Source: Bremerella sp. P1
GTDB taxonomy: Bacteria; Planctomycetota; Planctomycetia; Pirellulales; Pirellulaceae
Direction: 5' to 3'
Assembly (NCBI RefSeq): GCF_028748185.1
Contig: NZ_CP118164.1
Location: 2,976,001-3,040,000 of the forward strand
Length of the DNA: 64,000 bases
The translations under genes were made by a program, and so were the position numbers. Below, one piece after another: positions 1-64,000 of the stretch. The notes beneath the pieces were generated by a model. The model had not been told where the DNA came from. It did no database searches and saw only the letters and a program-made list of their open reading frames with translations. Every line of letters begins with the position of its first letter. Within the stretch, counting starts at the first letter, position 1.

Positions 1-1683
1 CAGAAGACCGGCCGCTTCAACGTCATTCATCGACCACTGGGTGATGATGTCGTCCTTGCCGGAAACGCGGCAAAGGGGAACGTATTCCTCCAACGGCTCG
101 TCGGCGATCACCACGGCGGCCGCGTGCGTACCGACGTTTCGTGCCAGCCCTTCGATCTTCATCGCCAGATCGAGCAGCTCTTTGATGTCGGGGTTTGCGT
201 TGTAGGCGGACTGCATGTCCGCGCTTTGGGCGAGCGCATCCTTGAGCTTGATACCTAATTGATCAGGTACCATGCCGGTCACTTCATTGACCATATCCAG
301 TGGCAGACCCATCGCACGGCCAACGTCCTTGATTGCTGCCCGGGCGGCAAGCGTACCGAACGTGCCAATCTGGGCAACATTCGCCTCGCCGTACTTGTCC
401 TTCACATACTTGATGACCATTCCCCGACGTTCTTTATCGAAGTCGATATCGATATCAGGGGCTTCCAAACGGTTTTCATCCAGGAATCGTTCGAACAGCA
501 AGTCGTACTTGATCGGACAGACGTGGCTCATGTACAGGGCATAGCACACAATCGCGCCCACACCGCTACCACGAGCCGTGGCCGGAATGTTTTGCTTGCG
601 GGCCTCGACAACAAAGTCCCACACGATCAAGAAGTAGTTCGGAAAGCCGAGCCGGCTGATCACGCCCAGTTCGCGGTCTAGGCGAGTCATCACGACTTCG
701 CTCAATTCTCCGCCGGGCGCCATTTCCTCGTTGCCTTCGTACCGTTCTTTGAGACCCTGAATGCAGAGCTCGCGGAGGTAATCGTCGGCCGTCTTGCCAT
801 CGGGAATCTTGAACGATGGGAAGTGACGCTTGCCCAGTTCCAGGTCGATATCGACGGTGTCGGCGATTTCCTGGCTACGCGAACAGGCATCTTCCAGCCC
901 AGGGAAGCTGGCGTACATGTCGTCCGGACTACGAAGATAGAACTGATCGTTCTCCATCTTCATCCGCGAGGCATCCGTGCGGAACTTGCCGGTGTTCACG
1001 CAGAGCAAGATGTCCTGGGCTTCTGCATCACTTTGATCGACATAGTGCGTGTCGCTGGTCGCGACGAGGGGAAGGCCGATCTTCTTGGCGATGTCGACCG
1101 CGCCATCGAGCTGCATCTTCTGAATGTCGAGACCATTGTTCATGATCTCAATGAAGTAGCGATCGCCGAACAGATTATGGAACCAGCCAGCCGTCTCCTC
1201 GGCTTCCTTGACGACCTCGGCCGTATTGGTCCCGTTCATGACAATCTTCGAGAACTCGCTGCTCACGCAACCACTCAGGCAGATGATCCCTTCGTGGAAT
1301 TTCTCTAACAGTTCTTTATCGATACGCGGTTTGAAGTAGAAGCCTTCCAGGTAGGCGGCCGATGCCAGCTTCACCAGGTTCTTGAAGCCCGTCTTGTTTT
1401 TGGCCAGCAGCGTCAGGTGATAGTTCGAGCCGCGCATACCGCCCGATTTTTCCAGACGGCTGCCTGGGGCGATGTAGGCCTCGTAGCCAATGATCGGATT
1501 GATCTCGTTGGCTTTGCACGTGTTGTAGAACTGCAGCGCCCCGTGCAGGTTACCGTGATCGGTCAAAGCCAGCGCGTTCATGCCGTGTTCTTTGGCACGC
1601 GTCACGAGCTTGGGAATCGGACCCGCTCCGTCCAAAAGACTGTAGTGCGAATGGCAATGCAAATGGACGAACGACTGGCTCAT
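1..1683 (-). CDS. dnaE: DNA polymerase III alpha subunit, N-terminal 561 codons (runs off the window)
   Basis: Replicative polymerase, cytoplasmic. The frame starts at ATG 1683 (MSQSFVHLHCHSHYSLLDG) with a purine-rich stretch GGAGCGGAG upstream, and it is open to base 1, so the C-terminal half lies outside. The N-terminal PHP-domain signature HLHCHSH is clear. The palm segment EAPDIDIDFD, holding the catalytic aspartates, is near residue 410, and the family pattern continues through GTFGTLAARAAIKDVGR to the window edge. The order PHP then palm fits DnaE rather than PolC, which carries an OB fold and a proofreading exonuclease ahead of this. Codon use matches the right flank, so this is host. 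Very sure of family; function is from established knowledge of DnaE. Confidence 0.97.
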   Translation of the reverse strand, partial: MSQSFVHLHCHSHYSLLDGAGPIPKLVTRAKEHGMNALALTDHGNLHGALQFYNTCKANEINPIIGYEAYIAPGSRLEKSGGMRGSNYHLTLLAKNKTGFKNLVKLASAAYLEGFYFKPRIDKELLEKFHEGIICLSGCVSSEFSKIVMNGTNTAEVVKEAEETAGWFHNLFGDRYFIEIMNNGLDIQKMQLDGAVDIAKKIGLPLVATSDTHYVDQSDAEAQDILLCVNTGKFRTDASRMKMENDQFYLRSPDDMYASFPGLEDACSRSQEIADTVDIDLELGKRHFPSFKIPDGKTADDYLRELCIQGLKERYEGNEEMAPGGELSEVVMTRLDRELGVISRLGFPNYFLIVWDFVVEARKQNIPATARGSGVGAIVCYALYMSHVCPIKYDLLFERFLDENRLEAPDIDIDFDKERRGMVIKYVKDKYGEANVAQIGTFGTLAARAAIKDVGRAMGLPLDMVNEVTGMVPDQLGIKLKDALAQSADMQSAYNANPDIKELLDLAMKIEGLARNVGTHAAAVVIADEPLEEYVPLCRVSGKDDIITQWSMNDVEAAGLL

Positions 1684-1874
1684 TCGGGCTCCGCTCCGTG
1701 GACTGGGCTGCGACTGTGTTAGAAGGACGCAGCGAGAAGACTCATCAACCCACTGATTCTATCAGGTTGATGAGGATTGAAAACCGAAACTGGCCCCTAT
1801 TCGCGTAACTCGTAATAGGGCTGTCGTTTCGTACTATGGCCACAGCTCAAATGGATGAACTTCGAAGTTCATGT

Positions 1875-2561
1875 CTACTCCGGTTCACCGATACTGCGAA
1901 GCAGCATCGCCAGTCGTGATTGCAGATCCAGGAGGTTCTGCCACTCACGCATTTCGAGCACGACGTTTTCGGTCCGTTCGTTGACTTCCACGCTTACCAG
2001 CAAGTGCCGGATGCGAATGTGAACGTAGTCCATCAGCTCGGCAAGCTGTGCGGCCTGGGCAGGACTGAGGCGTTCAGGCAGCTCAGGAGGCTGCAGGGAA
2101 TAGATGGCGGCCTGCAGGTCATCTTGCTGAGCGTTCCAGTTCAGCTCGAATTCAAGCGAAGACTCCCCTTCGTGATCGCTGGGGCCGTGGGTGCGGTCGT
2201 CGTCGGGAAGGTTCTCTTCCTTTTCTTCCTGCTGCTTACGCAGCGCGGCCAAACGAACGGCAATTTGTGACTCGGAACCGTAGATAATTACTGATCGCCC
2301 AACTTGGATCATATCGCCGTGGCGGAGAATTCGGAGATGGATGTCTTCTCCGTTGACGCGCGTACCATTGGTGCTTTCCAGGTCGGTCAACACGATTTTG
2401 TTGTGGTCTTCCTGAATTTTCAGGTGGAAGCGGCTAACGCGGTCATCCTTGAGCTGAAGAGTGTTCCCTTCTTCGCGACCGATGGATACTGGGGTCTCCA
2501 ACCCCTCATAAACCGCCCCCCGGTCGGCGCCGTCGATGATCCGCAACGTGATGTAGGCCAT
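1875..2561 (-). CDS. FHA-domain protein
   Basis: Probable phosphothreonine-binding signalling protein, cytoplasmic. The N-terminal FHA domain (about residues 2-95) shows the SIGREEGNTLQL strand, the VSRFHLKI segment (conserved Ser-Arg and His) and the ESTNGTRVNG loop, all hallmark FHA positions. A charged linker follows, then a C-terminal helical region (about 140-228) rich in heptad-like leucines that I do not recognise. I prefer the ATG at 2561 (MAYITLRI), which begins directly at the first beta strand; an in-frame ATG at 2624 would add a low-complexity tail. No good ribosome site is visible at either, as is common in planctomycetes. Lies between dnaE and tRNA-Arg; partner kinase or process unknown. 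Confidence 0.85.
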   Translation of the reverse strand: MAYITLRIIDGADRGAVYEGLETPVSIGREEGNTLQLKDDRVSRFHLKIQEDHNKIVLTDLESTNGTRVNGEDIHLRILRHGDMIQVGRSVIIYGSESQIAVRLAALRKQQEEKEENLPDDDRTHGPSDHEGESSLEFELNWNAQQDDLQAAIYSLQPPELPERLSPAQAAQLAELMDYVHIRIRHLLVSVEVNERTENVVLEMREWQNLLDLQSRLAMLLRSIGEPE

Positions 2562-2723
2562 AAACTTGTGGATTTCTGTTGGGGGAAGCGATGAGGTATC
2601 TGGGCAGCTGGGTGCCGTTAACATTATGCAGCACCGCAAACAATTTCGCGAGTAGTGCGCAAAACCGCAGGGATTAGGCCACTTGGTGAACCTGAGTCAC
2701 CTAAGAACTGTCCGATGCGGTAG

Positions 2724-2751
2724 TTGCGGCCAGATGGCAAAATGGTATCAT
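2724..2751 (+). promoter_or_regulatory. Probable promoter of tRNA-Arg
   Basis: TTGCGG (2724-2729), a 16-bp spacer, then TATCAT (2746-2751), about 22 bp before the tRNA gene. It lies outside the prophage, so the tRNA keeps its own promoter after integration. Inference from sequence only. Confidence 0.5.
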
Positions 2752-2773
2752 CACTCAATTGCTGAAAACGCAA

Positions 2774-2846
2774 GCGGGAGTAGCTCAATGGATAGAGCAT
2801 CGGTCTTCGGAACCGAGGGTTGGGGGTTCGAGTCCCTCCTCCCGTG
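2774..2846 (+). tRNA. tRNA-Arg(TCG), prophage attachment gene
   Basis: A 73-nt cloverleaf. Acceptor stem GCGGGAG pairs with CTCCCGT, with a G-T first pair. The D stem is GCTC/GAGC, the anticodon stem TCGGT/ACCGA carries loop CTTCGGA (anticodon TCG, reading CGA), and the T arm has loop TTCGAGT. No CCA is encoded. The last 45 nt lie inside the phage attachment repeat, so integration replaced the 3' part with an identical phage-carried copy and left a working tRNA here. The tRNA's own terminator is now 51 kb away, beyond attR. Confidence 0.97.
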
Positions 2847-2849
2847 CTT
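2802..2849 (+). repeat. attL core, 48-bp repeat
   Basis: Begins GGTCTTCGGAACCGAGGG and ends CCCGTGCTT. Identical to 54130-54177. It covers the anticodon loop through the 3' end of tRNA-Arg plus three bases. Flanking bases differ at both ends (C versus A before, T versus A after), which fixes the repeat length. Confidence 0.97.
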
Positions 2850-2900
2850 TTAAAGTGTTATGCCACAACGACTTGGATGTGATTCGACCATGGCCTAAAC

Positions 2901-2950
2901 TGTACACTTATCGCCACTCTGAAGACAAGATTGTGTACATAGTGTGTACA
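2901..2950. promoter_or_regulatory. Probable integrase arm-type sites, left end
   Basis: Three copies of a GTGTGTACA-like nonamer sit just inside attL: TGTACAC at 2901-2907 (inverted), TGTGTACA at 2932-2939 and GTGTGTACA at 2942-2950. Three more lie just inside attR. Short repeats placed on both attachment arms are what tyrosine integrases bind through their N-terminal domain; binding here is inferred. Confidence 0.65.
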
Positions 2951-2955
2951 TTGAG

Positions 2956-4005
2956 CTAGTAGGGCAGACGCTCGCTCACCCTGCGTTTGGACGCATCGGT
3001 AGACTTTGTGTAGATCTTCAAAGTCAGTTCCACCGTTGAGTGGCCTACAATTTCCTGCACGCTGCGTGGATCACAGCCCGCTTCGATTGCCTGGGTTACA
3101 AACGTGACTCTCAGGCTGTGAATATCCACACTGCCGCCTGGCTTGCCATCGTTGATGCCAGCAGCCTTGCAGCGTACATAGAAGCGTGTGAGCAGGTTAT
3201 TCCTCCAGGGATTGCCTGCAGTATTCACAAAGACATACTCTGGGTGCTCTCGATGCTGACGCAATTGCTTGATGAAATCACATGGCAGAGGAATCTCTCT
3301 GTACCTGCGCGATTTTGTTCCCTTAGCCTGCAAAGCAATGTGATCCTTCCTCAGGTCCCTCCACTTGAGCCCCGTGAACTCTCCAGCTCTCATGCCAGTC
3401 TTCAGTGCTGTGAGCCACATAAGGCGCTCCTGCGGCCTCTCAGTAGCCTTCAGCAGCTTGCCAATTTCTTCCACGGTCAGGGCGCGTCTCTCTTTCCCTG
3501 GCGTATGCTTCAGTCGCTGGTAGTGGGGCTGTGGCAGGTCGTGCAGACGCAATTGCCTGGCCACCTTAAAAAGATTCAGCAAGTTACCAACCTGCTTGTT
3601 TATCGTTTTAGGCTGTACCTGCTTCCTGCGAGACTCAACGAAAAGAAGTATAGACCCCTCATTCAGATCCCCTATACAATGGGGGGCACATATCGTGTGA
3701 AAGAGTGTGGCACTGTGTACATATTCCTCGTATTGTTTGGCAGAAACATGCTGTTTTATATATCTCAGTGCCTCACCCTTGGTCTGGTGCCACTGGGAAT
3801 TAACTTGACCAGACGTGTCAATGCTCGTAAATTGTTGTGCAGTAGTTGCGCGCAGTTCTTTCAGTTTCCTGCGCGCAACTCTCAGGTTGCTAGTGTGCAA
3901 GGATTGCTGAATCAATTTGTTGTTACAACGAAAGCGAGCCCAATAAATGTCCCCTCTTTTCGCAATGCCCGTAATGCCCTGCGAGCCAGTTTTGGATTTC
4001 GTCAT
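2956..4005 (-). CDS. int: Tyrosine recombinase, phage integrase
   Basis: Site-specific integration and excision at tRNA-Arg. 349 residues from ATG 4005 (MTKSKTGSQGITGIAKRG). The N-terminal half has an arm-binding-like strand pattern (GDIYWARFRCNNKLIQQSL) and a core-binding helical region. The catalytic domain holds R206 (TGMRAGE), H296 and R299 (HSLRVTF), H322 (IVGHST) and Y332 (LKIYTKS), the full R-H-R-H-Y set. It reads towards attL and ends 107 bp from it, the usual integrase position. The start is uncertain: an upstream in-frame start at 4083 exists, but it would run through the oppositely read regulator gene. The ATG at 4005 overlaps that gene's ATG by two bases. Confidence 0.95.
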   Translation of the reverse strand: MTKSKTGSQGITGIAKRGDIYWARFRCNNKLIQQSLHTSNLRVARRKLKELRATTAQQFTSIDTSGQVNSQWHQTKGEALRYIKQHVSAKQYEEYVHSATLFHTICAPHCIGDLNEGSILLFVESRRKQVQPKTINKQVGNLLNLFKVARQLRLHDLPQPHYQRLKHTPGKERRALTVEEIGKLLKATERPQERLMWLTALKTGMRAGEFTGLKWRDLRKDHIALQAKGTKSRRYREIPLPCDFIKQLRQHREHPEYVFVNTAGNPWRNNLLTRFYVRCKAAGINDGKPGGSVDIHSLRVTFVTQAIEAGCDPRSVQEIVGHSTVELTLKIYTKSTDASKRRVSERLPY

Positions 4006-4402
4006 GCCACCTAAACCCGAATCAGAGAACGATAGAAAGAGCGAGGCTGTCGAGCCTGTATTGCGCTTTCTAACAAACCTCAAGGCTTTTCGCGAGTGCC
4101 TGGGGATGGATCGTAAACAGATGGGTGAGTTCCTTGGTTACAACTCACCTGGCCCATACTACCGCATGGAAGATTACCTCGACCCTAAGAAGCGAGGCAC
4201 GCGCCATGTACACGCTCCCAATATCCAGCGCATGTGGGATGTATGCACCAGCCTGGACCTGGACTTCTACGAGATGATCTCGTGTGAACTCGACTTCAGC
4301 GACTTCGATACGACTGCCTATTTACTGCAAATGATGAAAAAGAAAAGAGCTGTTGATCTGTACAAAGAGCGAACCAGGGACAGGGGTTACGACAAGAAGT
4401 AG
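4004..4402 (+). CDS. HTH (XRE-like) regulator, candidate phage repressor
   Basis: 132 residues from ATG 4004 (MPPKPESENDRK). Residues of the segment RECLGMDRKQMGEFLGYN followed by PGPYYRMED fit the helix-turn-helix spacing of XRE/Cro-type proteins. The C-terminal half (DVCTSLDLDFYEMISCELDF) could be a dimerisation part but is not recognised. It is divergent from the integrase and first in the early region, where lysogeny regulators often sit, so it is the best candidate in the element for binding the dispersed TTCTCACTASTTGANAA motif. A longer frame from 3947 exists but would run into the integrase gene. HTH assignment fairly sure; repressor role is inference. Confidence 0.65.
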   Translation: MPPKPESENDRKSEAVEPVLRFLTNLKAFRECLGMDRKQMGEFLGYNSPGPYYRMEDYLDPKKRGTRHVHAPNIQRMWDVCTSLDLDFYEMISCELDFSDFDTTAYLLQMMKKKRAVDLYKERTRDRGYDKK

Positions 4403-4408
4403 TACGCA

Positions 4409-4433
4409 TCCACAACCGCAAGTGGGATTTTTT
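4409..4433 (+). terminator. Weak terminator-like hairpin after the HTH gene
   Basis: CCAC (4410-4413) can pair with GTGG (4422-4425), followed by a T-rich run ATTTTTTC. The stem is only four base pairs, so this is a weak call. Confidence 0.3.
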
Positions 4434-4491
4434 CTAGGAAAATGCTTGTGTTCAAAACGCCTCTTTGCAATAACTATCTGCGGCAGGACTG

Positions 4492-4509
4492 TTCCTCAGA
4501 TGTTGACAA
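4492..4509 (+). promoter_or_regulatory. Operator-like motif copy, start of early operon
   Basis: TTCCTCAGATGTTGACAA, 15 bp before the first early gene and just ahead of its ribosome site AAGGAGG. It is one of about 14 copies of the TTCTCACTASTTGANAA motif in the prophage. No convincing -10 box was placed here, so it may act as a block to transcription rather than lie in a promoter spacer. Confidence 0.55.
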
Positions 4510-4524
4510 CGCAAGGAGGCCCAA

Positions 4525-5592
4525 ATGCAGGTTTCTACAGCTCTCTCCACTCTTGATGCCACGTGCGAATCATTGCAGCTGGATGATCGCACCAAGTTCT
4601 GTATGCGAGGCCAGCTGCGTGCCTACGCCGAACACTGGGATGGCTTCAATCACTTTGGTCGCTACAAGCTGGCCAGTATCAATGGTGTGACAGAAGGTAT
4701 TGAAGTTGAACTGCGTTGCAATCTCAGTGACTCCTGGCGTACCATTAGCTACCTCGACAAACTACTGGTCGATGACTTTGGCAACCTGTGCATCATGGAT
4801 CACAAGATGCTCAGCAAGTGGGACTTCTTCCCCATGTCTACCGACATGCGTGTGCTCCACATGGACCCGCAGATCCGCATGTACCAGATGGTGTGCCACC
4901 TGAATGACTTGCCTGTCACACATCACGTGCATGACATTGCAGTCAATCTCAAGCCATCGCCCAAGGTGGTTGGACCTACCTTCCTAAAGGAGATCGGCGA
5001 GCACTGCACCTATCGCGGCCACAAGATCAGTGAGGAATCACATGACCACGTGATGGGAACTGAGGGTGCCAAGGAAACCGATGAGATGCTGGAGCACACT
5101 GTCTATGCAGCCCTGATGAGCAAGCCAGCGAAGTACTTCGGCCATCCCCGTGTGAACATGAGCAATGATCGCGTGTGTGAGGCGGCACAGCGTCTGGTGC
5201 AGATCACCGAGGAGATTGACAATCGCGTAGAAGAAGACACCCACTGGAAGAACCCCAAGCACTGCAAGGCATTCGGCAAGGAATGTGAATACCTAGCCCT
5301 GTGTGAACACTCAGACGATCCCAGCAGTGCCAACTGGAAGCCACGTGGAGAATCACGTGAAGACTCGGGCAGCCATTCCAATCGCCTCAGTCATTCGCGA
5401 GTGGAGTGCTACCTGGGCTGCCCTAAGAAACACTACTGGCGTTACATCTACAACAGCACAGGGATTGTTCCTGTGGCTCCAGGCGATAGCTACTACACTG
5501 ATCGTGGCACTGCCTGGCATGCGGCCATGGACACCCTTTACCGAGACAACTGTGACTCTGTTGTGGTCACAGCGAATGAGTTGCTTGTTTAA
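4525..5592 (+). CDS. RecB/Cas4-like PD-(D/E)XK nuclease with permuted motif order
   Basis: Probable phage recombination exonuclease. The core motifs are D78 (YLDKLLVDD), D92-H-K94 (IMDHKM) and Q117-Y120 (QIRMYQM), followed by Cys 247, 254 and 260 of an iron-sulphur cluster (CKAFGKECEYLALC). In the RecB/Cas4/AddB family the segment CPxxxxYRY...RGxxxH comes first. Here it appears at the C-terminus instead: LGCPKKHYWRYIY (C299) and RGTAWHAAMD (H332), after which the frame stops. The protein therefore looks circularly permuted, or like a domain tail fused to a truncated second copy. Ribosome site AAGGAGG is 8 bp upstream. First gene of the early operon; followed by a Sak4-like ATPase and an SSB-like gene, a recombination set. 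Confidence 0.8.
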   Translation: MQVSTALSTLDATCESLQLDDRTKFCMRGQLRAYAEHWDGFNHFGRYKLASINGVTEGIEVELRCNLSDSWRTISYLDKLLVDDFGNLCIMDHKMLSKWDFFPMSTDMRVLHMDPQIRMYQMVCHLNDLPVTHHVHDIAVNLKPSPKVVGPTFLKEIGEHCTYRGHKISEESHDHVMGTEGAKETDEMLEHTVYAALMSKPAKYFGHPRVNMSNDRVCEAAQRLVQITEEIDNRVEEDTHWKNPKHCKAFGKECEYLALCEHSDDPSSANWKPRGESREDSGSHSNRLSHSRVECYLGCPKKHYWRYIYNSTGIVPVAPGDSYYTDRGTAWHAAMDTLYRDNCDSVVVTANELLV

Positions 5593-5613
5593 CCTTACTC
5601 ATAAGGAGAATTG

Positions 5614-6447
5614 ATGAGTGATTTAATGGAGAGACTGCGCACGAAGCTGGACAAGGTGCGACCACCTTCGATCCTGCTGACTGGGCAGCCGAAAATCGGC
5701 AAGACTGAGATGGCGTCTTTTGCGCCCAAGCCTGTCTTTGCCTATGACGACAAGGAACTTGGCATCGAAACACTGTCCCAGGCTGGTACTGCGGGCAATG
5801 ATTGTCAGTTCCTGCCTGCTCACACCAAGTGGCAGGATGTGCTGGATGACACCCAGGCCCTGGTCAATGAAGACCATGACCGCAAGACGTTCATCTACGA
5901 CACCATTGGTGGTGCAGCTCGCCTGTGTCGCGAATGGTTCATTGAAACTCACTACGCCCAAGGACGCAGCCTGGACAAAGCGATCCAGCAGTTCAATGGG
6001 TTTGGTGGTATCAATGGCCATCGCGACATGCTGCCCTACTTCATGCAGTGGATCACCATGCTGGATCAGTTGCGTAACAAGGGCGTGATGGTGATCCTGC
6101 TCTCGCATGTGATTCCTGTGAAGGAAAAGAATCCTTCGGGCGAGGACTACATGCAGTGGGAGCCTGATATCCACGGCGTACTGCGTAGCGAACTATTCAA
6201 GTGGGCCGACTGCATGGTCATGGCCGACCACCTGCGCAGCGTGAATGATGATGACATGAAGGTGAAGGGTGATGTCATGCGGGTGCTACGCACCCAGCCT
6301 GGGCCTGGCTACTCGGTCGGTGGTCGCTTCCGTGGCCTGCCCGACATGATCGACATGGGTGCTACTGGGCAGGAAGCTTGGAGCAATTTCTGGAGTGCAT
6401 TGAAGCCACTGATCGTGAAGAAGAAGGAGGTTTCTGATGGTAGCTAA
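5614..6447 (+). CDS. Sak4-like RecA-fold recombination ATPase
   Basis: Probable single-strand-annealing/recombination ATPase of the phage nucleotide-binding (AAA_24/Sak4) type. Walker A GQPKIGKT is at residues 24-31, a Walker B-like strand KTFIYDT near 92, and the family-typical strand GVMVILLSHVIPVKEK about two-thirds along, with KWADCMVM following. Start is ATG 5614 with AAGGAG five bases upstream; a TTG three bases earlier is less likely. It sits between a RecB/Cas4-like nuclease and an SSB-like gene, the usual Sak4 neighbourhood in phages. The next gene overlaps it by 11 bp. Confidence 0.8.
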   Translation: MSDLMERLRTKLDKVRPPSILLTGQPKIGKTEMASFAPKPVFAYDDKELGIETLSQAGTAGNDCQFLPAHTKWQDVLDDTQALVNEDHDRKTFIYDTIGGAARLCREWFIETHYAQGRSLDKAIQQFNGFGGINGHRDMLPYFMQWITMLDQLRNKGVMVILLSHVIPVKEKNPSGEDYMQWEPDIHGVLRSELFKWADCMVMADHLRSVNDDDMKVKGDVMRVLRTQPGPGYSVGGRFRGLPDMIDMGATGQEAWSNFWSALKPLIVKKKEVSDGS

Positions 6448-6685
6448 GTTCTCACTACTTGAGAAGGAGGGTGATCCACCAGCGATGGCTCGGTTCTTTC
6501 TGCGTGAGACAGAACGTACAGTGCAGTTGTGTTTCTACCAGGAGGACGAAGACCCTGAGAGAGATGCGCCATGGTCTGTGCTTGAGATACTGAGATCCAA
6601 TGGCAAGCTGAAGCTGAGCACTGGGTTGCCGAAAGAGTATGTGGCAACTGACAATAAAGGCAAGATCGTATTGGAGAAAGACTAA
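6437..6685 (+). CDS. Small hypothetical early protein
   Basis: 82 residues, acidic and basic patches, no recognised motif (MVAKFSLLEKEGDPP). Ribosome site AGGAGG lies six bases before ATG 6437. It overlaps the Sak4-like gene by 11 bp and shares one base with the SSB-like gene (TAATG), so the three are translationally linked and it is probably part of the recombination set. Its first codons contain a complete copy of the operator-like motif at 6449-6465. Confidence 0.7.
   Translation: MVAKFSLLEKEGDPPAMARFFLRETERTVQLCFYQEDEDPERDAPWSVLEILRSNGKLKLSTGLPKEYVATDNKGKIVLEKD
6449..6465 (+). promoter_or_regulatory. Operator-like motif inside a coding region
   Basis: TTCTCACTACTTGAGAA, the most symmetric copy (arms TTCTCA and TGAGAA around five bases). 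It lies within the first ten codons of the small gene at 6437, with no -35 or -10 partner, the arrangement expected of a transcription-blocking stoperator. Confidence 0.6.
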
Positions 6686-7218
6686 TGCCAAGTAAATTCA
6701 ATCCTGGCACCTATCGTGCCACTGTCAACAGTCGCGTTTTCACCAAGAACAACTTTGGTGATGACGTACTGGAAATTGTCTGCAAGCCTACAGCTCAACT
6801 GTTGGCTGGCGGTATCGAGACACCCATCGAAGGCAATAACCTTGCCTGGGTGCAAATCCCACTGTGGAAAGCAGTGCAAGAGAACGGCAAGTGGGTGACA
6901 AAGGAAGGCACATCGAGTGACTTCTTTGAGCCATCCATGAAGGCTCTGGGTGTGCCTGAGGGGCAGTATGCTTCCGCAGACACTTGCAGTGAATTCGCCA
7001 GCGAGATTGTCATCTACAACAAGCCGAACACCAACGGCGACAAGTCGTATGACAACTGGCGTCTGAGCCTGCCTCGTGGCGAGGGCAAGAAACAGGCAGA
7101 GCCACCTAAGACCGATCCCACGGTCAAGGCCAAGCTGCAAATGGCTCTCGGTGGTAAGCCTGCGGCTGCTCAGCCTGCTACGGCCAGTGCGGCTGCTGAC
7201 GAGGACTGCCCGTTCTAG
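6685..7218 (+). CDS. Single-stranded DNA-binding-like protein
   Basis: 177 residues. The N-terminal part (MPSKFNPGTYRATVNSRVFTK) is a beta-rich stretch like phage SSB/DUF669-type proteins. A long Lys/Ala/Pro linker follows, and the protein ends in an acidic tip DEDCPF, closely resembling the DDxPF tip by which SSB recruits partner proteins. Start ATG 6685 shares a base with the previous stop. Position after a Sak4-like ATPase supports an SSB role in replication and recombination. OB fold itself not provable by eye. Confidence 0.68.
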   Translation: MPSKFNPGTYRATVNSRVFTKNNFGDDVLEIVCKPTAQLLAGGIETPIEGNNLAWVQIPLWKAVQENGKWVTKEGTSSDFFEPSMKALGVPEGQYASADTCSEFASEIVIYNKPNTNGDKSYDNWRLSLPRGEGKKQAEPPKTDPTVKAKLQMALGGKPAAAQPATASAAADEDCPF

Positions 7219-7224
7219 TTTATC

Positions 7225-7247
7225 TTGACGTTCTCACTAGCGACAAA
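7225..7247 (+). promoter_or_regulatory. TTGACG plus operator-like motif
   Basis: TTGACG (7225-7230) is followed directly by TTCTCACTAGCGACAAA (7231-7247), the same layout as at 51434-51456. No good -10 box stands at the right distance, so promoter activity is doubtful while the operator copy is clear. Confidence 0.55.
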
Positions 7248-7294
7248 CGCCTGTCAGTAATGGTGCTGGCAGGTAGATGGTAAGGAGATCATCA

Positions 7295-7573
7295 GTGGCA
7301 AGTAAACGCCCTGACGTACGTGTTACCAGGCACGCTCTGAAACGATTCAAGACACGCGGTGGTGGCACTAGAAGCGACATGCTCAAGAGCCTGCACAAGG
7401 CACGTGAATGTGAGCCATGGCAGATTGAGCGAATCAAGGCAGGTTGCCCTGAATCACATGACGATGGAGCGTTCTTCTGCACTGATCAAGGCTTGATCTA
7501 CGTGTGCAAGAAGGACATGGGGCAAGTGGTTGTGATCACAGTGCTGAAGACAAAAGATTTAGGAGGTGTGTGA
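7295..7573 (+). CDS. Small basic protein, possibly a RelE/DUF4258-like fold
   Basis: 92 residues from GTG 7295, which has AAGGAG seven bases upstream; an ATG at 7277 overlaps that ribosome site and is less likely. The pattern VTRHALKRFKTRG at the N-terminus and GLIYVCKKD...VVVITVLKTK at the C-terminus recalls DUF4258/BECR-fold RNase-like proteins. Several catalytic families share this outline, and no antitoxin partner is visible. Treat as hypothetical. Its stop overlaps the HNH gene start (TGATG). Confidence 0.55.
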   Translation: MASKRPDVRVTRHALKRFKTRGGGTRSDMLKSLHKARECEPWQIERIKAGCPESHDDGAFFCTDQGLIYVCKKDMGQVVVITVLKTKDLGGV

Positions 7574-8055
7574 TGGAGGGGGAATCACGGAAGGTTTGTC
7601 CAATCTGCGGTGTAGACAAGCCCTTTGCGGATTACCACAGGTGCAGCGCTAGGGGCGATGGCGTTCAGTATAAGTGCAAGGAATGCACGAGAGCCAGAGA
7701 CAGGAGTAGGTATTACTCCGACAGGCAGAAGGCGATTGACAGGGTGACCAAGTGGAGGGAGGACAACCCCGACAAGCTTAATAGCTGGAGGAGAAGTGAC
7801 CCTGGAAAGGAGTCAGTGAACTCGGCGTGTCGAAGATACAGGGAGAAGCACCCAGAGAGGGTCAAGGCCAGGGCCGCTGTTGGCGCTGCCATTAAACATG
7901 GAAGATTGGCCAAGCCATCTGAATGTGATGAATGCGGCAGTTCGAGCGAGAAGATCGAAGCGCACCACCACAAGGGTTACACAAGAGAACACTGGCTCGA
8001 TGTGCAGTGGCTGTGCACCCAGTGTCATGGCAAAACCCGCAGAAAGGATTATTAG
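7573..8055 (+). CDS. HNH endonuclease, copy 1
   Basis: 160 residues. An N-terminal zinc ribbon (CPICG...CKEC) is followed by a long Arg/Lys-rich helical linker. The C-terminal HNH motif has CDECG, then HHHKGYTREHWLDVQWLCTQCH, in which the histidines and the two CxxC pairs bind metal. Start ATG 7573 overlaps the previous stop, with AGGAGG just upstream; its TAG overlaps the GTG start of the primase-helicase. Two paralogues with the same layout are at 22888-23394 and 44636-45163. Free-standing homing endonuclease is the likely role. Confidence 0.85.
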   Translation: MEGESRKVCPICGVDKPFADYHRCSARGDGVQYKCKECTRARDRSRYYSDRQKAIDRVTKWREDNPDKLNSWRRSDPGKESVNSACRRYREKHPERVKARAAVGAAIKHGRLAKPSECDECGSSSEKIEAHHHKGYTREHWLDVQWLCTQCHGKTRRKDY

Positions 8056-9890
8056 TGACTGTCGCGCAGCAGCTATTTGATCTCATTGTTTCCAGGGGCA
8101 GGCAGGATGCAATTGCAGCAGAGCCGCTGGGTAGCCACTTCCGCCCAGTGAAATGCAAGCCCGCCATGGAACACTGCGAAAAGCACATTGCAGGGCTGGG
8201 TAGCATTGGGGTGTACTTTCACCTCCCTGGTAACATGTGCCGCATGGTGTGCATTGACGTTGACGCCCATGATGAAAATAACCAGCAACGAATTACAGAG
8301 GCTAAGGAGGAGTGCAGTGGGCTGTCAGGTGCATTAGATGACCTGGAGATTGAGCATGTAGTGGAAACCAGCCAGTCAGGCCAGGGGCACCACTTGTGGG
8401 TTTTTTTCGATTCAGAGTTGCCCTGCAAGACTGCACGCAATTTTGCTAGGTATGTTTTGCAACAGGCTAACGTATCCCATGCTGAGATTTACCCACGCAG
8501 CGACACGCTAGACGCTGAGCAGGTAGGCTCATTGGTGCGATTGCCCTTCTGGAATAAAAGCACCTGCGATCTCTCTCAGGCTGTGCCTGTAGAAGCCTCT
8601 GAGATCGCTCAGATCGCCTCCCAGTACAAGGAGGATTCAGTAGTCCAAGTCAGCGAGAACGTCGTTCTACAGCCCTCTCAGGGCTCCCTGAGCGACTATA
8701 CGCTGAAGATGCTGGAGGAAGATGGATCGTATATCCATTCACGGTGGAATGGAGCCACGGATGGCCTTAGCGACAAGTCAGGATCGGCAGTCGCCCTCAG
8801 CTTGGCAGATGCGCTCGTAAGAGCCTATGTGCCCACTGAGGAAATCAGGATGGCGGTAAGGATGCTGTGCGAGAGGCAGGGAAAGCCTCGCAGGGACGCA
8901 TGGATCAATGGTACTGTGGCGAAAGCGTATGGATACGCACGAGGTACTTCAGATGAAGTGACCATGAGTGCTACGGATCTGAAAAGCCTGGCAAAGGAAT
9001 GTGTGCCAGGGCTCCTGGATGGCACCAGGATGCACTATGGGCTAGGGATACCCACCCTGAATGCTTGTATCGACGGACTCGCACCCAAGCAGTTAGGGTT
9101 TATTTGTGCAAGGCCAGGGAATGGCAAAACTGCGCTAGGATGGCAGGCGTGCATCGAGAACGCAGGGGAAGGAACCCCTGCTCTCTTTGTATCGTGTGAG
9201 ATGACACGAGAGGAATTGGTAGGGCGTGCAGTGCAGTACCTCACTGGGCTGGATGTGGATCAGTTCCATGACAACCCCGAGAAGGTCATGCAGGCTGCGG
9301 CCAAGATGAATGATCGCGTGTACATTCGTGAGTGCAAGCCACGCCTGAAGAATGTGATCGATGTGATCAAGAATCACGTGATTACCAAGGGCGTCAGGTT
9401 TGTGGTGGTGGATTACATCCAGCTCATTCGCTCGCATGATCGTGCCAGTAAGCTGGAAAGCATCGAGGCATCCTGCGAGGAGTTCAAAGACCTGTGCAAG
9501 ATGCTCGACATTGCCATCCTGTGTTTGGCTCAACTCAGTCGCAGTGCTGACGCTTCTCGCCTGGAAGTGCCCAAGGGTGGACAGGTTGACCTGAATCGCT
9601 TCATGCCCACCTACGCCGATATCAAGGGTGGTGGTGCCATTGAGGAGTCAGCCGACCTGGTGATCACCCAGGTGCTGCCTGAGAAGCACCCTCTGCTTCA
9701 GCACCACACTCGCAAGGGCTCTTTGCTGGTCAACTGCCTGAAGCGACGTGGTGGCCCTGTGAGAGGCGACTGGCCGATGGATCTGTGGTTCGACATGAGC
9801 CAGCAAAAGATCAAGAGCTGGGATGAACACGCCTTCAATGCGCCTGACTCGGGTGTGCAGTTCTCTGCCTCGTTTGATGATTTCTGTTGA
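8055..9890 (+). CDS. AEP primase fused to DnaB-type helicase
   Basis: 611 residues from GTG 8055 (AAAGGA six bases upstream). The N-terminal region looks like an archaeo-eukaryotic primase: D-x-D in CIDVDAHD (near 66), SGQGHHLWVFF (near 110) and YPRSDTLDAEQVGSLVRLPF. A middle helical part resembles a PriCT-type domain. The C-terminal helicase has Walker A ARPGNGKTA (near 353), Walker B VVVDYIQLI (near 450) and the QLSRSAD sensor, as in DnaB. So one chain should prime and unwind phage DNA at the fork. The order is like T7 gp4, but the primase class differs from the TOPRIM type. Confidence 0.85.
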   Translation: MTVAQQLFDLIVSRGRQDAIAAEPLGSHFRPVKCKPAMEHCEKHIAGLGSIGVYFHLPGNMCRMVCIDVDAHDENNQQRITEAKEECSGLSGALDDLEIEHVVETSQSGQGHHLWVFFDSELPCKTARNFARYVLQQANVSHAEIYPRSDTLDAEQVGSLVRLPFWNKSTCDLSQAVPVEASEIAQIASQYKEDSVVQVSENVVLQPSQGSLSDYTLKMLEEDGSYIHSRWNGATDGLSDKSGSAVALSLADALVRAYVPTEEIRMAVRMLCERQGKPRRDAWINGTVAKAYGYARGTSDEVTMSATDLKSLAKECVPGLLDGTRMHYGLGIPTLNACIDGLAPKQLGFICARPGNGKTALGWQACIENAGEGTPALFVSCEMTREELVGRAVQYLTGLDVDQFHDNPEKVMQAAAKMNDRVYIRECKPRLKNVIDVIKNHVITKGVRFVVVDYIQLIRSHDRASKLESIEASCEEFKDLCKMLDIAILCLAQLSRSADASRLEVPKGGQVDLNRFMPTYADIKGGGAIEESADLVITQVLPEKHPLLQHHTRKGSLLVNCLKRRGGPVRGDWPMDLWFDMSQQKIKSWDEHAFNAPDSGVQFSASFDDFC

Positions 9891-9896
9891 TTCGTA

Positions 9897-9925
9897 TTGA
9901 CATTCCCACAAGTGAGGAATAAAAC
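9897..9925 (+). promoter_or_regulatory. Promoter with operator filling the spacer
   Basis: TTGACA (9897-9902), then a 17-bp spacer that is itself the motif TTCCCACAAGTGAGGAA (9903-9919), then TAAAAC (9920-9925). The -35 box is perfect and the -10 box weak. It probably drives the small-gene block from 9966. A repressor bound here would mask both boxes. Confidence 0.6.
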
Positions 9926-9937
9926 TTCCTCATCGCG

Positions 9938-9954
9938 TTCACACTAGTTACTAA
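9938..9954 (+). promoter_or_regulatory. Operator-like motif downstream of the 9897 promoter
   Basis: TTCACACTAGTTACTAA, a second copy at about +6 to +22 of the predicted transcript, overlapping the start of the ribosome site of the gene at 9966. The pair of sites suggests cooperative repression. Confidence 0.5.
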
Positions 9955-9965
9955 AGGAGCTTCTT

Positions 9966-10610
9966 ATGTGCCATGTCGAGATCCTGGATGCCAGCCCTGT
10001 GCAAGAACCCGAGAAAGAGATGGTGTGGCCGCAGTTGCGACTGTGCGAAGGCTTTAGGCGAGTGTTCTTCACTGAGGAGGTCGCACTCACTGATGTTGGC
10101 GTGCAGCTTGCTGGTGCTGGGCGAATCTCGCGTGTTGATAGCTTCTGCTACTCCACCCCACCCGCCAACACCCAGTGGCAGATCAGGATCACAGCAGAGG
10201 ATGGCAGTGAGTACCCACGGGTGGAGAAGATTGACCTTGGTGGAGGTGACAATGCGACTTGGCTGCGACTGAACGGCAATGACAATGGCAGCGTCTTGAT
10301 CGCCTGCGATCCTGGATACGGCCCCTTTGGGATTGGCGAGATGTCAGAGCATGGCCTTATGGATAGCTATCCTCTCCCCAAAGGCACTATCACCACGATC
10401 ACCGTGAGTGAAGGCAAGGTCAGTGCTGAGATCGAGGAGCCTAAGCCAGCGTTTCCGTATCGCTTGAAGAATGGTGCTGTCTTGGTGAAGCACCCATGCA
10501 ACTACCAGATATTTACTTCCTCAGGCGAAAAGGGTGGCGAAGCTGGTTTTGTCACCCTGGATGACCTCAAGCAGGCAGTTGCCTACATCAAGGAACACGC
10601 CAATGACTGA
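9966..10610 (+). CDS. Hypothetical phage protein
   Basis: 214 residues, no recognised family. Mixed beta-rich sequence with Gly-Asp-Asn patches (LGGGDNATWLRLNGNDNG), and no signal peptide or membrane segment. Ribosome site AAGGAG six bases before ATG 9966. First gene after the promoter at 9897, and it overlaps the next gene by eight bases. A genuine gene by codon pattern and spacing; role unknown. Confidence 0.7.
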   Translation: MCHVEILDASPVQEPEKEMVWPQLRLCEGFRRVFFTEEVALTDVGVQLAGAGRISRVDSFCYSTPPANTQWQIRITAEDGSEYPRVEKIDLGGGDNATWLRLNGNDNGSVLIACDPGYGPFGIGEMSEHGLMDSYPLPKGTITTITVSEGKVSAEIEEPKPAFPYRLKNGAVLVKHPCNYQIFTSSGEKGGEAGFVTLDDLKQAVAYIKEHAND

Positions 10611-10989
10611 TTCTACCCAGAGCACACACAGCTCTCTGGGGCAGTGGCAGTGCCCTCAGTGCCAGGCACCCTTGCTGCCGACACCCAGTGGCTCTGTGTG
10701 CTCCAAGGGCTGTGGCAAGCTCCTGGTCAAGATGAGCAATAAGGCTGCACGCAGGGCCATTGCCATCTTGTCTCTGGGGCTGAAGGATGCCTGCCAGGTA
10801 GCGGGTGGCTGGATCATAGATGGTGATCAGAGTGTGATCTACCAGAAGGACAAAGAGGCCAGCAAAAAGACTGAGGGTCGCAAGGTGGACAGTCTGCCCA
10901 AGTGGCTGGAGGAAGATCAGGTGCTGGCACTGGATGGGCATAAGGTGATTGTACTCAAGGTGGGTTCAAGTATCGCTCACAGGTTTTAA
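10603..10989 (+). CDS. Zinc-ribbon protein, hypothetical
   Basis: 128 residues from ATG 10603, which overlaps the end of the previous gene. The N-terminal segment WQCPQCQAPLLPTP...VCSKGC has two Cys pairs of a small zinc ribbon. The remainder is a mixed alpha/beta region (QVLALDGHKVIVLKVGSS) with no recognised family. Likely nucleic-acid or protein binding, as for the other small Cys-rich products of this operon. Confidence 0.65.
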   Translation: MTDSTQSTHSSLGQWQCPQCQAPLLPTPSGSVCSKGCGKLLVKMSNKAARRAIAILSLGLKDACQVAGGWIIDGDQSVIYQKDKEASKKTEGRKVDSLPKWLEEDQVLALDGHKVIVLKVGSSIAHRF

Positions 10990-11001
10990 GGAGCCACAAC
11001 C

Positions 11002-11235
11002 ATGGCCAAGAGTGAATCGTTTGATGTGGAGGGGCTGAAGCGACAGGGAGATTTTCTGATGTCTCGCCCTGGGATGTTGCGAGTGGGAGCCGAGTTGCGA
11101 TCGGCAGCTAAGCATATCGAAGCGATGGAGTTTGTCCTGTCATCCATCGTCCGTGACCTGCCACAGAAGCGTGACTGGTTAGACCCGTCAATTGAAAAGC
11201 AGGCACGTGACCTCCTGGGAGGACCCACGAAATGA
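11002..11235 (+). CDS. Small hypothetical helical protein
   Basis: 77 residues (MAKSESFDVEGLKRQG), mostly helical by pattern, with no recognised motif. AAGGAG lies nine bases before the ATG, and its stop overlaps the next ATG (ATGA). Confidence 0.65.
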   Translation: MAKSESFDVEGLKRQGDFLMSRPGMLRVGAELRSAAKHIEAMEFVLSSIVRDLPQKRDWLDPSIEKQARDLLGGPTK

Positions 11236-11663
11236 GCAACGAAACGAACGCGACAGCGCTAGATATTCAAAGCTGGATCGAGGATGCCAACCAATGCGAC
11301 AGGCATTTAATCGAGATCCCTGTCAGCCTTCTCGAAGCTGCACGTGATGAGATTCGCAAGCTGAAGTTCGTAACAGATCAAGTTGAAACTAACGCTTATG
11401 CCATTGCTGAGGAGCGTGACCAACTCAAGGCCGAACTTGAAGCGGTGCGGGAGGAACGTGACAACCTCAAGTGGCATGATGCTGGAGACAGGTATCCGCC
11501 ATCGAACGAGGAAGTTGACATCGCATACAACGGACTAGAGTCAATCGGGCATATGAACAGTTTCAATCAGTGGTTGGTTAAGGATACGCCAATACAAGGT
11601 GTGACTCATTGGCGGTTTCGAGTGTTTCCAAGGCAAGCCCTAGCCCAGAAAGGCGGTGAGTGA
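11232..11663 (+). CDS. DUF551-like phage protein with coiled coil
   Basis: 143 residues. The central region is a predicted coiled coil (EERDQLKAELEAVREERD). The C-terminal part WHDAGDRYPPSNEEVDIAYN ending GVTHWRFRVFPRQAL follows the outline of DUF551 domains (W...PP..eV...ThWr). DUF551 has no known reaction. ATGA overlap with the gene before. Confidence 0.6.
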   Translation: MSNETNATALDIQSWIEDANQCDRHLIEIPVSLLEAARDEIRKLKFVTDQVETNAYAIAEERDQLKAELEAVREERDNLKWHDAGDRYPPSNEEVDIAYNGLESIGHMNSFNQWLVKDTPIQGVTHWRFRVFPRQALAQKGGE

Positions 11664-11779
11664 TGAGCCCAAACCCAGCCCACGAGCTACCAACAACGCT
11701 TTTCATTCATGCCGAGATGAGCCGCAAACTTCTTCCGCATCATGCAAAGCCAGCGGAAGACATGGAAGGCAAGCAATGA
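11663..11779 (+). CDS. Possible 38-residue protein
   Basis: Frame MSPNPAHELPTTLF to stop at 11779. The ATG shares one base with the preceding stop (TGATG), the pattern used by neighbours. No recognised motif. A competing GTG frame from 11656 covers the same stretch, so this is a weak call. Confidence 0.35.
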   Translation: MSPNPAHELPTTLFIHAEMSRKLLPHHAKPAEDMEGKQ

Positions 11780-11830
11780 GTGATGTGCTACATCCAAAGA
11801 ATGATCGAGCAGGCAAAAAGGGAGTATCCC

Positions 11831-12214
11831 ATGGGCAAGGCTAGTCGAGTCAAAGGTGCCTCTGGCGAGCGTGAAGCTGCCAAGGAGTTTAACAACCTCT
11901 TTCCTGGCGTAGAGGCCAAGCGTGGCATCGCTCAGACACGCCATGGCGGCAAAGAGGGGGCTGACCTCTCCATGCAACCGAACCTGCACATTGAGGTGAA
12001 GCGCCAAAAGAAGGTTAGTATCAAGGCGGCCATGAAGCAGGCTGAGGATGATGCCCAGGGTACTGGCGGTACACCTGGTACTGTCACGCGAGAGGATGGC
12101 AAGCCCTGGTACTTCTGCTGTCGCCTGGAGGATCTACCCAAGGTAGTGAGCGAACTCTCCTCTTATTTGCCAGGGCATTCTCCACTAGTTGAAAATGGAG
12201 GTGAGGATGCTTAA
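11831..12214 (+). CDS. Holliday-junction-resolvase-like PD-(D/E)XK nuclease
   Basis: 127 residues from ATG 11831, with AAGGGAG six bases upstream; longer frames would start at 11780. The pattern RVKGASGEREAAKEF (Glu of motif I), then GADLSMQPNLHIEVKRQKK (D...E-x-K of the active site) is the Hjc/phage resolvase-like PD-(D/E)XK arrangement. Probably resolves branched phage DNA before packaging. Could instead be a general VRR-like nuclease. Ends inside the next gene's start region, which also carries an operator-like motif. Confidence 0.75.
   Translation: MGKASRVKGASGEREAAKEFNNLFPGVEAKRGIAQTRHGGKEGADLSMQPNLHIEVKRQKKVSIKAAMKQAEDDAQGTGGTPGTVTREDGKPWYFCCRLEDLPKVVSELSSYLPGHSPLVENGGEDA
12178..12195 (+). 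promoter_or_regulatory. Operator-like motif at a gene junction
   Basis: TTCTCCACTAGTTGAAAA, overlapping the end of the resolvase-like gene. No promoter boxes flank it. One base longer than consensus, as at 4492. Confidence 0.45.
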
Positions 12215-12767
12215 CGAATCACATGTGATCCAGGTGCGTCTCACTGACCAGATGCTCGATATGTGTCAGCATTTTGCTCTGGAGTTGTGCCACTGGGATA
12301 GTCCATCCCTGATCTTCGACAACAAGATGGAGCGTGCCAATCGCAAGTGGCAGGACTCCTACACAGGCATCCTGGGTGAAGCTGCTGTCGCCTTCTGGCT
12401 TGGCAGATACAGCGAGTGGATCGAGTGTCGCTCCCTGGCCGCTGTCTCTAAGAACCCACAACTGCCCTACGACATCCCTGGCACGATCATTGACGCCAAG
12501 GCCAGGGCGATCAGCAAGGAGCAGCCTGATCCCCTGGGCTACAAGATGTACGTGCGAGAAGTCTCTACACATAAGCAAGCCACGTTCGTGCAAGTGGTGG
12601 TAGATGCCAGTGAGCATCATGCCCTTTGCCACATTGTGGGGTGGATGGGCACTGATGAAATCATCACCACCCAGCACCTCGATGCCACTACGAAGTACTC
12701 CATCAAGGCATGTGATTTACATCCGATTCCTAAGATCCATGGGGTAATCCCAGGAGGTGATAGATGA
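12207..12767 (+). CDS. PD-(D/E)XK nuclease-like protein
   Basis: 186 residues from ATG 12207, directly preceded by GGAGGTGAGG. The segment YTGILGEAAVAFWLGRY (motif-I Glu) followed by LPYDIPGTIIDAKAR (D...D-x-K) fits the PD-(D/E)XK nuclease fold; after it the sequence is beta-rich. Second such nuclease in tandem with the resolvase-like gene. Target unknown; could be a host-DNA-degrading or recombination enzyme. Moderate confidence in the fold, low in the role. Confidence 0.62.
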   Translation: MLNESHVIQVRLTDQMLDMCQHFALELCHWDSPSLIFDNKMERANRKWQDSYTGILGEAAVAFWLGRYSEWIECRSLAAVSKNPQLPYDIPGTIIDAKARAISKEQPDPLGYKMYVREVSTHKQATFVQVVVDASEHHALCHIVGWMGTDEIITTQHLDATTKYSIKACDLHPIPKIHGVIPGGDR

Positions 12768-12994
12768 TTGTATGCGACAACTGCGGAGCCGAGGACGCTG
12801 CCACAGTCGATGTTCGCATGGACACGAAGTCGATGCACACATCGGCTGGCCAAGTGGATCTCTGCCGTGGGTGCCAAGACAGGCTCTATGCCCCCATGTG
12901 CGACATGGTGGACATGATGTTAAAGAAGGGCGTGGAGGAGATAGAGCCGCACTACAGGCTCTCGGCAGCGCGAGACACGGGTCGCACTTCCTAA
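12764..12994 (+). CDS. Small zinc-ribbon protein
   Basis: 76 residues (MIVCDNCGAEDAATVDV). Two CxxC pairs, CDNC near the N-terminus and CRGC near residue 40, form a rubredoxin-like zinc knuckle. The C-terminal part is helical. ATGA overlap with the nuclease gene. Function not recognised. Confidence 0.65.
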   Translation: MIVCDNCGAEDAATVDVRMDTKSMHTSAGQVDLCRGCQDRLYAPMCDMVDMMLKKGVEEIEPHYRLSAARDTGRTS

Positions 12995-13057
12995 GCCGCG
13001 AGCATCCCATGGCAGAAGTGTACGCAAGTTCGATATTAGTCACACAGGGAGTTAGCG

Positions 13058-13423
13058 GTGAGCACAGAAAAGCAATGCGCGATATGCGGCAAAGGGTTCA
13101 GCAAGTTCAGCCGCTACAAGCCCTGTTGCAGCAGCGAATGCAAGAACGAGCATCTGCGATCCTCCATGCCTCCTGGGCTGACAGACAGTGAGCTGGAGAT
13201 CGTGGAGCGTTTGAATCGCGATGAGGCTGGACCGTGGGACGAGCATTACATTGACAGTCGCATTCGAGAGATCACAGAGGCGATGCGAGAGAAATGGAGT
13301 GCCGACCGCCTGTCGGGGCAGGAGCGACACATGCCTGTCGTCACCAAAGCCTACGAGAACGTCACCCAGGGGCGTGGTGACACTTATCACTTGAACTGCG
13401 TAGGGGATGCCAATTGGACGTAG
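13058..13423 (+). CDS. Zinc-finger hypothetical protein
   Basis: 121 residues from GTG 13058 with GGGAG upstream. N-terminal CAICGKGFSKFSRYKPCC...C resembles a small treble-clef or zinc-knuckle finger as seen in phage DNA-binding proteins. A charged helix follows. Overlaps the next gene by ten bases. Confidence 0.6.
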   Translation: MSTEKQCAICGKGFSKFSRYKPCCSSECKNEHLRSSMPPGLTDSELEIVERLNRDEAGPWDEHYIDSRIREITEAMREKWSADRLSGQERHMPVVTKAYENVTQGRGDTYHLNCVGDANWT

Positions 13424-13611
13424 GCAAGCTGAAAGAAGCTGCTGAAGCTGGTGGCAAGCAGGAGTTCTTTGTGAGCTACATGGCTCAGCACTTTGAGTGG
13501 CGAGACAAGAATCAGATTAAGCAGCCAACAGGTGTTTGGCTGGAAGACATTGGAAAACTCTGGAAGGAGATTGTGGAAGATGGACGAACAAGTGAAAGAA
13601 CGACTGGTTGA
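13414..13611 (+). CDS. Small hypothetical protein
   Basis: 65 residues from TTG 13414 (LDVGKLKEAAEAGG), no recognised motif; helical and charged. Overlaps genes on both sides. The TTG start is weakly supported, though the frame follows the operon codon pattern. Confidence 0.5.
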   Translation: MDVGKLKEAAEAGGKQEFFVSYMAQHFEWRDKNQIKQPTGVWLEDIGKLWKEIVEDGRTSERTTG

Positions 13612-13966
13612 TTCACTGGATAAGGTTATGCAGTGGGCAGAAGGTGCTGAAGAGTTTGTGCTGGAGCAGGCACCATTGGTAGCACAGGAGATTGTGGCCT
13701 GGAAGTTTTACGAGGGCTTGTGCTGGGGGATTGTACTGGCCACTGTGATCGTCGCGGTGCTCACCGCCGCTGCTATAGCATGCTGGGTGATAATCTCAAA
13801 TTCAGAAGACAGTGAAGGCAAAGTGTTTGCAGTGTTCCCGCCACTGTTTGCAGCGTTCCCGATAGTTCCAGCCACGGTCTGCTTGGCCCAGTGTGTAGTG
13901 CAATCTGTTCAAGCGTGTGTTGCACCTCGCCTCGTTATTATCGACTACCTGAGTCAGTTGATGTAG
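13580..13966 (+). CDS. Two-segment membrane protein, holin-like
   Basis: 128 residues from ATG 13580. A soluble helical start (DEQVKERLVDSLDKVMQWAEGAEEF) is followed by a strong membrane segment (GIVLATVIVAVLTAAAIACW) and a second hydrophobic stretch (VFPPLFAAFPIVPATVCLAQC). It is the last rightward gene before the terminators. A holin or superinfection-exclusion role is possible; neither can be shown here. Confidence 0.6.
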   Translation: MDEQVKERLVDSLDKVMQWAEGAEEFVLEQAPLVAQEIVAWKFYEGLCWGIVLATVIVAVLTAAAIACWVIISNSEDSEGKVFAVFPPLFAAFPIVPATVCLAQCVVQSVQACVAPRLVIIDYLSQLM

Positions 13967-13974
13967 ACAAATAA

Positions 13975-14004
13975 AAAAGCCCCAGGCTTTCACCCAGGGC
14001 TTTC
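13975..14004 (-). terminator. Terminator of the leftward late operon
   Basis: Read leftward: GCCCTGGG, loop, CCTGGGGC, then TTTTTTATTTG. Placed 38 bp after the last late gene. The hairpin also forms on the rightward strand but without a T run. Confidence 0.75.
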
Positions 14005-14020
14005 GTCCAACCAGTCTAAG

Positions 14021-14041
14021 GCACGCTTCGGCGTGCTTTTT
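14021..14041 (+). terminator. Terminator of the rightward early operon
   Basis: GCACGC, tetraloop TTCG, GCGTGC, then TTTTTCT. With the leftward hairpin at 13975 it separates the converging operons. Confidence 0.8.
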
Positions 14042-14497
14042 CTATGCAATCAGCGTTTCGTCTTTCAGTACGCGATCCGCATTATCCTTCACATCCTTGC
14101 TCAGGTTGGCCATGTGAGCCTTGAGCGACCTGAACTCATCAGGGTCGGCCTTGCTCATCTCGCTCATGTAGGCACGCACACCATCGCCCAGCATGGCATA
14201 CTTGCCAGCCGAGTTATCAAGCTGCTTGCTCATCACCTTGGCCTGTGCCTGGATCTCCGCAGCGTTACCGCTAAGCAGAGTAGCCAACAGGTCAGCGATC
14301 TGCCCCAAGCCGCTGGCGCTCATGCGGCTCACCAAGTCCTGAATCACCCGCTTGTCGATCTCCACGTCCTTGTCCAGGCCAGGGATCGTAATCTCACGGT
14401 TGCCATCCTTGTCGTCGTCCTTGCTAAACAGCAGCAAGTAGACCAGCCCACCGATCAGGGCCAGTTGCACGTAGGGGTTTGCTAAAATCTCAGCCAT
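14042..14497 (-). CDS. Membrane-anchored phage protein
   Basis: 151 residues from ATG 14497 (AAAGGA and AATCAC before it); a longer frame from 14623 would overlap the upstream gene. The N-terminal segment VQLALIGGLVYLLLFS is a membrane span. The rest is a charged helical soluble domain (VIQDLVSRMSASGLGQIADLLATLLSG). Last gene of the late operon, next to exported proteins, so a lysis or envelope role is possible. Not recognised. Confidence 0.65.
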   Translation of the reverse strand: MAEILANPYVQLALIGGLVYLLLFSKDDDKDGNREITIPGLDKDVEIDKRVIQDLVSRMSASGLGQIADLLATLLSGNAAEIQAQAKVMSKQLDNSAGKYAMLGDGVRAYMSEMSKADPDEFRSLKAHMANLSKDVKDNADRVLKDETLIA

Positions 14498-14501
14498 GTG
14501 A

Positions 14502-15212
14502 TTATTTCCTTTTCTTTCGTCGCTTGAGTAAGAGTAGTACGCCAGCAGCTGCCGCCAGGCCACCACCGATATAAGGGTTGCCACTGAGGAACGATGTTGC
14601 TGCTCCAGTGGCTGCTTTACCAATGAGCCAATCTAGCCAGGGCGTCTCAACCACAGGCTTCTCGTCAGGCGTTACCACCAGAGGTTGAGGCTTTGGCTGA
14701 GGCTCAGGCTGTGGTGCTGGGCAGTAAGGACCAGGGCAGGGTCTACTCCAGGGTCGCCAGGCCATGTAGCGTGCCTTGGGACGCAGGGTATCACATGCGT
14801 AGTCCAGTGCCTGCACGAGCTGGTCTGGGTCCACAATGGCCTTCAGTTGAGTACCACCAAGCTGTGCCCGCATGGCGCCATCCACATCCTGAACTACCAG
14901 GATCGGATAGTCATTGCCATAGGACGACATGAGGTGACTCTTGAAGACTGGGCTCTTGGATTCGTAGTGTCGCCACTCAGTGGAATCCTTGAGCTTCTTC
15001 AGGCGAGTGTCACTCTCAAACCATTCGTCGATGTGAGTCTCGCCTTGGGTCACGAGGACCGTGTACCACCTCCTGCCCTCGGGCAGTTCGACACTGTGGA
15101 TCTCATCCACAAATGCCATGTTGTTCTCTACTGCGGGTGCTGGCTCATGGCCAATCGAGATACCCAGCAGCAATGCGATCAGTAGGCCGATCACTGGCCA
15201 TTTACTCTTCAT
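14502..15212 (-). CDS. Exported protein with C-terminal membrane anchor
   Basis: 236 residues from ATG 15212. N-terminal signal peptide or anchor (MKSKWPVIGLLIALLLG), then a domain with a thioredoxin-like outline (WYTVLVTQGE...YPILVVQDVDGAMRAQLGG) but no CxxC. A Pro/Gln-rich linker leads to a final hydrophobic span plus basic end (GVLLLLKRRKKRK). The signal, anchor and basic-tail layout resembles sorted surface proteins. Overlaps the cysteine-peptidase gene by 11 bp. Possible lysis or cell-surface exclusion role; not recognised. Confidence 0.6.
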   Translation of the reverse strand: MKSKWPVIGLLIALLLGISIGHEPAPAVENNMAFVDEIHSVELPEGRRWYTVLVTQGETHIDEWFESDTRLKKLKDSTEWRHYESKSPVFKSHLMSSYGNDYPILVVQDVDGAMRAQLGGTQLKAIVDPDQLVQALDYACDTLRPKARYMAWRPWSRPCPGPYCPAPQPEPQPKPQPLVVTPDEKPVVETPWLDWLIGKAATGAATSFLSGNPYIGGGLAAAAGVLLLLKRRKKRK

Positions 15213-15840
15213 TCTCTCTCTCCACAAGATAGTCGTGTGGATTGTATGGTTTCGGCGGTGGTGCCTTCACCAGTGGCACAATGGCTCCTCCTGAGTATTT
15301 GTTGCGCCAATTCCACAGAAACGTAGACTTCTCCACAAAGATAAAGTCATTGATACGATTGTTATCCAGAAGGCAGGCGTACTCTTTGCCATCCTTCTGT
15401 ACCCAGCCTAGAAAGCTGATAGCGTGTTCTGGGTAGTAGGTGATCGCCGCCACGAGTCTGTGATTGTGGGCATAGTCCAAGACTCGGATATCACCATTCT
15501 CATTGGCACCCTGGCCAGAGTGCTGGGTGCGTTTGTAGGGGATCTTGTAATGATCCAGGACACGTGCAATGTCCCATGTACTGGCTCCATGCCCATAAGT
15601 GTTGCGCCAGTTGTCAGCAACGGCACCTTTGTCTGCCCACCGTAGAGCTACCTGCGTCGATGCGTGGTAGCATGAGCCACCCCAGTAGTTCTTCACCCGC
15701 AGGTCGAAGGGCACATCGGCTGGTGGGCGTGAGAGGTCCAGAGGCTGTCTCTGGAAGTATTGGATCACATTGCTAGAGGTGTGACTGCCAACAAGTAATA
15801 CGGCTGCGAGGAGAGGCACCGCAAGCCACTTTTGCTTCAT
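15202..15840 (-). CDS. Exported papain/C39-like cysteine peptidase
   Basis: 212 residues. Signal peptide MKQKWLAVPLLAAVLLVG. The catalytic pattern is C57 (YWGGSCYHAS), H139 (PEHAISFLG) and D159/N160 (CLLDNNR), the order of papain-like and C39 peptidases. Sequence around the Cys and His fits NlpC/C39-type hydrolases. Sits at the end of the late operon directly after the ejection proteins, where lysis genes are often found, so cutting cell-wall or protein surface material during lysis or entry is likely. Planctomycete envelopes are unusual, and the substrate is not deducible. Confidence 0.7.
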   Translation of the reverse strand: MKQKWLAVPLLAAVLLVGSHTSSNVIQYFQRQPLDLSRPPADVPFDLRVKNYWGGSCYHASTQVALRWADKGAVADNWRNTYGHGASTWDIARVLDHYKIPYKRTQHSGQGANENGDIRVLDYAHNHRLVAAITYYPEHAISFLGWVQKDGKEYACLLDNNRINDFIFVEKSTFLWNWRNKYSGGAIVPLVKAPPPKPYNPHDYLVERENEE

Positions 15841-15841
15841 A

Positions 15842-18800
15842 CTAATTCTCCCTGTGATTCTGTAGGACCAACTTCTCGATGCGATGCTTCATGCGGCCTT
15901 TATATTGCTCATGTCGCTTCATGGCTGCACCCAGTTCACTGCGATTGGCATTGATGTCAGGACTGATGCCTGCCTTGTCAAGAGCTTTCTCGTAGATGCT
16001 GACGAGCTTGTCGGCACGCTGGATATCCCTGGGAACCTGCTTGCGATGTGCGTTACGCTGCTGCTTGATCACATTCAGATAGTCATTGACCAGGCTGTCC
16101 TTCACACGGCTGTCCATGTCGTCTGTGCGTAGCGATGAAGAGACTCGCAGCTGTTTGCCCGCATCCTTGGCAGAAGCCACCAGCTCGCCTTCCAGGGCTG
16201 TCTTATGCACCTCAGTTGGAGCGATCTGATAATCACGCAGCAGTTGTCGGTAGCGATCCAGTGGTGCTAGATAGGCATTGAAGTAGGCTTTCCGCAGTGC
16301 GTCTTCTTCACGCTGTGGTGTCTGCCTTGCCCACTTAGAGCTTCCCTTGTATTCACTACTCAAGCCAACACTGTCGAAGTAGGACTTGGGCGTGCGCCCA
16401 TCCTTATCCCAGTTCTCCTGTGCATAGTCAGCTTCTGTCTTTTCACCTGGATCGATCACATAGCTTCCAGGGAACAGGTACTGCCCAACAATTCCAGGCT
16501 TGCGTGCAAAGCCCTTCTTCTTCTCGCCAGCCAGTTCACGCTGTGCTTCATTGTAGAAGGTAGCCAAAGGACCAAAGACCTTGCGCCCATACCATTCCTT
16601 GATTTCTTCAGGGTCAGTGACTCGCTTGCCTTGGAATGTGTCATAGGGTCCTTCGACAGGGCCGCTGACGCTATTGTCCATCAAAGCAGGCAGTGTGACC
16701 GCTTCATGGATCGGACCAAGGGCTGTGATACCGTAAGTCTTCAATCCTTCCGTGATCACGTCCAAGGACTGCTCCTTGATGTACTCGCCCTGCCCCATGC
16801 CTTCGGGCTTGGTTTCCTGCATGAATATGTTTTGCAGGCGGTGCGCAGCAATGAAGGCAGGTGCATATTCATGCGACATAGGCACGCGATAGGCTACCCA
16901 CTGATGCTCGCCTTCCTCATCCTTACCGCCATAGAACAGCAGTGGCACTGCACCGTTGAACAGCCAGCCAGGCAGATTGTCGTAGGAGTACCAGAAGGAC
17001 TTCACCATCTCCTGGCGTTCGTCCTCGTCGTCAGCAAGCAGAAAGCCAGTCAGGTGCATGAAAACACCGCTTGCGATCTTTGCCATGCCATACATGGGTA
17101 TCGCAAAGGCAGCGCCCTTCAGCAGTAGCCTGCGCTTATAGAACTTCAGGTCAGTCCATAGATTGCTTAGACCTGCTGTCTTGGCCCTGGCAAAAGGCGA
17201 GAGAATGCTGAGCATGGCAGAGACTGGGCTCTTATCGAAGACAGGGTTGCCGATCTCAGTCTGCACGTAGGTGGCTGCCTGCTCCCTGGTCATGCCGCTG
17301 TTCTCCAGGGCCTTCAAGGCTGCGTTCTTTGCTACGATTTCCGTAGCATGGGTAAGCAGTAAACCCTGGTCGATCATGGTATCCAGCTTCTGCGAGGATA
17401 ACTCCTGCTTGGTGCGATCCTCCATGCGACCAGTCGCCTTGGCTCTCAGGTGCTGAAAAGGTTTCTCGACCGAAGCCCTGACAAAGCCCCATCGCGAGAC
17501 GACACCACCCATCATCACATGCCCGAGATGTGATTTATCGGGATCGTGAATGTCTGCCAGGGAGTTCGACTTGCCTGCCATGTTGCGCACCAATTGACCA
17601 TCGCCCTTGGTGGCTTCACCCTGCATGTCAATCACTTCAGTGCGGAAGGCATCAGGCTTTAGGCCAGCATCCTCGTTGTACTCGATCATCTCACGTAGAG
17701 ACTTCTGCCCAGACATCACAAGTGACATGTCACGCACAAACGAGACACTAAACTCCTTGGCTGCACTGCCACTGATATCAAAGGCGATCTTGGCTGCTGA
17801 GCCAATGGAAGTACGGTAGAGTTCGTTGATTCCGAAGGTAGGGCTAACCGACAACAGCAACTGGGAGATGTACTTGTTGTTGTTCATCTTTCCCAGGAAT
17901 TGCATACCCCAGAGCAAAGCCCTGCGGTCTTCCATGCGACCCTTCTCCATCATGTCGGTGAACCACTGAGGCGCCTCATAGATCTTAAAGCTTTCGCCAT
18001 CCTTCACCTTGAACAGCCTGCCTTCCAGGGCAAGACGCTCTGAGATGCCATCCATCTTGGCCTTGTCGTCAACCTGGCGTGTGCTGATATCAATACCAGC
18101 TTCTTCATACCACTGCCCAATGACACGCAGTTCCTGCTCGATCTCTTCCCTGCTCCACTCCCTGGCGTATGCCTTCTCAGAATCCACTCGCTCCAGCAGT
18201 CGCACGTAAGACTTACGCTTGAAGTCTGCCAGGGCTTGCTTCAGAAGCACCAGAGACTTAGCCAGGCTGTCACCTACAACATCGCCTACGGCTGTACCAC
18301 TGGTAGCCCCTGTGACCGCCGCGTTCATGTTGTAGAGATCACTGCCTTCAAACAGCTTGCGGCTGAGGTCTTCCTGTGAAGAGTACACCTTGCCCTTGAG
18401 CTGGTTGTACAGTTCATCAGGCACATAACCCAGTTCGTAGGCGCTATCCAGCGTGTACTGCTGAAAGCCTCGCATATCCCTCACAGCAGCCAGGAGAGCG
18501 TCGAGAGCCTGCTGTCCATGTGATCGCCGTATCTCATTCTCAAGTGCGTCTAAGAGGCTCCTAGCGCCCTCTGGATCAGTCCTCACGTCATTGCTGACAA
18601 AGCTGCTCTCATTGGCGCGTGTGCCTTCGGTTGTCTGTGCCAGGAGCATCCAGTAGTTGCCGATGGCCTCCATAGGCACACCTGCCTCATGGGCTGCCAC
18701 CACGGAGCGTGCAGCAGTGGTCTGTGCCCTTTCGCCGCCCAAGGAGATGCGATTGATCGTACCCTCATCCTGGAAGAGCTGATCTTGGTAGGCTTCTGCC

Positions 18801-21319
18801 TTCTTGGAGCCCAGGAAGTAATGCTCAAGACCCTTCTTGCTCAGCAGGGGTGGCTTGCCCTGGGCAGCACGTTCCTTCTTGTGAGCTTCGATGGCTAGGT
18901 TGCGCATCAGGCCGAACTCATCTGAGATCCACAACTCGGAAGGATTGCCCGCCTGGCGTTTCTTTAGAATGCTAAGTTTCTTACGACGCTGAATCTCATC
19001 GCTGGTCTTAATGCCTGCTTCCACATAGGCCATGCCATCCTTAATCACATCGACATGCCACTGCCCTGAGTGGTAGTAATTGGCCAGGCTATCATATGCC
19101 TGTTTGAAGGATGGATCGGTCTTCATCTTGGACTTCACCAGGTCGTAGGCATTGGGTGCCATCTGCTGGAGTAGACCAGGATCAAAGATGAAGCCAGAGA
19201 TCACATCGGCTGCCTGTTCGGCACCTGACTTCTGATAGGCCTGCTGTGCCTCCTGGGCGTAGGGGATGTAGTGCTGCTGGAAGTTGAAGATCTCCTCTTG
19301 CAGTGCCTTGTCATCTTTGATCACATCGAGAATGACGCCCGAGCCAATCTTATCCAGGTCGAGCATGCGGTTGATGATACTAGCAGCAACAGCACTGCCT
19401 TCCTTGCTCTCGATGTCCATCTTGTGGCCGTATTCATGCGTGACCACCTTGTAAAGAATCTGGTTTGGTGTATCGCGATTGATGGCGATATCACCCGTCT
19501 TGCGGAAGTAGACACCCAGAGCGCCATCAGCCTTCAGGTTCTTTAGTTGTTTGGGCGAGAGGTGCATGACCGCCTGACCACCATCCTTGGCAATCTGTTG
19601 GATGACAATGGCTGCATCCCGCATGGGCTTGATCGTAGTGCCCGCCACCTTGTCCTCAAACTGCTGTGGCTCATAGCGTGGCAAGACACCTGCATTGTTG
19701 GGCATCTGTGCCATATCCACTTCAGTGGCAGTGGGTGGATCTCCTGATGCCGTGGGAGCCTGCATGGCTGCAATGCCCACCTCCTCCTCCGAAGCCACCA
19801 CAGAGCCTTTTGGTGCGTTCTGTGGGCTCTCAGGCAGTTCCGCAGAAGCCTCAATGGGTGGCCCTCCCTGTGGTCCCACGGGCCAGTTCGCTCCAGGGGT
19901 TGGGGCTTCTGGGTCGTCATCATCCCCCTTGCGGCGATCAATCTCTGCCTGGGCAGCAGCCATCACCTTCTTGCGATGCTCCTCACTGCCGACATACTTC
20001 TCACCCGTAGCATCCTGCATCTGCTTGCGAGAGCGTGCCCTGGCCAGCTCCTGAAGCTGTGCTGGTGGCATCAGGTTGACAAGCGTGTTGATGTCTTCTG
20101 TGGTGGCATCCTTGGCGAACGCCTTCTTAATCACAGGTGCGGTGGCTGCTGCGTCCACTGGCCCTGCCAGGACACCCACTGTTACCAGCCCAGCGATACC
20201 CTGCTTGAGAGCTTCCTGGTCGCCTGCTGCACCACGAGCCAGGTTCTCAACGATACCCGCTTCTCGCTCTGTGATCTCTCCTGCCTGTACGCTCTTGGCT
20301 GCCCATTGCAAGGCTGGCTCAATCTCTTCTTCTGCCAGTTCCCCAGCAATGCCAGATACCGCAGCACCACGTGCAGCCCTGGTGAGCAAATTAGGATTGG
20401 TGGCAGCTTCTTCACTGATATCACCAATGAACTTGCCCACAGGTCCAGGGATCTTGCTACCCAGCTTGGAGATGCCCATGCCCACGAGCTTACCGCCAAA
20501 GGCCTCCACAGCTCCTGTGATCGTGCCCTCGACTGCCTTCTCTCGCACCTTGTCCAGCACTTCACCTTCAGTGCGTGCCACGTCGGTCTGGATATCTGCC
20601 AGGTTGCCTTGCCCATCCATCACAGGAGTGGCTTGAGAGAATGGCTCGGTGGCACCACGCATGGCACCGCGCAGCCCACCTGTGGCTGGCATACCCGCCA
20701 AGCCGAAGGGACTGCCTGTGGCGACTGTCTCACCCAGTTCACCGATGGAGCCCATGAGCGTATCACCAATGGCACCCAGGAGCCCATTGTTCTGGGCACG
20801 CACCTGGTGAGCCATCATGGCTGCTAGGGCTTGCTTCTCCTTGTAGGGCATCTTGGCAAGCTGGCCAGAATCACGTAGCTCGTGATACTTGCGCAGGGCG
20901 TTGGTGCGATCCTCACCAAAAGCATAGGCAGCCGCAGTCGGTGTGAACTTATCCAGGGGTGCTGTGTAGTGCTTGCTGTCACTGCCCTTCTCTCCAATGT
21001 CCTTGAACATTGCATTGAGACTAGTGCCATCATCCTTGAACTCAAACTTGCCGCTGAGAGCACGCTCAAAGGATGTTGGTAGATCCTTCTTCATCTCGCC
21101 ATTGCGACGAGCACCCAAGGCTTCCACTGCTTCAGCATAGTCCAGTCGCATCTGCCCCTGCGTCTGCATGGGGTCAGTGCCAATGAACTGCTTCATCTTG
21201 CCCAGGTGGTAGACAGCCTGTTCATCGTTGGCTGCCTGGGCTTGCTGCAAGAGGTTGTCAAGACGCTGAGTGTAGAGCTGCGTCTTTTGCTCAGGGGATA
21301 GCGCATCCTGAGGGTACAT
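15842..21319 (-). CDS. Giant ejection/polyvalent virion protein with zincin metallopeptidase domain
   Basis: 1825 residues. Likely packaged and injected with DNA. The zincin motif H628-E-Y-G-H632 (VVTHEYGHKMD) is clear, with a probable third ligand Glu near 701 (SGAEQAADVISGF). The first 400 residues contain Gly/Ala-rich helices (GLLGAIGDTLMGSIGEL, GTITGAVEAFGGKLVGMGI) and a Pro-rich linker near 480-560. Helical repeats follow the peptidase. Near residue 1400 there is a hydrophobic segment (LLLKGAAFAIPMYGMAK). It resembles the large polyvalent proteins of phages and the long internal virion proteins of T7-like viruses. Followed downstream by the cysteine peptidase. Confidence 0.75.
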   Translation of the reverse strand: MYPQDALSPEQKTQLYTQRLDNLLQQAQAANDEQAVYHLGKMKQFIGTDPMQTQGQMRLDYAEAVEALGARRNGEMKKDLPTSFERALSGKFEFKDDGTSLNAMFKDIGEKGSDSKHYTAPLDKFTPTAAAYAFGEDRTNALRKYHELRDSGQLAKMPYKEKQALAAMMAHQVRAQNNGLLGAIGDTLMGSIGELGETVATGSPFGLAGMPATGGLRGAMRGATEPFSQATPVMDGQGNLADIQTDVARTEGEVLDKVREKAVEGTITGAVEAFGGKLVGMGISKLGSKIPGPVGKFIGDISEEAATNPNLLTRAARGAAVSGIAGELAEEEIEPALQWAAKSVQAGEITEREAGIVENLARGAAGDQEALKQGIAGLVTVGVLAGPVDAAATAPVIKKAFAKDATTEDINTLVNLMPPAQLQELARARSRKQMQDATGEKYVGSEEHRKKVMAAAQAEIDRRKGDDDDPEAPTPGANWPVGPQGGPPIEASAELPESPQNAPKGSVVASEEEVGIAAMQAPTASGDPPTATEVDMAQMPNNAGVLPRYEPQQFEDKVAGTTIKPMRDAAIVIQQIAKDGGQAVMHLSPKQLKNLKADGALGVYFRKTGDIAINRDTPNQILYKVVTHEYGHKMDIESKEGSAVAASIINRMLDLDKIGSGVILDVIKDDKALQEEIFNFQQHYIPYAQEAQQAYQKSGAEQAADVISGFIFDPGLLQQMAPNAYDLVKSKMKTDPSFKQAYDSLANYYHSGQWHVDVIKDGMAYVEAGIKTSDEIQRRKKLSILKKRQAGNPSELWISDEFGLMRNLAIEAHKKERAAQGKPPLLSKKGLEHYFLGSKKAEAYQDQLFQDEGTINRISLGGERAQTTAARSVVAAHEAGVPMEAIGNYWMLLAQTTEGTRANESSFVSNDVRTDPEGARSLLDALENEIRRSHGQQALDALLAAVRDMRGFQQYTLDSAYELGYVPDELYNQLKGKVYSSQEDLSRKLFEGSDLYNMNAAVTGATSGTAVGDVVGDSLAKSLVLLKQALADFKRKSYVRLLERVDSEKAYAREWSREEIEQELRVIGQWYEEAGIDISTRQVDDKAKMDGISERLALEGRLFKVKDGESFKIYEAPQWFTDMMEKGRMEDRRALLWGMQFLGKMNNNKYISQLLLSVSPTFGINELYRTSIGSAAKIAFDISGSAAKEFSVSFVRDMSLVMSGQKSLREMIEYNEDAGLKPDAFRTEVIDMQGEATKGDGQLVRNMAGKSNSLADIHDPDKSHLGHVMMGGVVSRWGFVRASVEKPFQHLRAKATGRMEDRTKQELSSQKLDTMIDQGLLLTHATEIVAKNAALKALENSGMTREQAATYVQTEIGNPVFDKSPVSAMLSILSPFARAKTAGLSNLWTDLKFYKRRLLLKGAAFAIPMYGMAKIASGVFMHLTGFLLADDEDERQEMVKSFWYSYDNLPGWLFNGAVPLLFYGGKDEEGEHQWVAYRVPMSHEYAPAFIAAHRLQNIFMQETKPEGMGQGEYIKEQSLDVITEGLKTYGITALGPIHEAVTLPALMDNSVSGPVEGPYDTFQGKRVTDPEEIKEWYGRKVFGPLATFYNEAQRELAGEKKKGFARKPGIVGQYLFPGSYVIDPGEKTEADYAQENWDKDGRTPKSYFDSVGLSSEYKGSSKWARQTPQREEDALRKAYFNAYLAPLDRYRQLLRDYQIAPTEVHKTALEGELVASAKDAGKQLRVSSSLRTDDMDSRVKDSLVNDYLNVIKQQRNAHRKQVPRDIQRADKLVSIYEKALDKAGISPDINANRSELGAAMKRHEQYKGRMKHRIEKLVLQNHREN

Positions 21320-21322
21320 AAG

Positions 21323-22903
21323 CTACTCGAAATACTGGGTTGATTGGTCAGGTTGTTGCCCGCGTAGAGTGGCGGAAACCCCGCTTTCACTCAGGCTCTG
21401 TAAAACATTTTCTGGGTTGGCGTAGAAGTCTTGCCCCCTGTCACTGTATCCATGTCCAGACGGTGACCACCCGCCACTCTCATCTTGAATGTAGGACTGT
21501 CCTTCTGGACCTATGCCATATGTATTCCCAGCGGGTGAAGGATGAAATCCGCCACCACTGGTTACGTCGAAAGTGTACAGCATCTCAGGTGCTGGCATCT
21601 CCTGGGGTGACAGTGGCGGCTGATTCATCGTGCTCTGGATGCTGGTGTTCAGGGCGGTGTTCCACTCATTGTCGCGGGTTTGGTTTAAGCCGATCACCTT
21701 GTTGCCAGAGAAATCCTGGTAGTTCTTCATGTCCTGCCAGTATTGAGTGTCGAGCTTGCTGGCGTAGTCCCTGGCATCATACTCCTGCTCAAGCCCCTTC
21801 AGCTTCTCCTGCTCGCTCTGGAATCTCTGGAAGACGCTGTACAATCGACTGTCATGCGATTGCATGGCTTGACTCTCCTCTGGATCTCGACCAGCCTTGA
21901 TTAACTCCCGCTCAAGCTGATTGCCTTCCATGGCAAGGTTGTTATACATGCTGTCCCAGTAGTCCTTCTCGGCACGCTGAAGGTCGATGGATAGCAGGTC
22001 GTTGTTCTGCTTGTTGAACAATTCCTTGTATGTACTGGAGACATCGACATCCTGCATGTCGGTCTTGGGGTCTTCACCGATGCCACCACTCACCTTCACG
22101 CTTACCTTGTGGGCTTGCGGCATATCGCGCTGTCGTGATATGTGCGATTCCCTGGCAGTCTCAATCTGCTTCTGCTTCCTCTCTGCCCAGGGAGTAATCA
22201 CAGACTTTCCGTCAGCACCAGACTGGTACATGCCATCTGGCGAGTATCGCTGCTGCATGATCTGCTGCTCTATCGGCAGTGGCTGCGAACCCTTCCACTG
22301 CTGATAGTTGTTGCCCATCCACTCAGCACGCTTCTGCTCCAATGCCATGGAGGCTTGCGCCAGCTTGGCAGGATCATGGGAGTACTTGCGAGAGATGTTG
22401 TTGTAGGCGCGTTGAGCGCCTTGCATGTGCTTCTGGTAGTCACTCACCAGGGAGGATGCACTGGCATCACCCTGGGAGGCAGCCTGTTGCAATTGAGCAA
22501 ACTGCTGATTGCTCTGGGTGCGCATCTGACCAGCCTGCTGGCTCATCATCTGAGCAGCCTGGGTGCCCTGCATGCGGCTGGTAACAGCTGCTGCGCGTTG
22601 ATTTGCCTGCTGCTGCTGAAAGCCTTCTAGCTGCGCCCTGGCCTCGTTATTGGCTTGGTCACGTTGTTGCAGAAAGTCGCGGTAGCGTGCATTCTCTTGC
22701 AGCTTACTGGCTTGGGCAGCGTAGTTGTCATAGCGACCCTGCTGTGCCAAGTTGTACTGCTGTGCCAGTTGGGCATAGGCAAGCTGTTGCTGCTCGATGC
22801 GCTGTGCGGCCTGCTGTTGCGAGGCACGTTCACCTGCCATGTGAGCAAGATCGAGCGTGTCGCCTACGACACCAGCAGGAAGATATCCTACAGAGATTGG
22901 CAT
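21323..22903 (-). CDS. Gln/Ala-rich internal virion (ejection) protein
   Basis: 526 residues from ATG 22903. The first 200 are a low-complexity Gln/Ala coiled-coil region (ASQQQAAQRIEQQQLAYAQ). The rest is charged helical with a Gly/Pro/Ser tail. No enzyme motif. Located immediately upstream of the giant ejection protein, as internal virion proteins are in podoviruses, so it probably forms part of the ejected channel. Its start overlaps the end of an HNH gene by 16 bp. Confidence 0.65.
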   Translation of the reverse strand: MPISVGYLPAGVVGDTLDLAHMAGERASQQQAAQRIEQQQLAYAQLAQQYNLAQQGRYDNYAAQASKLQENARYRDFLQQRDQANNEARAQLEGFQQQQANQRAAAVTSRMQGTQAAQMMSQQAGQMRTQSNQQFAQLQQAASQGDASASSLVSDYQKHMQGAQRAYNNISRKYSHDPAKLAQASMALEQKRAEWMGNNYQQWKGSQPLPIEQQIMQQRYSPDGMYQSGADGKSVITPWAERKQKQIETARESHISRQRDMPQAHKVSVKVSGGIGEDPKTDMQDVDVSSTYKELFNKQNNDLLSIDLQRAEKDYWDSMYNNLAMEGNQLERELIKAGRDPEESQAMQSHDSRLYSVFQRFQSEQEKLKGLEQEYDARDYASKLDTQYWQDMKNYQDFSGNKVIGLNQTRDNEWNTALNTSIQSTMNQPPLSPQEMPAPEMLYTFDVTSGGGFHPSPAGNTYGIGPEGQSYIQDESGGWSPSGHGYSDRGQDFYANPENVLQSLSESGVSATLRGQQPDQSTQYFE

Positions 22904-23394
22904 GTTGTCTTCTCCGTGACATGTGCATGTCTATGGCATTTTCTGCATAGCCAGATAACATCCAGCCAACGCTCCACGCTATAGCCTTTGTGGTGGTGAG
23001 ATTCAACACGCACGACTGATCCGCAGTAGCTGCAACCAGTTGGCTTGTAGAGCCGCCCATCTCGAACGGCATGATTTACGGCATGTCTTGCCTTTGCCTT
23101 GCCTGGGTTTTCTGCCCTCTGTCTCTTGGCAGCCTCTCTGGCAATGCGGCGGGACTTTTCAGTGTTGTCAGATCGCCATCTTGAGTTTCGCTCGTCTATC
23201 CTGTCCTTATTCCTCTGGTAGTACCTGACCCTCTCCTTAATGATCCTCTCCTTGTTTTCCTCGCGGTATCTCAGGCCATACTCTCGAATGCACTCCTTGC
23301 ACTTCCTGGCGAGGCCATCTGCGGTAGACTTGTCTCTGTGAAAGCCATTAAGTGGGATGGCTCTCTTGCATGTATTGCATTTTTTGATAGCCAC
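22888..23394 (-). CDS. HNH endonuclease, copy 2
   Basis: 168 residues from GTG 23394 with AGGAGG upstream. Same architecture as the copies at 7573 and 44636: N-terminal zinc ribbon (CNTC...CKEC), Arg/Lys-rich helical middle, C-terminal CSYCG then HHHKGYSVERWLDVIWLCRKCH. Wedged between two internal virion genes and overlapping the next start by 16 bp, as expected of an intergenic homing gene. Confidence 0.85.
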   Translation of the reverse strand: MAIKKCNTCKRAIPLNGFHRDKSTADGLARKCKECIREYGLRYREENKERIIKERVRYYQRNKDRIDERNSRWRSDNTEKSRRIAREAAKRQRAENPGKAKARHAVNHAVRDGRLYKPTGCSYCGSVVRVESHHHKGYSVERWLDVIWLCRKCHRHAHVTEKTTCQSL

Positions 23395-23403
23395 TAGAGC
23401 CTC

Positions 23404-24462
23404 CTATGCGAAGATCGACTGACCTTGGATCGCTGGATTGAACTGCTGCCTTGGCTTAGGCACTGCACCCTGGAAGATCGAAGGGGCCTGAATCTGTGGA
23501 TTGAATGTAGGGTTGCCCTGCGGCTGCTGCACCTGATTGCCAGGCACGCCATTGCCATAGGCAGATGTGCTTACGACACCCATGGGTGCGCCATAAGAGG
23601 CCCCAGGGATGTTGTACTGTGGGCTGCTGCTGTAACCTGCATAGGCACCGTAGGGCGTGCGTCCATAGGCTCCCTGACCGTAAGCCTGGGCAAGCTGTGC
23701 ATACAGCCCCAGGTCAGGGTAGACATCGTTACGACGCTCCATGAAGCCCAGCTTGTTCTGCTGAATGCCTGTCATCAGGTCGATGTTGCCGCCTGAGGTT
23801 TGGCCAGCCGTGTTCAGTAGGTCGCCTGAGGTTGGCAGGTAGGCACCGAGGTAGCCACTACGAAGACGATCACCAAGCTGCATCAGACTATCCTGGCGAT
23901 CTCGCTCTACAGCACTCTGCACTGTGGGTTTGATGGTGCTGGCGTTCAGTCCACGCGAGGTGAGGTTTTGATGCTGACGCGATGCCAGTTCATCGTAAGC
24001 TCGATTGATGCGATTGGCTTCACCTGCACCCATGCCAGAGACAATGCCCATGGCTTGGTTCACACGATCTTGTGCCATGCCAGTGAGGTAGCCCTGGCGT
24101 GCTTTGCTCTCTGCTAGTGCGTCCTGGCCAAGCGTGTTGTACTGCCCCAGGATGTCCTGGTAACGCTCCTCATTGGCGTTCTTGGCATCCTGGTAGGCTT
24201 GGTCGATACGTGCAGGCAGTGAGCTACCAGAGCCTTGTGATTGAGTGATCACATTGCCTGAGGAGTCTAGGTCACGCCACTGACCATCCACCTTGGCCTG
24301 CTTGCGCCCATTGACAGTGCGTACGTTCAGGTTGCCATAGCGTTGATTCAGAGCGTTCGCCATAGCGCGCTCTTGCAGGTATTGGTTATAGCCAATCTTG
24401 TCGATTGGACTGGGACCAAAGCCTGAGCTTAGGCCACCGCTGGAAGTGTACTGGTAAGCCAT
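23404..24462 (-). CDS. Internal virion protein, helical with Gly/Tyr/Pro-rich tail
   Basis: 352 residues from ATG 24462 (MAYQYTSSGG). The middle is helical (DAKNANEERYQDILGQYNTL, then AESKARQGYLTGMAQDRVNQ). The last 120 residues are rich in Tyr, Gly, Pro and Gln (YGRTPYGAYAGYSSSPQYN), like many phage ejection or core proteins. Member of the ejection block by position. Start has AATCACATG context; no strong ribosome site, but TAA of the previous gene lies directly before it. Confidence 0.65.
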   Translation of the reverse strand: MAYQYTSSGGLSSGFGPSPIDKIGYNQYLQERAMANALNQRYGNLNVRTVNGRKQAKVDGQWRDLDSSGNVITQSQGSGSSLPARIDQAYQDAKNANEERYQDILGQYNTLGQDALAESKARQGYLTGMAQDRVNQAMGIVSGMGAGEANRINRAYDELASRQHQNLTSRGLNASTIKPTVQSAVERDRQDSLMQLGDRLRSGYLGAYLPTSGDLLNTAGQTSGGNIDLMTGIQQNKLGFMERRNDVYPDLGLYAQLAQAYGQGAYGRTPYGAYAGYSSSPQYNIPGASYGAPMGVVSTSAYGNGVPGNQVQQPQGNPTFNPQIQAPSIFQGAVPKPRQQFNPAIQGQSIFA

Positions 24463-24466
24463 GTGA

Positions 24467-24847
24467 TTAACCCAGGTAAGAGGTGCGGTTGGTCATGCGA
24501 TAAGACGAGGGGCTGCGGTACATGGCAGACTGTGGGTTGATGTAGTTGCGATTGCTGAAGGTGCCACCACCCATGAAGCCAGTGCCATAGCCAGGATTGT
24601 AATAGGGCATCTGTGGCATGAAGTAGCCATAGCTACGTGGTCCCTGGCCGCCATAGCCACCACTGTAGCTGTTCTGCATGCCCCAGCTCTGCTGCTGTGG
24701 ATACATGCCGTAGGAGCCATAGGCTTGACTGCCACCGTAGCCGTAGGGGCTGCCATAGTATTGACTGGTGCCCTGAGGCTGAGTGGGTGTTGCTGCTGTT
24801 GGTAGCGGGGGCATGCCGCCCATCTGGCTTGGATGTCGCACTCGCAT
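24467..24847 (-). CDS. Gly/Tyr/Pro-rich low-complexity virion protein
   Basis: 126 residues (MRVRHPSQMGG). Composition is dominated by Gly, Tyr, Pro, Gln, Met and Ser (YYGSPYGYGGSQAYGSYG), so it is likely disordered or self-associating. It starts inside the previous gene's ribosome-site region with AGGAGA six bases upstream. Shares composition with the tail of the next gene and may belong to the ejection core. No family recognised. Confidence 0.6.
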   Translation of the reverse strand: MRVRHPSQMGGMPPLPTAATPTQPQGTSQYYGSPYGYGGSQAYGSYGMYPQQQSWGMQNSYSGGYGGQGPRSYGYFMPQMPYYNPGYGTGFMGGGTFSNRNYINPQSAMYRSPSSYRMTNRTSYLG

Positions 24848-24849
24848 AT

Positions 24850-25476
24850 CTATTCTCCTGGCAGTGGCTCACCCACTGTGAAGTCTGTGAATCCTGATTG
24901 AATGGCAGCCGTGTATTGTTTTCTCAGGCCGAGAAGCTGCTTGTAGTAGCCACCGCCTGCTGCGTAGAGCTGGATGAACTGCACACCAGAGATCACATGT
25001 CCGTTGTCGAGTCCATCGGTGGATGTCTCGTCAATGCCGAAGATGTACTGCTGGGTGAGGCTGGCAGGCAGCGTGCCTGAAAGAAGCTCTGCATTGATGG
25101 ATGTCATCAAGGCATCGAACTCGTTGCGTGCTTCGGTGTCGATCTTAATGCGGTAGCCCAGGCCCGTGTCATACCCTGCGTCAATAGTGCTAGTGAACCA
25201 TTCGACGACTTCCTGCCGTTTTAATTCCAGGTCGACGTTCGCCGTGCCGCCAGCCTCCACGTCTTTAACGCGGGCAATGACAAGCGGGTCGCGGAAGTCC
25301 ATATCCGCCGCTTCGGCATATTGGCGAAGCAAACCGCTAGGGTCGTACTCGTCTAACGCCAGTTCGCAGCGTCCTGGCATATCCTCATAAATCGTTGCGT
25401 TCTCCCACTCGACGGGATAGGCACTCATGCCAAGTGAGTAAACTAGAAAGTCTGATCCGACTACTAAAATTGCCAT
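24850..25476 (-). CDS. Fibre-associated protein, possibly DUF4376-like chaperone
   Basis: 208 residues directly after the tail fibre gene. The C-terminal part (ARNEFDALMTSINAELLSG...YKQLLGLRKQYTAAI) recalls DUF4376-type tail-fibre-associated domains. The N-terminal part (MAILVVGSDFLVYSLG) reads as beta strands. The segment coding the N-terminal half uses more CpG-rich codons, like the C-terminal half of the fibre gene, so both may have arrived together. Fibre chaperone or tip protein is the best guess. Confidence 0.5.
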   Translation of the reverse strand: MAILVVGSDFLVYSLGMSAYPVEWENATIYEDMPGRCELALDEYDPSGLLRQYAEAADMDFRDPLVIARVKDVEAGGTANVDLELKRQEVVEWFTSTIDAGYDTGLGYRIKIDTEARNEFDALMTSINAELLSGTLPASLTQQYIFGIDETSTDGLDNGHVISGVQFIQLYAAGGGYYKQLLGLRKQYTAAIQSGFTDFTVGEPLPGE

Positions 25477-28400
25477 TAGTTCAACGCCCTCCAGGCTGAA
25501 TAGCCTCGCGTAACATAGATAAATGTCGAGTTGTTGAAGCTGTAGTGCAAGTAAATTTGCCCTGACGAATTCACCTGTACATAGTGGTTATTTCTGATTT
25601 GTGCTGCCGATGAATCAAAATACTCAAGGCCAATACGCCCGCTGCCTGGGCTTGGTAGATGCCCGTGATTCACTTGTATGTCACCGTTTGACATTACGAT
25701 CCATGCAAATGCCTCTATTGCTTCGACGTGGGGTACGGATATGGTGTACAGCGTTGCCGAAGCTGGCGTCGTAACCCCTGAGTGATCCACCGACTGAGAC
25801 TCATAGCGATTCAATCGTCGGCAGTCGTCACTGTCCGACATGTACATTTCACGCAGGTTGCTGCTGCCATCCGTGCGGCGAATGTCAATCGCCTTGTATG
25901 TCATCCATCCAGAAGGCAGGGCGTTAGATTCGGAAAAAATCACATCGAACGCACCGCCATTAATACCGACAACCACGTAGTAGTCGGTGTTGGCAGTTAG
26001 CGATCCAGTGCGATGGCTGGCATTGTCAATCGCTCGCGTGACTGTGCCACCCGTGTTCTCGATCCACGTCGACCCGTCTTCCGACCAGACACCACCGTCG
26101 CCTACTTCGATATCATGGTCAGTGTCAGTTGCTGAATTGACCAGCAAGCCAGTGATGTCAGGGTGGTAGGTGTACGACCCGCTAGAAGCACCGCTAATAC
26201 CAGGAAGCAAGGTGTCTTCCCAGCCTTGTAGGCCGATGCCCTGATAGACACCCGCATCGCTGGCACTTAGTCGCGTCCGCAGTTGCTGCGAATCATTTAG
26301 CATGCAGTCCATCGTATCGCGGTCCCCGTCGCCTGCGGAAACGCCTTGATGCACGTTACCCGATGGACTGTTGACGGTTGGCGTTACGGACGGGTCACCG
26401 ATCCAAAGGTAGGTCGTCGTTGACGAACTGCTGAGAACCGACCACATCTTTACCTTGGCGTGAATCGGACAAGGGAATGTGTGGTCGATTGAAGAAGTGC
26501 CAGGATTGCTACTTCCGTAAACAGATATGACAGGGTAAATCTCGTGATAATTCCCCGTCTGAATCACAGGATAGAAGTTCGCTGAACTGTCGGTTGGTCG
26601 ATAACCGATGTACGCATACTTCGTGTAACCAGTCGGCAGGCTTGGCCCTGTCGTCGGGTCGGCTGTTGAACCGATGTAATCCACGCCGCTAGTAGGGTGA
26701 TAAATTGCATAGATGTACAGCCCGCCGCTTGTGGGAATCGACCCCGTATCCATACCGCCGTTGCCAGTACCAGCTGCCCAAGCAGCGTCAAAACGCTTGG
26801 TTAAGGCTGAACCCTCGATCCATGTCGTGCGGTCCCAGGACATACAGCCGCCCGCTTCGATATCCAAGTCGTGGTCGGCGTCGGTGGTGTTGTTGGTGAT
26901 CTTATAGCCGTAAGGCTGTTTGATGGCAGACGTGCCATAGAATCGCTGATTCGTCGCGTCGTACTCGATTCGGTCGGCGTCGTTTAGGTCTTCGGCTACT
27001 GGATAGTAGATATCTGCAACCTTCGCCGCTTCGCTAACTCTCCATTCAATATCCCCGCCGCTGTCGGTGTGAAATCGTCCTATCGAGATAGCAGCGAAAC
27101 CCGAGTCATAACCCGACGGGTCGGTTGCTAATCCGTCATAGGCGATGATCTCGGTTCGCCCTGTCGTGGTGTTCTCGATCAGTCGCACGTAATACAGCGT
27201 ATCAGCGGAAAGGGCGTCGCCCGATTGCATCCCGCCCGCGTTGTCGCCAGCGGCCCACGTGGAATCCATCTGCTTTTCCCAGCCGCCAACGATACCTACC
27301 CTGCGATAGGAGATATCACCGCCGCCAAGATTGTCGAGGAAATAACAGAACCCAGCACCGAATTCGATGTCGGTTGTCGGGTCGGCCCCTTCTCGCAGGA
27401 TGATATTCGACGCCGTGGGGAATTGTAGTTGTGTGTTGCCGTTCTGGTCGGTGTAGGGTTCCCGATAGCCCGCGTCGAAGGTTGCCGCCGCTGCAAACGA
27501 TGACCGCCCTGTGATCGTCGCCGCACCGTCAACAGTTACATCATTGGGAAACTGCACATCGCCATTGGAATCACCGACAATCCAGTGCTCACCTTCCGTG
27601 GAGCCAAAGCCAATGGCAAGCTGGTCAGTGCCATTACTTAGGTGGCCACCAGACTGATAGCCAATAAAGACACTGGTACTGCCAGTGGTTTGATTGTCTC
27701 CAGCAGAATGGCCTATCGTGACATTGTAATTGCCACTGGTAATGCCATCGCCAGAGTTGTATCCCAGGGTAGTGTTGTAGTAGCCATCGGCAATGGAGGC
27801 ACCTGCGTTGGCTCCAAGGGCTACGCTATTCTCGCCAGTGGTGATTGACGATAGGGCGTTGCTGCCGAATCTGTAGTTGCGTGTCGTGGCATCCGAGCCA
27901 CCAACGATCTCCAGGTAGTCTCCAGCAGCAAACGCTGTGATCAATCCATTGGCGACTGTAATGTCATCATCGGCAGAAGTCGTATAGGTGCCGTCGGCAA
28001 TAACGCCAGAGAAGTAACCTTCCAGCGTAGTGATGTCACTCTCGGTACTTGTGATCCTGGTATCAAGGTCAACGCCACCCAAGGTGATTGCATCGTAGTA
28101 GCCATTGCTCCAGGCGTGGGTGGCGTCACCAGAGGTTGTGGACGAATCGGTCACAGGGCGGAAGGCCGAGCCTGACTCTTCCACCAGGGTGAATGCGGTC
28201 ACGTCCTGAAACGACCATGTGCCTAAGCCATCGGTAGTTAAGACCTGACCGCTGGTGCCATCTGATGCAGGTAGGGAGTAGCTACCTGCCGTGAAGGCTG
28301 TCACCACCCCATCGGCAGTTGTGATCTTGTCGTTGGCTGCTGTGGTTACAGTGCCATCAGCAATGGCTGCTGCGAAGATCGCTTCTGTGGCAACCTGGAA

Positions 28401-29093
28401 GGCTTCCAGGCTAGATATGTCGCCAGCGTTTACCGAGATGTTGCTGGTATTCGTGGAGATGTTGCCAGCATTGGTTGATACATCACCTTCTATGGAAGTG
28501 ATGCGTGTATCGAGATCCACGCCAGCCAGGTCAATCGCATCGGTGTAGATGTCCAGCCATTTATTGGTGGCATCACCCAGGGTGTAGAGGCTGTCGGTGA
28601 CTGGCCTGACCGCAACACCGCTCTCTTCAAAGAAGGTGAAGTGAGCAGGGATACTCTCAAAGGCCCATGTACCTGCACCATCCGTGGTGAGCACTTGGCC
28701 ATCAGTGCCATCGCTGGCTGGCAGAGTGTAGGTGCCCTGCACGAATGCTGTGACGATACCGTCAGCAATGGTGATCGAATCACCTGCGGCAGTCGTGTAG
28801 CTATTGTCTGCAATGGCAGCAGCGTGATAGCCCTCAAGCGTGGCTATATCGCCCTCATTGACTGTTACACGAGCTTCCAGTGCAGTTACGTCTACAACAC
28901 CCACAGACGCTTCCAGGTCGTCTATGTCGCTCTCTGCGGCTGTGAGACGGGTATCCAATGCCGAGATCGCAGACGTGTTGGTATTCACATCTGCCGTGAC
29001 GAGGATCGACCACGTGAGTAGGTCACCCCAGTTGCGCCGAGTGTCGCTCTCCTGGCGTGGTGACGTGTTGATTTTAAGACTGGATACGGTCAT
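25476..29093 (-). CDS. Tail fibre / receptor-binding protein
   Basis: 1205 residues. The N-terminal half carries three related modules of roughly 120-140 residues (core ASDGTDGQVLTTDGAGTW, then VDLDTRI plus a short coiled coil). Next comes a YadA/trimeric-adhesin head-like run (SVALGANAGASIADGYYN, NTTLGYNSGDGI, VTIGHSAGDNQTTG). The C-terminal half is a set of beta-rich Gly/Thr/Asp domains without recognised enzyme. This layout is that of trimeric phage fibres. Overlaps the upstream tail gene by 4 bp (ATGA). The codon style changes in the C-terminal half, suggesting replacement of the receptor-binding end. Confidence 0.8.
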   Translation of the reverse strand: MTVSSLKINTSPRQESDTRRNWGDLLTWSILVTADVNTNTSAISALDTRLTAAESDIDDLEASVGVVDVTALEARVTVNEGDIATLEGYHAAAIADNSYTTAAGDSITIADGIVTAFVQGTYTLPASDGTDGQVLTTDGAGTWAFESIPAHFTFFEESGVAVRPVTDSLYTLGDATNKWLDIYTDAIDLAGVDLDTRITSIEGDVSTNAGNISTNTSNISVNAGDISSLEAFQVATEAIFAAAIADGTVTTAANDKITTADGVVTAFTAGSYSLPASDGTSGQVLTTDGLGTWSFQDVTAFTLVEESGSAFRPVTDSSTTSGDATHAWSNGYYDAITLGGVDLDTRITSTESDITTLEGYFSGVIADGTYTTSADDDITVANGLITAFAAGDYLEIVGGSDATTRNYRFGSNALSSITTGENSVALGANAGASIADGYYNTTLGYNSGDGITSGNYNVTIGHSAGDNQTTGSTSVFIGYQSGGHLSNGTDQLAIGFGSTEGEHWIVGDSNGDVQFPNDVTVDGAATITGRSSFAAAATFDAGYREPYTDQNGNTQLQFPTASNIILREGADPTTDIEFGAGFCYFLDNLGGGDISYRRVGIVGGWEKQMDSTWAAGDNAGGMQSGDALSADTLYYVRLIENTTTGRTEIIAYDGLATDPSGYDSGFAAISIGRFHTDSGGDIEWRVSEAAKVADIYYPVAEDLNDADRIEYDATNQRFYGTSAIKQPYGYKITNNTTDADHDLDIEAGGCMSWDRTTWIEGSALTKRFDAAWAAGTGNGGMDTGSIPTSGGLYIYAIYHPTSGVDYIGSTADPTTGPSLPTGYTKYAYIGYRPTDSSANFYPVIQTGNYHEIYPVISVYGSSNPGTSSIDHTFPCPIHAKVKMWSVLSSSSTTTYLWIGDPSVTPTVNSPSGNVHQGVSAGDGDRDTMDCMLNDSQQLRTRLSASDAGVYQGIGLQGWEDTLLPGISGASSGSYTYHPDITGLLVNSATDTDHDIEVGDGGVWSEDGSTWIENTGGTVTRAIDNASHRTGSLTANTDYYVVVGINGGAFDVIFSESNALPSGWMTYKAIDIRRTDGSSNLREMYMSDSDDCRRLNRYESQSVDHSGVTTPASATLYTISVPHVEAIEAFAWIVMSNGDIQVNHGHLPSPGSGRIGLEYFDSSAAQIRNNHYVQVNSSGQIYLHYSFNNSTFIYVTRGYSAWRALN

Positions 29094-32000
29094 CGTGTAC
29101 GCAGGCGGCCTGCCTGCTCAAGAGTGAGCTGAATACGCTCTAGGGACCAAGGCTTATTGGAGATGCCTTCGACGCGAATGATGGCTGCTACACCACGAGA
29201 GCGTGGCCTGAGAGTAGGGTTAAGGCCACCTTTGACAGTGCGTGACAGTGCGTAGCTTGTCTGCCTGGAGGCACGCTCCATCGTGTCAGCAACTGCCAGT
29301 TTGACGGTGGCACTGTCGGTGCTCTCTCCCAGCACTACATCCATCTCGCGAACCACACCTTCCATGTGGCTGCCACGCGAAACATTCAGTGGGCCGATCA
29401 AGAGAGAGGATGTGAAGTTCTGGCCATCGTCGGTGAACTTGTCACGTGAATACTTGCGAATGTAGCCATCACGACCACCAAGCAGTACCCCATCGAGATC
29501 CGTGTTCAGGTTGCGGAAGTCCAGGGATGCGGTTGGCTCATGGGTGCCAAACAATTGCATTCGCCAGAAGCTGCCTGTGCGGCGATCATACCACCAGTGC
29601 TTGGTCGTGCCACCATCCTTGCGTGTGAGGAAGATGTGTACGCACTGCTCAGCAATGTCATACTGCATCTCGATGACCACAGCATTCGGGTCAATGACCT
29701 TCATCTCTAGCGGCAGACGATCACGCGAGAGTGGTTGTGGAGCCTGCCCTGGTGCTGCATAGAACTCATACAGTCCATCGCGGGTAAGGCAGATAAAGGA
29801 TCGCTCTGGCGTCTGACACCAGGCACCCTGAGAGAGAATGCCCACCTTCTGCGTCATGCTCTCGATGATACCGTTGCTGGTCTTGGGATCGCTCAGCATG
29901 AGGTAGATGCCACGATACGAAGAGATCACAAGCGTGTCGTCGGTGGCAGGGATGAGTGCTGTGATCGGTTCTGAGATCGTGGCAGAGCGATCTGAGGGCG
30001 CTACCTGCCAGGCACCTGTCTCAGTGCTGTTGGAGTAGTCCCAGTCCAGGGCATCCCCCATCGCACTGGCTGAGACTGTGTAGGGGTTCTCGGGATCGCC
30101 AGCCATGACAACACGATCGTGCCAGGTGACAATGATCTTGCCATAGGGCACACTGCCCGTGGTGGCCACCCATTCCGTGAGGGTATCCTCGATGGGGTCG
30201 TATACTTTGGGTGAGCGAATGATGCGGTACTTAGCTGACGAACCACTTCCCAGGCCACCACCAGAACATGTGATTACTGCATCTGCTACTCCTGTGATTT
30301 CATAGACGCCAGGATTGACCCCTGTGCCAGATAGAATCACAAGCCTGTTAGAGGTGTCCACATCGGCATCGAAGTCGGTAGCATTGGCTGACGTGAGCGT
30401 CGTATCGGTGACAGTGCCATCAGAATACTCATGCACTGGCGTGTCTTCATAGTCAGCGATGTAGAGCTTCTGAAGGTACTCGGTACTCCACAGGCGATTG
30501 TTGGCGCAGAGATCCACAGAGGATGTCACAGCTCGCATCGAACTGACTGTATCCTCGATGTAGAACGTACTGCCTGCTGAAGCGCACAGAAGCTCCTGGT
30601 AGCGTATGGCTGGATACTGGTAGGTGCTGACGCCTGTGCCAGGACCGCCACCACCACCTGTGCCTGTGCTGATCGTGTCGATGTCTCCATCGCCATCGGT
30701 GTCCTGGTGGATCAGGATACACTGCCCAGTGCCATCATAACCACCGCCAGATGCGCTTACGCTGTAGTTAGGCGTGAAGGAGCGTATCCTGGTGAAGGCG
30801 GTCACATCTGTCGTGGCTGGCTGTGGATTGACTCCATCCGTGTTCAGGCTGTAACCAACAAGAGAGGCGACTGGCATGTCATCTGCCCCTTGCTCCCAGT
30901 CATTCGGTGAGAAGGAGATGATCGGATCGGTTTCCAGGTTGACTAGATACACCTCAACAAGATTCGTGCTCTTGCTGTAAATGAGGATCACGTCGATTTC
31001 GTTGTTGCCATCCTTGTTGGCTTGCCACTCCGTGGTCGCATTGTATGCGTCCTGGGCCAGCGTTCCTGTAGATGAGCCCTGCCGCACATTGACCGACATC
31101 GAGTCAACCGTCTGCGAAGCACCGTCGTAGGCAGCGCCCCACTGCAATCGCATGGTGAGATGGCGTTCTCCACCAGTGGCCATGGTCGTTGGCCTGGGTG
31201 CCACTGAATTGTCTAGCGACAGATGGAAGTAGATTGTCGGCAGCAGCGTGCCGCCAGTTGCCTGAGACTCAAGGAAGGTGATGTCATAACCCACCTTCAT
31301 GTCGTATCGCCAGTTCTCGTCTAGCAGCATCCTGGTGGTATTGTCGCTGGTATTGGTTGCCTGGTAGAGCATGTTGCCAGCGTAGTTGATGGATGCACTG
31401 GGAGTGAGATAAGGCGCAGTTACCGTAAACTCGTCGTTCTCGAAGTAGAGGCTATCGAGCGAGTAGGTAGCACCGAAGACATCCTCGATTCCACTCCAGT
31501 AATCCAGCCAGTAATCCTGTGCAGTGAGGGTTGTACCATCAGCACCAGAGGAATTGGTGAAGCTACCGTCGCCCACTCCATAGCTCACGCTGCCAGCGCC
31601 CGTGTAGGACTGGGGATCACATTCCCAGGCGGTAGTGCCTGCGCCTGCATTACCCTCAAAGTCTTCATCAGGTCCACTCGACAAGGCCGCCTGTCCAGCT
31701 AGACCAGTGCCGCTAGTGGTCGTGTACACAGCATGGATGTAGGTGAACTCGACATGGGTGTTGGCCAGATCAGGGTCGTAGGTGCCATCGACCTGGAGAA
31801 TACTGCCGCTGGCTGGCTCCCAGTCGCCATTGACCGAAGCTGTTGCCTTCTTGGTAGGCAGGTCAGGTAAGCAGCATGTGAGCGTGCTAGTGCTCTCATC
31901 GTAGAACATGCCCAGCTTGAATGCAGTCGTCAGCAGGTTGTACTCAGTGGTGACATCCGTGTAGCTGCGTGTGCCAGCTTCATTCTCAGCAAAGATATCC

Positions 32001-33406
32001 ACATCCGTGAGCACACCGCTGGCGTTCATCGTCCAGCGCACACCCACTTTGATCGTGTCACCCGAGCCAGTGTCATCGAATGTGAGTGTATAAAAGAACG
32101 TGGATGCACCTACGCCTGCCCAGTCATCCGTGGCATCCAATTGCAGGTAGGGATCTGCGATCAGGATGATGTCTTCGGTGAGATCAATCAGGCCCGTGGC
32201 CACTGAGCCTGTTGCCAGGTCGGAAGTCACACTTGGGTTATTGCTACCCCAATGCTGATTGCCACCCTTCCACAGCCAAGAGGTGGTTGCTACGTCTGTC
32301 CAACTACCGCCACTCTCAGACAGCCTGTCGCCCGTTGTAATGGGATCTGACAAGACAATGGCATTGTGTGCCTCGGTCGTATCAAAGCCAAACGTGGACG
32401 CACTGGGGGTCGTTGTAGAGCCTGTGTAGTCACCCTCCAGTGCTGTGCTGGGATTGAAGCTGAAGATGGCGTTGGTTAGTGCTGTGGCTGTGTAGTGCGT
32501 GGTGTTACCGCCGAAGCCATATACACCCCATCGCACCTGGTCAGTATTGGGCATAGCCACTGCCGATGTCTCTGCCACACCATTGATGTAGAGCGTAGCA
32601 GTCTCTGCCGATACATCGAACTTGATCACAAAGTCGCCATCGTACTGGTCGGGTGTGATCGTCTCTGTGGCACCCTCGTATAGCAGTGTGCCGCCCGAGG
32701 TGCCATCGAAGTTGCGCACGTTCACAGTGCGTGTCTGCGTGTTGGCAGAGTCATCCCAGGATCGGCTGTAGGTGATCTCCCACCGTAGGGTATCGTTCTC
32801 TGGCTGGCCAGAAGCGTTCACATTGGTGTAGATGTAATACGTCTGCTGGTAGGCTGTACCACCCACGGAGGTGGATGGCCTGGAGTACGATGTGATTTCT
32901 GTGAGTGCATTCGTCTGGTAGTTAAGACGGATCTCATAATCCGCACCACCTGTGAATGGCTCCTCTCGCCACAGGTTTGCCGCACCACTGCTTGTCGCAT
33001 ACACCTTACCGCCACCTGGCACATAGAGCCAACTGTTTTGGTTCACCGTCGTCCATGGTTCCCAGAATGGCGAGTAGTCATCCAGTTCATCACCAGAGAC
33101 TGCATCAGGCTTATCGAACTCCTCCTGGTTATTGCTAAGGCCACTGGTGCCCGCAGTATTGGTAGGAGACTTGGCGACAGTCACACGATCCAGTAGTCGC
33201 ACAGGAGTGCCACTGCCAAGTTGCGTGACCTTGACTCGCTTTAAGCCTGGGCGTGAACCGCCACGCAGCCTCTCCTCACTCACGTCGGATGGCACTACGT
33301 TGAGTGCATCGTAGGTGGTGTAGGGAGGCTGCTTCTGGTAGGCCCATTTACGGTCGATACCCTGGATCGGGAAATCGACGTGCATGATGCTGGTGCGATT
33401 AGGCAT
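29090..33406 (-). CDS. Tail tube / nozzle-like protein with inserted beta domains
   Basis: 1438 residues from ATG 33406, which shares a base with the stop before it (TAATG). The N-terminus (HVDFPIQGIDRKWAYQKQPPYTTYDALNVVP) and the RPGLKRV strand are typical of podovirus tail tubular protein B / nozzle proteins. So is the C-terminal third (GRDGYIRKYSRDKFTDDG, ITALIPATDDTLVISSYRG). About 800 residues of LamG-like or beta-sandwich sequence are inserted between, making it far longer than T7 gp12 (about 794). Presumably the distal tail tube. Confidence 0.75.
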   Translation of the reverse strand: MPNRTSIMHVDFPIQGIDRKWAYQKQPPYTTYDALNVVPSDVSEERLRGGSRPGLKRVKVTQLGSGTPVRLLDRVTVAKSPTNTAGTSGLSNNQEEFDKPDAVSGDELDDYSPFWEPWTTVNQNSWLYVPGGGKVYATSSGAANLWREEPFTGGADYEIRLNYQTNALTEITSYSRPSTSVGGTAYQQTYYIYTNVNASGQPENDTLRWEITYSRSWDDSANTQTRTVNVRNFDGTSGGTLLYEGATETITPDQYDGDFVIKFDVSAETATLYINGVAETSAVAMPNTDQVRWGVYGFGGNTTHYTATALTNAIFSFNPSTALEGDYTGSTTTPSASTFGFDTTEAHNAIVLSDPITTGDRLSESGGSWTDVATTSWLWKGGNQHWGSNNPSVTSDLATGSVATGLIDLTEDIILIADPYLQLDATDDWAGVGASTFFYTLTFDDTGSGDTIKVGVRWTMNASGVLTDVDIFAENEAGTRSYTDVTTEYNLLTTAFKLGMFYDESTSTLTCCLPDLPTKKATASVNGDWEPASGSILQVDGTYDPDLANTHVEFTYIHAVYTTTSGTGLAGQAALSSGPDEDFEGNAGAGTTAWECDPQSYTGAGSVSYGVGDGSFTNSSGADGTTLTAQDYWLDYWSGIEDVFGATYSLDSLYFENDEFTVTAPYLTPSASINYAGNMLYQATNTSDNTTRMLLDENWRYDMKVGYDITFLESQATGGTLLPTIYFHLSLDNSVAPRPTTMATGGERHLTMRLQWGAAYDGASQTVDSMSVNVRQGSSTGTLAQDAYNATTEWQANKDGNNEIDVILIYSKSTNLVEVYLVNLETDPIISFSPNDWEQGADDMPVASLVGYSLNTDGVNPQPATTDVTAFTRIRSFTPNYSVSASGGGYDGTGQCILIHQDTDGDGDIDTISTGTGGGGGPGTGVSTYQYPAIRYQELLCASAGSTFYIEDTVSSMRAVTSSVDLCANNRLWSTEYLQKLYIADYEDTPVHEYSDGTVTDTTLTSANATDFDADVDTSNRLVILSGTGVNPGVYEITGVADAVITCSGGGLGSGSSAKYRIIRSPKVYDPIEDTLTEWVATTGSVPYGKIIVTWHDRVVMAGDPENPYTVSASAMGDALDWDYSNSTETGAWQVAPSDRSATISEPITALIPATDDTLVISSYRGIYLMLSDPKTSNGIIESMTQKVGILSQGAWCQTPERSFICLTRDGLYEFYAAPGQAPQPLSRDRLPLEMKVIDPNAVVIEMQYDIAEQCVHIFLTRKDGGTTKHWWYDRRTGSFWRMQLFGTHEPTASLDFRNLNTDLDGVLLGGRDGYIRKYSRDKFTDDGQNFTSSLLIGPLNVSRGSHMEGVVREMDVVLGESTDSATVKLAVADTMERASRQTSYALSRTVKGGLNPTLRPRSRGVAAIIRVEGISNKPWSLERIQLTLEQAGRLRTR

Positions 33407-33762
33407 TAAGAGAGGGCTACTCCATCGTTGCCGACAACTCGCCAAACGTAGCTTCCACCCTTATTCACGCTCTTGAGAACGATCACATCGCTTTCGTCAG
33501 CGAATGTCATAACGGTGTTGCCAGTGGCATTAATTGCAGTGGAAGCAGTGACTACACAGTTGCCACCGTCGTCCTTGAGATTGAGAGTAAGCTCGATACC
33601 CTCAAACACTGGGTCAGGCAGGGTGCGAGTTTCAGCGCCCGACGTGACAAGGTTGATATAGTCAATCGTCTTGCTCGGGACGATCTTCTTACCGTCACCT
33701 GGATCTACTGAGATCAAGCCTTCGGGGCTTTCCAGACGACGATTGCTATGAGGGCTAGACAT
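33406..33762 (-). CDS. Small virion decoration-like protein
   Basis: 118 residues, AGGAGA six bases before ATG 33762. All-beta pattern (NCVVTASTAINATGNTVMTF, then VIVLKSVNKGGSYVWRVVG), like phage accessory head or tail beta-barrels. No family recognised. Its stop overlaps the next start. Listed as structural by position. Confidence 0.6.
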   Translation of the reverse strand: MSSPHSNRRLESPEGLISVDPGDGKKIVPSKTIDYINLVTSGAETRTLPDPVFEGIELTLNLKDDGGNCVVTASTAINATGNTVMTFADESDVIVLKSVNKGGSYVWRVVGNDGVALS

Positions 33763-33771
33763 TCAAGTCTC

Positions 33772-34119
33772 CTAGATTCGCTTGAGAATGATGGTTGTGT
33801 CTGCGATGGCGCTGCCACCCACCAGCTTCAGGTAGTTGCCATTCATGGCACTGGATGGGATGGCGTAGCACTGGGAACTGGATACCGTGATCAGGTCGGC
33901 GGCAGTGTTGGCTGCGACATAGACTGGCATATAAGTGCCACTCTCGGTTTCACAGATGTAGGGCGTGACTGCCACATCAGTGATCGAGCCAGTGTTGATC
34001 TTTACGATGCCTGCGTTGAAGTCCTGGATGTTCACAGCAGTGCTGCTACCAACTGAGGTGGCTACCGCAACTTCTGTGATCGTATCCTTGGCGGGTGGTG
34101 ACGTGCTAAATGAGGTCAT
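33772..34119 (-). CDS. Small beta-rich virion protein
   Basis: 115 residues (MTSFSTSPPAKDT), Thr/Val/Ala-rich beta pattern (TEVAVATSVGSSTAVNI). Similar size and style to the neighbour at 33406, suggesting a pair of decoration or tail-accessory proteins. Not recognised. Confidence 0.58.
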   Translation of the reverse strand: MTSFSTSPPAKDTITEVAVATSVGSSTAVNIQDFNAGIVKINTGSITDVAVTPYICETESGTYMPVYVAANTAADLITVSSSQCYAIPSSAMNGNYLKLVGGSAIADTTIILKRI

Positions 34120-34121
34120 GC

Positions 34122-35393
34122 TTAGCTTCCGTATTCGATTGAGCTGGAGCCATCACGTATGACTCTGCGGTAGTCGTGATTGCCATAAACGATGGTGGGG
34201 GTAGTGTCTTCCATGCAGCCCAGGGTGTCGGGTGAAGTGGCCTCACCATCCAGGGCGATGGAGGATTGCAGACGCTCCATGAAGGTCTGCCATAGCTCAC
34301 CCTTGTATTGATTCTCTTTCAGGTCAGCTGCGGCTAGGCAGGCTGCGCGAATCGTGGATGCGTGAACTGCTCCACCTGCTGGATAAGGCGCACTCTCACT
34401 CAATTGCCCTGGGTCGATCTTGTAGACGTAGGCCAGCTTGTACGCTGCATCAGGCATGGGGTAGAACAGCATCTCCCAGCGTGTGCCGACATTCACATTG
34501 AAGCTGGCAGGCCGCAAGGCGTAGTAGCGAGGCTTACCACTCTCAATGGTGCCAGAGAGCCAGTTGCGGATCTGGTGCTCGCCACGTGATTCGATATAGC
34601 CATTGGCTGTGTAGGCACTGCTGCGAAGCGTTATCTTGCTGCACAATGCCCCGAAGTCACTCTCCAAGTCATAGGAGTAGCGATAGAGGCTGAATGTGCG
34701 GCTGGTGGCTTCGGTGACACTCGTATCTTCCAGGGTGATTTGCGTATCGCCATCACGAGTGTCCACGTAGTAGGTGCCGTTGCTCGCAATCTCGATGATT
34801 CCATTGGCTGCCCAACTGGGGAATGTGCCAGAATCGAGTGTGACCACACCACTGGAAACAGTCACAGTGCCTGTTGTGTATGGTGCTGTGGTTTCCAGGA
34901 TTGCCGCAGGCTTGAGGAAGCTCCACTCGTGGGCCAGGCCATTGATTGGCTGGGGATGATAAAACAGCCGCAGGCCCTCGGTGATGCAGTCATTGACGAT
35001 CTGCACTTCACCAGAGGACCAGTTAGACACTGTTTCGTCGAAGCCCAGGTGACGCCCCACCTCTCTGCGTAGCGAGGTAAAATCACATCCCAGGCCCGTG
35101 AGGCTCGATGTGGCTGTTGCTGCCCCAGCCACGCTGCCTGTGATGTAGGTCGTAACGCCGTTGTAGGTAAGCTCGATGGAGTAGAGATAGGTCAAGCCAG
35201 TGGCTGGCTCAGTCACCGAATAGGTGTAAGTGCCTGTGTCGGTCTTGGTCATCGCTGTGCCATCAGCCACCACCACAGCGTCCGTGTCGCTACGCTTTAC
35301 GCCATAGCTTGCGTCTTCACTGGATAGGACTGGGGTGCTGTCAGCATCCGTGGCAGTGCCACCGATCTTATGCACGATAGTGATGATCGCCAT
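34122..35393 (-). CDS. Head-tail adaptor-like protein with N-terminal Ig-like domain
   Basis: 423 residues. The first 100 form an Ig-like beta region (TKTDTGTYTYSVTEPATGL). From about residue 100, DFTSLRREVGRHLGFD...VQIVNDCITEGLRLFY and RWEMLFYPMPDAAYKLAYVY match the outline of podovirus adaptor/connector proteins lying between portal and nozzle. The gene order (portal, capsid, this, nozzle) agrees. Probably sits under the portal as the tail adaptor. Confidence 0.65.
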   Translation of the reverse strand: MAIITIVHKIGGTATDADSTPVLSSEDASYGVKRSDTDAVVVADGTAMTKTDTGTYTYSVTEPATGLTYLYSIELTYNGVTTYITGSVAGAATATSSLTGLGCDFTSLRREVGRHLGFDETVSNWSSGEVQIVNDCITEGLRLFYHPQPINGLAHEWSFLKPAAILETTAPYTTGTVTVSSGVVTLDSGTFPSWAANGIIEIASNGTYYVDTRDGDTQITLEDTSVTEATSRTFSLYRYSYDLESDFGALCSKITLRSSAYTANGYIESRGEHQIRNWLSGTIESGKPRYYALRPASFNVNVGTRWEMLFYPMPDAAYKLAYVYKIDPGQLSESAPYPAGGAVHASTIRAACLAAADLKENQYKGELWQTFMERLQSSIALDGEATSPDTLGCMEDTTPTIVYGNHDYRRVIRDGSSSIEYGS

Positions 35394-35932
35394 TAGGTGT
35401 TCACAGTCGTTTCGGTGATGTTGATGGTTTGTTCAACCGTGTCGCTCGACGGTGCCTGCTCAAGTGCCTCGGTGGTGAACTTGATACCGCCTGTACCAGA
35501 GTCCTCGGTAACGATCTCATTCAGCAGGGCAGTGGCCACACCAGGCTTGCTGCCTGGGTCGTACTCGGCTGCCAACAGGTGATCCAGGTGCAGGGCTACC
35601 AGGGCGGCATTACAAGCAGCCTGAACAGCAGTACTGGTAATCGCAGAAGCAGCCAAAGCATAGCTATCCTCAGCTCGGTAGATGCTCGTGTCGTCGGCTA
35701 CCGTGATGTAGCCAGAGTAGATCGTATTGCCACCGTCAGTCACCTTGACGCGAAAGGTATCCGCCAATGCTTCAGTTACAGTTGCCTGCCAGAAGCCCTC
35801 TGCGTTTGTCTCCTGCGTCAAGGAGTCTCCACCAGTGTTCTGCACTGTCGTGTCATCCGACAGTTCGTATAGATAGAGCGTAGGGCTACTGGATGTTGGA
35901 GGCAGTTGCACCTCGACAATTGTGTCCGCCAT
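35393..35932 (-). CDS. Virion accessory protein, beta-rich
   Basis: 179 residues (MADTIVEVQLPPTSSSPTLY). N-terminal half an Ig-like or carbohydrate-binding-like beta region (YSGYITVADDTSIYRAED); C-terminal half helical then Thr-rich. Overlaps the next gene by one base. Tail or head accessory by location; not recognised. Confidence 0.55.
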   Translation of the reverse strand: MADTIVEVQLPPTSSSPTLYLYELSDDTTVQNTGGDSLTQETNAEGFWQATVTEALADTFRVKVTDGGNTIYSGYITVADDTSIYRAEDSYALAASAITSTAVQAACNAALVALHLDHLLAAEYDPGSKPGVATALLNEIVTEDSGTGGIKFTTEALEQAPSSDTVEQTINITETTVNT

Positions 35933-36972
35933 TAGCTCACCACCGATGCGAGATAACCGCCTGCCGCTGCCGAAACCTGCACACCCGTCGTAGATGCCAA
36001 GCCAGTAAAGCGGAAGTGCGAGTTCTTAGGTACGATGATTGGCGTCGAGAGAGATGTCTGGTAGCTGTTCTGCCCAGTAGACGCCAGGGAGATCGTAGGG
36101 TAGATAGATCGGAATGGTCCGTATGGAAGCTGCACCTGAAGTCGCACATCGACTGTAGCCGCAGTCTTCTTGTTCACGCTCGCCTCGATGTCGCTGATGA
36201 TCCAGTAATCTGTGTTGGATATCGTGGTTGACGCCTTACGAGACTGGTTGTCCGCAGCGTTCATAATCGCATGCACCTGAGCATCCACGTCTGGGACGCC
36301 AGATGAAAGCGTGACACCCGTGTTATCGTAGGCATACACAACACTGGATGCCGCCAGCCCAGACGCACTGGTGCAGAACAACCGCGTGCAGGTGGCAAGC
36401 GGTGTGCTTAACGTGACTTCGCTCTGCCCGTTGAGATAGGCATACTGAGTCACAAAGGTATACTTCACTGGCCTGGCCAGGATGGTGCCAGTAGCTGGAG
36501 TGGTAGGCGATCCCGTAACGTAGTAGGTGAACGTGGTGGTGGTTGGCACAGAGGCCACTCGCACACGCTTGTTGTAGTCACCCTCATTGGCACCCGAGAT
36601 GATCACACCGTCGTTCACAGACAGACCGTGTGCCGATGAGGTGGTCACAGTTGCTGTAGTGCTACTGCGTGTGATCGAACTCACGCTCACGGTGCTGGCG
36701 ATTGTGTGACCCTCAACAAAAACCTCATTCAGGTTGCTGGTGCTGCCACTAGAAACACTGTCGATGAGATTGTCATAGACGAAGGTTTCATTGGTTTCGC
36801 TGCCAGCCAGCTCCATGATGGTAGCCTGGGTAGTGCTGCCCACGGACTCGTTGCTGCCAAACTTGCGCAGGGTCTTCTTCTTGTCCTCCACCGAAACCAC
36901 GTCACCATACGTGTTCTCGATCTCGGCAATCGCCCTGTCAATCAAGTAGCTTTCGCGTTGGTACTGAGGCAT
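35932..36972 (-). CDS. Beta-rich structural protein
   Basis: 346 residues. Helical N-terminus (RESYLIDRAIAEIENTYGD) followed by Ser/Thr/Val-rich beta modules (TVSVSSITRSSTTATVTTSS, SSGVPDVDAQVHAIM). Looks like a head-fibre or decoration protein. Start overlaps the previous stop (TAATG for the gene after). No homologue recognised. Confidence 0.58.
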   Translation of the reverse strand: MPQYQRESYLIDRAIAEIENTYGDVVSVEDKKKTLRKFGSNESVGSTTQATIMELAGSETNETFVYDNLIDSVSSGSTSNLNEVFVEGHTIASTVSVSSITRSSTTATVTTSSAHGLSVNDGVIISGANEGDYNKRVRVASVPTTTTFTYYVTGSPTTPATGTILARPVKYTFVTQYAYLNGQSEVTLSTPLATCTRLFCTSASGLAASSVVYAYDNTGVTLSSGVPDVDAQVHAIMNAADNQSRKASTTISNTDYWIISDIEASVNKKTAATVDVRLQVQLPYGPFRSIYPTISLASTGQNSYQTSLSTPIIVPKNSHFRFTGLASTTGVQVSAAAGGYLASVVS

Positions 36973-36977
36973 TAAGA

Positions 36978-37217
36978 CTAACTACCAAAGAGGAGGTTGA
37001 AGATTGCTGTAGCTGCGAGAGAGGCAATGAAGCTGGCTACAGATACGATGACCCCGAATTGCACCTTCATTTCCGTTACCAGTTTTTCCACTGCTTCCGT
37101 CCTACGCTTGTTCTCCTCGCTATCTTCCGAATTGCGAATGATAGAGAGAATCACAGTTGAGCGTGATTCATCCCAGGACTTATTTTCGAGTGCCCTTAGT
37201 AGGTCTTGCGGTGGCAT
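36978..37217 (-). CDS. Holin-like small protein
   Basis: 79 residues (MPPQDLLRALENKSWDESRS). A charged helix with heptad spacing is followed by one C-terminal membrane span (GVIVSVASFIASLAATAIFNLLF). This layout is common in class III holins and in haemolysin XhlA-like proteins. It overlaps the upstream gene by 38 bp. Another holin candidate exists at 13580, and one at 53790. Confidence 0.6.
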   Translation of the reverse strand: MPPQDLLRALENKSWDESRSTVILSIIRNSEDSEENKRRTEAVEKLVTEMKVQFGVIVSVASFIASLAATAIFNLLFGS

Positions 37218-37422
37218 TAGGCTTCTTCTCTGGGGTGCTGCTCAGTAGTTCGTAGATGACAGCCACAAGCAGTCCTGTCTGCTGGGAGTGCATGGGTGTG
37301 CTAATGCGGGTTGCGTACTTCTCCACCAGCTTGTGAGCCTGCATGGCCTTTTCGTCAGCAGCAAACTCCTCTGGTGTTTTGCCCAGTGCCTGTGCAGCAA
37401 TAGGCGATACATTCTGTCTCAT
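37180..37422 (-). CDS. Small helical hypothetical protein
   Basis: 80 residues from ATG 37422 with TTGGAG six bases upstream. Helical charged sequence (ALGKTPEEFAADEKAMQAHK) ending in a Lys/Thr/Pro-rich tail. No recognised motif. Lies between a hairpin and the holin-like gene. Confidence 0.6.
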   Translation of the reverse strand: MRQNVSPIAAQALGKTPEEFAADEKAMQAHKLVEKYATRISTPMHSQQTGLLVAVIYELLSSTPEKKPNATARPTKGTRK

Positions 37423-37440
37423 GGATACTCCAAAAGGAGA

Positions 37441-37467
37441 GGCTGCCCCGTAGATCACAGGGCAGCC
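37441..37467 (-). terminator. Hairpin after the decoration gene
   Basis: Perfect 8-bp stem GGCTGCCC / GGGCAGCC (37441-37448 with 37460-37467) 10 bp after the stop of the 241-residue gene. The following leftward bases are TCTCCTTTTGG, only weakly T-rich, so it may be an attenuator or an mRNA-end stabiliser that lowers expression of genes beyond. Confidence 0.55.
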
Positions 37468-37477
37468 TGGGTTAGCC

Positions 37478-38203
37478 TTAATCGACCTGGTAGCACTTCA
37501 CCCAGTCGATGTAGAGGATCGGGTCGGTGGTGCCACCCGACTGACAGACGAACGTAGGCACAACAGCCGTGTCAGGGATGTTGGTCGTGATCGCATTGTC
37601 GTCGTAAGCCACACCATTGATGTAAGGCGTGATCTTGCTCAAGCCTTCGATCTTGAAGCCCAGCTTGACGTAGGTGTCTTCCACCATCGTGTAGACGCCA
37701 GCTTCTGTCGTGGCATTACCACCATCCTCGGTAGCGAAGGCCAGAACGTTATCGTCAGTCACCGAGTAGAAGGCTGCGATGTTGGTCGAAGCCATGGCCG
37801 ACGTGTCCAGGATGGCCGTGTCGATCTCCGACAAGCCGATGAACAACTCAGGGCCAGTTGCGGTGTCTGCGATTTTGACACGTGCTTCAAAGAACAGGTT
37901 GACGCCTGCGGCTGGCACAAAGGCAGCGCCATCGGCCTGCACATTGATGCCCTGGGTTGCAGTAGCGCTGGCACAGTCGGCAACTGCTACGCCACCTTCC
38001 AGGCCCGTGTCCACCGTGAACGTACCCGCAGTTGCCTGCGTGGCAGTGAACATGCCGACATCTTTGCCCATGAAGTCGGTTTCAAAAAACTTCCCAGCGC
38101 CGTACTCGTCACGAATCAACTGCTTAGGGCAAGCAGCCCATAGATCGCGGCTTTCGTAGCGGCCATTACTGGGAGAGCTGTAAATGACTCGTTGGTCACT
38201 CAT
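37478..38203 (-). CDS. Capsid decoration-like protein
   Basis: 241 residues with GGAGA before ATG 38203. Beta-sandwich pattern (VNLFFEARVKIADTATGPEL, YVKLGFKIEGLSKITPYING, DPILYIDWVKCYQ) similar to LamG/concanavalin-like decoration or head-fibre proteins. It follows the major capsid gene, the usual place of such proteins, and is set off by hairpins on both sides. Likely an abundant surface protein of the head. Confidence 0.62.
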   Translation of the reverse strand: MSDQRVIYSSPSNGRYESRDLWAACPKQLIRDEYGAGKFFETDFMGKDVGMFTATQATAGTFTVDTGLEGGVAVADCASATATQGINVQADGAAFVPAAGVNLFFEARVKIADTATGPELFIGLSEIDTAILDTSAMASTNIAAFYSVTDDNVLAFATEDGGNATTEAGVYTMVEDTYVKLGFKIEGLSKITPYINGVAYDDNAITTNIPDTAVVPTFVCQSGGTTDPILYIDWVKCYQVD

Positions 38204-38221
38204 TGCGATTCTCCATATGAA

Positions 38222-38245
38222 AGAAGGGGCTCAAGGGCAGCCCCT
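38222..38245 (-). terminator. Hairpin after the major capsid gene
   Basis: Leftward GGGGCTGCCC and AGCCCC can form a six-pair GC stem, followed by TTCTTTC. Intercistronic; may reduce read-through from the highly expressed capsid gene. Confidence 0.5.
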
Positions 38246-38260
38246 GTGATTAGTAGGCTA

Positions 38261-39319
38261 CTAAGCCTGGTACATGACGAAGTTGGTGCGACGATTCTTG
38301 CAGACGAACTGACCCCAGGCGTCGATGTAGTTCACATAGACGTTATGCTGGGTAGCCGACTGCACGTTCTTGGTTTCTCGCATCCAGTTGCCAGCCTTGC
38401 TGTGGAAGGCAAACGAGTTCCAGTTGATGCCGTAGAGAGGATCAGTGGAGTCGTAGGCGGTGGCAGCACTGTTGCTGAGAACCGAAACCCACTTCACTGG
38501 CACCGACATGATGTAAGGAGCACCCTTCATCATGGCAGCCGCATCTTCACCCAGGTTGTCATTCTGACCACGCAGATGGCGACGAAGTTCTTCTACGAAG
38601 TTGTACGTCGAGTACAAGCCGTAGCTTGGCATCTTCGTGCTCTCGTGAGCAGCGTGAGGGTCTGGTGCTTCAAAGTTGCAGAACTCCATGGCACGCACAA
38701 CCTTCTCGATAGCATCAGTGCTGGAGACGGTTGCGTAGGTGTCGGTGTAGTTCTTCCAGTTCGGCACCGAAGCGGTCAGGATTCCACCAGCACCAGCGTT
38801 GGCGCTCGATGGATCGCCACCGTTGAAGCCCTGGGTAGCGTTCTTGACGATCCAGTAAGGAATGCCAAGGATCTCGTAGGGGCGTGCGGTGTCACTGGTC
38901 GGTTGCGTCCACATCTTGTTTTCCAGGAACTCAAACACACCATTCATCATGGCGTGCTGACGCACCATCACATGATCAATGATCTGCTCTGGACCCTGGT
39001 TGAAGACGTTTTCGTCTTTGTCAAACGACCAGTTATCGGTGATCTTCATCCACTTGGACGAAGCGTTCGTGAGGTGGTCACCAACGACGTGAGTGTCGGT
39101 GTCGTAGAGATCCGCGTAGCGGGTGGAGTCCTGATACGAGGTCTGGACTTTCCATTCACAGGCGGTGGAGTTCGCATCATTCTTCATGCGACCGCCGCGA
39201 ACGATCTCCTTGGTGAAGTGGTAGTTTTGGTTATTTAAGGAAATATCCACCCACTTCTTGCGGTCATACTTGTTGATCGTGGACTCAACCAAGTCCAGGA
39301 TCTGATCGAGAGATGGCAT
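38261..39319 (-). CDS. Major capsid protein
   Basis: 352 residues, assigned mainly by position after portal and scaffold and by composition typical of HK97-fold capsid proteins. Features: helical N-terminal arm (LDQILDLVESTINKYDRKKW), a beta-rich middle (GIPYWIVKNATQGFNGGDPS, the place of the P-domain to E-loop) and a spine-like helix (AIEKVVRAMEFCNF). It ends YVNYIDAWGQFVCKNRRTNF. GGAGCA sits six bases before ATG 39319, and that site can pair with TGCTCC just upstream. Virion shell subunit. Confidence 0.8.
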   Translation of the reverse strand: MPSLDQILDLVESTINKYDRKKWVDISLNNQNYHFTKEIVRGGRMKNDANSTACEWKVQTSYQDSTRYADLYDTDTHVVGDHLTNASSKWMKITDNWSFDKDENVFNQGPEQIIDHVMVRQHAMMNGVFEFLENKMWTQPTSDTARPYEILGIPYWIVKNATQGFNGGDPSSANAGAGGILTASVPNWKNYTDTYATVSSTDAIEKVVRAMEFCNFEAPDPHAAHESTKMPSYGLYSTYNFVEELRRHLRGQNDNLGEDAAAMMKGAPYIMSVPVKWVSVLSNSAATAYDSTDPLYGINWNSFAFHSKAGNWMRETKNVQSATQHNVYVNYIDAWGQFVCKNRRTNFVMYQA

Positions 39320-39359
39320 TGTTTGCTCCGTTTATAGAAGGAGCAGCCATAGAGAAGCG

Positions 39360-40343
39360 TTAGGCTTCAGCCTCTGCGAACTTGCGTTCCCAGTACTTGA
39401 TCACATCAGGATGATCGGGTGGCAGGCTGTCGAAGTCAGGTCGCTGGGTCTTGCGCTTGCCATTGGCAGCACCTACCCGCTTGCCCGACTGCTTCTTAAC
39501 GCTCTCACGCAGCTGCTCGGCTTTGCGTTCAGAAATCACATCTGCGTGGTTGGCGAGGACAGATTGAGTGAAGGCGTCTTTGATGTCCATGCCAGGGTTT
39601 GCCTGGTGGATGGCCATCGCAGTCGTCACCACCTTATTTCGCTTGGCAAAGTCTTCTTCAGAAACTGTCTGCCAATTGCCTTCGCCAAAGATGTCGCCAT
39701 GCTGCTTGTTGGCCTCGCTAAAGAAGCCATCGAACATCTCACTTGTCTTGGCCGCCTGCTCCATTTGCTGAGCCTGCTGCCACTGCGAGAAGTGCGACAC
39801 CATCGGAGTCATCTTCGCATGCTGCTCTTGCAGGGCCTTGCCCATCGCATTCACATGCTTGATCACTTCCAGAGTAGACTCGTCATAGTCGTCTGGGTTT
39901 TCCAGCTTGATTTCCTCAAACTGAAAGCCAGTCTCTTCTGACGCATCGCCCTGTTTGTCCTTGCCTTCAGGTGCCTCTGTCTGCTGCTGTGACCGCTTGG
40001 CAACTAAGTTGCGTTGCATCACCAGTTCCGCAGTGCGAGCTGCACCTAAGGACTGTACGTCCTGGGCGGAAAATCCCTGGGCCAGTGCCGCCTGCATAAT
40101 TACTTCGGGCACGCCTGGGTCATCGCCAATGGGTTCATCGGCGGAAGTATCGTCATCGTCCTGACCGTCATCAGGATCGTCTGTCTCTTCAAGTGGTTCT
40201 TCCTCGTCAGCCTTTTGCTTGGCTTCCCAGTCAGCCCACTGCTTGTCCTGTACTAGCTCCTGGTAAGACTTGCCCGAATCTTCCTGGGCATCTTCCTGGG
40301 AGATCACTCCTTCTGCGTCTTGTGGTGGTTCATCCACTGACAT
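39360..40343 (-). CDS. Scaffold protein
   Basis: 327 residues, GGAGA eight bases before ATG 40343. Strongly acidic disordered N-terminal half (EEPLEETDDPDDGQDDDDTS), Gln/Glu/Lys-rich coiled-coil middle, and a basic C-terminal tail (KKQSGKRVGAANGKRKTQRP) that would contact the inner capsid. Composition and position between portal and capsid genes are typical of podovirus scaffolds. Confidence 0.8.
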   Translation of the reverse strand: MSVDEPPQDAEGVISQEDAQEDSGKSYQELVQDKQWADWEAKQKADEEEPLEETDDPDDGQDDDDTSADEPIGDDPGVPEVIMQAALAQGFSAQDVQSLGAARTAELVMQRNLVAKRSQQQTEAPEGKDKQGDASEETGFQFEEIKLENPDDYDESTLEVIKHVNAMGKALQEQHAKMTPMVSHFSQWQQAQQMEQAAKTSEMFDGFFSEANKQHGDIFGEGNWQTVSEEDFAKRNKVVTTAMAIHQANPGMDIKDAFTQSVLANHADVISERKAEQLRESVKKQSGKRVGAANGKRKTQRPDFDSLPPDHPDVIKYWERKFAEAEA

Positions 40344-40345
40344 AG

Positions 40346-40687
40346 TTAGTCTCCGTAGCCTCCGTCCATGTCAACAAGGCCCCGCAATGCGAGACACTTC
40401 TTACGTTGTTCACGTGATTCAAAGAACAGTTCACCCTTCTCGTTGTGGTAAGCTCCTGTGATGCCATGCTGGCGATACAGTTCGTTGTAGGATGCAGCCT
40501 TCTCGGCATTCACAGATGCTGCCACAGACTTCAGTGGCTTGCTCCAGGCTGGGGCGCTCTGCACTGCCTGCTTGGGCTTCTGCCAGCTTTCTGGCGTCTT
40601 GCACTCCACTTCCTTGCCATTGGGAAGGACTGCTTTGCCCTGCACCCTGGGGGCGTTGAGAAAGTCCATGTAGCTAGAACTTGTCAA
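40346..40687 (-). CDS. Small hypothetical head-region protein
   Basis: 113 residues from TTG 40687 (GGAGG ten bases before) or 107 from ATG 40669. Pro/Lys-rich with a central helical part (SVNAEKAASYNELYRQHGIT) and no recognised motif. Lies between portal and scaffold, where head-completion or accessory proteins often sit. Confidence 0.55.
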   Translation of the reverse strand: MTSSSYMDFLNAPRVQGKAVLPNGKEVECKTPESWQKPKQAVQSAPAWSKPLKSVAASVNAEKAASYNELYRQHGITGAYHNEKGELFFESREQRKKCLALRGLVDMDGGYGD

Positions 40688-40853
40688 CTCTGTAGCTCCT
40701 CCGTGTGTATTTGTGACGCATGATGTAATAGTTGTCTTTTGCTCTCATGCTGGAACTCATACTGAAACTGCAGTACCAATTCCATGGCCAGCATTCCCAC
40801 TGCCAGAAAGTCAGCTCCTCTGGCTTGATTGGCGAATCGTCCTTGTCACCCAA
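40674..40853 (-). CDS. Small Trp-rich protein
   Basis: 59 residues from TTG 40853, or 67 from GTG 40877. It overlaps the portal gene end by 8 or 32 bp. The sequence has five Trp within a dozen residues (TFWQWECWPWNWYCSF) and a basic C-terminus (MRHKYTRRSYRVDKF). Unusual composition; may be membrane-active. Start unsure. Confidence 0.45.
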   Translation of the reverse strand: MGDKDDSPIKPEELTFWQWECWPWNWYCSFSMSSSMRAKDNYYIMRHKYTRRSYRVDKF

Positions 40854-42666
40854 TTGGCATCTGCTCCCCACCACCACTCTTGAGAAGGCTCTGAATCATG
40901 TCGCGATCCTGAGATTCCTGTGAGCGTGGTCGCGTACTGTTCACATGGTTATAGGTCTTATCGCCTGCTGGCTTGGTGCCACCACGTTTGTCGTCTGCGC
41001 CGATCATGTCTTCAGGTGAATCCTGGCCACCATCGAAGACAATGATGTCTCGCAGGTCATCCTCGTTGAGATCACGTGCCAACATTTCGACCAGACGCTG
41101 GAAGTCGATGCTACCGCCCTGCTGCTGCACCAGAGGTAGGATCGGAATGAAGACCTGCTGAATCAGACCCAAGGTCTTCTGGGCACGCTGTGATGGCGAT
41201 TCGTACACCATCGAGTAAGGCTCAACTTCAAAGTTGTAGTCAAAGAAGGAGCCTTCACGCTGCCCTGGCTGCAAGCTCTGATCGAAGTCGAGCCCTAGCT
41301 CGGGATAGCTGTCGTATGCTGGGTACGCATTAATCGCATCTGACCACATAAACGAGGCCAGCCGTTTCGTGACTTTTTCCACAAAACGAGTCGTTGTCTT
41401 TTGCAGATTGGCTTCACGCTTAGATACCGATGCGTGGATGAGACTGTCTTGTGTCGCCGTGTCAGCTTGCGGCCCAAGACCAGCCATGGCAGAAAGGTTT
41501 CCTGCCGCAGCATCCATGATACCCTTGAGGTTGAGGTATAACGCCTGACCATTTGGCGATGCGCCGCCCGTCGTAAGCTGCTGGATGACCTGGTTGATAT
41601 CTCGGTCGCCATTGAGCTTGAGAAATTCGCCATCCTTGGCCTCCTTCAGTGTCTTGGCTACATCACCTGCGGAAGTGTTGAAGAAGGTATTGATCTTCTC
41701 TCGCTGTCCCTGATTGATCACCTTCTTGAGCAAGAGGTTAGTCGTCTTGTTCAGATGCTCAATCGTCCACGAGGGTGGTACTGGCATGATGTTGTCAGGC
41801 ACATCGTGGAAGGTGAGGCGTTCGTAGGGGCCTTCCTCAGGGCCATCCCAGTCCATCACCATCAGTGGCTTGCCATAGCCTGTCTTGCGAAGATCGTTAC
41901 CACGAAGTGGCCATGTGACAATCTTGCCTTCGGTGGGCAGCCACACGTCGATCAACTCGATCATGTCTGCCGCTTCATTGCTTTGCAGGTGATCGTCGTC
42001 GGTGTGTCCAGAGACGTAGTTGTCATGGCTTTCATCACCACTGTGACGCCCACGTCCACCATCGACAGGAATGTCCTCTAAGACCTTCTTGTCTACGCGG
42101 TCATCCATCTCCAGGTATTCACGACAGGTGCGATAGCGATCTGCCGCAAAGAGCATCTTGTTCCAATTACTCGCCTGGGTGTCGTAGATGAAGTCGTCCA
42201 GGCCGATGGATTCGCAGTAGGGACGCCCAGGATCGTACCACACGTCATCCTGCATGAAGCCAGAACCACTGTCACCCATGCAGATTTTGACAACGCCCAT
42301 GCCAAAGAATGCTTCCAGCACCACGTCCTTGAGGGTTTCCTCAAAGTGGATCTCTTCCAGGAGGATGTTGGTTGCCTGAGTGTACTTCAGTGCGAATGGT
42401 CGCAGTTCAGGGTGCTTGGTTTTGATGTTGATGCGTGGGCGAGTACTGGCCAAGAGATGCACATACACGTCTGCCAGTTGAAGCATCGTGTTGGCGATCA
42501 CCTTGAAGGTGGCTTTGCTGCCACCATCACCACCCCACTGATCGCCCTCGTAGGCAGCAATGATACGCTCACGCACATTGCGGAATGAGCGCAAGCAGCG
42601 ATCACTCTCTGCAATATGGCGGAAGAGGCGTTCTCTCCCTCGCTCGCTAACGTAGTCAACTGCCAC
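40846..42666 (-). CDS. Portal protein
   Basis: 606 residues. Podovirus-type portal outline: helical start (RERLFRHIAESDRCLRSF), YEGDQWGGDGG, VIANTMLQLADVYVHLLA, a long stem region with the conserved ILLEEIHFEETLKD, and a C-terminal crown (QDSLIHASVSKREANLQKTT). Located between terL and the scaffold, and of normal portal length. It forms the packaging vertex ring and binds the TerL motor. Confidence 0.82.
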   Translation of the reverse strand: MAVDYVSERGRERLFRHIAESDRCLRSFRNVRERIIAAYEGDQWGGDGGSKATFKVIANTMLQLADVYVHLLASTRPRINIKTKHPELRPFALKYTQATNILLEEIHFEETLKDVVLEAFFGMGVVKICMGDSGSGFMQDDVWYDPGRPYCESIGLDDFIYDTQASNWNKMLFAADRYRTCREYLEMDDRVDKKVLEDIPVDGGRGRHSGDESHDNYVSGHTDDDHLQSNEAADMIELIDVWLPTEGKIVTWPLRGNDLRKTGYGKPLMVMDWDGPEEGPYERLTFHDVPDNIMPVPPSWTIEHLNKTTNLLLKKVINQGQREKINTFFNTSAGDVAKTLKEAKDGEFLKLNGDRDINQVIQQLTTGGASPNGQALYLNLKGIMDAAAGNLSAMAGLGPQADTATQDSLIHASVSKREANLQKTTTRFVEKVTKRLASFMWSDAINAYPAYDSYPELGLDFDQSLQPGQREGSFFDYNFEVEPYSMVYESPSQRAQKTLGLIQQVFIPILPLVQQQGGSIDFQRLVEMLARDLNEDDLRDIIVFDGGQDSPEDMIGADDKRGGTKPAGDKTYNHVNSTRPRSQESQDRDMIQSLLKSGGGEQMPIG

Positions 42667-42680
42667 TGGCTATCCCCTGT

Positions 42681-44639
42681 TTAAACCCAGTCCTCTTCAC
42701 GGCGTCTGGAATTTCTGTGCTGTTCTTCCCGCCAGGCCATCGTATGGCGATGGATCTTCCTGGCTGGTGGCTCTGCTGGGTCAATCGCTGGCAGGTCCAC
42801 GTGATACCACCAAGCTAATGCCAAAGCGATCACACAGTCGCCGTGTGATACGCCCTTACTACCGTCGTCTGTTGTGACCAACGCCTTAGAGTGAGCGATC
42901 TTGCCATCCTTGAAGATGAACTGAGGAAACTCTTCGGCAGCTTTCAGGCTGTTGATCTTCAGCTTCTTTCGCATCACTCCCTGGCGTAGACGCCCCAAGA
43001 GTTGATCCTTGGTATTGTCTTTGATGTAGAAGCCCATCTTGTTGGATGGCTTGGCACCATAGTTCGCCTCCAGGCTTCTGTGCCAGTAAACATGCGGATA
43101 GCCCAGCTCCTCCACTCGCTTGGTGAAGGCTCGGCCTGGGCCATCTGCATCCCAGATCAAATGAGCATCATTGAGCCATCTCGCCACGGCGACTGCCATA
43201 TCAGCCATATCGGCTGGCAGTATGTCTCTGGCTGTGAACTCACCAATCTGTTCTTCGGTGCGTCGGTCAATGATCTCAATGACCGAATTGCTTGTCTGAT
43301 CGCCATTCAGGCCCTGGCAAAGGTCTACCCCGATTACATAGCGTGACCATTCTTCAGGGGTCCAATCCAGGCTGGACAAGGGTGTCCAGATGCTGAAAGG
43401 GCCACTCTTAGTGGCGACAAAGGAGCCAGGTGACTCATCGCCCTCAGTAATCACATGGCCTGTGTGATTCGGCTGGCGACACTCCTTCTCGATCTTCTCA
43501 ACCACTGACGCAGGAAAGAAGTTGCTTTGAGCTTCCGAGAAGTCGCGATCAAGTTCGCGTGCGATCTGCTGCGGTGTACCTGCTTCGATGCAGGCTTTGT
43601 CGTACCATGGCGATCTTAGCTTGCCATCAAGGATAAACTTGCTCTCGCCAGTCTCCTCATCGACATAGCTCTCTGGCTTGAAGTGATTCCAGTACTCAAC
43701 GTCAAGCAGTTCCAGCTTGCCCTTGGTGCTCCTGTAGAGCCCTCTGTTGCGTCTGGGGTCACTTTCCCAGCCAACATCCACCAATGTGATGCCACGCTTG
43801 TCATGCTCGCTTACGAGCTTGTAGTACAAGCCTTCACGAGAGCAGGGAGTGGAGATCACAAAGCGTGAATTGGTTACATAGCTAAGTGAGTTCCAGGCAG
43901 CGAACTGTGTGTTCAGATCCCAGAAGTCAAGCTCGTCGATCAGGAAGGCTGAGGTACGACCACCACGCGATACGTCGCCTGTGCAGCTATAGCCAAAGAA
44001 GCCAGAGCCATTCTGCTTGTTGACGATACGCAGGTGAGCACGATCTGTATCCGCCTTGTGGTTGTAGATCGCATGCGGCTGCTTCTTCAAGATCATGTCG
44101 ATCTTGCTCATCAGCGCCGATGGGTTGCTCTTAGAATCACATGTCGGCTGGTCTTTGGTGACTAGGCCGCAAGTGAACTCATCTTCGAAGATGAACTTGT
44201 GAGCACTGACAAACAGGCTCATCCAGGAAGCACCCACGTCACGTGATTTCAGCCACGCAATGTCGCGTATGCCGATGCTCTCCAGGGAGCGAAGGATCGC
44301 ATCGTCCTGGTAAGGAAACGTGAGGCAGGGGAATGTACGCCTGCCAGCAGGGTTACGCGGTTCATGGATAGAGCAAAAGGTATTGATCCACCACAACACG
44401 TCCTGCTGGCACTTGTGTAATATCTCTTCACGCTCTCGCTGCTTACCCTTGAACAGAAGGCGAAGTTGCTCCTGCCTCCACCAGATGTTGATCAGGGGAT
44501 GCTTGGGGGCGGTAGCGTAATACGGCGCAAGTGGGTGCCCCTTAAACTCAGTAATATAATTGCGGGGATCTCGATCACTGAATTTATACTTGAGATTCCA
44601 TTCTTCAACCTGCGCGCGTTGTATGTGATCGAGATTCAA
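42681..44639 (-). CDS. terL: Terminase large subunit
   Basis: 652 residues. ATPase: Walker A-like SRDVGASW (residues near 130-137), Walker B TSAFLIDELDFW (near 235) and a following coupling motif. RNase H-like nuclease begins VIGVDLCQGLNGDQT (Asp near 434) and continues to the Gln/Asp-rich C-terminus. Cuts and pumps phage DNA into the head. The start is TTG 44639, sharing bases with the HNH gene stop (ACTTGA). This is unusual and may reflect HNH insertion just before the gene. Portal follows directly. Confidence 0.88.
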   Translation of the reverse strand: MNLDHIQRAQVEEWNLKYKFSDRDPRNYITEFKGHPLAPYYATAPKHPLINIWWRQEQLRLLFKGKQREREEILHKCQQDVLWWINTFCSIHEPRNPAGRRTFPCLTFPYQDDAILRSLESIGIRDIAWLKSRDVGASWMSLFVSAHKFIFEDEFTCGLVTKDQPTCDSKSNPSALMSKIDMILKKQPHAIYNHKADTDRAHLRIVNKQNGSGFFGYSCTGDVSRGGRTSAFLIDELDFWDLNTQFAAWNSLSYVTNSRFVISTPCSREGLYYKLVSEHDKRGITLVDVGWESDPRRNRGLYRSTKGKLELLDVEYWNHFKPESYVDEETGESKFILDGKLRSPWYDKACIEAGTPQQIARELDRDFSEAQSNFFPASVVEKIEKECRQPNHTGHVITEGDESPGSFVATKSGPFSIWTPLSSLDWTPEEWSRYVIGVDLCQGLNGDQTSNSVIEIIDRRTEEQIGEFTARDILPADMADMAVAVARWLNDAHLIWDADGPGRAFTKRVEELGYPHVYWHRSLEANYGAKPSNKMGFYIKDNTKDQLLGRLRQGVMRKKLKINSLKAAEEFPQFIFKDGKIAHSKALVTTDDGSKGVSHGDCVIALALAWWYHVDLPAIDPAEPPARKIHRHTMAWREEQHRNSRRREEDWV

Positions 44640-45163
44640 GTCTTTCTACTCGCGGTATCTCTGTGTGCGTCTGCATGGCACTGGGTACACAACCACTGCA
44701 CATCGAGCCAGTGTTCTCTTGCGTAACCTCTGTGGTGGTGGCCCTCGATACGAGCGCCAGTAGTTCCGCAGAGACTGCATGAGTCGGGCTTTTCCAGCCG
44801 CCCCAGCCTAACGGCGTTATTGACGTGTGTATTTGCCGCCACCTTGTGCGGATACTTCTTACGAGACTTCTCTCTATATGCACGCTGCCGCTCTGGATTC
44901 TCCTTGAGCCACTGCTTGTTTGCTTTAGTGCGCGCATCCTTGTTTTCTTCGTAGTATTCCCGCTCACGCGCAATGACCCGCTCGTAGTTGTCCAGGCGGT
45001 ACTGTTTGTTGTACTCCCTGGTTCGTTCGCGATTCCTGACGTTCCTTAGTCGCTCACATGACTTGCATGTTCTCTGCCTGCCATCAGTGCGAGACTTATC
45101 GCGATAGAAGGCGATGAGTGGCTTCTCCTCGCGGCACGCACTGCACTTCTTAGACTCGTTCAA
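44636..45163 (-). CDS. HNH endonuclease, copy 3
   Basis: 175 residues from TTG 45163 with AGGAGG six bases upstream. N-terminal zinc ribbon (CSACREEK...CKSC), long Arg/Lys-rich helix, C-terminal CSLCG then HHHRGYAREHWLDVQWLCTQCH. Same family as copies at 7573 and 22888. It overlaps the terL start by four bases and the preceding 59-residue gene by 14, so it is threaded between them without a gap. Confidence 0.85.
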   Translation of the reverse strand: MNESKKCSACREEKPLIAFYRDKSRTDGRQRTCKSCERLRNVRNRERTREYNKQYRLDNYERVIAREREYYEENKDARTKANKQWLKENPERQRAYREKSRKKYPHKVAANTHVNNAVRLGRLEKPDSCSLCGTTGARIEGHHHRGYAREHWLDVQWLCTQCHADAHRDTASRKT

Positions 45164-45329
45164 GATCAGCCTCCTTCGCTGCCAAGATCGCACAGACCAT
45201 CGCGTTGGATGCGTTGGCAATGTTGCACGCAGCCTGCGAAAACTTTAGTGCGTCGCTCGAGTCTTCTGCGGTACTTGCCTTCTTAGATAGAAGACCTGCA
45301 TAGTTCTTCATCGTCTCTGCTTCATTCAT
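45150..45329 (-). CDS. 59-residue helical protein in the terminase-small position
   Basis: ATG 45329 to TAA 45150. Mostly Ala/Ser/Asn helical (STAEDSSDALKFSQAACN). GGAG lies eleven bases upstream. First gene of the late operon, where a terminase small subunit is expected, but it is far shorter than known TerS proteins, with no clear DNA-binding motif. May be a TerS remnant or unrelated. Confidence 0.55.
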   Translation of the reverse strand: MNEAETMKNYAGLLSKKASTAEDSSDALKFSQAACNIANASNAMVCAILAAKEADLERV

Positions 45330-45650
45330 CGGGTTCTAACTCCGAAAAAAGGAAGAAGTGGAAGATTGCCTGAGCTGGCCAGGCTCAGGCGCCTGCGCAA
45401 AGAAGGCGTCAGTGGAGGGTGACTGACGCTCGCGCGCGTGAAGTGTAAGGGAGAGGTCCCATTTCCAGCAGAGTGGCCATCAAACCGCAGCGCTACAGCA
45501 GGACGGATAGATGCCAGCGGGTATCCTCAGGTACCACGCCATGACCGAAAGATGCACTTCATCGAGAGGTGTCAGTCATGGGCTTATCTTGCCCCACTCA
45601 ACCTTCACCTGTCCCGAGTTTGTGGGACCGCATGAAGGCTGGCGGGAAAG
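45330..45650 (-). promoter_or_regulatory. Late-operon leader with two strong hairpins
   Basis: No gene seen. In the transcript between the tRNA and the first late gene, two GC-rich stems form. One is GCGTCAGT/ACTGACGC (45406-45413 with 45422-45429), eight perfect pairs. The other is CCTGAGC/GCTCAGG (45369-45375 with 45383-45389) around a CTGGCCAG core. They could attenuate or protect the late mRNA after the tRNA is cut out. Role inferred. Confidence 0.5.
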
Positions 45651-45727
45651 GGCCACGCCTGGGAATCGAACCCAGCACCTCCTGCTCTCAAGAAGCAGGT
45701 GATCCACCACTATGATCTTGCGCGACC
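45651..45727 (-). tRNA. Unusual phage tRNA, expanded anticodon arm
   Basis: Transcript 77 nt. Eight-pair acceptor GGTCGCGC/GCGTGGCC; D stem GATC/GATC with loop ATAGTGGTG; normal T arm CTGGG-TTCGATT-CCCAG; variable loop AGGTG. The anticodon arm is 19 nt instead of 17: stem CCTGC/GCAGG with a nine-base loop TTCTTGAGA, or six pairs with loop TCTTGAG. The anticodon cannot be fixed. The centred reading is TTG (Gln) with C instead of T at position 33; shifted readings give CTT (Lys), TGA (Ser) or TCT (Arg). No CCA encoded. First element of the late transcript. Confidence 0.7.
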
Positions 45728-45739
45728 TGTGTTGTCACA

Positions 45740-45792
45740 TTGACAACTAGTGAGAACTGCACGAATTGTACACTATGATCTTTTCCTGTCAA
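45740..45792 (-). promoter_or_regulatory. Late leftward promoter with operator at the start site
   Basis: Read leftward: TTGACA (45792-45787), 16-bp spacer, TACAAT (45770-45765), then the motif TTCTCACTAGTTGTCAA at 45756-45740, covering about +1 to +17. A strong sigma70-like promoter that a bound repressor would block. It drives the tRNA and all packaging and structural genes. Confidence 0.78.
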
Positions 45793-45821
45793 TCACCCTA
45801 TCGGGTGGAAAGGTGATAAAA

Positions 45822-46412
45822 TCACTCAGATTTCCCAAAGTTTTCCAAATCTTTTAGGGCTTCAGCGTGGCTGGGGTCTTCTGGAGGCTCCTCGTCACCC
45901 TTTTTCTCGCCCTTGTCTCGGAAGCCATCCACCTTCTGCACACGATCCAAAAGGTCTACCCAGCCGCCCTTGACGGTGAGCATGTTCTCGACCATGCCAA
46001 TGGCCAGCAGGCTGGGAGCTTTGCGATCACGTGCCAGTTTTGCCAGGGGCAGGGACGACCAGTCGATCTTATGCAGTGGTGCTTCACCCTTGGGGTAGTC
46101 GCTCATCTCGTCGCCTGTGAGCTTGCGTGCCACTAGGGTGAAGACTCGCAGTGCCCATATGGCGTTCACAGCGAATGTCTCGTCATTGCGTGCGTTAGAG
46201 ATTACCTCGATGCGTGCTTCCAAGTCAGATCGCTTCTGCTTCGCTTCCTGCTCCTCTGCACGCACTTGGGCCTGTTCACTCATAAGATCCTCTTGGTGCT
46301 TTCTGCGTGGCTCTGATGGCCTGTGACGAGACTTCCATGGGGTTCTGTGGAAGGTTGGCTTTTTGCTGCGGATAGTAGGTGGCGCACGTCGCTTCCAGGG
46401 TTTGCGTGGCAT
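45822..46412 (-). CDS. Hypothetical protein with basic N-terminus
   Basis: 196 residues from ATG 46412 (MPRKPWKRRAPPT), two bases after the previous stop; an in-frame ATG at 46283 (MSEQAQVRAEEQ) has a better ribosome site AGAGGA and gives 153. The first 43 residues are Arg/Pro/Lys-rich. The rest is a helical domain with coiled-coil start and a compact middle (SLPLAKLARDRKAPSLLAIG). Last gene before the late promoter. Not recognised. Confidence 0.6.
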   Translation of the reverse strand: MPRKPWKRRAPPTIRSKKPTFHRTPWKSRHRPSEPRRKHQEDLMSEQAQVRAEEQEAKQKRSDLEARIEVISNARNDETFAVNAIWALRVFTLVARKLTGDEMSDYPKGEAPLHKIDWSSLPLAKLARDRKAPSLLAIGMVENMLTVKGGWVDLLDRVQKVDGFRDKGEKKGDEEPPEDPSHAEALKDLENFGKSE

Positions 46413-46413
46413 T

Positions 46414-46680
46414 CTAACCGTCCCTGGTGCCATGGCACTTTGGAAAGCCAACGCAGCCATAGAAGTGACTACCAGTCTTGCTGTTCAGTCGCTTGACGGT
46501 CTCCTTCTTGCATCGTGGGCACGGCCCAGGGCCTCGTGGCTTGCGGCGGCCACCACCAGAGAACACCCACATCTCAGTCATCCCATCCTCCCAGTTGTCT
46601 GGGTCATCGTAGAATCCACCAAGAGTGGCCTCATCCCAATCCATCATCTCACCGAGAGCATAGTCTGCCATGTCACCCAT
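46414..46680 (-). CDS. Topoisomerase-type zinc-finger protein
   Basis: 88 residues. Acidic first half (MMDWDEATLGGFYDDPDNWE), then a C-terminal zf-C4 topoisomerase finger: CPRCKKETVKRLNSKTGSHF, YGC and FPKCHGT. This finger binds single-stranded DNA in bacterial topoisomerase I. Standalone phage version; role unknown. Confidence 0.68.
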   Translation of the reverse strand: MGDMADYALGEMMDWDEATLGGFYDDPDNWEDGMTEMWVFSGGGRRKPRGPGPCPRCKKETVKRLNSKTGSHFYGCVGFPKCHGTRDG

Positions 46681-46688
46681 CAGTCATC

Positions 46689-46919
46689 CTACTCCTCGTC
46701 AACCTCTGTGTCGCCCAGTGCGTCAAACTCTTCCACGTCCAGGTCCAATGTGACCATCTCTGGCTCCAGGAAGTAGTTCACCAGCTCATCTTCCACGTAG
46801 AAGAGAGCTTTGTCTCGCCCATGGGCATCAGTCTTGATCACAAACCTCTCGGCTATCACCTGGAATGGGATGATATTCTTCGGTAGCACCGAGTAGATGT
46901 TGAGCTTGCTGGCATCCAT
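46689..46919 (-). CDS. Small acidic hypothetical protein
   Basis: 76 residues (MDASKLNIYSVLPKNIIPF), with a strongly acidic C-terminus (LDLDVEEFDALGDTEVDEE). No recognised motif. Part of the leftward small-gene block. Confidence 0.6.
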   Translation of the reverse strand: MDASKLNIYSVLPKNIIPFQVIAERFVIKTDAHGRDKALFYVEDELVNYFLEPEMVTLDLDVEEFDALGDTEVDEE

Positions 46920-46927
46920 GGCTGTGC

Positions 46928-47035
46928 CTACCTCTGTGATTTACGCTGGATTCTCTTGCCAGTCTCAAGGCCTGACATAAATGCAATGAATGTGGACGCC
47001 AACAAGAAGATGGTGAATGTGCTCCAGTGGATCAC
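46928..47035 (-). CDS. 35-residue membrane peptide
   Basis: GTG 47035, with GGAGG seven bases upstream, to TAG 46928. Sequence reads MIHWSTFTIFLLASTFIAF with one membrane span and a basic tail GKRIQRKSQR. Overlaps the previous stop (TTGTGA). Small toxic or lysis peptide possible. Confidence 0.5.
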   Translation of the reverse strand: MIHWSTFTIFLLASTFIAFMSGLETGKRIQRKSQR

Positions 47036-47325
47036 AATTCCCCTCCAAGATAGTGCAGGCAAGCCTCTCGCCTGGCCTCATTGGCATTCTCAATAATCAC
47101 ATTGCCTTCGATTTCACACACGTCGTAGCCCATGTCTTCAAGCTGATTGCCTGAGAGGATCAGCAGCTGGTAGAGTTTCTTATGACTCTCTACCACATCA
47201 CCCCACTTGTAGTAGCTGTCAGAGCCATCTGGGCTCACGTAGGCAATTGCGCCGAAGGGGCGTTTCGCCTGTAAGACCTGCAACAAGTCAGCCTCTGTCA
47301 GGCTGTAGAGTTCCTTCTCAGTCAT
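47032..47325 (-). CDS. Hypothetical protein
   Basis: 97 residues from ATG 47325, preceded by AAGGAAATCAC; the longer frame from 47376 lies within the previous gene. Sequence MTEKELYSLTEADLLQVL with a helix-strand pattern and a Glu-rich end (CEIEGNVIIENANEARREAC). No family recognised. Confidence 0.62.
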   Translation of the reverse strand: MTEKELYSLTEADLLQVLQAKRPFGAIAYVSPDGSDSYYKWGDVVESHKKLYQLLILSGNQLEDMGYDVCEIEGNVIIENANEARREACLHYLGGEL

Positions 47326-47477
47326 GTGATTTCCTTCCAGGAATAAACCGTGTAGCCATCGGGAAGTCCTTCCCATGCACGCCCATTAAAGAACACTCTA
47401 CGCAGTTCCTCGCTGTAGCCAGATTCCATCTTGGGATCACAGATCCAGGCGTTGTACCAGCCAGCTTCTTCAGGCAT
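47322..47477 (-). CDS. 51-residue hypothetical protein
   Basis: ATG 47477 (GAGGAG upstream, TCACATG context) to TGA 47322, sharing bases with the next start. Aromatic-rich (EEAGWYNAWICDPKMESGYS, then FFNGRAWEGLPDGYTVYSW), resembling a small WW or beta-hairpin fold. Not recognised. Confidence 0.55.
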   Translation of the reverse strand: MPEEAGWYNAWICDPKMESGYSEELRRVFFNGRAWEGLPDGYTVYSWKEIT

Positions 47478-47481
47478 GTGA

Positions 47482-48132
47482 CTACTCCTCGATGTACTCG
47501 GTGCTGACCGTGTAGATGATGCCCGTGATTGGAGTGCCATCAGGCTTGGTCAAGATGGCACTCTTGGACTGTAAGCCCTTGATCACAGCGTCTCGCTCCT
47601 TCACCTTCTCGCTCAACCCCTCGATGCTCTTGCCCATCTTGCTGATAGACATGCCCAGGTGAGCACAGCGATCTTGGTAGTAGCGACGATCTGTGTATTC
47701 TTTGTTGAGCTTTTCACGCAGAGAATCACATTCCTCGTGCTTCTTCTGAATGACCGTGTTCAGCTCTGTCATCTGGTCGGAATACTCTTCCAGGTTCTGG
47801 CGTGCCTCATTAAGCTCCATCAGGGCCGCAGCGAGATCACCATCCATTAGAGTTGTGCGGTGCTCCAGATGCTTCTTATCGGCCTCCAGAGCTGCGATAC
47901 GAGCCTGATCCTTTTCCCACAGCTCGTCGTAGTCACCCTGGCAACCATCCAGGCAACTACTTAGATGATCCTTCACGTTCTCCAGGCCACTGATTCGCTT
48001 GTACGACTCAGCCAATTCCAGCCGCAGATCCACCAGTGTGGCCGATTGCTGCTGCCTGCCGACAATACTGCCGACCCATAGACAGATGGCTATAGCCACC
48101 AAGGTAAACAGTACTGTGATTCCAAAATCCAT
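47482..48132 (-). CDS. Membrane-anchored coiled-coil protein
   Basis: 216 residues. An N-terminal membrane span (VLFTLVAIAICLWVGSIVG) is followed by some 160 residues of coiled coil (ALMELNEARQNLEEYSDQM) and a short C-terminal tail. AGGAGG upstream of ATG 48132. Topology is like i-spanins or phage exclusion proteins. It is the first gene after an operator-like site at 48147. Confidence 0.62.
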   Translation of the reverse strand: MDFGITVLFTLVAIAICLWVGSIVGRQQQSATLVDLRLELAESYKRISGLENVKDHLSSCLDGCQGDYDELWEKDQARIAALEADKKHLEHRTTLMDGDLAAALMELNEARQNLEEYSDQMTELNTVIQKKHEECDSLREKLNKEYTDRRYYQDRCAHLGMSISKMGKSIEGLSEKVKERDAVIKGLQSKSAILTKPDGTPITGIIYTVSTEYIEE

Positions 48133-48146
48133 CTCTAACCCTCCTG

Positions 48147-48163
48147 TTTGTAACTAGTGAGAA
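48147..48163 (-). promoter_or_regulatory. Operator-like motif before the coiled-coil gene
   Basis: Leftward TTCTCACTAGTTACAAA, 15 bp before the start codon at 48132. A GATAAT box lies just upstream, but no matching -35 was found. Confidence 0.5.
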
Positions 48164-48166
48164 ACA

Positions 48167-49027
48167 TTATCCACAAAGACCGTAGGCTGACTGACAGGCA
48201 GGCGGTTCCTCTAACACCTCCAAGTCAGTCTCCTTACCTCCCCTGGCAGTCATTGGCCACTCAACCACCTCGTCAATCCAGTTGATATCCTTGCCTGGGA
48301 CTTTAGGCTTAAAGAATGGCAGCCCAGTCTTCTTCTCCCACTCACGCACCTTGTCGATCATCTCAGGGAAGCGGCGCGCCCAGTTGCGCACATCAGCCTT
48401 CTTTGAGTTGACGCAAGGTGCGCACCCAACCCGCTCAAAGCCGAGCGTATAAAGTTCATTCACTCGCTCGTTGTAGGCGGCCACATAGGCAAAGCACATC
48501 TCCTTTGTCCAGTCGATGATTGGATGACGTAGTGTCACACCAAAGAACTCATCCTCACACTCGTGCGGTCGCTTCGCACGCTTGCTGCTCTCATCCCATC
48601 GCACGCCTGCATAACGCACGAACTCCAGCCCCTTGTCGATAATGTTCTCACGAATCCAGCGCTGCTGCGGGTAGAGCTTCAAGTGCTCTGTGCAGAACTG
48701 AATCCTGCTGGATGGAAAGAAGCCCTTGATGTTGGCCAGGACATCAAATGTGAGCTTGTCATCAGGATTCAGGGCAAGCTCCTTGATTCGCTGCTGCACT
48801 GACGGGCGACGAGTCCCCATGTCACACACCAGTGGAGTGACCTCATGCACATGGTGCACATTCTCGCTGTACCAATGAATAAACTCGGTGGTGAGTGGGT
48901 GCTCATTGCCACCAGCATCGCTATTGAGAAGGATCACATCCTCTGCTGGGTAGCGATTGAGGAGCCACCTTGACGCAGCCTGTGAATCAATCCCACCAGA
49001 AAACCCAAGTATGTGCTTTGTGGCCAC
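48167..49027 (-). CDS. PAPS-reductase-family PP-loop protein
   Basis: 286 residues from GTG 49027 (GAGGAG upstream). The PP-loop SGGIDS lies near residue 10, followed by the AANDYL-like AED motif VILLNSDAGG. Later come RIQFCTEHLKLYPQQRW (conserved Cys of the PAPS/APS reductase family) and ERVGCAPCVNSKK. A Cys-rich end ACQSAYGLCG is seen. Such genes are common in phages, but their substrate is unsettled: sulphur mobilisation, nucleotide or tRNA thiolation, or DNA modification. No dnd-type neighbours here. Sits among uncharacterised small genes. Confidence 0.82.
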   Translation of the reverse strand: MATKHILGFSGGIDSQAASRWLLNRYPAEDVILLNSDAGGNEHPLTTEFIHWYSENVHHVHEVTPLVCDMGTRRPSVQQRIKELALNPDDKLTFDVLANIKGFFPSSRIQFCTEHLKLYPQQRWIRENIIDKGLEFVRYAGVRWDESSKRAKRPHECEDEFFGVTLRHPIIDWTKEMCFAYVAAYNERVNELYTLGFERVGCAPCVNSKKADVRNWARRFPEMIDKVREWEKKTGLPFFKPKVPGKDINWIDEVVEWPMTARGGKETDLEVLEEPPACQSAYGLCG

Positions 49028-49030
49028 TAA

Positions 49031-49405
49031 TCACTCCTCACTAGTTGATAACGACAAATTAAATAAAGAACTGCGATCAGCACTTGGCAGCAGTTCCCTG
49101 TCCCTCACCTCAGGATCATAATCAGTGCGTGTGATCTTGACCTGTCTTCCAGAGACAAGCCACATACCATCTTCACGCTTCACTAGAATCACATGGCCTC
49201 GGGTGGCTTTCACATGGCTCCACATGCACCAGGCAGATACCCTGTAATCACAGGAAGGTGGGTGCCAATTCCAAGAGATGCACTGCTGCATGATCTCTCT
49301 GCCGTAGGAGTCACAGTAGGTATTGATCTCCAGGAGATCACACTGTGCTGTGTGATGAGAATCACATGGACAAGAGGAGAACAGCAGTGCGGTCAGAAGG
49401 AGCAT
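49031..49405 (-). CDS. Exported small protein, lipoprotein-like
   Basis: 124 residues from ATG 49405 (the TAA of the upstream gene overlaps the AATCACATG context). N-terminus MLLLTALLFSSCPCDSHH is a signal peptide with a Cys at a lipobox-like place (LFSSC). The body is Cys/Trp/His-rich (YCDSYGREIMQQCISWNWHP). A surface or periplasmic product, perhaps superinfection exclusion. An operator-like motif TCCTCACTAGTTGATAA (49035-49051) overlaps its 3' end. Confidence 0.58.
   Translation of the reverse strand: MLLLTALLFSSCPCDSHHTAQCDLLEINTYCDSYGREIMQQCISWNWHPPSCDYRVSAWCMWSHVKATRGHVILVKREDGMWLVSGRQVKITRTDYDPEVRDRELLPSADRSSLFNLSLSTSEE
49035..49051 (+). promoter_or_regulatory. Operator-like motif within a gene end
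   Basis: TCCTCACTAGTTGATAA overlaps the 3' end of the exported-protein gene, 8 bp before the start of the PAPS-reductase-family gene. No promoter boxes around it. Confidence 0.5.
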
Positions 49406-49409
49406 GTGA

Positions 49410-49562
49410 TTATTCCCCAATCAGTGCGACCATCTTCCAGAGATTTCCTGTGATGCGCGCAGTCAACAGGTTGATCTGACTGGCCAACTCCTCACGACTA
49501 AGATCGGAGCTTGCCTTTGTTTCATCTGGCTTAGTGCCGCGCAGTAGTCCTTCAAAGTCCAT
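49410..49562 (-). CDS. 50-residue helical protein
   Basis: ATG 49562 (in AATCACATG context) to TAA 49410. Sequence MDFEGLLRGTKPDETKASSD, then a helix (LSREELASQINLLTARITGN). No recognised motif. The next gene's start follows the stop within five bases. Confidence 0.55.
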   Translation of the reverse strand: MDFEGLLRGTKPDETKASSDLSREELASQINLLTARITGNLWKMVALIGE

Positions 49563-49570
49563 GTGATTAC

Positions 49571-49813
49571 CTACGCCTCAAATTTGCCAGTTTCTGCATA
49601 GTGCTTGAGAATGCTGGCCAGTTCGCCTGCACGCTCCTGGTCTAGGGCAACGCTGGATTCCTCTGGTTCAACTGTAAAGCAGAGATGGTCAACACCATTG
49701 TACTTCACTGCCTCTACGGTCAACGTGTCACTCCATTCATCACAGCAGTGTAAGACCACTTGGCGAAGCGGCTTTAGGCACTCACCCTTGTACTCAAGCT
49801 CAATACCTTCCAT
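49571..49813 (-). CDS. Hypothetical protein
   Basis: 80 residues from ATG 49813, preceded by GGAGG eight bases upstream; an in-frame ATG at 49852 would begin almost at the predicted transcript start. Sequence MEGIELEYKGECLKPLRQVV with a mixed fold (AVKYNGVDHLCFTVEPEES). First gene after the promoter at 49856. No family recognised. Confidence 0.6.
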   Translation of the reverse strand: MEGIELEYKGECLKPLRQVVLHCCDEWSDTLTVEAVKYNGVDHLCFTVEPEESSVALDQERAGELASILKHYAETGKFEA

Positions 49814-49855
49814 CACAACCCTCCAAAAACAAAACAAACAAACCCAACGCATGTG

Positions 49856-49884
49856 ATTCTATTCCTCACTACTTGAGAACACAA
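49856..49884 (-). promoter_or_regulatory. Leftward promoter with operator in the spacer
   Basis: Read leftward: TTGTGT (49884-49879), 17-bp spacer holding the motif (TCTCAAGTAGTGAGGAA), TAGAAT (49861-49856). Same architecture as at 9897 and 50856. It drives the small-gene block from 49813 down. Confidence 0.65.
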
Positions 49885-50027
49885 GCAGAAATAAAAAGAA
49901 ATCGCATTTGCCTCAGTCTCACCTCCACACTACTCACAATCACAGAGCATGTGATCACCAACAACACACAATAATCACATGGTGTGAGGTGGAGTGAGAA
50001 TGGCTTCATGGGAGTGTCGAAGAACAT
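49869..50027 (-). CDS. 52-residue hydrophobic protein
   Basis: ATG 50027 (upstream GGGAG and TAA of the previous gene in GAGTAATCACATG) to TAG 49869. Sequence has a Cys/Val-rich membrane-like stretch (CDYCVLLVITCSVIVSSVEV). Its stop lies inside the operator-like site. Small phage peptide, unrecognised. Confidence 0.45.
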   Translation of the reverse strand: MFFDTPMKPFSLHLTPCDYCVLLVITCSVIVSSVEVRLRQMRFLFISACVLK

Positions 50028-50031
50028 GTGA

Positions 50032-50253
50032 TTACTCCCTGGTGAGCTTTAGCCACACCTGCTCATTAGCTTTGGCTAGTGCTAGATTGCTCGGTGTGGA
50101 TACGCAGAGCATCTTTTGAGGAAGGCTTGTTGCTCGTAGAGCAGCGTTTAAGCAGTTATCAATAGCACCCCCTGGTGGATCATCAGCAAACTCACTAAAG
50201 GCATTAACCCACAAGGCCATCGACTTAAGACTTACACCAGACAACTCTTTCAT
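50032..50253 (-). CDS. 73-residue hypothetical protein
   Basis: ATG 50253 (GGTAATCACATG; the TAA is the upstream stop). Sequence MKELSGVSLKSMALWVNAFS, helical, ending QVWLKLTRE. A longer frame from 50319 contains the same ATG and is unlikely. No family recognised. Confidence 0.58.
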   Translation of the reverse strand: MKELSGVSLKSMALWVNAFSEFADDPPGGAIDNCLNAALRATSLPQKMLCVSTPSNLALAKANEQVWLKLTRE

Positions 50254-50257
50254 GTGA

Positions 50258-50341
50258 TTACCTGCCATCAACAAAAGACCATACTGTGGCCACAAAGCAA
50301 AGAAAGCACAAAGAGCCAAATGACACAGCTAAATAAAACAT
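50258..50341 (-). CDS. 27-residue membrane peptide
   Basis: ATG 50341 (GGGAGTGATCACATG) to TAA 50258. Sequence MFYLAVSFGSLCFLCFVATV, one hydrophobic segment. First in the leftward small-gene block and translated in the chained style of its neighbours. Confidence 0.45.
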   Translation of the reverse strand: MFYLAVSFGSLCFLCFVATVWSFVDGR

Positions 50342-50855
50342 GTGATCACTCCCTTTCACTTGGGTAGGTACATACCAGCACCATCAGTCCTTGGCGCAGA
50401 ACTCAAAATAAAAAAGCCGTAGGTGGCTAACCTGCCTTCTTGCATCCCCAGGGCATCCACCAAGGGGTGGGAGCAGTGTTGATAACGCGCAGTAGCTGGT
50501 GAGACATACTGCACTCACACACACGTCCTGGGAGACTCCCAGATCGCACTGCTGGACTTGGACTGCTCTCTGCTCAACTTACTTCATCACGACCGTGAGA
50601 CATGCTCACAGAGGCTCAGAAGGGATCACAGGGCATAGCCATATCTGACGTGATCCACCTGGCGACAAATGGATCGAGTGTCTGACCAGCTCAAAGGCTC
50701 ATCCTCTAGACACAGTGCTCAAACGCGAATGAAGGCGCTTCCCTAGTGAAATTTGTTACCCGCGCTCACAAGGCGGTGCGTGTGGGCTTGTGGCCCTTAT
50801 GGCAGGTACGCATGTGCCAGAGGTCGCAAACAGAGCGACTATCGCATAACCACTG
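50342..50855 (-). ncRNA. Long leader or non-coding RNA from the strong leftward promoter
   Basis: About 510 nt with no convincing gene. It holds several perfect inverted repeats: CTGGGAG-a-CTCCCAG (50528-50542) and GTGAG/CTCAC (50593-50607). A weak leftward terminator-like AGCC...GGCT plus T run lies at 50409-50428. It could be an untranslated leader or a regulatory RNA transcribed in the lysogen. Evidence is structure only. Confidence 0.45.
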
Positions 50856-50883
50856 ATTATACTCACTACTGGGAATCTGTCAA
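50856..50883 (-). promoter_or_regulatory. Perfect-consensus leftward promoter with operator in the spacer
   Basis: Leftward TTGACA (50883-50878), 16-bp spacer, TATAAT (50861-50856). The spacer carries an operator-like copy (top strand TACTCACTACTGGGAA, 50860-50875). A second copy lies just upstream at 50896-50911. The strongest-looking promoter in the window. Confidence 0.82.
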
Positions 50884-50895
50884 GAGCAAAAATGG

Positions 50896-50911
50896 TGCCG
50901 AGTAGTGAGAA
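50896..50911 (-). promoter_or_regulatory. Operator-like motif upstream of the leftward promoter
   Basis: Leftward TTCTCACTACTCGGCA, about 13 bp upstream of the -35 box of the 50856 promoter. Placed to allow cooperative binding with the spacer site. Confidence 0.55.
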
Positions 50912-51264
50912 TCACCAAAATAATTCAACTATTTCTGGTCGTATTGGGATCACGTGAATCCCCAGTGTCGCGGTAACTGTGTTATCAAATTGACAGCTTT
51001 GTATACCCTTGGTGGGTGGTAAGTCGTTGTGGGGTGGGGAGATGAGTGTTTGTCTAGGTGGGGGTACTAGTAGTATATCGTGACGGGCGCGGGGCGGGGG
51101 TCGATTCCAAAATTCCGCCTGGCCAGCCTGAAATTGCTGAAGAGTGTCTTTTTGAAATCCCTTATACGGCAAGGGTTTGCGTCACCCTCAGTTGTGGCTA
51201 GTCTCAATAGGGAGCTGACACGGTACTCTGATTCGGTCGCACGATTTTGGGGTGTTTTTAGGAT
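50912..51264. other. Regulatory gap, no gene seen
   Basis: No frame with ribosome site or codon pattern was found. GT-rich, contains TTGACA at 50990-50995 with no good -10 and several G runs (GGGGCGGGGG near 51091). Could hold an origin of replication; no iterons were identified by eye. Confidence 0.4.
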
Positions 51265-51303
51265 GTGTATCATTTTGATACACTAGACCGATCGGTCTAT
51301 ACT
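51265..51303 (+). promoter_or_regulatory. Rightward promoter with TetR-type palindrome in the spacer
   Basis: GTGTATCA-TTT-TGATACAC (51265-51283, perfect 8-bp arms) is joined directly to TAGACCGATCGGTCTA (51284-51299, a perfect 16-bp palindrome). TTGATA (51275-51280), 17-bp spacer and TATACT (51298-51303) make a good sigma70-like promoter around it. The palindrome has the TAGACC-N4-GGTCTA form of NemR/TetR-family operators. No TetR gene was seen in the window. It drives the right arm. Confidence 0.7.
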
Positions 51304-51423
51304 TAGTGTGCTAACGACATTACCCACCACTTCCACCCCTTCCACCATGTCTCACAACCCACGTGTCCACCTTCACCGTTCATTCCCACACACCACAGCA
51401 AGCCCAGCAATTCCAGTTCATTT

Positions 51424-51477
51424 TCTCACTACTTGACATTCTCAGTATTGACAAACGACCACAGTGTCGATAACTTG
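51424..51477 (+). promoter_or_regulatory. Rightward promoter with two abutting operators
   Basis: TTCTCACTACTTGACAT (51424-51440) runs into TTCTCAGTATTGACAAA (51440-51456). TTGACA (51449-51454), 17-bp spacer, TAACTT (51472-51477) form the promoter. An ACGCCC-GCTA-GGGCGT hairpin (51526-51541) lies in the leader before ArdA. Confidence 0.7.
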
Positions 51478-51603
51478 TTATGTACTGGGATCGACAACCC
51501 GAGCGAATTACCACCTAATGTCGAAACGCCCGCTAGGGCGTCTGTGGACATGACAAACCCACACTGACGAGACACGTCACACAATCACACAAGGAGAAAT
51601 CAC

Positions 51604-52179
51604 ATGACACCGAGAGTCTACATTGCTTGCTTGGCAAGCTACAACAATGGCGTCCTTCATGGGCGATGGATTGACGCCGATCAGGAACCTGACGAGATCC
51701 AGGAAGAAATCAATGAGATGTTGCGGGAGAGCAGGTTCCCCAACACGATGGTTGAGTGTCCAGAGTGCGAAGGCACCGACGATGAGTGTGAGCTGTGCAA
51801 GGGCACAGGCGAAGTGCCCTCAGCTGAAGAGTGGGCGGTTCACGACTATGACGAGATGATCAACCTAGGCGAATACCCCAGCCTGGACGACATCTCTCGC
51901 CATGGCCTGGCCATTGCTGAACATGGTGACGCCTGGAAAGCCTTTTGTGATCACTTCGGTGACGATGTAACCGAGGAACAATTTCAGGATGCCTACTGCG
52001 GCCAGTACCGCTCAGAGGTTGAGTATGCTGAACAGCTGGTCGACGATTGCTATAACATCGACGAAATGATGGGCAATCTCTCGCACTACTTCGATTATGA
52101 GAAGTTTGCACGCGATTTGTTTATCTCGGATTATTACCGTGACGATGATACTGGTCACGTGTTTCGGAGGGACTTCTAA
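51604..52179 (+). CDS. ardA: ArdA antirestriction protein with zinc-knuckle insertion
   Basis: 191 residues, AAGGAG eight bases upstream. ArdA proteins mimic B-form DNA and block type I restriction enzymes. Family outline: RVYIACLASYNNGVLHGRW, EIQEEINEML, EEWAVHDYDEM and GEYPSLDDI, with an acidic overall charge. Between the EIQEEINEML helix and EEWAVHD there is a roughly 25-residue insert. It contains C52, C55, C62 and C65 (CPECEGTDDECELCKGTG), like a DnaJ-type zinc knuckle, not typical of ArdA. First gene of the right arm, expressed from the promoters above it. Family sure; effect of the insert unknown. Confidence 0.85.
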   Translation: MTPRVYIACLASYNNGVLHGRWIDADQEPDEIQEEINEMLRESRFPNTMVECPECEGTDDECELCKGTGEVPSAEEWAVHDYDEMINLGEYPSLDDISRHGLAIAEHGDAWKAFCDHFGDDVTEEQFQDAYCGQYRSEVEYAEQLVDDCYNIDEMMGNLSHYFDYEKFARDLFISDYYRDDDTGHVFRRDF

Positions 52180-52400
52180 TGATATCCCCCTTGCATCCAC
52201 TTACAGCCAAGTATCAAGGCATGCTTGACGCTATGGCACATGGTGAGCATGAATCAGCTCGACCACTAGCCATCGAGCTACAACGTAAACTAGGATCGCG
52301 AGACATACCTGGTGTATCACGTGCGTCCGCAATGAGCCATGTGATTATTACTCTCAGTCGTACCTCATGGCTGGAGGATCAAGCATGCTCTACCCAGTAG
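52179..52400 (+). CDS. 73-residue hypothetical protein
   Basis: ATG 52179 overlaps the ArdA stop (TAATG) with GGAGG upstream. Helical basic sequence (MISPLHPLTAKYQGMLDAMA). No motif recognised; co-translated with ArdA. Confidence 0.58.
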   Translation: MISPLHPLTAKYQGMLDAMAHGEHESARPLAIELQRKLGSRDIPGVSRASAMSHVIITLSRTSWLEDQACSTQ

Positions 52401-52456
52401 TTACCACCCTGATCATCCTAGCCATGCTAGGGATGATCGCCTGGATTGAAAACTAA
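52385..52456 (+). CDS. 23-residue membrane peptide
   Basis: ATG 52385 with GGAGG seven bases upstream. Sequence MLYPVVTTLIILAMLGMIAW then IEN, a single membrane segment. Overlaps the previous gene by 16 bp. Real by its ribosome site; role unknown. Confidence 0.5.
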   Translation: MLYPVVTTLIILAMLGMIAWIEN

Positions 52457-52534
52457 CCACAATCAACCCTCACAAGTCCATGTGATTTGTGGGGGCTATT
52501 GTTGCTAGTTTAATTCACACAGGAGAAAAGAGCG

Positions 52535-52690
52535 ATGAATGTTTACCGCATTGAGAATGAAGGCCGAACATGGTTTGCTGTGGCCAGTATCGCCTCTGAT
52601 GCCATACGTGCATGGCGGAATGAAGTGAATAAGTTTATTGATCCTGACGAGGTTCACATGGTGTCCCGCGATGTGATTGTGGGGGATTAG
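52535..52690 (+). CDS. 51-residue hypothetical protein
   Basis: ATG 52535 with AGGAGA eight bases upstream. Compact mixed sequence (MNVYRIENEGRTWFAVASIA, then DPDEVHMVSRDVIVGD). Possibly a small phage host-modifying protein; not recognised. Confidence 0.58.
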   Translation: MNVYRIENEGRTWFAVASIASDAIRAWRNEVNKFIDPDEVHMVSRDVIVGD

Positions 52691-52696
52691 GTTTGC

Positions 52697-53434
52697 ATGT
52701 CCATTATTATCTATGTACGCAAGAGCCCTATCCCCTCTTGCGTTGACAAGGACAATATCCAGCGCTCGGTCGATCAACAGCTTGCCGAATGCTACGCCTA
52801 TATAGAATCACGCAAGCTAGGCCCTGATGTCATCGAGATTATCGATGGTGACGTTAGCGGCAATGTGCCCATACGCGAACGTGAGCAAGGCAGGCGGTTG
52901 GCTGACATCCTGGAGAATGCCACCTTCAATTGGCACATTGTAACTTATGCCCTGGATCGTGTTTCTCGCTGTCCAGACTACGACCAAGGCATCCTCTTGG
53001 ACTGGATATCCGAGGGGCATGAGTTCCACCTGGTGAATGAGGGTGGCTGCACCATAGATGGCTCTACGGCCACAGGACGCTTCCTCTTTCGAATGCGCAT
53101 GATCATGCACGCATTTGAGCGTGAACAGCTCTCGGAGCGTGTCTCACGCGGTAAGAGGCATTGGCACAAGGACCATTCCAACGTGGCACCGTTCGGCTAC
53201 AAGCTGGATGAGAACAAGCTGGTGCTGGTAGATCCTGAAACCCACCCCATCGTGGAAGACATTATGGGTATGCGAGAAGATGGTCTGAACCTCAGCCAGA
53301 TCGCATCTACCCTCAATGACGATGGCATCCCTGCACCCAAGGGCGGCCAGTGGCGACACAGCACAGTCAGTAAGATTGTGAACCGAGAAGAGAAGAAGCG
53401 TGATGAAGCCCTTTTAAGTACAATGGAGGATTGA
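52697..53434 (+). CDS. Serine recombinase
   Basis: 245 residues. Resolvase/invertase-type catalytic domain: Y6-V-R8-K-S10 (nucleophile S10) and D87-R88-V-S90-R91 (YALDRVSR), then the E-helix region FEREQLSERVSRGKR. The C-terminal part APFGYKLDENKLVLVD...GIPAPKGGQWRHSTVSKI is a short recombinase domain. No Cys-rich zinc part of large integrases, so likely a DNA invertase or resolvase-like enzyme. It sits with a tyrosine integrase in the same element. Target sites not seen. Confidence 0.85.
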   Translation: MSIIIYVRKSPIPSCVDKDNIQRSVDQQLAECYAYIESRKLGPDVIEIIDGDVSGNVPIREREQGRRLADILENATFNWHIVTYALDRVSRCPDYDQGILLDWISEGHEFHLVNEGGCTIDGSTATGRFLFRMRMIMHAFEREQLSERVSRGKRHWHKDHSNVAPFGYKLDENKLVLVDPETHPIVEDIMGMREDGLNLSQIASTLNDDGIPAPKGGQWRHSTVSKIVNREEKKRDEALLSTMED

Positions 53435-53437
53435 CCT

Positions 53438-53635
53438 GTGGAGATCATTAAGCGAGGAAAGCCGCCCTGTGACAGAGACTGGTTTGGTAGTTGTCATGCT
53501 TGCGGATCAGAGATGCGTGCAAAGCAATCTGAGCTAAAGAAAGTCGAGGAGTGCATTCGCGAGAAGTATGAATTTGCTCACGCGAAGTGCCCTGTCTGTG
53601 GTGCTGACTTTGTTCTTTACCCCAAGGAGGACTAG
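53438..53635 (+). CDS. Small zinc-ribbon protein
   Basis: 65 residues from GTG 53438. Two CxxC pairs, CHAC near residue 19 and CPVC near 51, frame a charged helix (SELKKVEECIREKYEFAH). Typical rubredoxin-like fold of phage DNA-associated proteins. Confidence 0.62.
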   Translation: MEIIKRGKPPCDRDWFGSCHACGSEMRAKQSELKKVEECIREKYEFAHAKCPVCGADFVLYPKED

Positions 53636-53694
53636 CCCGCCCCCACTTGTTACAATGTGATTAGGTGTTGGCCTCGTTGGCCTCTCCTGTGTGA

Positions 53695-53783
53695 TGTCAG
53701 GCGAAAGCCTGACAGGCCAGTAAGCGTGAGCTTACTGTGAAAGCCCATGGGCAGCGGATTTTGTCACCCGTTTGCCCATGGGC
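53695..53783 (+). ncRNA. Structured RNA with two GNRA-capped hairpins and a long stem
   Basis: TGTCAGGC-GAAA-GCCTGACA (53695-53714) and CAGTAAGC-GTGA-GCTTACTG (53718-53737) are adjacent 8-pair stems, each closed by a GNRA tetraloop. A 10-base palindrome GCCCATGGGC then occurs at 53743-53752 and 53774-53783 and can pair across 21 bases. The second copy reaches the start of the next gene. This looks like a folded mRNA leader or small RNA. Confidence 0.6.
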
Positions 53784-53789
53784 GATTTT

Positions 53790-54038
53790 ATGATCACATT
53801 GCTAGGTGGTGCTATGCGGTTTGCAATCGGTTCGATCTTCTTCTGGATTGGTTTCGTCCTTTGGATGATATTTCCCCTGTGGCTAGCAGCCATCCCCATG
53901 AACATGGTTTCCAGCCCTTACGCGTGGTGGCAGGATCTCCTGGGTGGCCTGGTGGGTATGGTTATTCACGCCACGCTCGCCTCTCTCTTCTACGGCCTCT
54001 CACTGCCTATTCTGAGAGGCATCAAAGACACACCCTGA
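53790..54038 (+). CDS. Two-segment membrane protein
   Basis: 82 residues from ATG 53790 (an in-frame ATG at 53778 lies in the hairpin). Membrane segments FAIGSIFFWIGFVLWMIFPL and GLVGMVIHATLASLFYGLS. Short loops, no motif. Last phage gene before attR; superinfection exclusion or holin is possible. Its start is near the stem at 53774-53783, so translation may be structure-controlled. Confidence 0.55.
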   Translation: MITLLGGAMRFAIGSIFFWIGFVLWMIFPLWLAAIPMNMVSSPYAWWQDLLGGLVGMVIHATLASLFYGLSLPILRGIKDTP

Positions 54039-54044
54039 GCAAAA

Positions 54045-54081
54045 GTGTGTACAAACGGTGTGTACAGTAGAGGTGTGTACA
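54045..54081 (+). promoter_or_regulatory. Probable integrase arm-type sites, right end
   Basis: Three GTGTGTACA copies at 54045-54053, 54058-54066 and 54073-54081, spaced 13 and 15 bases, matching those inside attL. Likely integrase arm-binding sites. Confidence 0.7.
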
Positions 54082-54129
54082 ACGATTTGAGCCTATGTTT
54101 TTCCGTGTAAAACGCAATTGGCAACAAAA

Positions 54130-54177
54130 GGTCTTCGGAACCGAGGGTTGGGGGTTCGAGTCCCTCCTCCCGTGCTT
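54130..54177 (+). repeat. attR core, 48-bp repeat
   Basis: Exact copy of 2802-2849. It is the 3' remnant of tRNA-Arg left by integration; not a working tRNA gene as the 5' half is absent. Confidence 0.95.
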
Positions 54178-54182
54178 AGCAT

Positions 54183-54213
54183 AAGCCACGCGAATGATCG
54201 CGTGGCTTTTTTT
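54183..54213 (+). terminator. Original tRNA-Arg terminator
   Basis: AAGCCACGCG and CGCGTGGCTT form a 10-pair stem with loop AATGAT, followed by a T run. It lies directly after attR, so it must have followed tRNA-Arg before integration. Confidence 0.8.
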
Positions 54214-54251
54214 CGGCGCGTCTGGAAGCCATTCCCTGACGGATTCTTCTT

Positions 54252-54545
54252 CTACTGGCCATCCGAAGCTGCATCAGTTTGCGTGGCTTCTTCTTGTGCC
54301 GCTTTTTCGCGCTGCTGAGCTTCTTTCATTTTGATCAGTACCTGAGTTTTCCAGAAGATGTAATAGAAGATCGGAAACGTGATCGCGGTCACCAGAAGTG
54401 CTCGCAAGATGTCCCCATCGGATCGGTACAAGATGAAGGCAAACCCAAGCCCGCTCATGATCGCGCTTTTCACGAGTGGGGACATTGGTTTATTAAGCGG
54501 GTTATCCTTTGCGGCTTCGTCAGCCGATTTCGTTGGTTGATCCAT
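54252..54545 (-). CDS. Small host membrane protein
   Basis: 97 residues (MDQPTKSADEAAKDNP). Two hydrophobic segments (SAIMSGLGFAFILY and LLVTAITFPIFYYIFW) and an acidic, Gln-rich C-terminal tail. No recognised family. Oriented with the ABC-transporter operon and probably its third member. Confidence 0.6.
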   Translation of the reverse strand: MDQPTKSADEAAKDNPLNKPMSPLVKSAIMSGLGFAFILYRSDGDILRALLVTAITFPIFYYIFWKTQVLIKMKEAQQREKAAQEEATQTDAASDGQ

Positions 54546-54623
54546 GGTGCGATTTCTAGATGAAGAGCTTCTGTCGAAAGCAGCCGGCAGAGACAGCCAA
54601 TCGCTTAAATAGCGAAGGCGTGA

Positions 54624-55598
54624 TTATACCGGCGCCGGAAGGTCGCGTCGGCAGAAAATCCACGTCGCACCAGCAAAGCCCGCCAAGCCGCCACCGGCGA
54701 GGAAACTCAGATAGGCTAGCCCGCCAAGTTTCCACTCTTCCTGCGACTTCTGAAACAGAAAGCTCCACGCACCATCTTTTGTATTGACGGCGTAGCTGAC
54801 CAAGACTTCCGGCTCGTAGAGCGAGAAGATCGTCGTGTACTTAAGCCAGGTCATTTCTTCCAAGGATAGGGACAAGACACGCAGCATCAGCTGGATGATC
54901 AGAAACGCGGCCGCAATCGCGATCGTTCGCCAGCGATACTGATCCCACGAAGACATCAACGTCGTGAACCCGGCAAAGAAGATACCCAGGCCAAGTAGGT
55001 TCAGGGCCGACGGGAACATGTCTTCCTTGTCCACGAAGTCGGAAAGTGGCACGCGCGTCGGAGCATTAGCGTCGCGCGTAAACGGCACTTCCACTTCGAT
55101 CTTAACCAGCGGGATCTGCATCTTGATCGGCTGATTTTCTCGTTTGACGGTCGTCGTCTCGATACCACAGGCGAGACCCGCATAGGCACTCGCCGCGATG
55201 ACCATGGCACCGATCAACGTGATCAGGTTCTTGCTCATCAGGTACTGGAAACGGCTGACTGGTTGGGACAGCATCATTTCCATGGTCCCTTTGCCGAGCG
55301 GACCGCTAACCGTATCGCTTCCCCGGGCAATGCCCCACACGACGATCAACAGAATGACCATCGGCTCGGTAAATGTGAATGCCACACGACCAGGGTAGGT
55401 CAACGCTTGCTCGAAATCGACGGCCGAAAAGTTCTCGAACTCGGGGCGGAGAATCTCGAGGATCCCTTGGAAGCGGCTCATATCGATTCGGCCGACAATC
55501 CATACCCGCACCCAGCAGAACGCGAAGAGCGCGATCGAGCAACCGAGCATCAGCAGACGCGACTCGCGCCAAACTTGCCGTAACATGGCCAGGTTCAT
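54624..55598 (-). CDS. ABC-2-type transporter permease
   Basis: 324 residues from ATG 55598, overlapping the ATPase gene by 4 bp (ATGA). Hydrophobic segments at the start (LLMLGCSIALFAFCWVRVWI), the middle (MVILLIVVWGIARG, ITLIGAMVIAASAYAGLACG) and near the end. Outline GTMEMMLSQPVSRFQYLMSK is typical of ABC-2 permeases. Works with the ATPase as an exporter of unknown substrate; planctomycete ABC-2 systems often move drugs or lipids. Confidence 0.75.
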   Translation of the reverse strand: MNLAMLRQVWRESRLLMLGCSIALFAFCWVRVWIVGRIDMSRFQGILEILRPEFENFSAVDFEQALTYPGRVAFTFTEPMVILLIVVWGIARGSDTVSGPLGKGTMEMMLSQPVSRFQYLMSKNLITLIGAMVIAASAYAGLACGIETTTVKRENQPIKMQIPLVKIEVEVPFTRDANAPTRVPLSDFVDKEDMFPSALNLLGLGIFFAGFTTLMSSWDQYRWRTIAIAAAFLIIQLMLRVLSLSLEEMTWLKYTTIFSLYEPEVLVSYAVNTKDGAWSFLFQKSQEEWKLGGLAYLSFLAGGGLAGFAGATWIFCRRDLPAPV

Positions 55599-56482
55599 GC
55601 CGCGTGCTCGCTTACCGGGGCGTGAAATCGGTCGTATACCTCGCGAAGCCCCATTCGCGTGACTTTCAATTCGGTTGACGGCAACTGCGTGATCCAGGCC
55701 ATCACGTCGCGAAGTTCCCCCTCGGTTTCCAGCCTAACGGTGTGCCCGTGCTGTCGGGCAGAGATCACGCGATCGCGAATGGCTTCGGGAACGCGAGGTA
55801 GTGGCTGCACCATCTGAAAGACAACCGAATGCCGTCTGGCTAGATCTTGCAGGCACTGATCGTGAACGATCTTTCCTTGCCGCATGATGATCGCCCGATC
55901 GCAGATGTCTTCAATCTCGGATAAAACGTGCGAGCAAATGACGACCGTTCGGCCTGACTTGTGAGCCTGACCGATCATGCGGATCACTTCGCCCCGGACG
56001 TTGGGATCGAGGCTGGTCGTTGGTTCGTCCATGATCAACATCGGAGCATCCGTTGCCAAGGCAATCGAGAGCCCCAGCTTTTGTCGCATCCCGGTGCTCA
56101 TGTAACCGACGCGACGCGATGTGTCCAAATCCAGTCGCTTGGCCGTCGCGTAGGATCGTTCTCGGTTGCCGCGCGGATGGATATCGGCGAAGAAATCGAG
56201 AACCTGTTTCCCCTTCATTTCGCCAAACAAGCGAACATCGCCCGGTAGATAGGAAACGAGGCTATGGACCGCTTTCTTCGCCTTCTGGCAATCTTGTCCA
56301 CCGATCTCGGCGTGACCATGCGTAGGCCGCAGGAAGCCCATTAAGATTCGGAAAAGAGTCGATTTACCTGCTCCGTTGGGGCCCAAAACACCGCAGCACT
56401 CCCCCTGGGCGACCTCGATATTAGCGTGATCGAGGGCCAGAAAGCTGCCGTATCGTTTTGTTAAATCGTATGTCTTCAGCAT
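55595..56482 (-). CDS. ABC transporter ATP-binding protein
   Basis: 295 residues. Walker A GPNGAGKST, signature-like region MSTGMRQKLGLS, Walker B APMLIMDEPT and the switch His in VICSHVLSEIEDI. Standard nucleotide-binding domain of ABC-2 exporters followed by a C-terminal extra of about 80 residues. It pairs with the overlapping permease. Confidence 0.9.
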   Translation of the reverse strand: MLKTYDLTKRYGSFLALDHANIEVAQGECCGVLGPNGAGKSTLFRILMGFLRPTHGHAEIGGQDCQKAKKAVHSLVSYLPGDVRLFGEMKGKQVLDFFADIHPRGNRERSYATAKRLDLDTSRRVGYMSTGMRQKLGLSIALATDAPMLIMDEPTTSLDPNVRGEVIRMIGQAHKSGRTVVICSHVLSEIEDICDRAIIMRQGKIVHDQCLQDLARRHSVVFQMVQPLPRVPEAIRDRVISARQHGHTVRLETEGELRDVMAWITQLPSTELKVTRMGLREVYDRFHAPVSEHAA

Positions 56483-56597
56483 GGGCGCAAGCGGGGCTAC
56501 ACAGTTAGTACCGCTGGAAACCGAAAAAGGTTTTCAGGAATTAACCGCGCCGATTTTGGCAGACTGCCAGCACTGAAGATAGTGGACGACCGGCATC

Positions 56598-56621
56598 CCC
56601 TTCCTCTGAGCGGGAAGGGGA
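56598..56621 (-). terminator. Hairpin beyond the PSCyt-type gene
   Basis: CCCCTTCC and GGAAGGGG form an eight-pair stem 14 bp after the gene end at 56635. No T run follows, so only a possible terminator. Confidence 0.35.
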
Positions 56622-56634
56622 CGAGATACATCTA

Positions 56635-59600
56635 TTAGCGATTGAACAGAAATGCGGGGCTGTTGATCAATGCCCAGGCCAAATCTTGGAGGCCGGCCAA
56701 GCGTCGATTTTCATCGAGCGTTTTGGCCTGATTCAGCTTGGCTTCCAGGTCCTTTAGCAACGCATCGCCCGAGATATACATCGAAACCAGCTTCTGGGTT
56801 TCTTCCTCGCTCCGCTGATCGGCCGGCTTGGCAATGATCTGGCGAATGTCAGCCGGCAGGTTGTTTTCCAGGCGAACCGGACGCTCGCTGGAAGTGGCGG
56901 ACAGGCGGAAACGACCCAAAAGGTGCATACTATCTTGATACTGCTGATCCATTCGCACGACCAGCTTGGCACCTTCCGGGATGACTACGTCTCCGTCCAC
57001 TTCAAACAGTGCCGAATGCTTTTCGCCAAAACGTGGACTGACCGCCCAGCCGCTGCCTGGATTGCCGTCGACCGCCCCGCGGACATCCCAATTGTCCTGA
57101 GAAAAGGTCGCTTCGGCCCGGTGGAACGAGACCTCGGGGCCTTCGCTTCCGTCGGCAAGTCGCACCTGAGCTTTCAGTTCATTCAAGACGAAGTTGCCGT
57201 TTTGGGCTCGACCGGGACCCTTGGCAGGTAGGGCATCGTCCGGCAAAGCTTCCAGTCGCAAGCCGGTCAGTGGGCCGGCCGCGATTTCGTAGATCACTTC
57301 GTACTCGTCCTTGGTAACAGGCCCCGTCGCCAAGATCGATTGGTCTTCCTTCTTTTCGAACTTCACGCCGGCCTTGGAGGTACCTTCGAGCATGGTCAAA
57401 GGTGTCCAGCTGGCAATACGTCCGAGGGATGCTTCCCACTGCGGCATCTTGGCCATCAGTTGCTGGCGATGCTGGTCCAAGGCCTTCTGGGCGACGTCCA
57501 GGTCAGGGGTTGGTTCGTTCATGAGTTCGACGCCCAGCTTCACTTCTTCATCACTGGCATGCCGACCGAGGAAACGCAAGAATATTTCATCGACCAACGC
57601 ACGGTCATCGGTGACTTCGGTGGCCAGCTTGGTCAGGGCGTTGTTCTTGTCGGCGATGGCATTGCTGATCACAGGACCGTTGACCAGTTTCATCACAGGG
57701 CCGAGCATCACGCCGGTGGCTCGTTCACATTCACACGAACTCTCTCGAGCCGGTTTGCCAAAGTCATCCAAAAACGGAATGTTGATATCGGTGCCAGGCA
57801 ACTGAGCCGCGCGGAAACCGCTGGGAAGTTGCGGCAAGTTGTAGCTACTGCCGGTCACTTGATGGATTGAATCGAACAGCACTTCCGCCGGCAATCGTCG
57901 CGGCATCGCGTGCGAGAAGTTAATCGAGTCGTCCTCGTTCCACTTGTTGGTGGCAATCGATTGCTGATAGGTCCGCGACTTACAGATTTCACGAACGATC
58001 TGTCGCGTGTTGAAACCACTATCGATGAAGCTTTGGGTCAACGCTTCCAAAAGCATCGGGTTGGTCGGCGGATTACCGGCCCGGATATCGTCGATGGGTT
58101 CGATGATTCCGCGACCCAGCAAATAGCCCCACATGCGATTCACGTAGCTGGAAGCGAAGTACTGGTTTGAGGGATCGGTCAGCCACTCGGCGAGTTCTTC
58201 CCGTCGCGTTCCATCGTCGTGAGCCAGGTCGGCCTGGTAAGGAAACTCAGGCGGAGTTACTTTGCCGGTCAACTGGTGCTTCACTTCGCCGCTGCCGGTA
58301 TCGTAGATTACCTCGACCAGCGGCGTAGCTCCTTCCACGGCCGAACCGCCAATTCGCTGTCCGGCGAAACGCTTGTCTTCCTTTCGTCCAATCTGCGCGA
58401 AGAAGGCCGAAAGGTTGTAATACTGATTCTGTGTCCAACGCTCGAACGGGTGGTCGTGGCACTTGTTGCAATTAAAACGGACAGCCAGGAACAACTGCGT
58501 GGTGTTCTCCATCGTGTCTTCCGGCGTACGCAGAATCTTGTAGTAGGCGCTGGCTGGGTGATCGATCGTCGAGCCTGACGCGGTCAAGATTTCGTAGACC
58601 ATCTGGTCATACGGTTTGTTGGATGCGATCGAGTCTTTGATCCAGTTACGCAGCGCGTGCACGCCAGGATCGCCAAGGTACTTCTGGTTGACCTGAAGCA
58701 GATCGCACCACTTGTTGGTCCAGTATTCGACGTAAGGGCCACTGCCGATCAGCTCGTCGATCAACGCGTCACGCTTTGCTTGCGAGGGACGCTTGTCGTC
58801 GAGGAACTGGCGTGCCTGATCGGCCGTTGGCGGAAGCCCCGTCAGGTCGAGGTAAATCCGGCGAACGAATTGGTCATCCGTACAAAGGCCGGAAGATTGA
58901 ACGTTCACACGCTGCAGCTTTTCGTCGACCAGTTTGTCAATGTAGTTGTGTTGCGGCTGTTGGACCCACTCGAAGCCAGTGCGGTCGCCCATCACGGTTA
59001 CCGTGGTCGCATCGTAAGCACCGTCATAGCGGGCCAGCACGGGGGCTTCGCCGCGGCGGAGAAGTTTCAACACGCCATCCTGATCGGCCGAGGCGACTTC
59101 GATATCACCACTCTCGATAAACGCGTCTGCCGTGACATCCACAATGCGACCATCGGTCAGCGTGGCATAGATGGCGAACTGCTGCGACATGCCCGGCAGC
59201 GGCACGGTCGGATTCGAGGGGTAAATCTTGATCTTCTCGACCTTGGGAGATTCAAGATTCAACTGAACACCACCAGCGATCCAGTTTTTGAGGATCTCGT
59301 ATCTTCGTTCACCTGGCTTGGTCAGTTGGCCGCCAACATGGGGAACAGCGCCGGAGGTCTTGAGCAGCATCAGGCTTTGATCTGGGAAGGCGCGATTGAA
59401 ACGGCGGCCGGCAATGTCATCGACCAGCGCTCGGTGATCGTAGGTGGGATCGTAGCCGCGGAGTGAGAGTTTGAAGCCGTTCTTGCCATCTTTGGCACCG
59501 TGGCACGTTCCCTGGTTACAGCCCATTTTGCTCATCGCTGGCGTAACGTCTCGAATGAAATCGGCCTCGTACGCGGCGTGAGAATCTTTGACCTCAACCG

Positions 59601-59934
59601 GGATCTTCAGCTCTTGCCCTTCGACCATGAAGACCAGTTCGCCAACGGCGTCCTTTTCAGGCGTAACCAAACCACGAGGCGTGATGCTAACGGCGTCCCA
59701 CTGATCGATTCGCTGGGCACTCCGTGTCAGGTCGACCTGCTCGCCACTTTCAAGTTCGGCGGTAATCAAGATCTGCGCGTAGGCGAAGGGGCCCTCGAGC
59801 GAGACCTTCTCGGGGAACGCGGTAATTCGCTGAACGTTCTTCCCAGGCGGGATCTTATTGCTCGCATCATCCGCCAGGCCAACGGTCGTTAAACCGAGGA
59901 AAACAAAGCAAGCAAGGATGGATTGGAGATTCAT
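56635..59934 (-). CDS. Secreted PSCyt-type planctomycete protein (DUF1549/DUF1553)
   Basis: 1099 residues. Signal peptide MNLQSILACFVFLGLTTVGLA, then an Ig-like region, a cytochrome-like CNQGTCHGAKDG near 138, a second Ig-like/Big_2 stretch and the PSCyt2/DUF1549 part (GLCTDDQFVRRIYLDLTGLP, RDALIDELIGSGPYVEYW). After that come RFNCNKCHDHPFERWTQNQY and the PSD1/DUF1553 part (ELAEWLTDPSNQYFASSYVN, RMWGYLLGRGIIEPIDDIR). These domain strings are almost confined to Planctomycetes. Exact role is unknown. Paired with the cytochrome-WD40 gene. Confidence 0.85.
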   Translation of the reverse strand: MNLQSILACFVFLGLTTVGLADDASNKIPPGKNVQRITAFPEKVSLEGPFAYAQILITAELESGEQVDLTRSAQRIDQWDAVSITPRGLVTPEKDAVGELVFMVEGQELKIPVEVKDSHAAYEADFIRDVTPAMSKMGCNQGTCHGAKDGKNGFKLSLRGYDPTYDHRALVDDIAGRRFNRAFPDQSLMLLKTSGAVPHVGGQLTKPGERRYEILKNWIAGGVQLNLESPKVEKIKIYPSNPTVPLPGMSQQFAIYATLTDGRIVDVTADAFIESGDIEVASADQDGVLKLLRRGEAPVLARYDGAYDATTVTVMGDRTGFEWVQQPQHNYIDKLVDEKLQRVNVQSSGLCTDDQFVRRIYLDLTGLPPTADQARQFLDDKRPSQAKRDALIDELIGSGPYVEYWTNKWCDLLQVNQKYLGDPGVHALRNWIKDSIASNKPYDQMVYEILTASGSTIDHPASAYYKILRTPEDTMENTTQLFLAVRFNCNKCHDHPFERWTQNQYYNLSAFFAQIGRKEDKRFAGQRIGGSAVEGATPLVEVIYDTGSGEVKHQLTGKVTPPEFPYQADLAHDDGTRREELAEWLTDPSNQYFASSYVNRMWGYLLGRGIIEPIDDIRAGNPPTNPMLLEALTQSFIDSGFNTRQIVREICKSRTYQQSIATNKWNEDDSINFSHAMPRRLPAEVLFDSIHQVTGSSYNLPQLPSGFRAAQLPGTDINIPFLDDFGKPARESSCECERATGVMLGPVMKLVNGPVISNAIADKNNALTKLATEVTDDRALVDEIFLRFLGRHASDEEVKLGVELMNEPTPDLDVAQKALDQHRQQLMAKMPQWEASLGRIASWTPLTMLEGTSKAGVKFEKKEDQSILATGPVTKDEYEVIYEIAAGPLTGLRLEALPDDALPAKGPGRAQNGNFVLNELKAQVRLADGSEGPEVSFHRAEATFSQDNWDVRGAVDGNPGSGWAVSPRFGEKHSALFEVDGDVVIPEGAKLVVRMDQQYQDSMHLLGRFRLSATSSERPVRLENNLPADIRQIIAKPADQRSEEETQKLVSMYISGDALLKDLEAKLNQAKTLDENRRLAGLQDLAWALINSPAFLFNR

Positions 59935-59970
59935 CGAACGAAGTCCTATCGAGAAAAATCGCCGGTGCGA

Positions 59971-61392
59971 CTATTGATTCGAGGCGGTCTGGGGCGTGAT
60001 GGGAACGGCTGGGAATTGCTTCAGTTGCTTGCCTGTTTCCAGGTCGTGCAGGAGCACTTCGCCGTCAAATCCAACTGATGCAATTCGTTTGTTGTCGGGG
60101 GAGATACTGATCGAATAAACCGCATGTAGCGGCGCCCCCATCGGGCCTTCGAGTTCCAGCACTTTCTTTCCGTCGGCAACGGTAAAGACATGGATGTGTC
60201 CGGTTCCATCAAAGCTGCTGCATGCGACCGCTTTCGCGGCATCGGAAGTGAAGGCAACGTCGTAGATCCGACCGGGCATTTCCGGAAAGTCTTTGATCTT
60301 ATTAAAGTCGTCGCCAATCTTGCGGGCTTTCTCACGGAATAAGCGATAGATCTTAGGAACGCCGTCCGCACCGCCGATCAGCACCTGGTCTTCGTTCGGG
60401 CGACGGGCAACCGCGTTGATGCCCCCCTTCAAGGCGCCAGGGGTGATGCTGGTAACGTTATCAACAAAACGTTGGGTCTTCACTTCGTACAACTTCACGG
60501 CCATGTCGCGACTGACCGAAACGAGATGGCTGCCGTCTTTCGAGAAGACCGTATCCAAGGCCCAGTCTCCGTGAGCACCATTGAAGAAGACTTGTTGGCC
60601 GCTCGTCGCGTCGAAGCCGCGTACGGAATTGTCTCCGCAACCAATGGCAATCAAGCTGCCGTCTGGGGACCAGCTCGCGCCGTAGACGTTGTCGTACGAA
60701 ACGGGTATCGAGTAAGCTAACTTTCGATCGGCCACATTCCAGACTTGGAGCTCACCCAGTCGACCAGGCGAACCGCCGGCAACCGCCAGCAGTTTTCCAT
60801 CAGGGGAAAACGCAAGCGATTCGATCCGTTCCGACATACCAACCAGTCGGCCGGCGATGCCGCTGCCGTCTGCGTTCTGCAGCAGCACTTCGTGATAACC
60901 AGAAACCGCGAGAAGCTGGCCATCGGGCGAGAAGGTCACGCTGGTAAGCACCGGCGGACGGACGTAAGTCGGAGGGTGCTCGGCGTCATACTTATCCTTC
61001 GCCGAATCTGGCGTATCGTCTTTGGCTCCCTGAAGGATCCAGGTCAGGATGATCTTCTGGTCTGCTTCCGATAGTGGCGGCTTACCTTTGGGCATCTCCG
61101 CTTTGCCATCGACCGGTGTGATGAGTTCCACCAGGTAGCTTGCCGCGGGGTCGACGGCCACGATGGCTTCGGAGCCTGATTCCCCACCGGTCAGCAATGA
61201 CTGGTGATCGGTCATCAGATAATCGCCTCCCCGTTTTGCCGGTTGGTGACATCCCTGGCAATTGCCTTGCAGGATGGGGCGTACGTCGCGGTAGTAGCTG
61301 ACTTGGTCAGCCGATTCAGGAGTGGCATCTTCCGCCATTGCCATCGCAGGAGACGCGATCAGAATGACCAGCCATATACGCAAAGCAGGCAT
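59971..61392 (-). CDS. Secreted cytochrome-WD40 protein
   Basis: 473 residues. Signal peptide (RIWLVILIASPAMAMAE), a c-type-cytochrome-like domain with CQGCH near 47, then WD40 blades from about 150 (VTFSPDGQLLAVSGYHE, LAFSPDGKLLAVAGGSP, ASWSPDGSLIAIGCGDN). The beta-propeller gives an interaction platform. It lies just upstream of the PSCyt gene on the same strand, with a 36-bp gap, so probably co-transcribed. Confidence 0.85.
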   Translation of the reverse strand: MPALRIWLVILIASPAMAMAEDATPESADQVSYYRDVRPILQGNCQGCHQPAKRGGDYLMTDHQSLLTGGESGSEAIVAVDPAASYLVELITPVDGKAEMPKGKPPLSEADQKIILTWILQGAKDDTPDSAKDKYDAEHPPTYVRPPVLTSVTFSPDGQLLAVSGYHEVLLQNADGSGIAGRLVGMSERIESLAFSPDGKLLAVAGGSPGRLGELQVWNVADRKLAYSIPVSYDNVYGASWSPDGSLIAIGCGDNSVRGFDATSGQQVFFNGAHGDWALDTVFSKDGSHLVSVSRDMAVKLYEVKTQRFVDNVTSITPGALKGGINAVARRPNEDQVLIGGADGVPKIYRLFREKARKIGDDFNKIKDFPEMPGRIYDVAFTSDAAKAVACSSFDGTGHIHVFTVADGKKVLELEGPMGAPLHAVYSISISPDNKRIASVGFDGEVLLHDLETGKQLKQFPAVPITPQTASNQ

Positions 61393-61644
61393 GTAGCACC
61401 TGGAAGGTTTCTCGGTGAGGATCAGTCGGGAAAAGGAAGGATCGACGACAAGGGTTTGTCGGGAAGGGAAAAGGCCGTTGCGCTCGGCTAACGACCTCGT
61501 TTCAAGTGTAATGGAACGTTTGCCCGATTTGCAAGTTTATTTGCCTGGAAGCTGGTCGGCAGGCGTCGCTTCGCGCCCACGCCTGGGGGCGCTAGACTGG
61601 ACAATGTAATTCCGTGAGACGACGTAGGTTCGAGGTAGTTGAAA

Positions 61645-62304
61645 ATGGCGAAAGTTGTGGCGGTCGTTTCTGGTGGTATGGATTCGGCAACGCTTCTGTA
61701 TCACATGCTGGACGCAGGGCACGAGTGTTGGGCCATTTCGGTCGACTACGGTCAGCGACACGTCAAAGAACTCGACTTTGCCCGGCAACTATGCGAAGGG
61801 GTGAACGTTCCGCACCAGGTCGCGGATCTGTCGGCGATCAACCCGATTTTCGGTAACAACAGCCTCTCAGGTCGGGAGATGGAGGTGCCTGAGGGGCATT
61901 ACGCGGAAGAAAGCATGAAGCAGACGGTCGTTCCGAACCGGAATATGATCCTGCTTTCGGTCGCGATTGCCTGGGCCGCGAGCAACAAATGTGCGGCGGT
62001 CGCCTATGGGGCCCATAGTGGTGATCATGCCATATATCCCGATTGCCGTCCCGAATTTGCCGACGCGATGGATGCAGCGGCTCGATTGTGTGATTGGAAT
62101 CCGATCGAGCTGTGGCGGCCTTTTGTCCACATGGATAAGGGAGAGATCGCCAAGCAGGGTGTCGAGCTTGGGGTTCCCTATGAAAAGACGTGGACCTGCT
62201 ACAAGGGGCTCGAAAAGCACTGTGGGAAGTGTGGGGCCTGCGTCGAACGCAAAGAGGCGTTCGCATCCAACAATCTAATCGACCCAACCGATTACGCTGA
62301 TTAG
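61645..62304 (+). CDS. queC: 7-cyano-7-deazaguanine synthase
   Basis: Converts 7-carboxy-7-deazaguanine to preQ0 with ATP and ammonia in queuosine biosynthesis. 219 residues from ATG 61645 (GAGGT upstream; a TTG six bases earlier is possible). PP-loop SGGMDS at 9-14, NRNMILLS in the middle, and the zinc-binding Cys cluster in CYKGLEKHCGKCGACVERK near 185-199. Full-length and clear. Confidence 0.95.
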   Translation: MAKVVAVVSGGMDSATLLYHMLDAGHECWAISVDYGQRHVKELDFARQLCEGVNVPHQVADLSAINPIFGNNSLSGREMEVPEGHYAEESMKQTVVPNRNMILLSVAIAWAASNKCAAVAYGAHSGDHAIYPDCRPEFADAMDAAARLCDWNPIELWRPFVHMDKGEIAKQGVELGVPYEKTWTCYKGLEKHCGKCGACVERKEAFASNNLIDPTDYAD

Positions 62305-62698
62305 GGATAGCTGACTAGGCGTTCAGTTCTCAGAAAACTTGGCAACTGCTAGCTGTTGGCGTCGATAACTCCTGTGAACGTCAAGTCGCACGAATCACTC
62401 GTCCAGGGGGTGCGTGCCAAATTGGGGGATTGGCGCAAGACTTGCGGTTAGACAATATTTAAACCAGATTGCCTATTTATCCCTGGTATCGAAGATTCCC
62501 AGCGTACATTTGGGTACATTCCCACCACCGTAATGACGTCGTATCGCAGCGAATGGCCGGCAATGAGAAGGTTTTGGGGTTCTACTGATTAGTTGCACTT
62601 GGCTGAAATCAATGGCCGAGAGCCCCCAAACTGGTCGAAGTCGTCCTATATCGAAGTTCTGATCGGTCATTACCTACCCCCTAACGGGCCCACCACGA
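62305..62698. other. Intergenic region, no gene seen
   Basis: About 390 bp between queC and the phosphopantetheinyl transferase. No ribosome-site-supported frame found; presumably holds the promoter of the downstream biosynthetic locus. Confidence 0.5.
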
Positions 62699-63463
62699 AT
62701 GATTCAACTTTCCACGAAGCCGTTTCCACTGCCGCGTCCGATGCGACAGTTGGAGATCGCTCAAACGGAACTGCACCTGTGGCGGATTTCGCTTGAGGAA
62801 GGCCTGTCGGGCGTCGATCAATTGCACAAGCAGCTTTCTGAAGCCGAGCAGGTGCGGGCCTCGAAGTTCTTTCGCGAAAACCAAGCTCAGCAGTACGTCG
62901 TGTTTCATGCGGCCCTGCGGGACATTCTGGCCCGATACTTGGATGTCGAACCATCCGAAATCACTTACGAGACTGGCGAATTTGGTAAACCGAACATCAT
63001 TCGCGGCCAGGCGGGTCAGCTGAGCTTCAATCTGACGCATTCGGGCGAACTGGCCGTCGTGGCGGTTTCGATGGGGATGGAAGTCGGCGTCGATATCGAG
63101 CGGATTCGCAAAGTTCGCAGCTTCGCTAGCATGCTTGAACGTTGTCTGTCGGACGCTGAGCGTAAGGACCTTTGTGCCTACCAGGAAACGGATCGATTCC
63201 ACCAGTTTCTGCGGTTCTGGACCCATAAAGAGGCCTACTTAAAGACCATCGGGGTCGGCCTGCGAGCTCCGCTGGATCGTGTGACGCTCGATCTTCAGGC
63301 GCCTGAGTCCCGTAAGGTCGTGAACCATTTCGATGTCTTTCCACAATCTCCGCAGGTTCGTCTGATGGAGCTGGCACCGTGTGAAGGGTTTGTCGGGGCT
63401 GTCGGTTCCACTCACGAAGACTCGCCAGAGATCAAAACGTTCGGTTGGGTCAGTGGTCGATAA
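62699..63463 (+). CDS. 4'-phosphopantetheinyl transferase, Sfp-type
   Basis: 254 residues. Attaches the phosphopantetheine arm to carrier proteins. Motifs: GQLSFNLTHSGELAVVA, the magnesium-binding GVDIERIRK (near 129) and FWTHKEAYLKTIGVGL (near 174), the hallmarks of the Sfp family. The acyl carrier protein gene follows, so it probably activates that protein and the ketosynthase-linked carriers. Confidence 0.93.
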   Translation: MIQLSTKPFPLPRPMRQLEIAQTELHLWRISLEEGLSGVDQLHKQLSEAEQVRASKFFRENQAQQYVVFHAALRDILARYLDVEPSEITYETGEFGKPNIIRGQAGQLSFNLTHSGELAVVAVSMGMEVGVDIERIRKVRSFASMLERCLSDAERKDLCAYQETDRFHQFLRFWTHKEAYLKTIGVGLRAPLDRVTLDLQAPESRKVVNHFDVFPQSPQVRLMELAPCEGFVGAVGSTHEDSPEIKTFGWVSGR

Positions 63464-63512
63464 GTCGGTTAATGGGTAAACTGGTGTGTTACCCTTAGCC
63501 ACGAGGTGCTCA

Positions 63513-63788
63513 ATGACAGCCGAGCCATCCGGACCTTCCGGCGATGCGCCTAAGTCCGCGGAAGAAATCCAAGACTGGATTATCGATTATCTTGCCAAAG
63601 AGTTGGACACGAACCCCAACTCTATTGATCCTAGCGCCACTTTCGATTCCTTCGCCCTCGATTCGGCCACGGCCATCGGGATGACCGGCGATATGGAAAA
63701 CTGGCTTGGGAAACGGATTGATCCCACGATCGTTTACGATTACCCCACGATCGAAGAGTTCTCTAGCTATCTGGCGGGCGAGAAGTAA
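63513..63788 (+). CDS. Acyl carrier protein
   Basis: 91 residues from ATG 63513 (GAGGTG upstream). The DSATAIGM motif carries S51, the phosphopantetheine site, after SATFDSFALD. Acidic helical protein. Located between an Sfp-type transferase and a polyketide-type ketosynthase, so dedicated to a PKS or fatty-acid-like pathway. Confidence 0.9.
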   Translation: MTAEPSGPSGDAPKSAEEIQDWIIDYLAKELDTNPNSIDPSATFDSFALDSATAIGMTGDMENWLGKRIDPTIVYDYPTIEEFSSYLAGEK

Positions 63789-63845
63789 GCCCTCGATCGC
63801 CCGAAGTGTGCCTGGTTTCATTCACCTGCGACGGAAGCCTTTTCG

Positions 63846-64000
63846 ATGCAGCCAAAACATGAACCGATTGCCGTTATCGGGATCGGTTGTCGTTTGCCCG
63901 GGGCCGATAGCCCGGAAGCTTTCTGGAACTTGCTGATCGAAGGTCGCGACGCCATTGGCGAAGTACCGCCCGACCGCTGGGACGTCGACCGACTCTACGA
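63846..64000 (+). CDS. Polyketide-synthase-like ketosynthase, N-terminal start only
   Basis: ATG 63846 begins [20 protein letters not shown] and continues [20 protein letters not shown], then DRWDVDRLY, the canonical start of a beta-ketoacyl synthase domain of modular type I PKS. The rest lies beyond the window. It probably forms a biosynthetic cluster with the carrier protein and transferase. Confidence 0.85.

Follow-up and report, generated by a model that had tools for sequence, protein, structure and literature searches.

The element and its host

The window, by which we mean the whole stretch of DNA that was analyzed, comprises 64,000 nucleotides (nts) of the Bremerella sp. P1 genome (assembly GCF_028748185.1, contig NZ_CP118164.1, positions 2,976,001 to 3,040,000 of the forward strand). 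It contains a 51-kb integrated element, from 2802 to 54176, bounded on each side by a copy of the 3′ portion of a tRNA-Arg gene (Table 1); tRNA-Arg was the only RNA family matched in Rfam. By our hand-made gene map, about 7% of the element is noncoding. The host genome has 142 matches to PF07596, a family that we take to be a planctomycete marker, versus none in the 14 control genomes, which supports a planctomycete host; an earlier note on this DNA had called the host different from that of mycobacteriophage L5.

TABLE 1 Features of the element, in window coordinates; ranks are by matrix score
Feature	Position	Strand	Remarks
tRNA-Arg(TCG)	2774..2847	+	Left end of element (attL); 3′ part from 2802 repeated from 54130 (attR)
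Tyrosine integrase	2956..4005	-	Start chosen by hand; ORF 2956-4083 matches PF00589 (E 4.5e-26) and PHROG integrase
Promoter-like TTGACC-17-TAAATT	3805..3833	+	Upstream of HTH-like gene; 4th best promoter-like score of element
Small HTH-like protein, 132 aa, candidate repressor	4004..4402	+	Weak PHROG matches; followed by weak terminator-like hairpin, 4409-4426
Weak motif site (score within chance)	4493..4509	+	Rank 16; upstream of exonuclease gene
Strong motif site	6449..6465	+	Rank 1; gene junction
Strong motif site	7231..7247	+	Rank 8; intergenic
Promoter-like TTGACA-17-TAAAAC	9897..9925	+	Spacer filled by weak-scoring site 9902-9918 (-), rank 15
Strong motif site	9938..9954	+	Rank 7; downstream of promoter-like sequence at 9897
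Probable motif site	12179..12195	+	Rank 9; overlaps spacer and -10 of weak promoter-like TTGCCA-18-GAAAAT (12167-12196)
Strong motif site	45740..45756	-	Rank 4; predicted start of late leftward promoter-like TTGACA-16-TACAAT (45792-45765, -)
Strong motif site	48147..48163	-	Rank 2; 34-nt intergenic gap
Strong motif site	49035..49051	+	Rank 3; gene junction, against transcription
Strong motif site	49863..49879	+	Rank 5; spacer of promoter-like TTGTGT-17-TAGAAT (49884, -)
Probable motif site	49924..49940	+	Rank 11; absent from earlier list
Probable motif site	50860..50876	+	Rank 13; spacer of TTGACA-16-TATAAT (50883-50856, -), element's best promoter-like sequence; overlaps -10 by two bases
Probable motif site	50895..50911	-	Rank 12; just upstream of promoter-like sequence at 50883; 35 bp centre-to-centre from site 50860
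Strong motif site	51423..51439	+	Rank 6; precedes promoter-like TTGACA-17-TAACTT (51448, +), itself upstream of ardA
Probable motif site	51439..51455	+	Rank 10; 16 bp from site 51423; covers -35 box of 51448

The collections searched yielded no phage closely related to this one. The HTH-like protein, the primase-helicase, the head protein, and the terminase had no relatives in a viral contig collection, and the head protein had none in a genome contig collection. Among 198 genomes of the class, the HTH-like protein matched only its own copy (E 0.001), and the terminase (E 1e-10) matched its own copy and three partial sequences with 25 to 28% identity; among 199 genomes of the family, the primase-helicase matched only its own copy (E 1e-20). 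In a phage collection, the terminase matched 110 records and the primase-helicase 696, all with <60% identity and, among the matches listed (20 of the 110 and 20 of the 696), at most 30.0%; the HTH-like protein had no match there. The control region had no match in plasmids. Records near the window's genome may be absent from all of these collections. The pattern of the motif described below matched 19 stretches of viral contigs, once exactly in each; a second hit with a matrix score of at least 14 turned up in only 2 of these stretches in the DNA examined, so no sister system was seen.

A 17-bp motif confined to the element

The earlier note had listed about 14 copies of an operator-like motif. 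With up to 3 mismatches, its pattern matched the window 10 times, versus 0.71 times in shuffled sequence, and 9 of these matches fell at places on that list, the tenth being at 39387. With up to 2 mismatches, there were 8 matches genome-wide, 7 in the element (from whose sites the pattern was drawn) and 1 outside it (6.9 Mb); the reversed pattern, used as a control, also gave 8 over the whole genome. The density of the motif in the element is thus not equal to that in host or shuffled DNA.

We then scored sites with a matrix built from eight of them, with 412 kb of host DNA as the null. (This fixed eight-seed matrix took the place of an iterative one, which had loosened until it covered 39 sites.) The eight strong sites (6449, 7231, 9938, 45740, 48147, 49035, 49863, and 51423) scored 19.8 to 25.0 versus a host maximum of 18.2; their scores are favored because the same eight sites built the matrix, though the host null is independent. 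The sites at 12179, 51439, 49924, 50895, and 50860 are probable, with 0.25 to 0.75 chance hits expected in the element at their scores. On score, 39387 (rank 14, within a late gene; 0.87 expected), 9902 (1.25 expected), and 4493 (1.37 expected) are within chance. Motif-like sequence is therefore present at all 14 listed places, with the best matrix position one base away at six of them (4493, 9902, 12179, 50895, 51423, and 51439), but the score does not lift 9902 and 4493 above chance. The site listed at 12178 has one additional base in its left half, and 49924 is absent from the earlier list.

An unsupervised search of noncoding and junction DNA, with a commoner motif masked, ranked the motif first, at 19.2 bits versus 14.7 to 15.7 in 12 single-base segment shuffles (the real data were seeded from every second word, the shuffles from every sixth). 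The motif is real and is confined to the element. Each site is 17 bp long and partly symmetric, with 45 of 90 dyad positions paired, whereas columns paired at random average 24 (P 0.03). Relative to local transcription, 10 of 15 sites are oriented with it and 5 against; for the strong sites the numbers are 6 and 2.

The element also carries a second motif, AATCACATG, which is statistically stronger than the 17-bp motif.

Location of the sites relative to genes and promoters

The sites lie mostly outside genes: 6 of the 8 strong sites (P 3e-6) and 12 of 15 sites overall (P 6e-12), the eight-site value being the safer and the 15-site value flattering because 39387, inside a late gene, was left out and the lower-ranking 9902 and 4493, named in the earlier note, were kept. 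The 15-site set is also partly selected, since some of its members had been chosen for nearby promoters. The noncoding count used 63 entries of the gene map, including 7 whose ends had been flagged as wrong; for the analyses of gaps, of the unsupervised motif, and of promoter association, the map had been partly corrected and had 62 entries, one of which (10606) still had its flagged start.

Promoters were defined as sigma70-like by consensus, from which planctomycete promoters may differ. The promoter scan gave no excess over shuffles (3 versus 6.9 between 2800 and 14200, and 11 versus 8.4 between 44000 and 54300). Four of the 6 best sigma70-like sequences in the element carry a site, and the mean promoter score near sites exceeds that at random noncoding positions, marginally for the eight strong sites (P 0.04) and more clearly for the 15 sites (P 0.001). 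Promoter scores of at least 9.3 occurred at 2 of the 8 strong sites, which was not significant (P 0.12). Three sites, 9902, 49863, and 50860, fill the spacer between a -35 and a -10 box, in a common orientation to transcription and in a register to the -10 box that varies within 3 bp; 9902 and 50860 are not among the eight strong sites. These placements had been noted previously at 9897, 49856, and 50856, correctly to within two bases, as had that of 45740 over the start of the late promoter, at whose predicted position we also find it. At 6 of the 15 sites (4493, 6449, 7231, 48147, 49035, and 49924), no promoter-like sequence in the direction of the gene exceeds the 95th percentile of background. 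The earlier statement that promoter boxes are lacking is doubtful for 12178, which a promoter-like sequence overlaps. The leader of about 600 nts behind the promoter at 50883 shows no exceptional degree of structure (z -1.1 and -0.4).

Sites as probable operators of a phage regulator

Because the host genome outside the element has almost no copies of the motif, and because its sites lie at virus promoters and gene junctions, it probably marks a set of switches that silences the virus. Judging from sequence and placement, the sites are probably operators to which a single DNA-binding regulator encoded by the phage would bind; the lysogeny repressor is the likeliest such regulator. In the lysogen, the bound regulator would block two leftward promoters, the main one at 50883 and another at 49884, as well as the late promoter at 45792 and the rightward promoters at 9897 and 51448. 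At 9897, 49884, and 50883 it would do so by filling the spacer, at 45792 by sitting on the start, and at 51448 by covering the -35 box. Binding may be cooperative at the paired sites, whose centers are 35 to 36 bp (9902/9938 and 50860/50895) or 16 bp (51423/51439) apart. The six sites that lack a clear promoter oriented with the gene would control unrecognized promoters or halt read-through.

Our guess for the protein that binds these sites is the HTH-like protein encoded at 4004 to 4402. Its PHROG matches are weak (E 0.033 and 0.12), it has no match in Pfam or NCBIfam, its best match in the PDB has an E value of 1.3, and its predicted structure consists of helices only, at low confidence (mean pLDDT 46.9). 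None of the 34 best matrix hits is near the promoter-like sequence at 3805, so that, were this protein the repressor, its own promoter would carry no site and would stay on.

A true stoperator system, in which the repressor would also halt elongating RNA polymerase at promoterless sites as proposed for mycobacteriophage L5, is a less likely possibility. The repressor's own transcript, from 3805, would then be stopped in the lysogen before the replication genes, which start at 4525; the HTH-like gene precedes the early operon and has the same direction, and the sole terminator-like structure between them is a weak hairpin. The six sites without a clear promoter fit such road-blocking, as each occupies either a gap of 34 to 179 nts in our gene map or a gene junction, broadly like the L5 sites (PMC9283540). 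However, site orientation is not tied to transcription, and when both strands are searched, 6449 and 7231 have moderate promoter scores (8.4 and 8.7).

It is unlikely that the protein bound at the sites is not a repressor but an activator or some other protein that the phage uses in lytic growth. Such a protein would also account for sites that are element specific and promoter associated, and 50895 and 51423, upstream of -35 boxes, are at positions open to an activator; however, the spacer-filling sites and the site at the late start fit repression better, and the promoters at 50883 and 45792 are near consensus. Very improbable is an element acting in the mRNA just 5′ of ribosome-binding sites, for which the start-associated sequences of cluster K mycobacteriophages would be a loose parallel. 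A GGAG-type stretch directly follows five same-strand sites (4493, 6449, 9938, 12179, and 48147), but this nearness follows from the shortness of the gaps between genes; moreover, sites in spacers or upstream of -35 boxes would not be transcribed from that promoter, and 5 of 15 sites have the opposite orientation. Binding by LexA or another regulator of the host, a use of host regulators that is known from other phages, is even harder to credit, since the single match outside the element (up to 2 mismatches, 6.9 Mb) is fewer than the 8 of the reversed-pattern control. Chance or a coding artifact, which on score would suffice for 4493, 9902, and 39387, is refuted for the strong sites, taken together, by the shuffle, genome-wide, and host-matrix counts; noncoding placement and unsupervised recovery also speak against it, and we give it almost no weight.

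Comparison with known systems

We are aware of no work on how a planctomycete phage controls lysogeny, and none was found among the titles and starts of abstracts listed in literature searches. If the sites are operators, the defined set opens the repressor to direct tests, offers promoters that can be mapped in the planctomycete phylum, bears on the convergent evolution of dispersed operators, and is a possible source of a repressible promoter for planctomycete genetics. A more speculative and rather improbable idea is that genome-wide silencing evolved independently here, with one repressor that fills spacers and blocks polymerase at junctions, using a partly symmetric site both ways, plus the element-wide code of the second motif, often at gene starts.

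Similar switch sets are already known from viruses of other bacteria. In phage phiC31, conserved inverted repeats of about 17 bp, located between genes, are bound by the phage repressor; both host and sequence differ from those of the present sites. The C1 operators of phage P1 are a closer precedent than the L5 stoperators: 22 dispersed 17-bp operators serve one repressor (PMC8546580), so that in both phages one type of 17-bp site is dispersed over the genome and found at several promoters. The consensus differs, however, P1's being called asymmetric whereas the element's is partly symmetric, and P1 DNA in the lysogen replicates autonomously whereas the element is integrated at tRNA-Arg. The resemblance to L5 that had been proposed earlier is partial. 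Mycobacteriophages L5 and TipsytheTRex (cluster A) have many sites in promoter regions and short intergenic spaces (PMC9283540), more than twenty in L5; the element likewise has many similar sites that are rare in the host, 8 strong and about 5 probable. But the L5 sites are 13 bp, asymmetric, and oriented with transcription, whereas those of the element are 17 bp, partly symmetric, and in both orientations (10 with and 5 against transcription). The L5 repressor has 183 residues and two DNA-binding domains versus the 132 amino acids of the candidate protein.

In prophage SP-beta, a repeated intergenic element (SPBRE) was first detected in silico, and it then proved to be where the master repressor, MrpR, binds (PMC10516654). 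That motif is 15 bp, unlike the present one, and MrpR has a tyrosine-recombinase fold but no recombinase function. Among the proteins scanned here, which were part of the element's ORFs, the sole match to the tyrosine-recombinase family was the integrase (2956-4083). The same scan of part of the ORFs, the three largest included, gave no match to a phage single-subunit RNA polymerase; sites that were promoters of such a polymerase should run with transcription, but 5 of 15 run against it.

A motif specific to the element

The 17-bp operator-like motif is real, and it belongs to the integrated prophage-like element. Both motif discovery and counts against host and shuffled sequence, checks proposed in the earlier note, bore this out. 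The pattern in that note, allowing ≤3 mismatches, had 10 matches in the window versus 0.71 in shuffles. Across the whole genome TYCTCACTASTTGANAA (≤2 mismatches) had 8 matches, 7 of them inside the element (0.7% of the genome); because TYCTCACTASTTGANAA was derived from the element's own sites, the inside count is favored and the outside count is unbiased. A reversed-pattern control gave 8 matches across the whole genome. When the commoner AATCACATG was masked, unsupervised motif discovery in non-coding and junction DNA gave the operator-like motif first, at 19.2 bits versus 14.7 to 15.7 bits in 12 shuffled controls (which had fewer starting points).

A matrix was built from eight strong sites, named by start position (6449, 7231, 9938, 45740, 48147, 49035, 49863, and 51423). 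These score 19.8 to 25.0, and the top host position (412 kb) scores 18.2. Next in rank are 12179, 51439, 49924, 50895, and 50860, with chance expectations at their scores of 0.25 to 0.75 per element; the values for 39387, 9902, and 4493 are 0.87, 1.25, and 1.37. Site 39387 (rank 14) lies within the late structural block (14 to 45 kb), which holds none of the 13 top-ranked sites, and was excluded from the set of 15. We count eight sites as certain, about five as probable, and two (9902 and 4493) as possible.

Placement of the sites relative to genes and promoters

The sites are mostly outside genes (6 of the 8 strong sites, P = 3e-6; 12 of 15, P = 6e-12) in an element that is ∼7% non-coding by a hand-made gene map. 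The six top sigma70 hexamer scores in the element belong to 50883(−), 45792(−), 51275(+), 3805(+), 9897(+), and 51448(+), and four of them have a site (see table). Relative to transcription, the sites at 9902, 49863, and 50860, all within spacers, point the same way, and their register to the −10 box agrees within 3 bp.

Because sites and promoters alike favor non-coding DNA, promoter association was measured against random non-coding positions. Near sites, promoter scores averaged higher than this background (P = 0.001 for 15 sites; P = 0.04 for the eight strong sites). Scores of ≥9.3 were found at 5 of the 15 sites (P = 0.004) and at 2 of the 8 strong ones (P = 0.12). However, a built-in promoter scan of both end blocks found promoter-like sequences no commoner than in shuffles, which speaks against the promoter reading.

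Downstream of the perfect-consensus promoter 50883 are ∼600 nt (50254-50850, −) with no convincing gene seen and no unusual structure; inspection of the 1.3-kb region from 50.3 to 51.6 kb likewise found no convincing gene.

Positions of gene blocks, promoter-like sequences, and other features
Feature	Position	Strand or direction	Remarks
tRNA-Arg gene	2774-2847		3′ part from 2802 on duplicated from 54130
Early block		rightward	exonuclease, Sak4-like annealing protein, SSB (weak match), primase-helicase
Late block		leftward	matches: portal (E = 8e-5), terminase (E = 3e-10), head protein (E = 5e-8)
tRNA-Gln (ARAGORN)	45650-45726	−	directly behind late promoter and its site; Rfam below threshold there
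Small-gene block	45.8-50.3 kb	leftward
PAPS reductase-like gene	48167-49024	−	in small-gene block; PHROG 424, E = 6.8e-45
End block		rightward	ArdA, serine recombinase
Serine recombinase gene	52697-53434	+	additional to tyrosine integrase at opposite end
Promoter-like sequence	9897	+	site within spacer
Promoter-like sequence	45792	−	site at predicted start
Promoter-like sequence	49884	−	further sequence, site within spacer
Promoter-like sequence	50883	−	site within spacer
Promoter-like sequence	51448	+	site covers −35
Promoter-like sequence	51275-51303	+	TTGATA-17-TATACT; spacer within perfect palindrome TAGACCGATCGGTCTA

The exact palindrome TAGACCGATCGGTCTA is unique in the genome and adjoins an inverted repeat, GTGTATCA-TTT-TGATACAC. 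It looks like a putative operator of a second regulator, presumably TetR-like.

Proposed function and candidate repressor

An operator is the simplest reading for a phage-specific motif that occupies promoter spacers and overlies a start, and the set is probably the phage's repressor regulon. The candidate binder may be the protein encoded at 4004-4402 (+), which reads like an XRE-type helix-turn-helix (HTH) protein. Its PHROG matches are weak (E = 0.033 and 0.12), Pfam and NCBIfam gave no match, and a PDB match to Aca3 is at E = 1.3; its predicted model was too poor for use. The element's fourth-best promoter-like sequence, 3805(+), is 170 to 200 bp upstream of the gene, the 34 top-scoring matrix hits all lie away from it, and the gene is followed by a weak terminator-like hairpin. 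A site-free putative promoter and a predicted hairpin are what would be required of a gene for a lysogenic repressor. The ATG starts of the integrase (−) and HTH-like (+) genes, as placed here, overlap at 4003-4006, so each gene's promoter would sit within the other gene.

If promoter 3805 were active in the lysogen, read-through to the replication genes would have to be limited, which argues that sites 4493, 6449, and 7231 may act as road blocks; read-through is the best argument for this role, not a result. Overall, the set is real, element specific, and operator-like; a stoperator function, and the HTH-like protein as repressor, may apply. We consider its value as a finding moderate.

Comparison with known dispersed-site systems

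The earlier note likened the sites to the stoperators of mycobacteriophage L5. Dispersed sites at promoters fit this analogy, but length, asymmetry, and orientation do not. L5-type sites are 13 bp, asymmetric, and oriented along transcription, and the related repressor of TipsytheTRex has two domains and binds as a monomer (PMC9283540). Here, the motif is 17 bp and partly symmetric (dyad positions paired in 45 of 90 cases, whereas pairing columns at random gives 24 on average; P = 0.03), and sites occur in both orientations (10 of 15 with transcription, 5 against). The L5-type stoperator label should not be applied, although the sites may work like that system.

The set works most like the C1 operators of phage P1, which are 17 bp, dispersed, and 22 in number (PMC8546580), and the SPBRE repeats of SP-beta, which were proposed in silico and, 24 years later, proved to be where the repressor MrpR binds (PMC10516654). 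A dispersed operator regulon is a known kind of system; the phage and phylum are new. Among the titles and abstract openings listed for the literature on planctomycete phage regulation (15 of 25 and 12 of 1,113 papers), none held such a description, and no paper with the phrase "planctomycete phage" was found.

A second motif

The unsupervised search ranked a second motif ahead of the operator motif. AATCACAT is the element's strongest outlier 8-mer (34 versus 1.9 expected under a second-order model), and 23 of the 50 genomic copies of AATCACATG are in the element. By our gene map, 8 of the 23 end in a start codon, 12 are intragenic, 8 of those antisense to the gene, and 3 are non-coding; the motif clusters at 49187-50340. 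At some genes its placement is similar to that of start-associated sequences in cluster K mycobacteriophages (PMC3203893), whereas about two-thirds of copies are elsewhere.

The element and its host

The genome is a single 6.96-Mb contig, of which the window is positions 2,976,001 to 3,040,000. PF07596, a family that we take to be typical of planctomycetes, has 142 matches in it and none in 14 control genomes, which supports the host assignment. The repeated 3′ part of tRNA-Arg and the tyrosine integrase next to the tRNA gene define an integrated element of ∼51.4 kb (2802-54176).

Some six-base palindromes are strongly depleted in the element versus a second-order model (CTGCAG, 2 versus 33; GTGCAC, 2 versus 25; AGGCCT, 3 versus 26; ATCGAT, 3 versus 24) and fall below the host rate as well (15, 7, 14, and 38, respectively). 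This depletion, together with carriage of ArdA, suggests pressure on the element from restriction enzymes.
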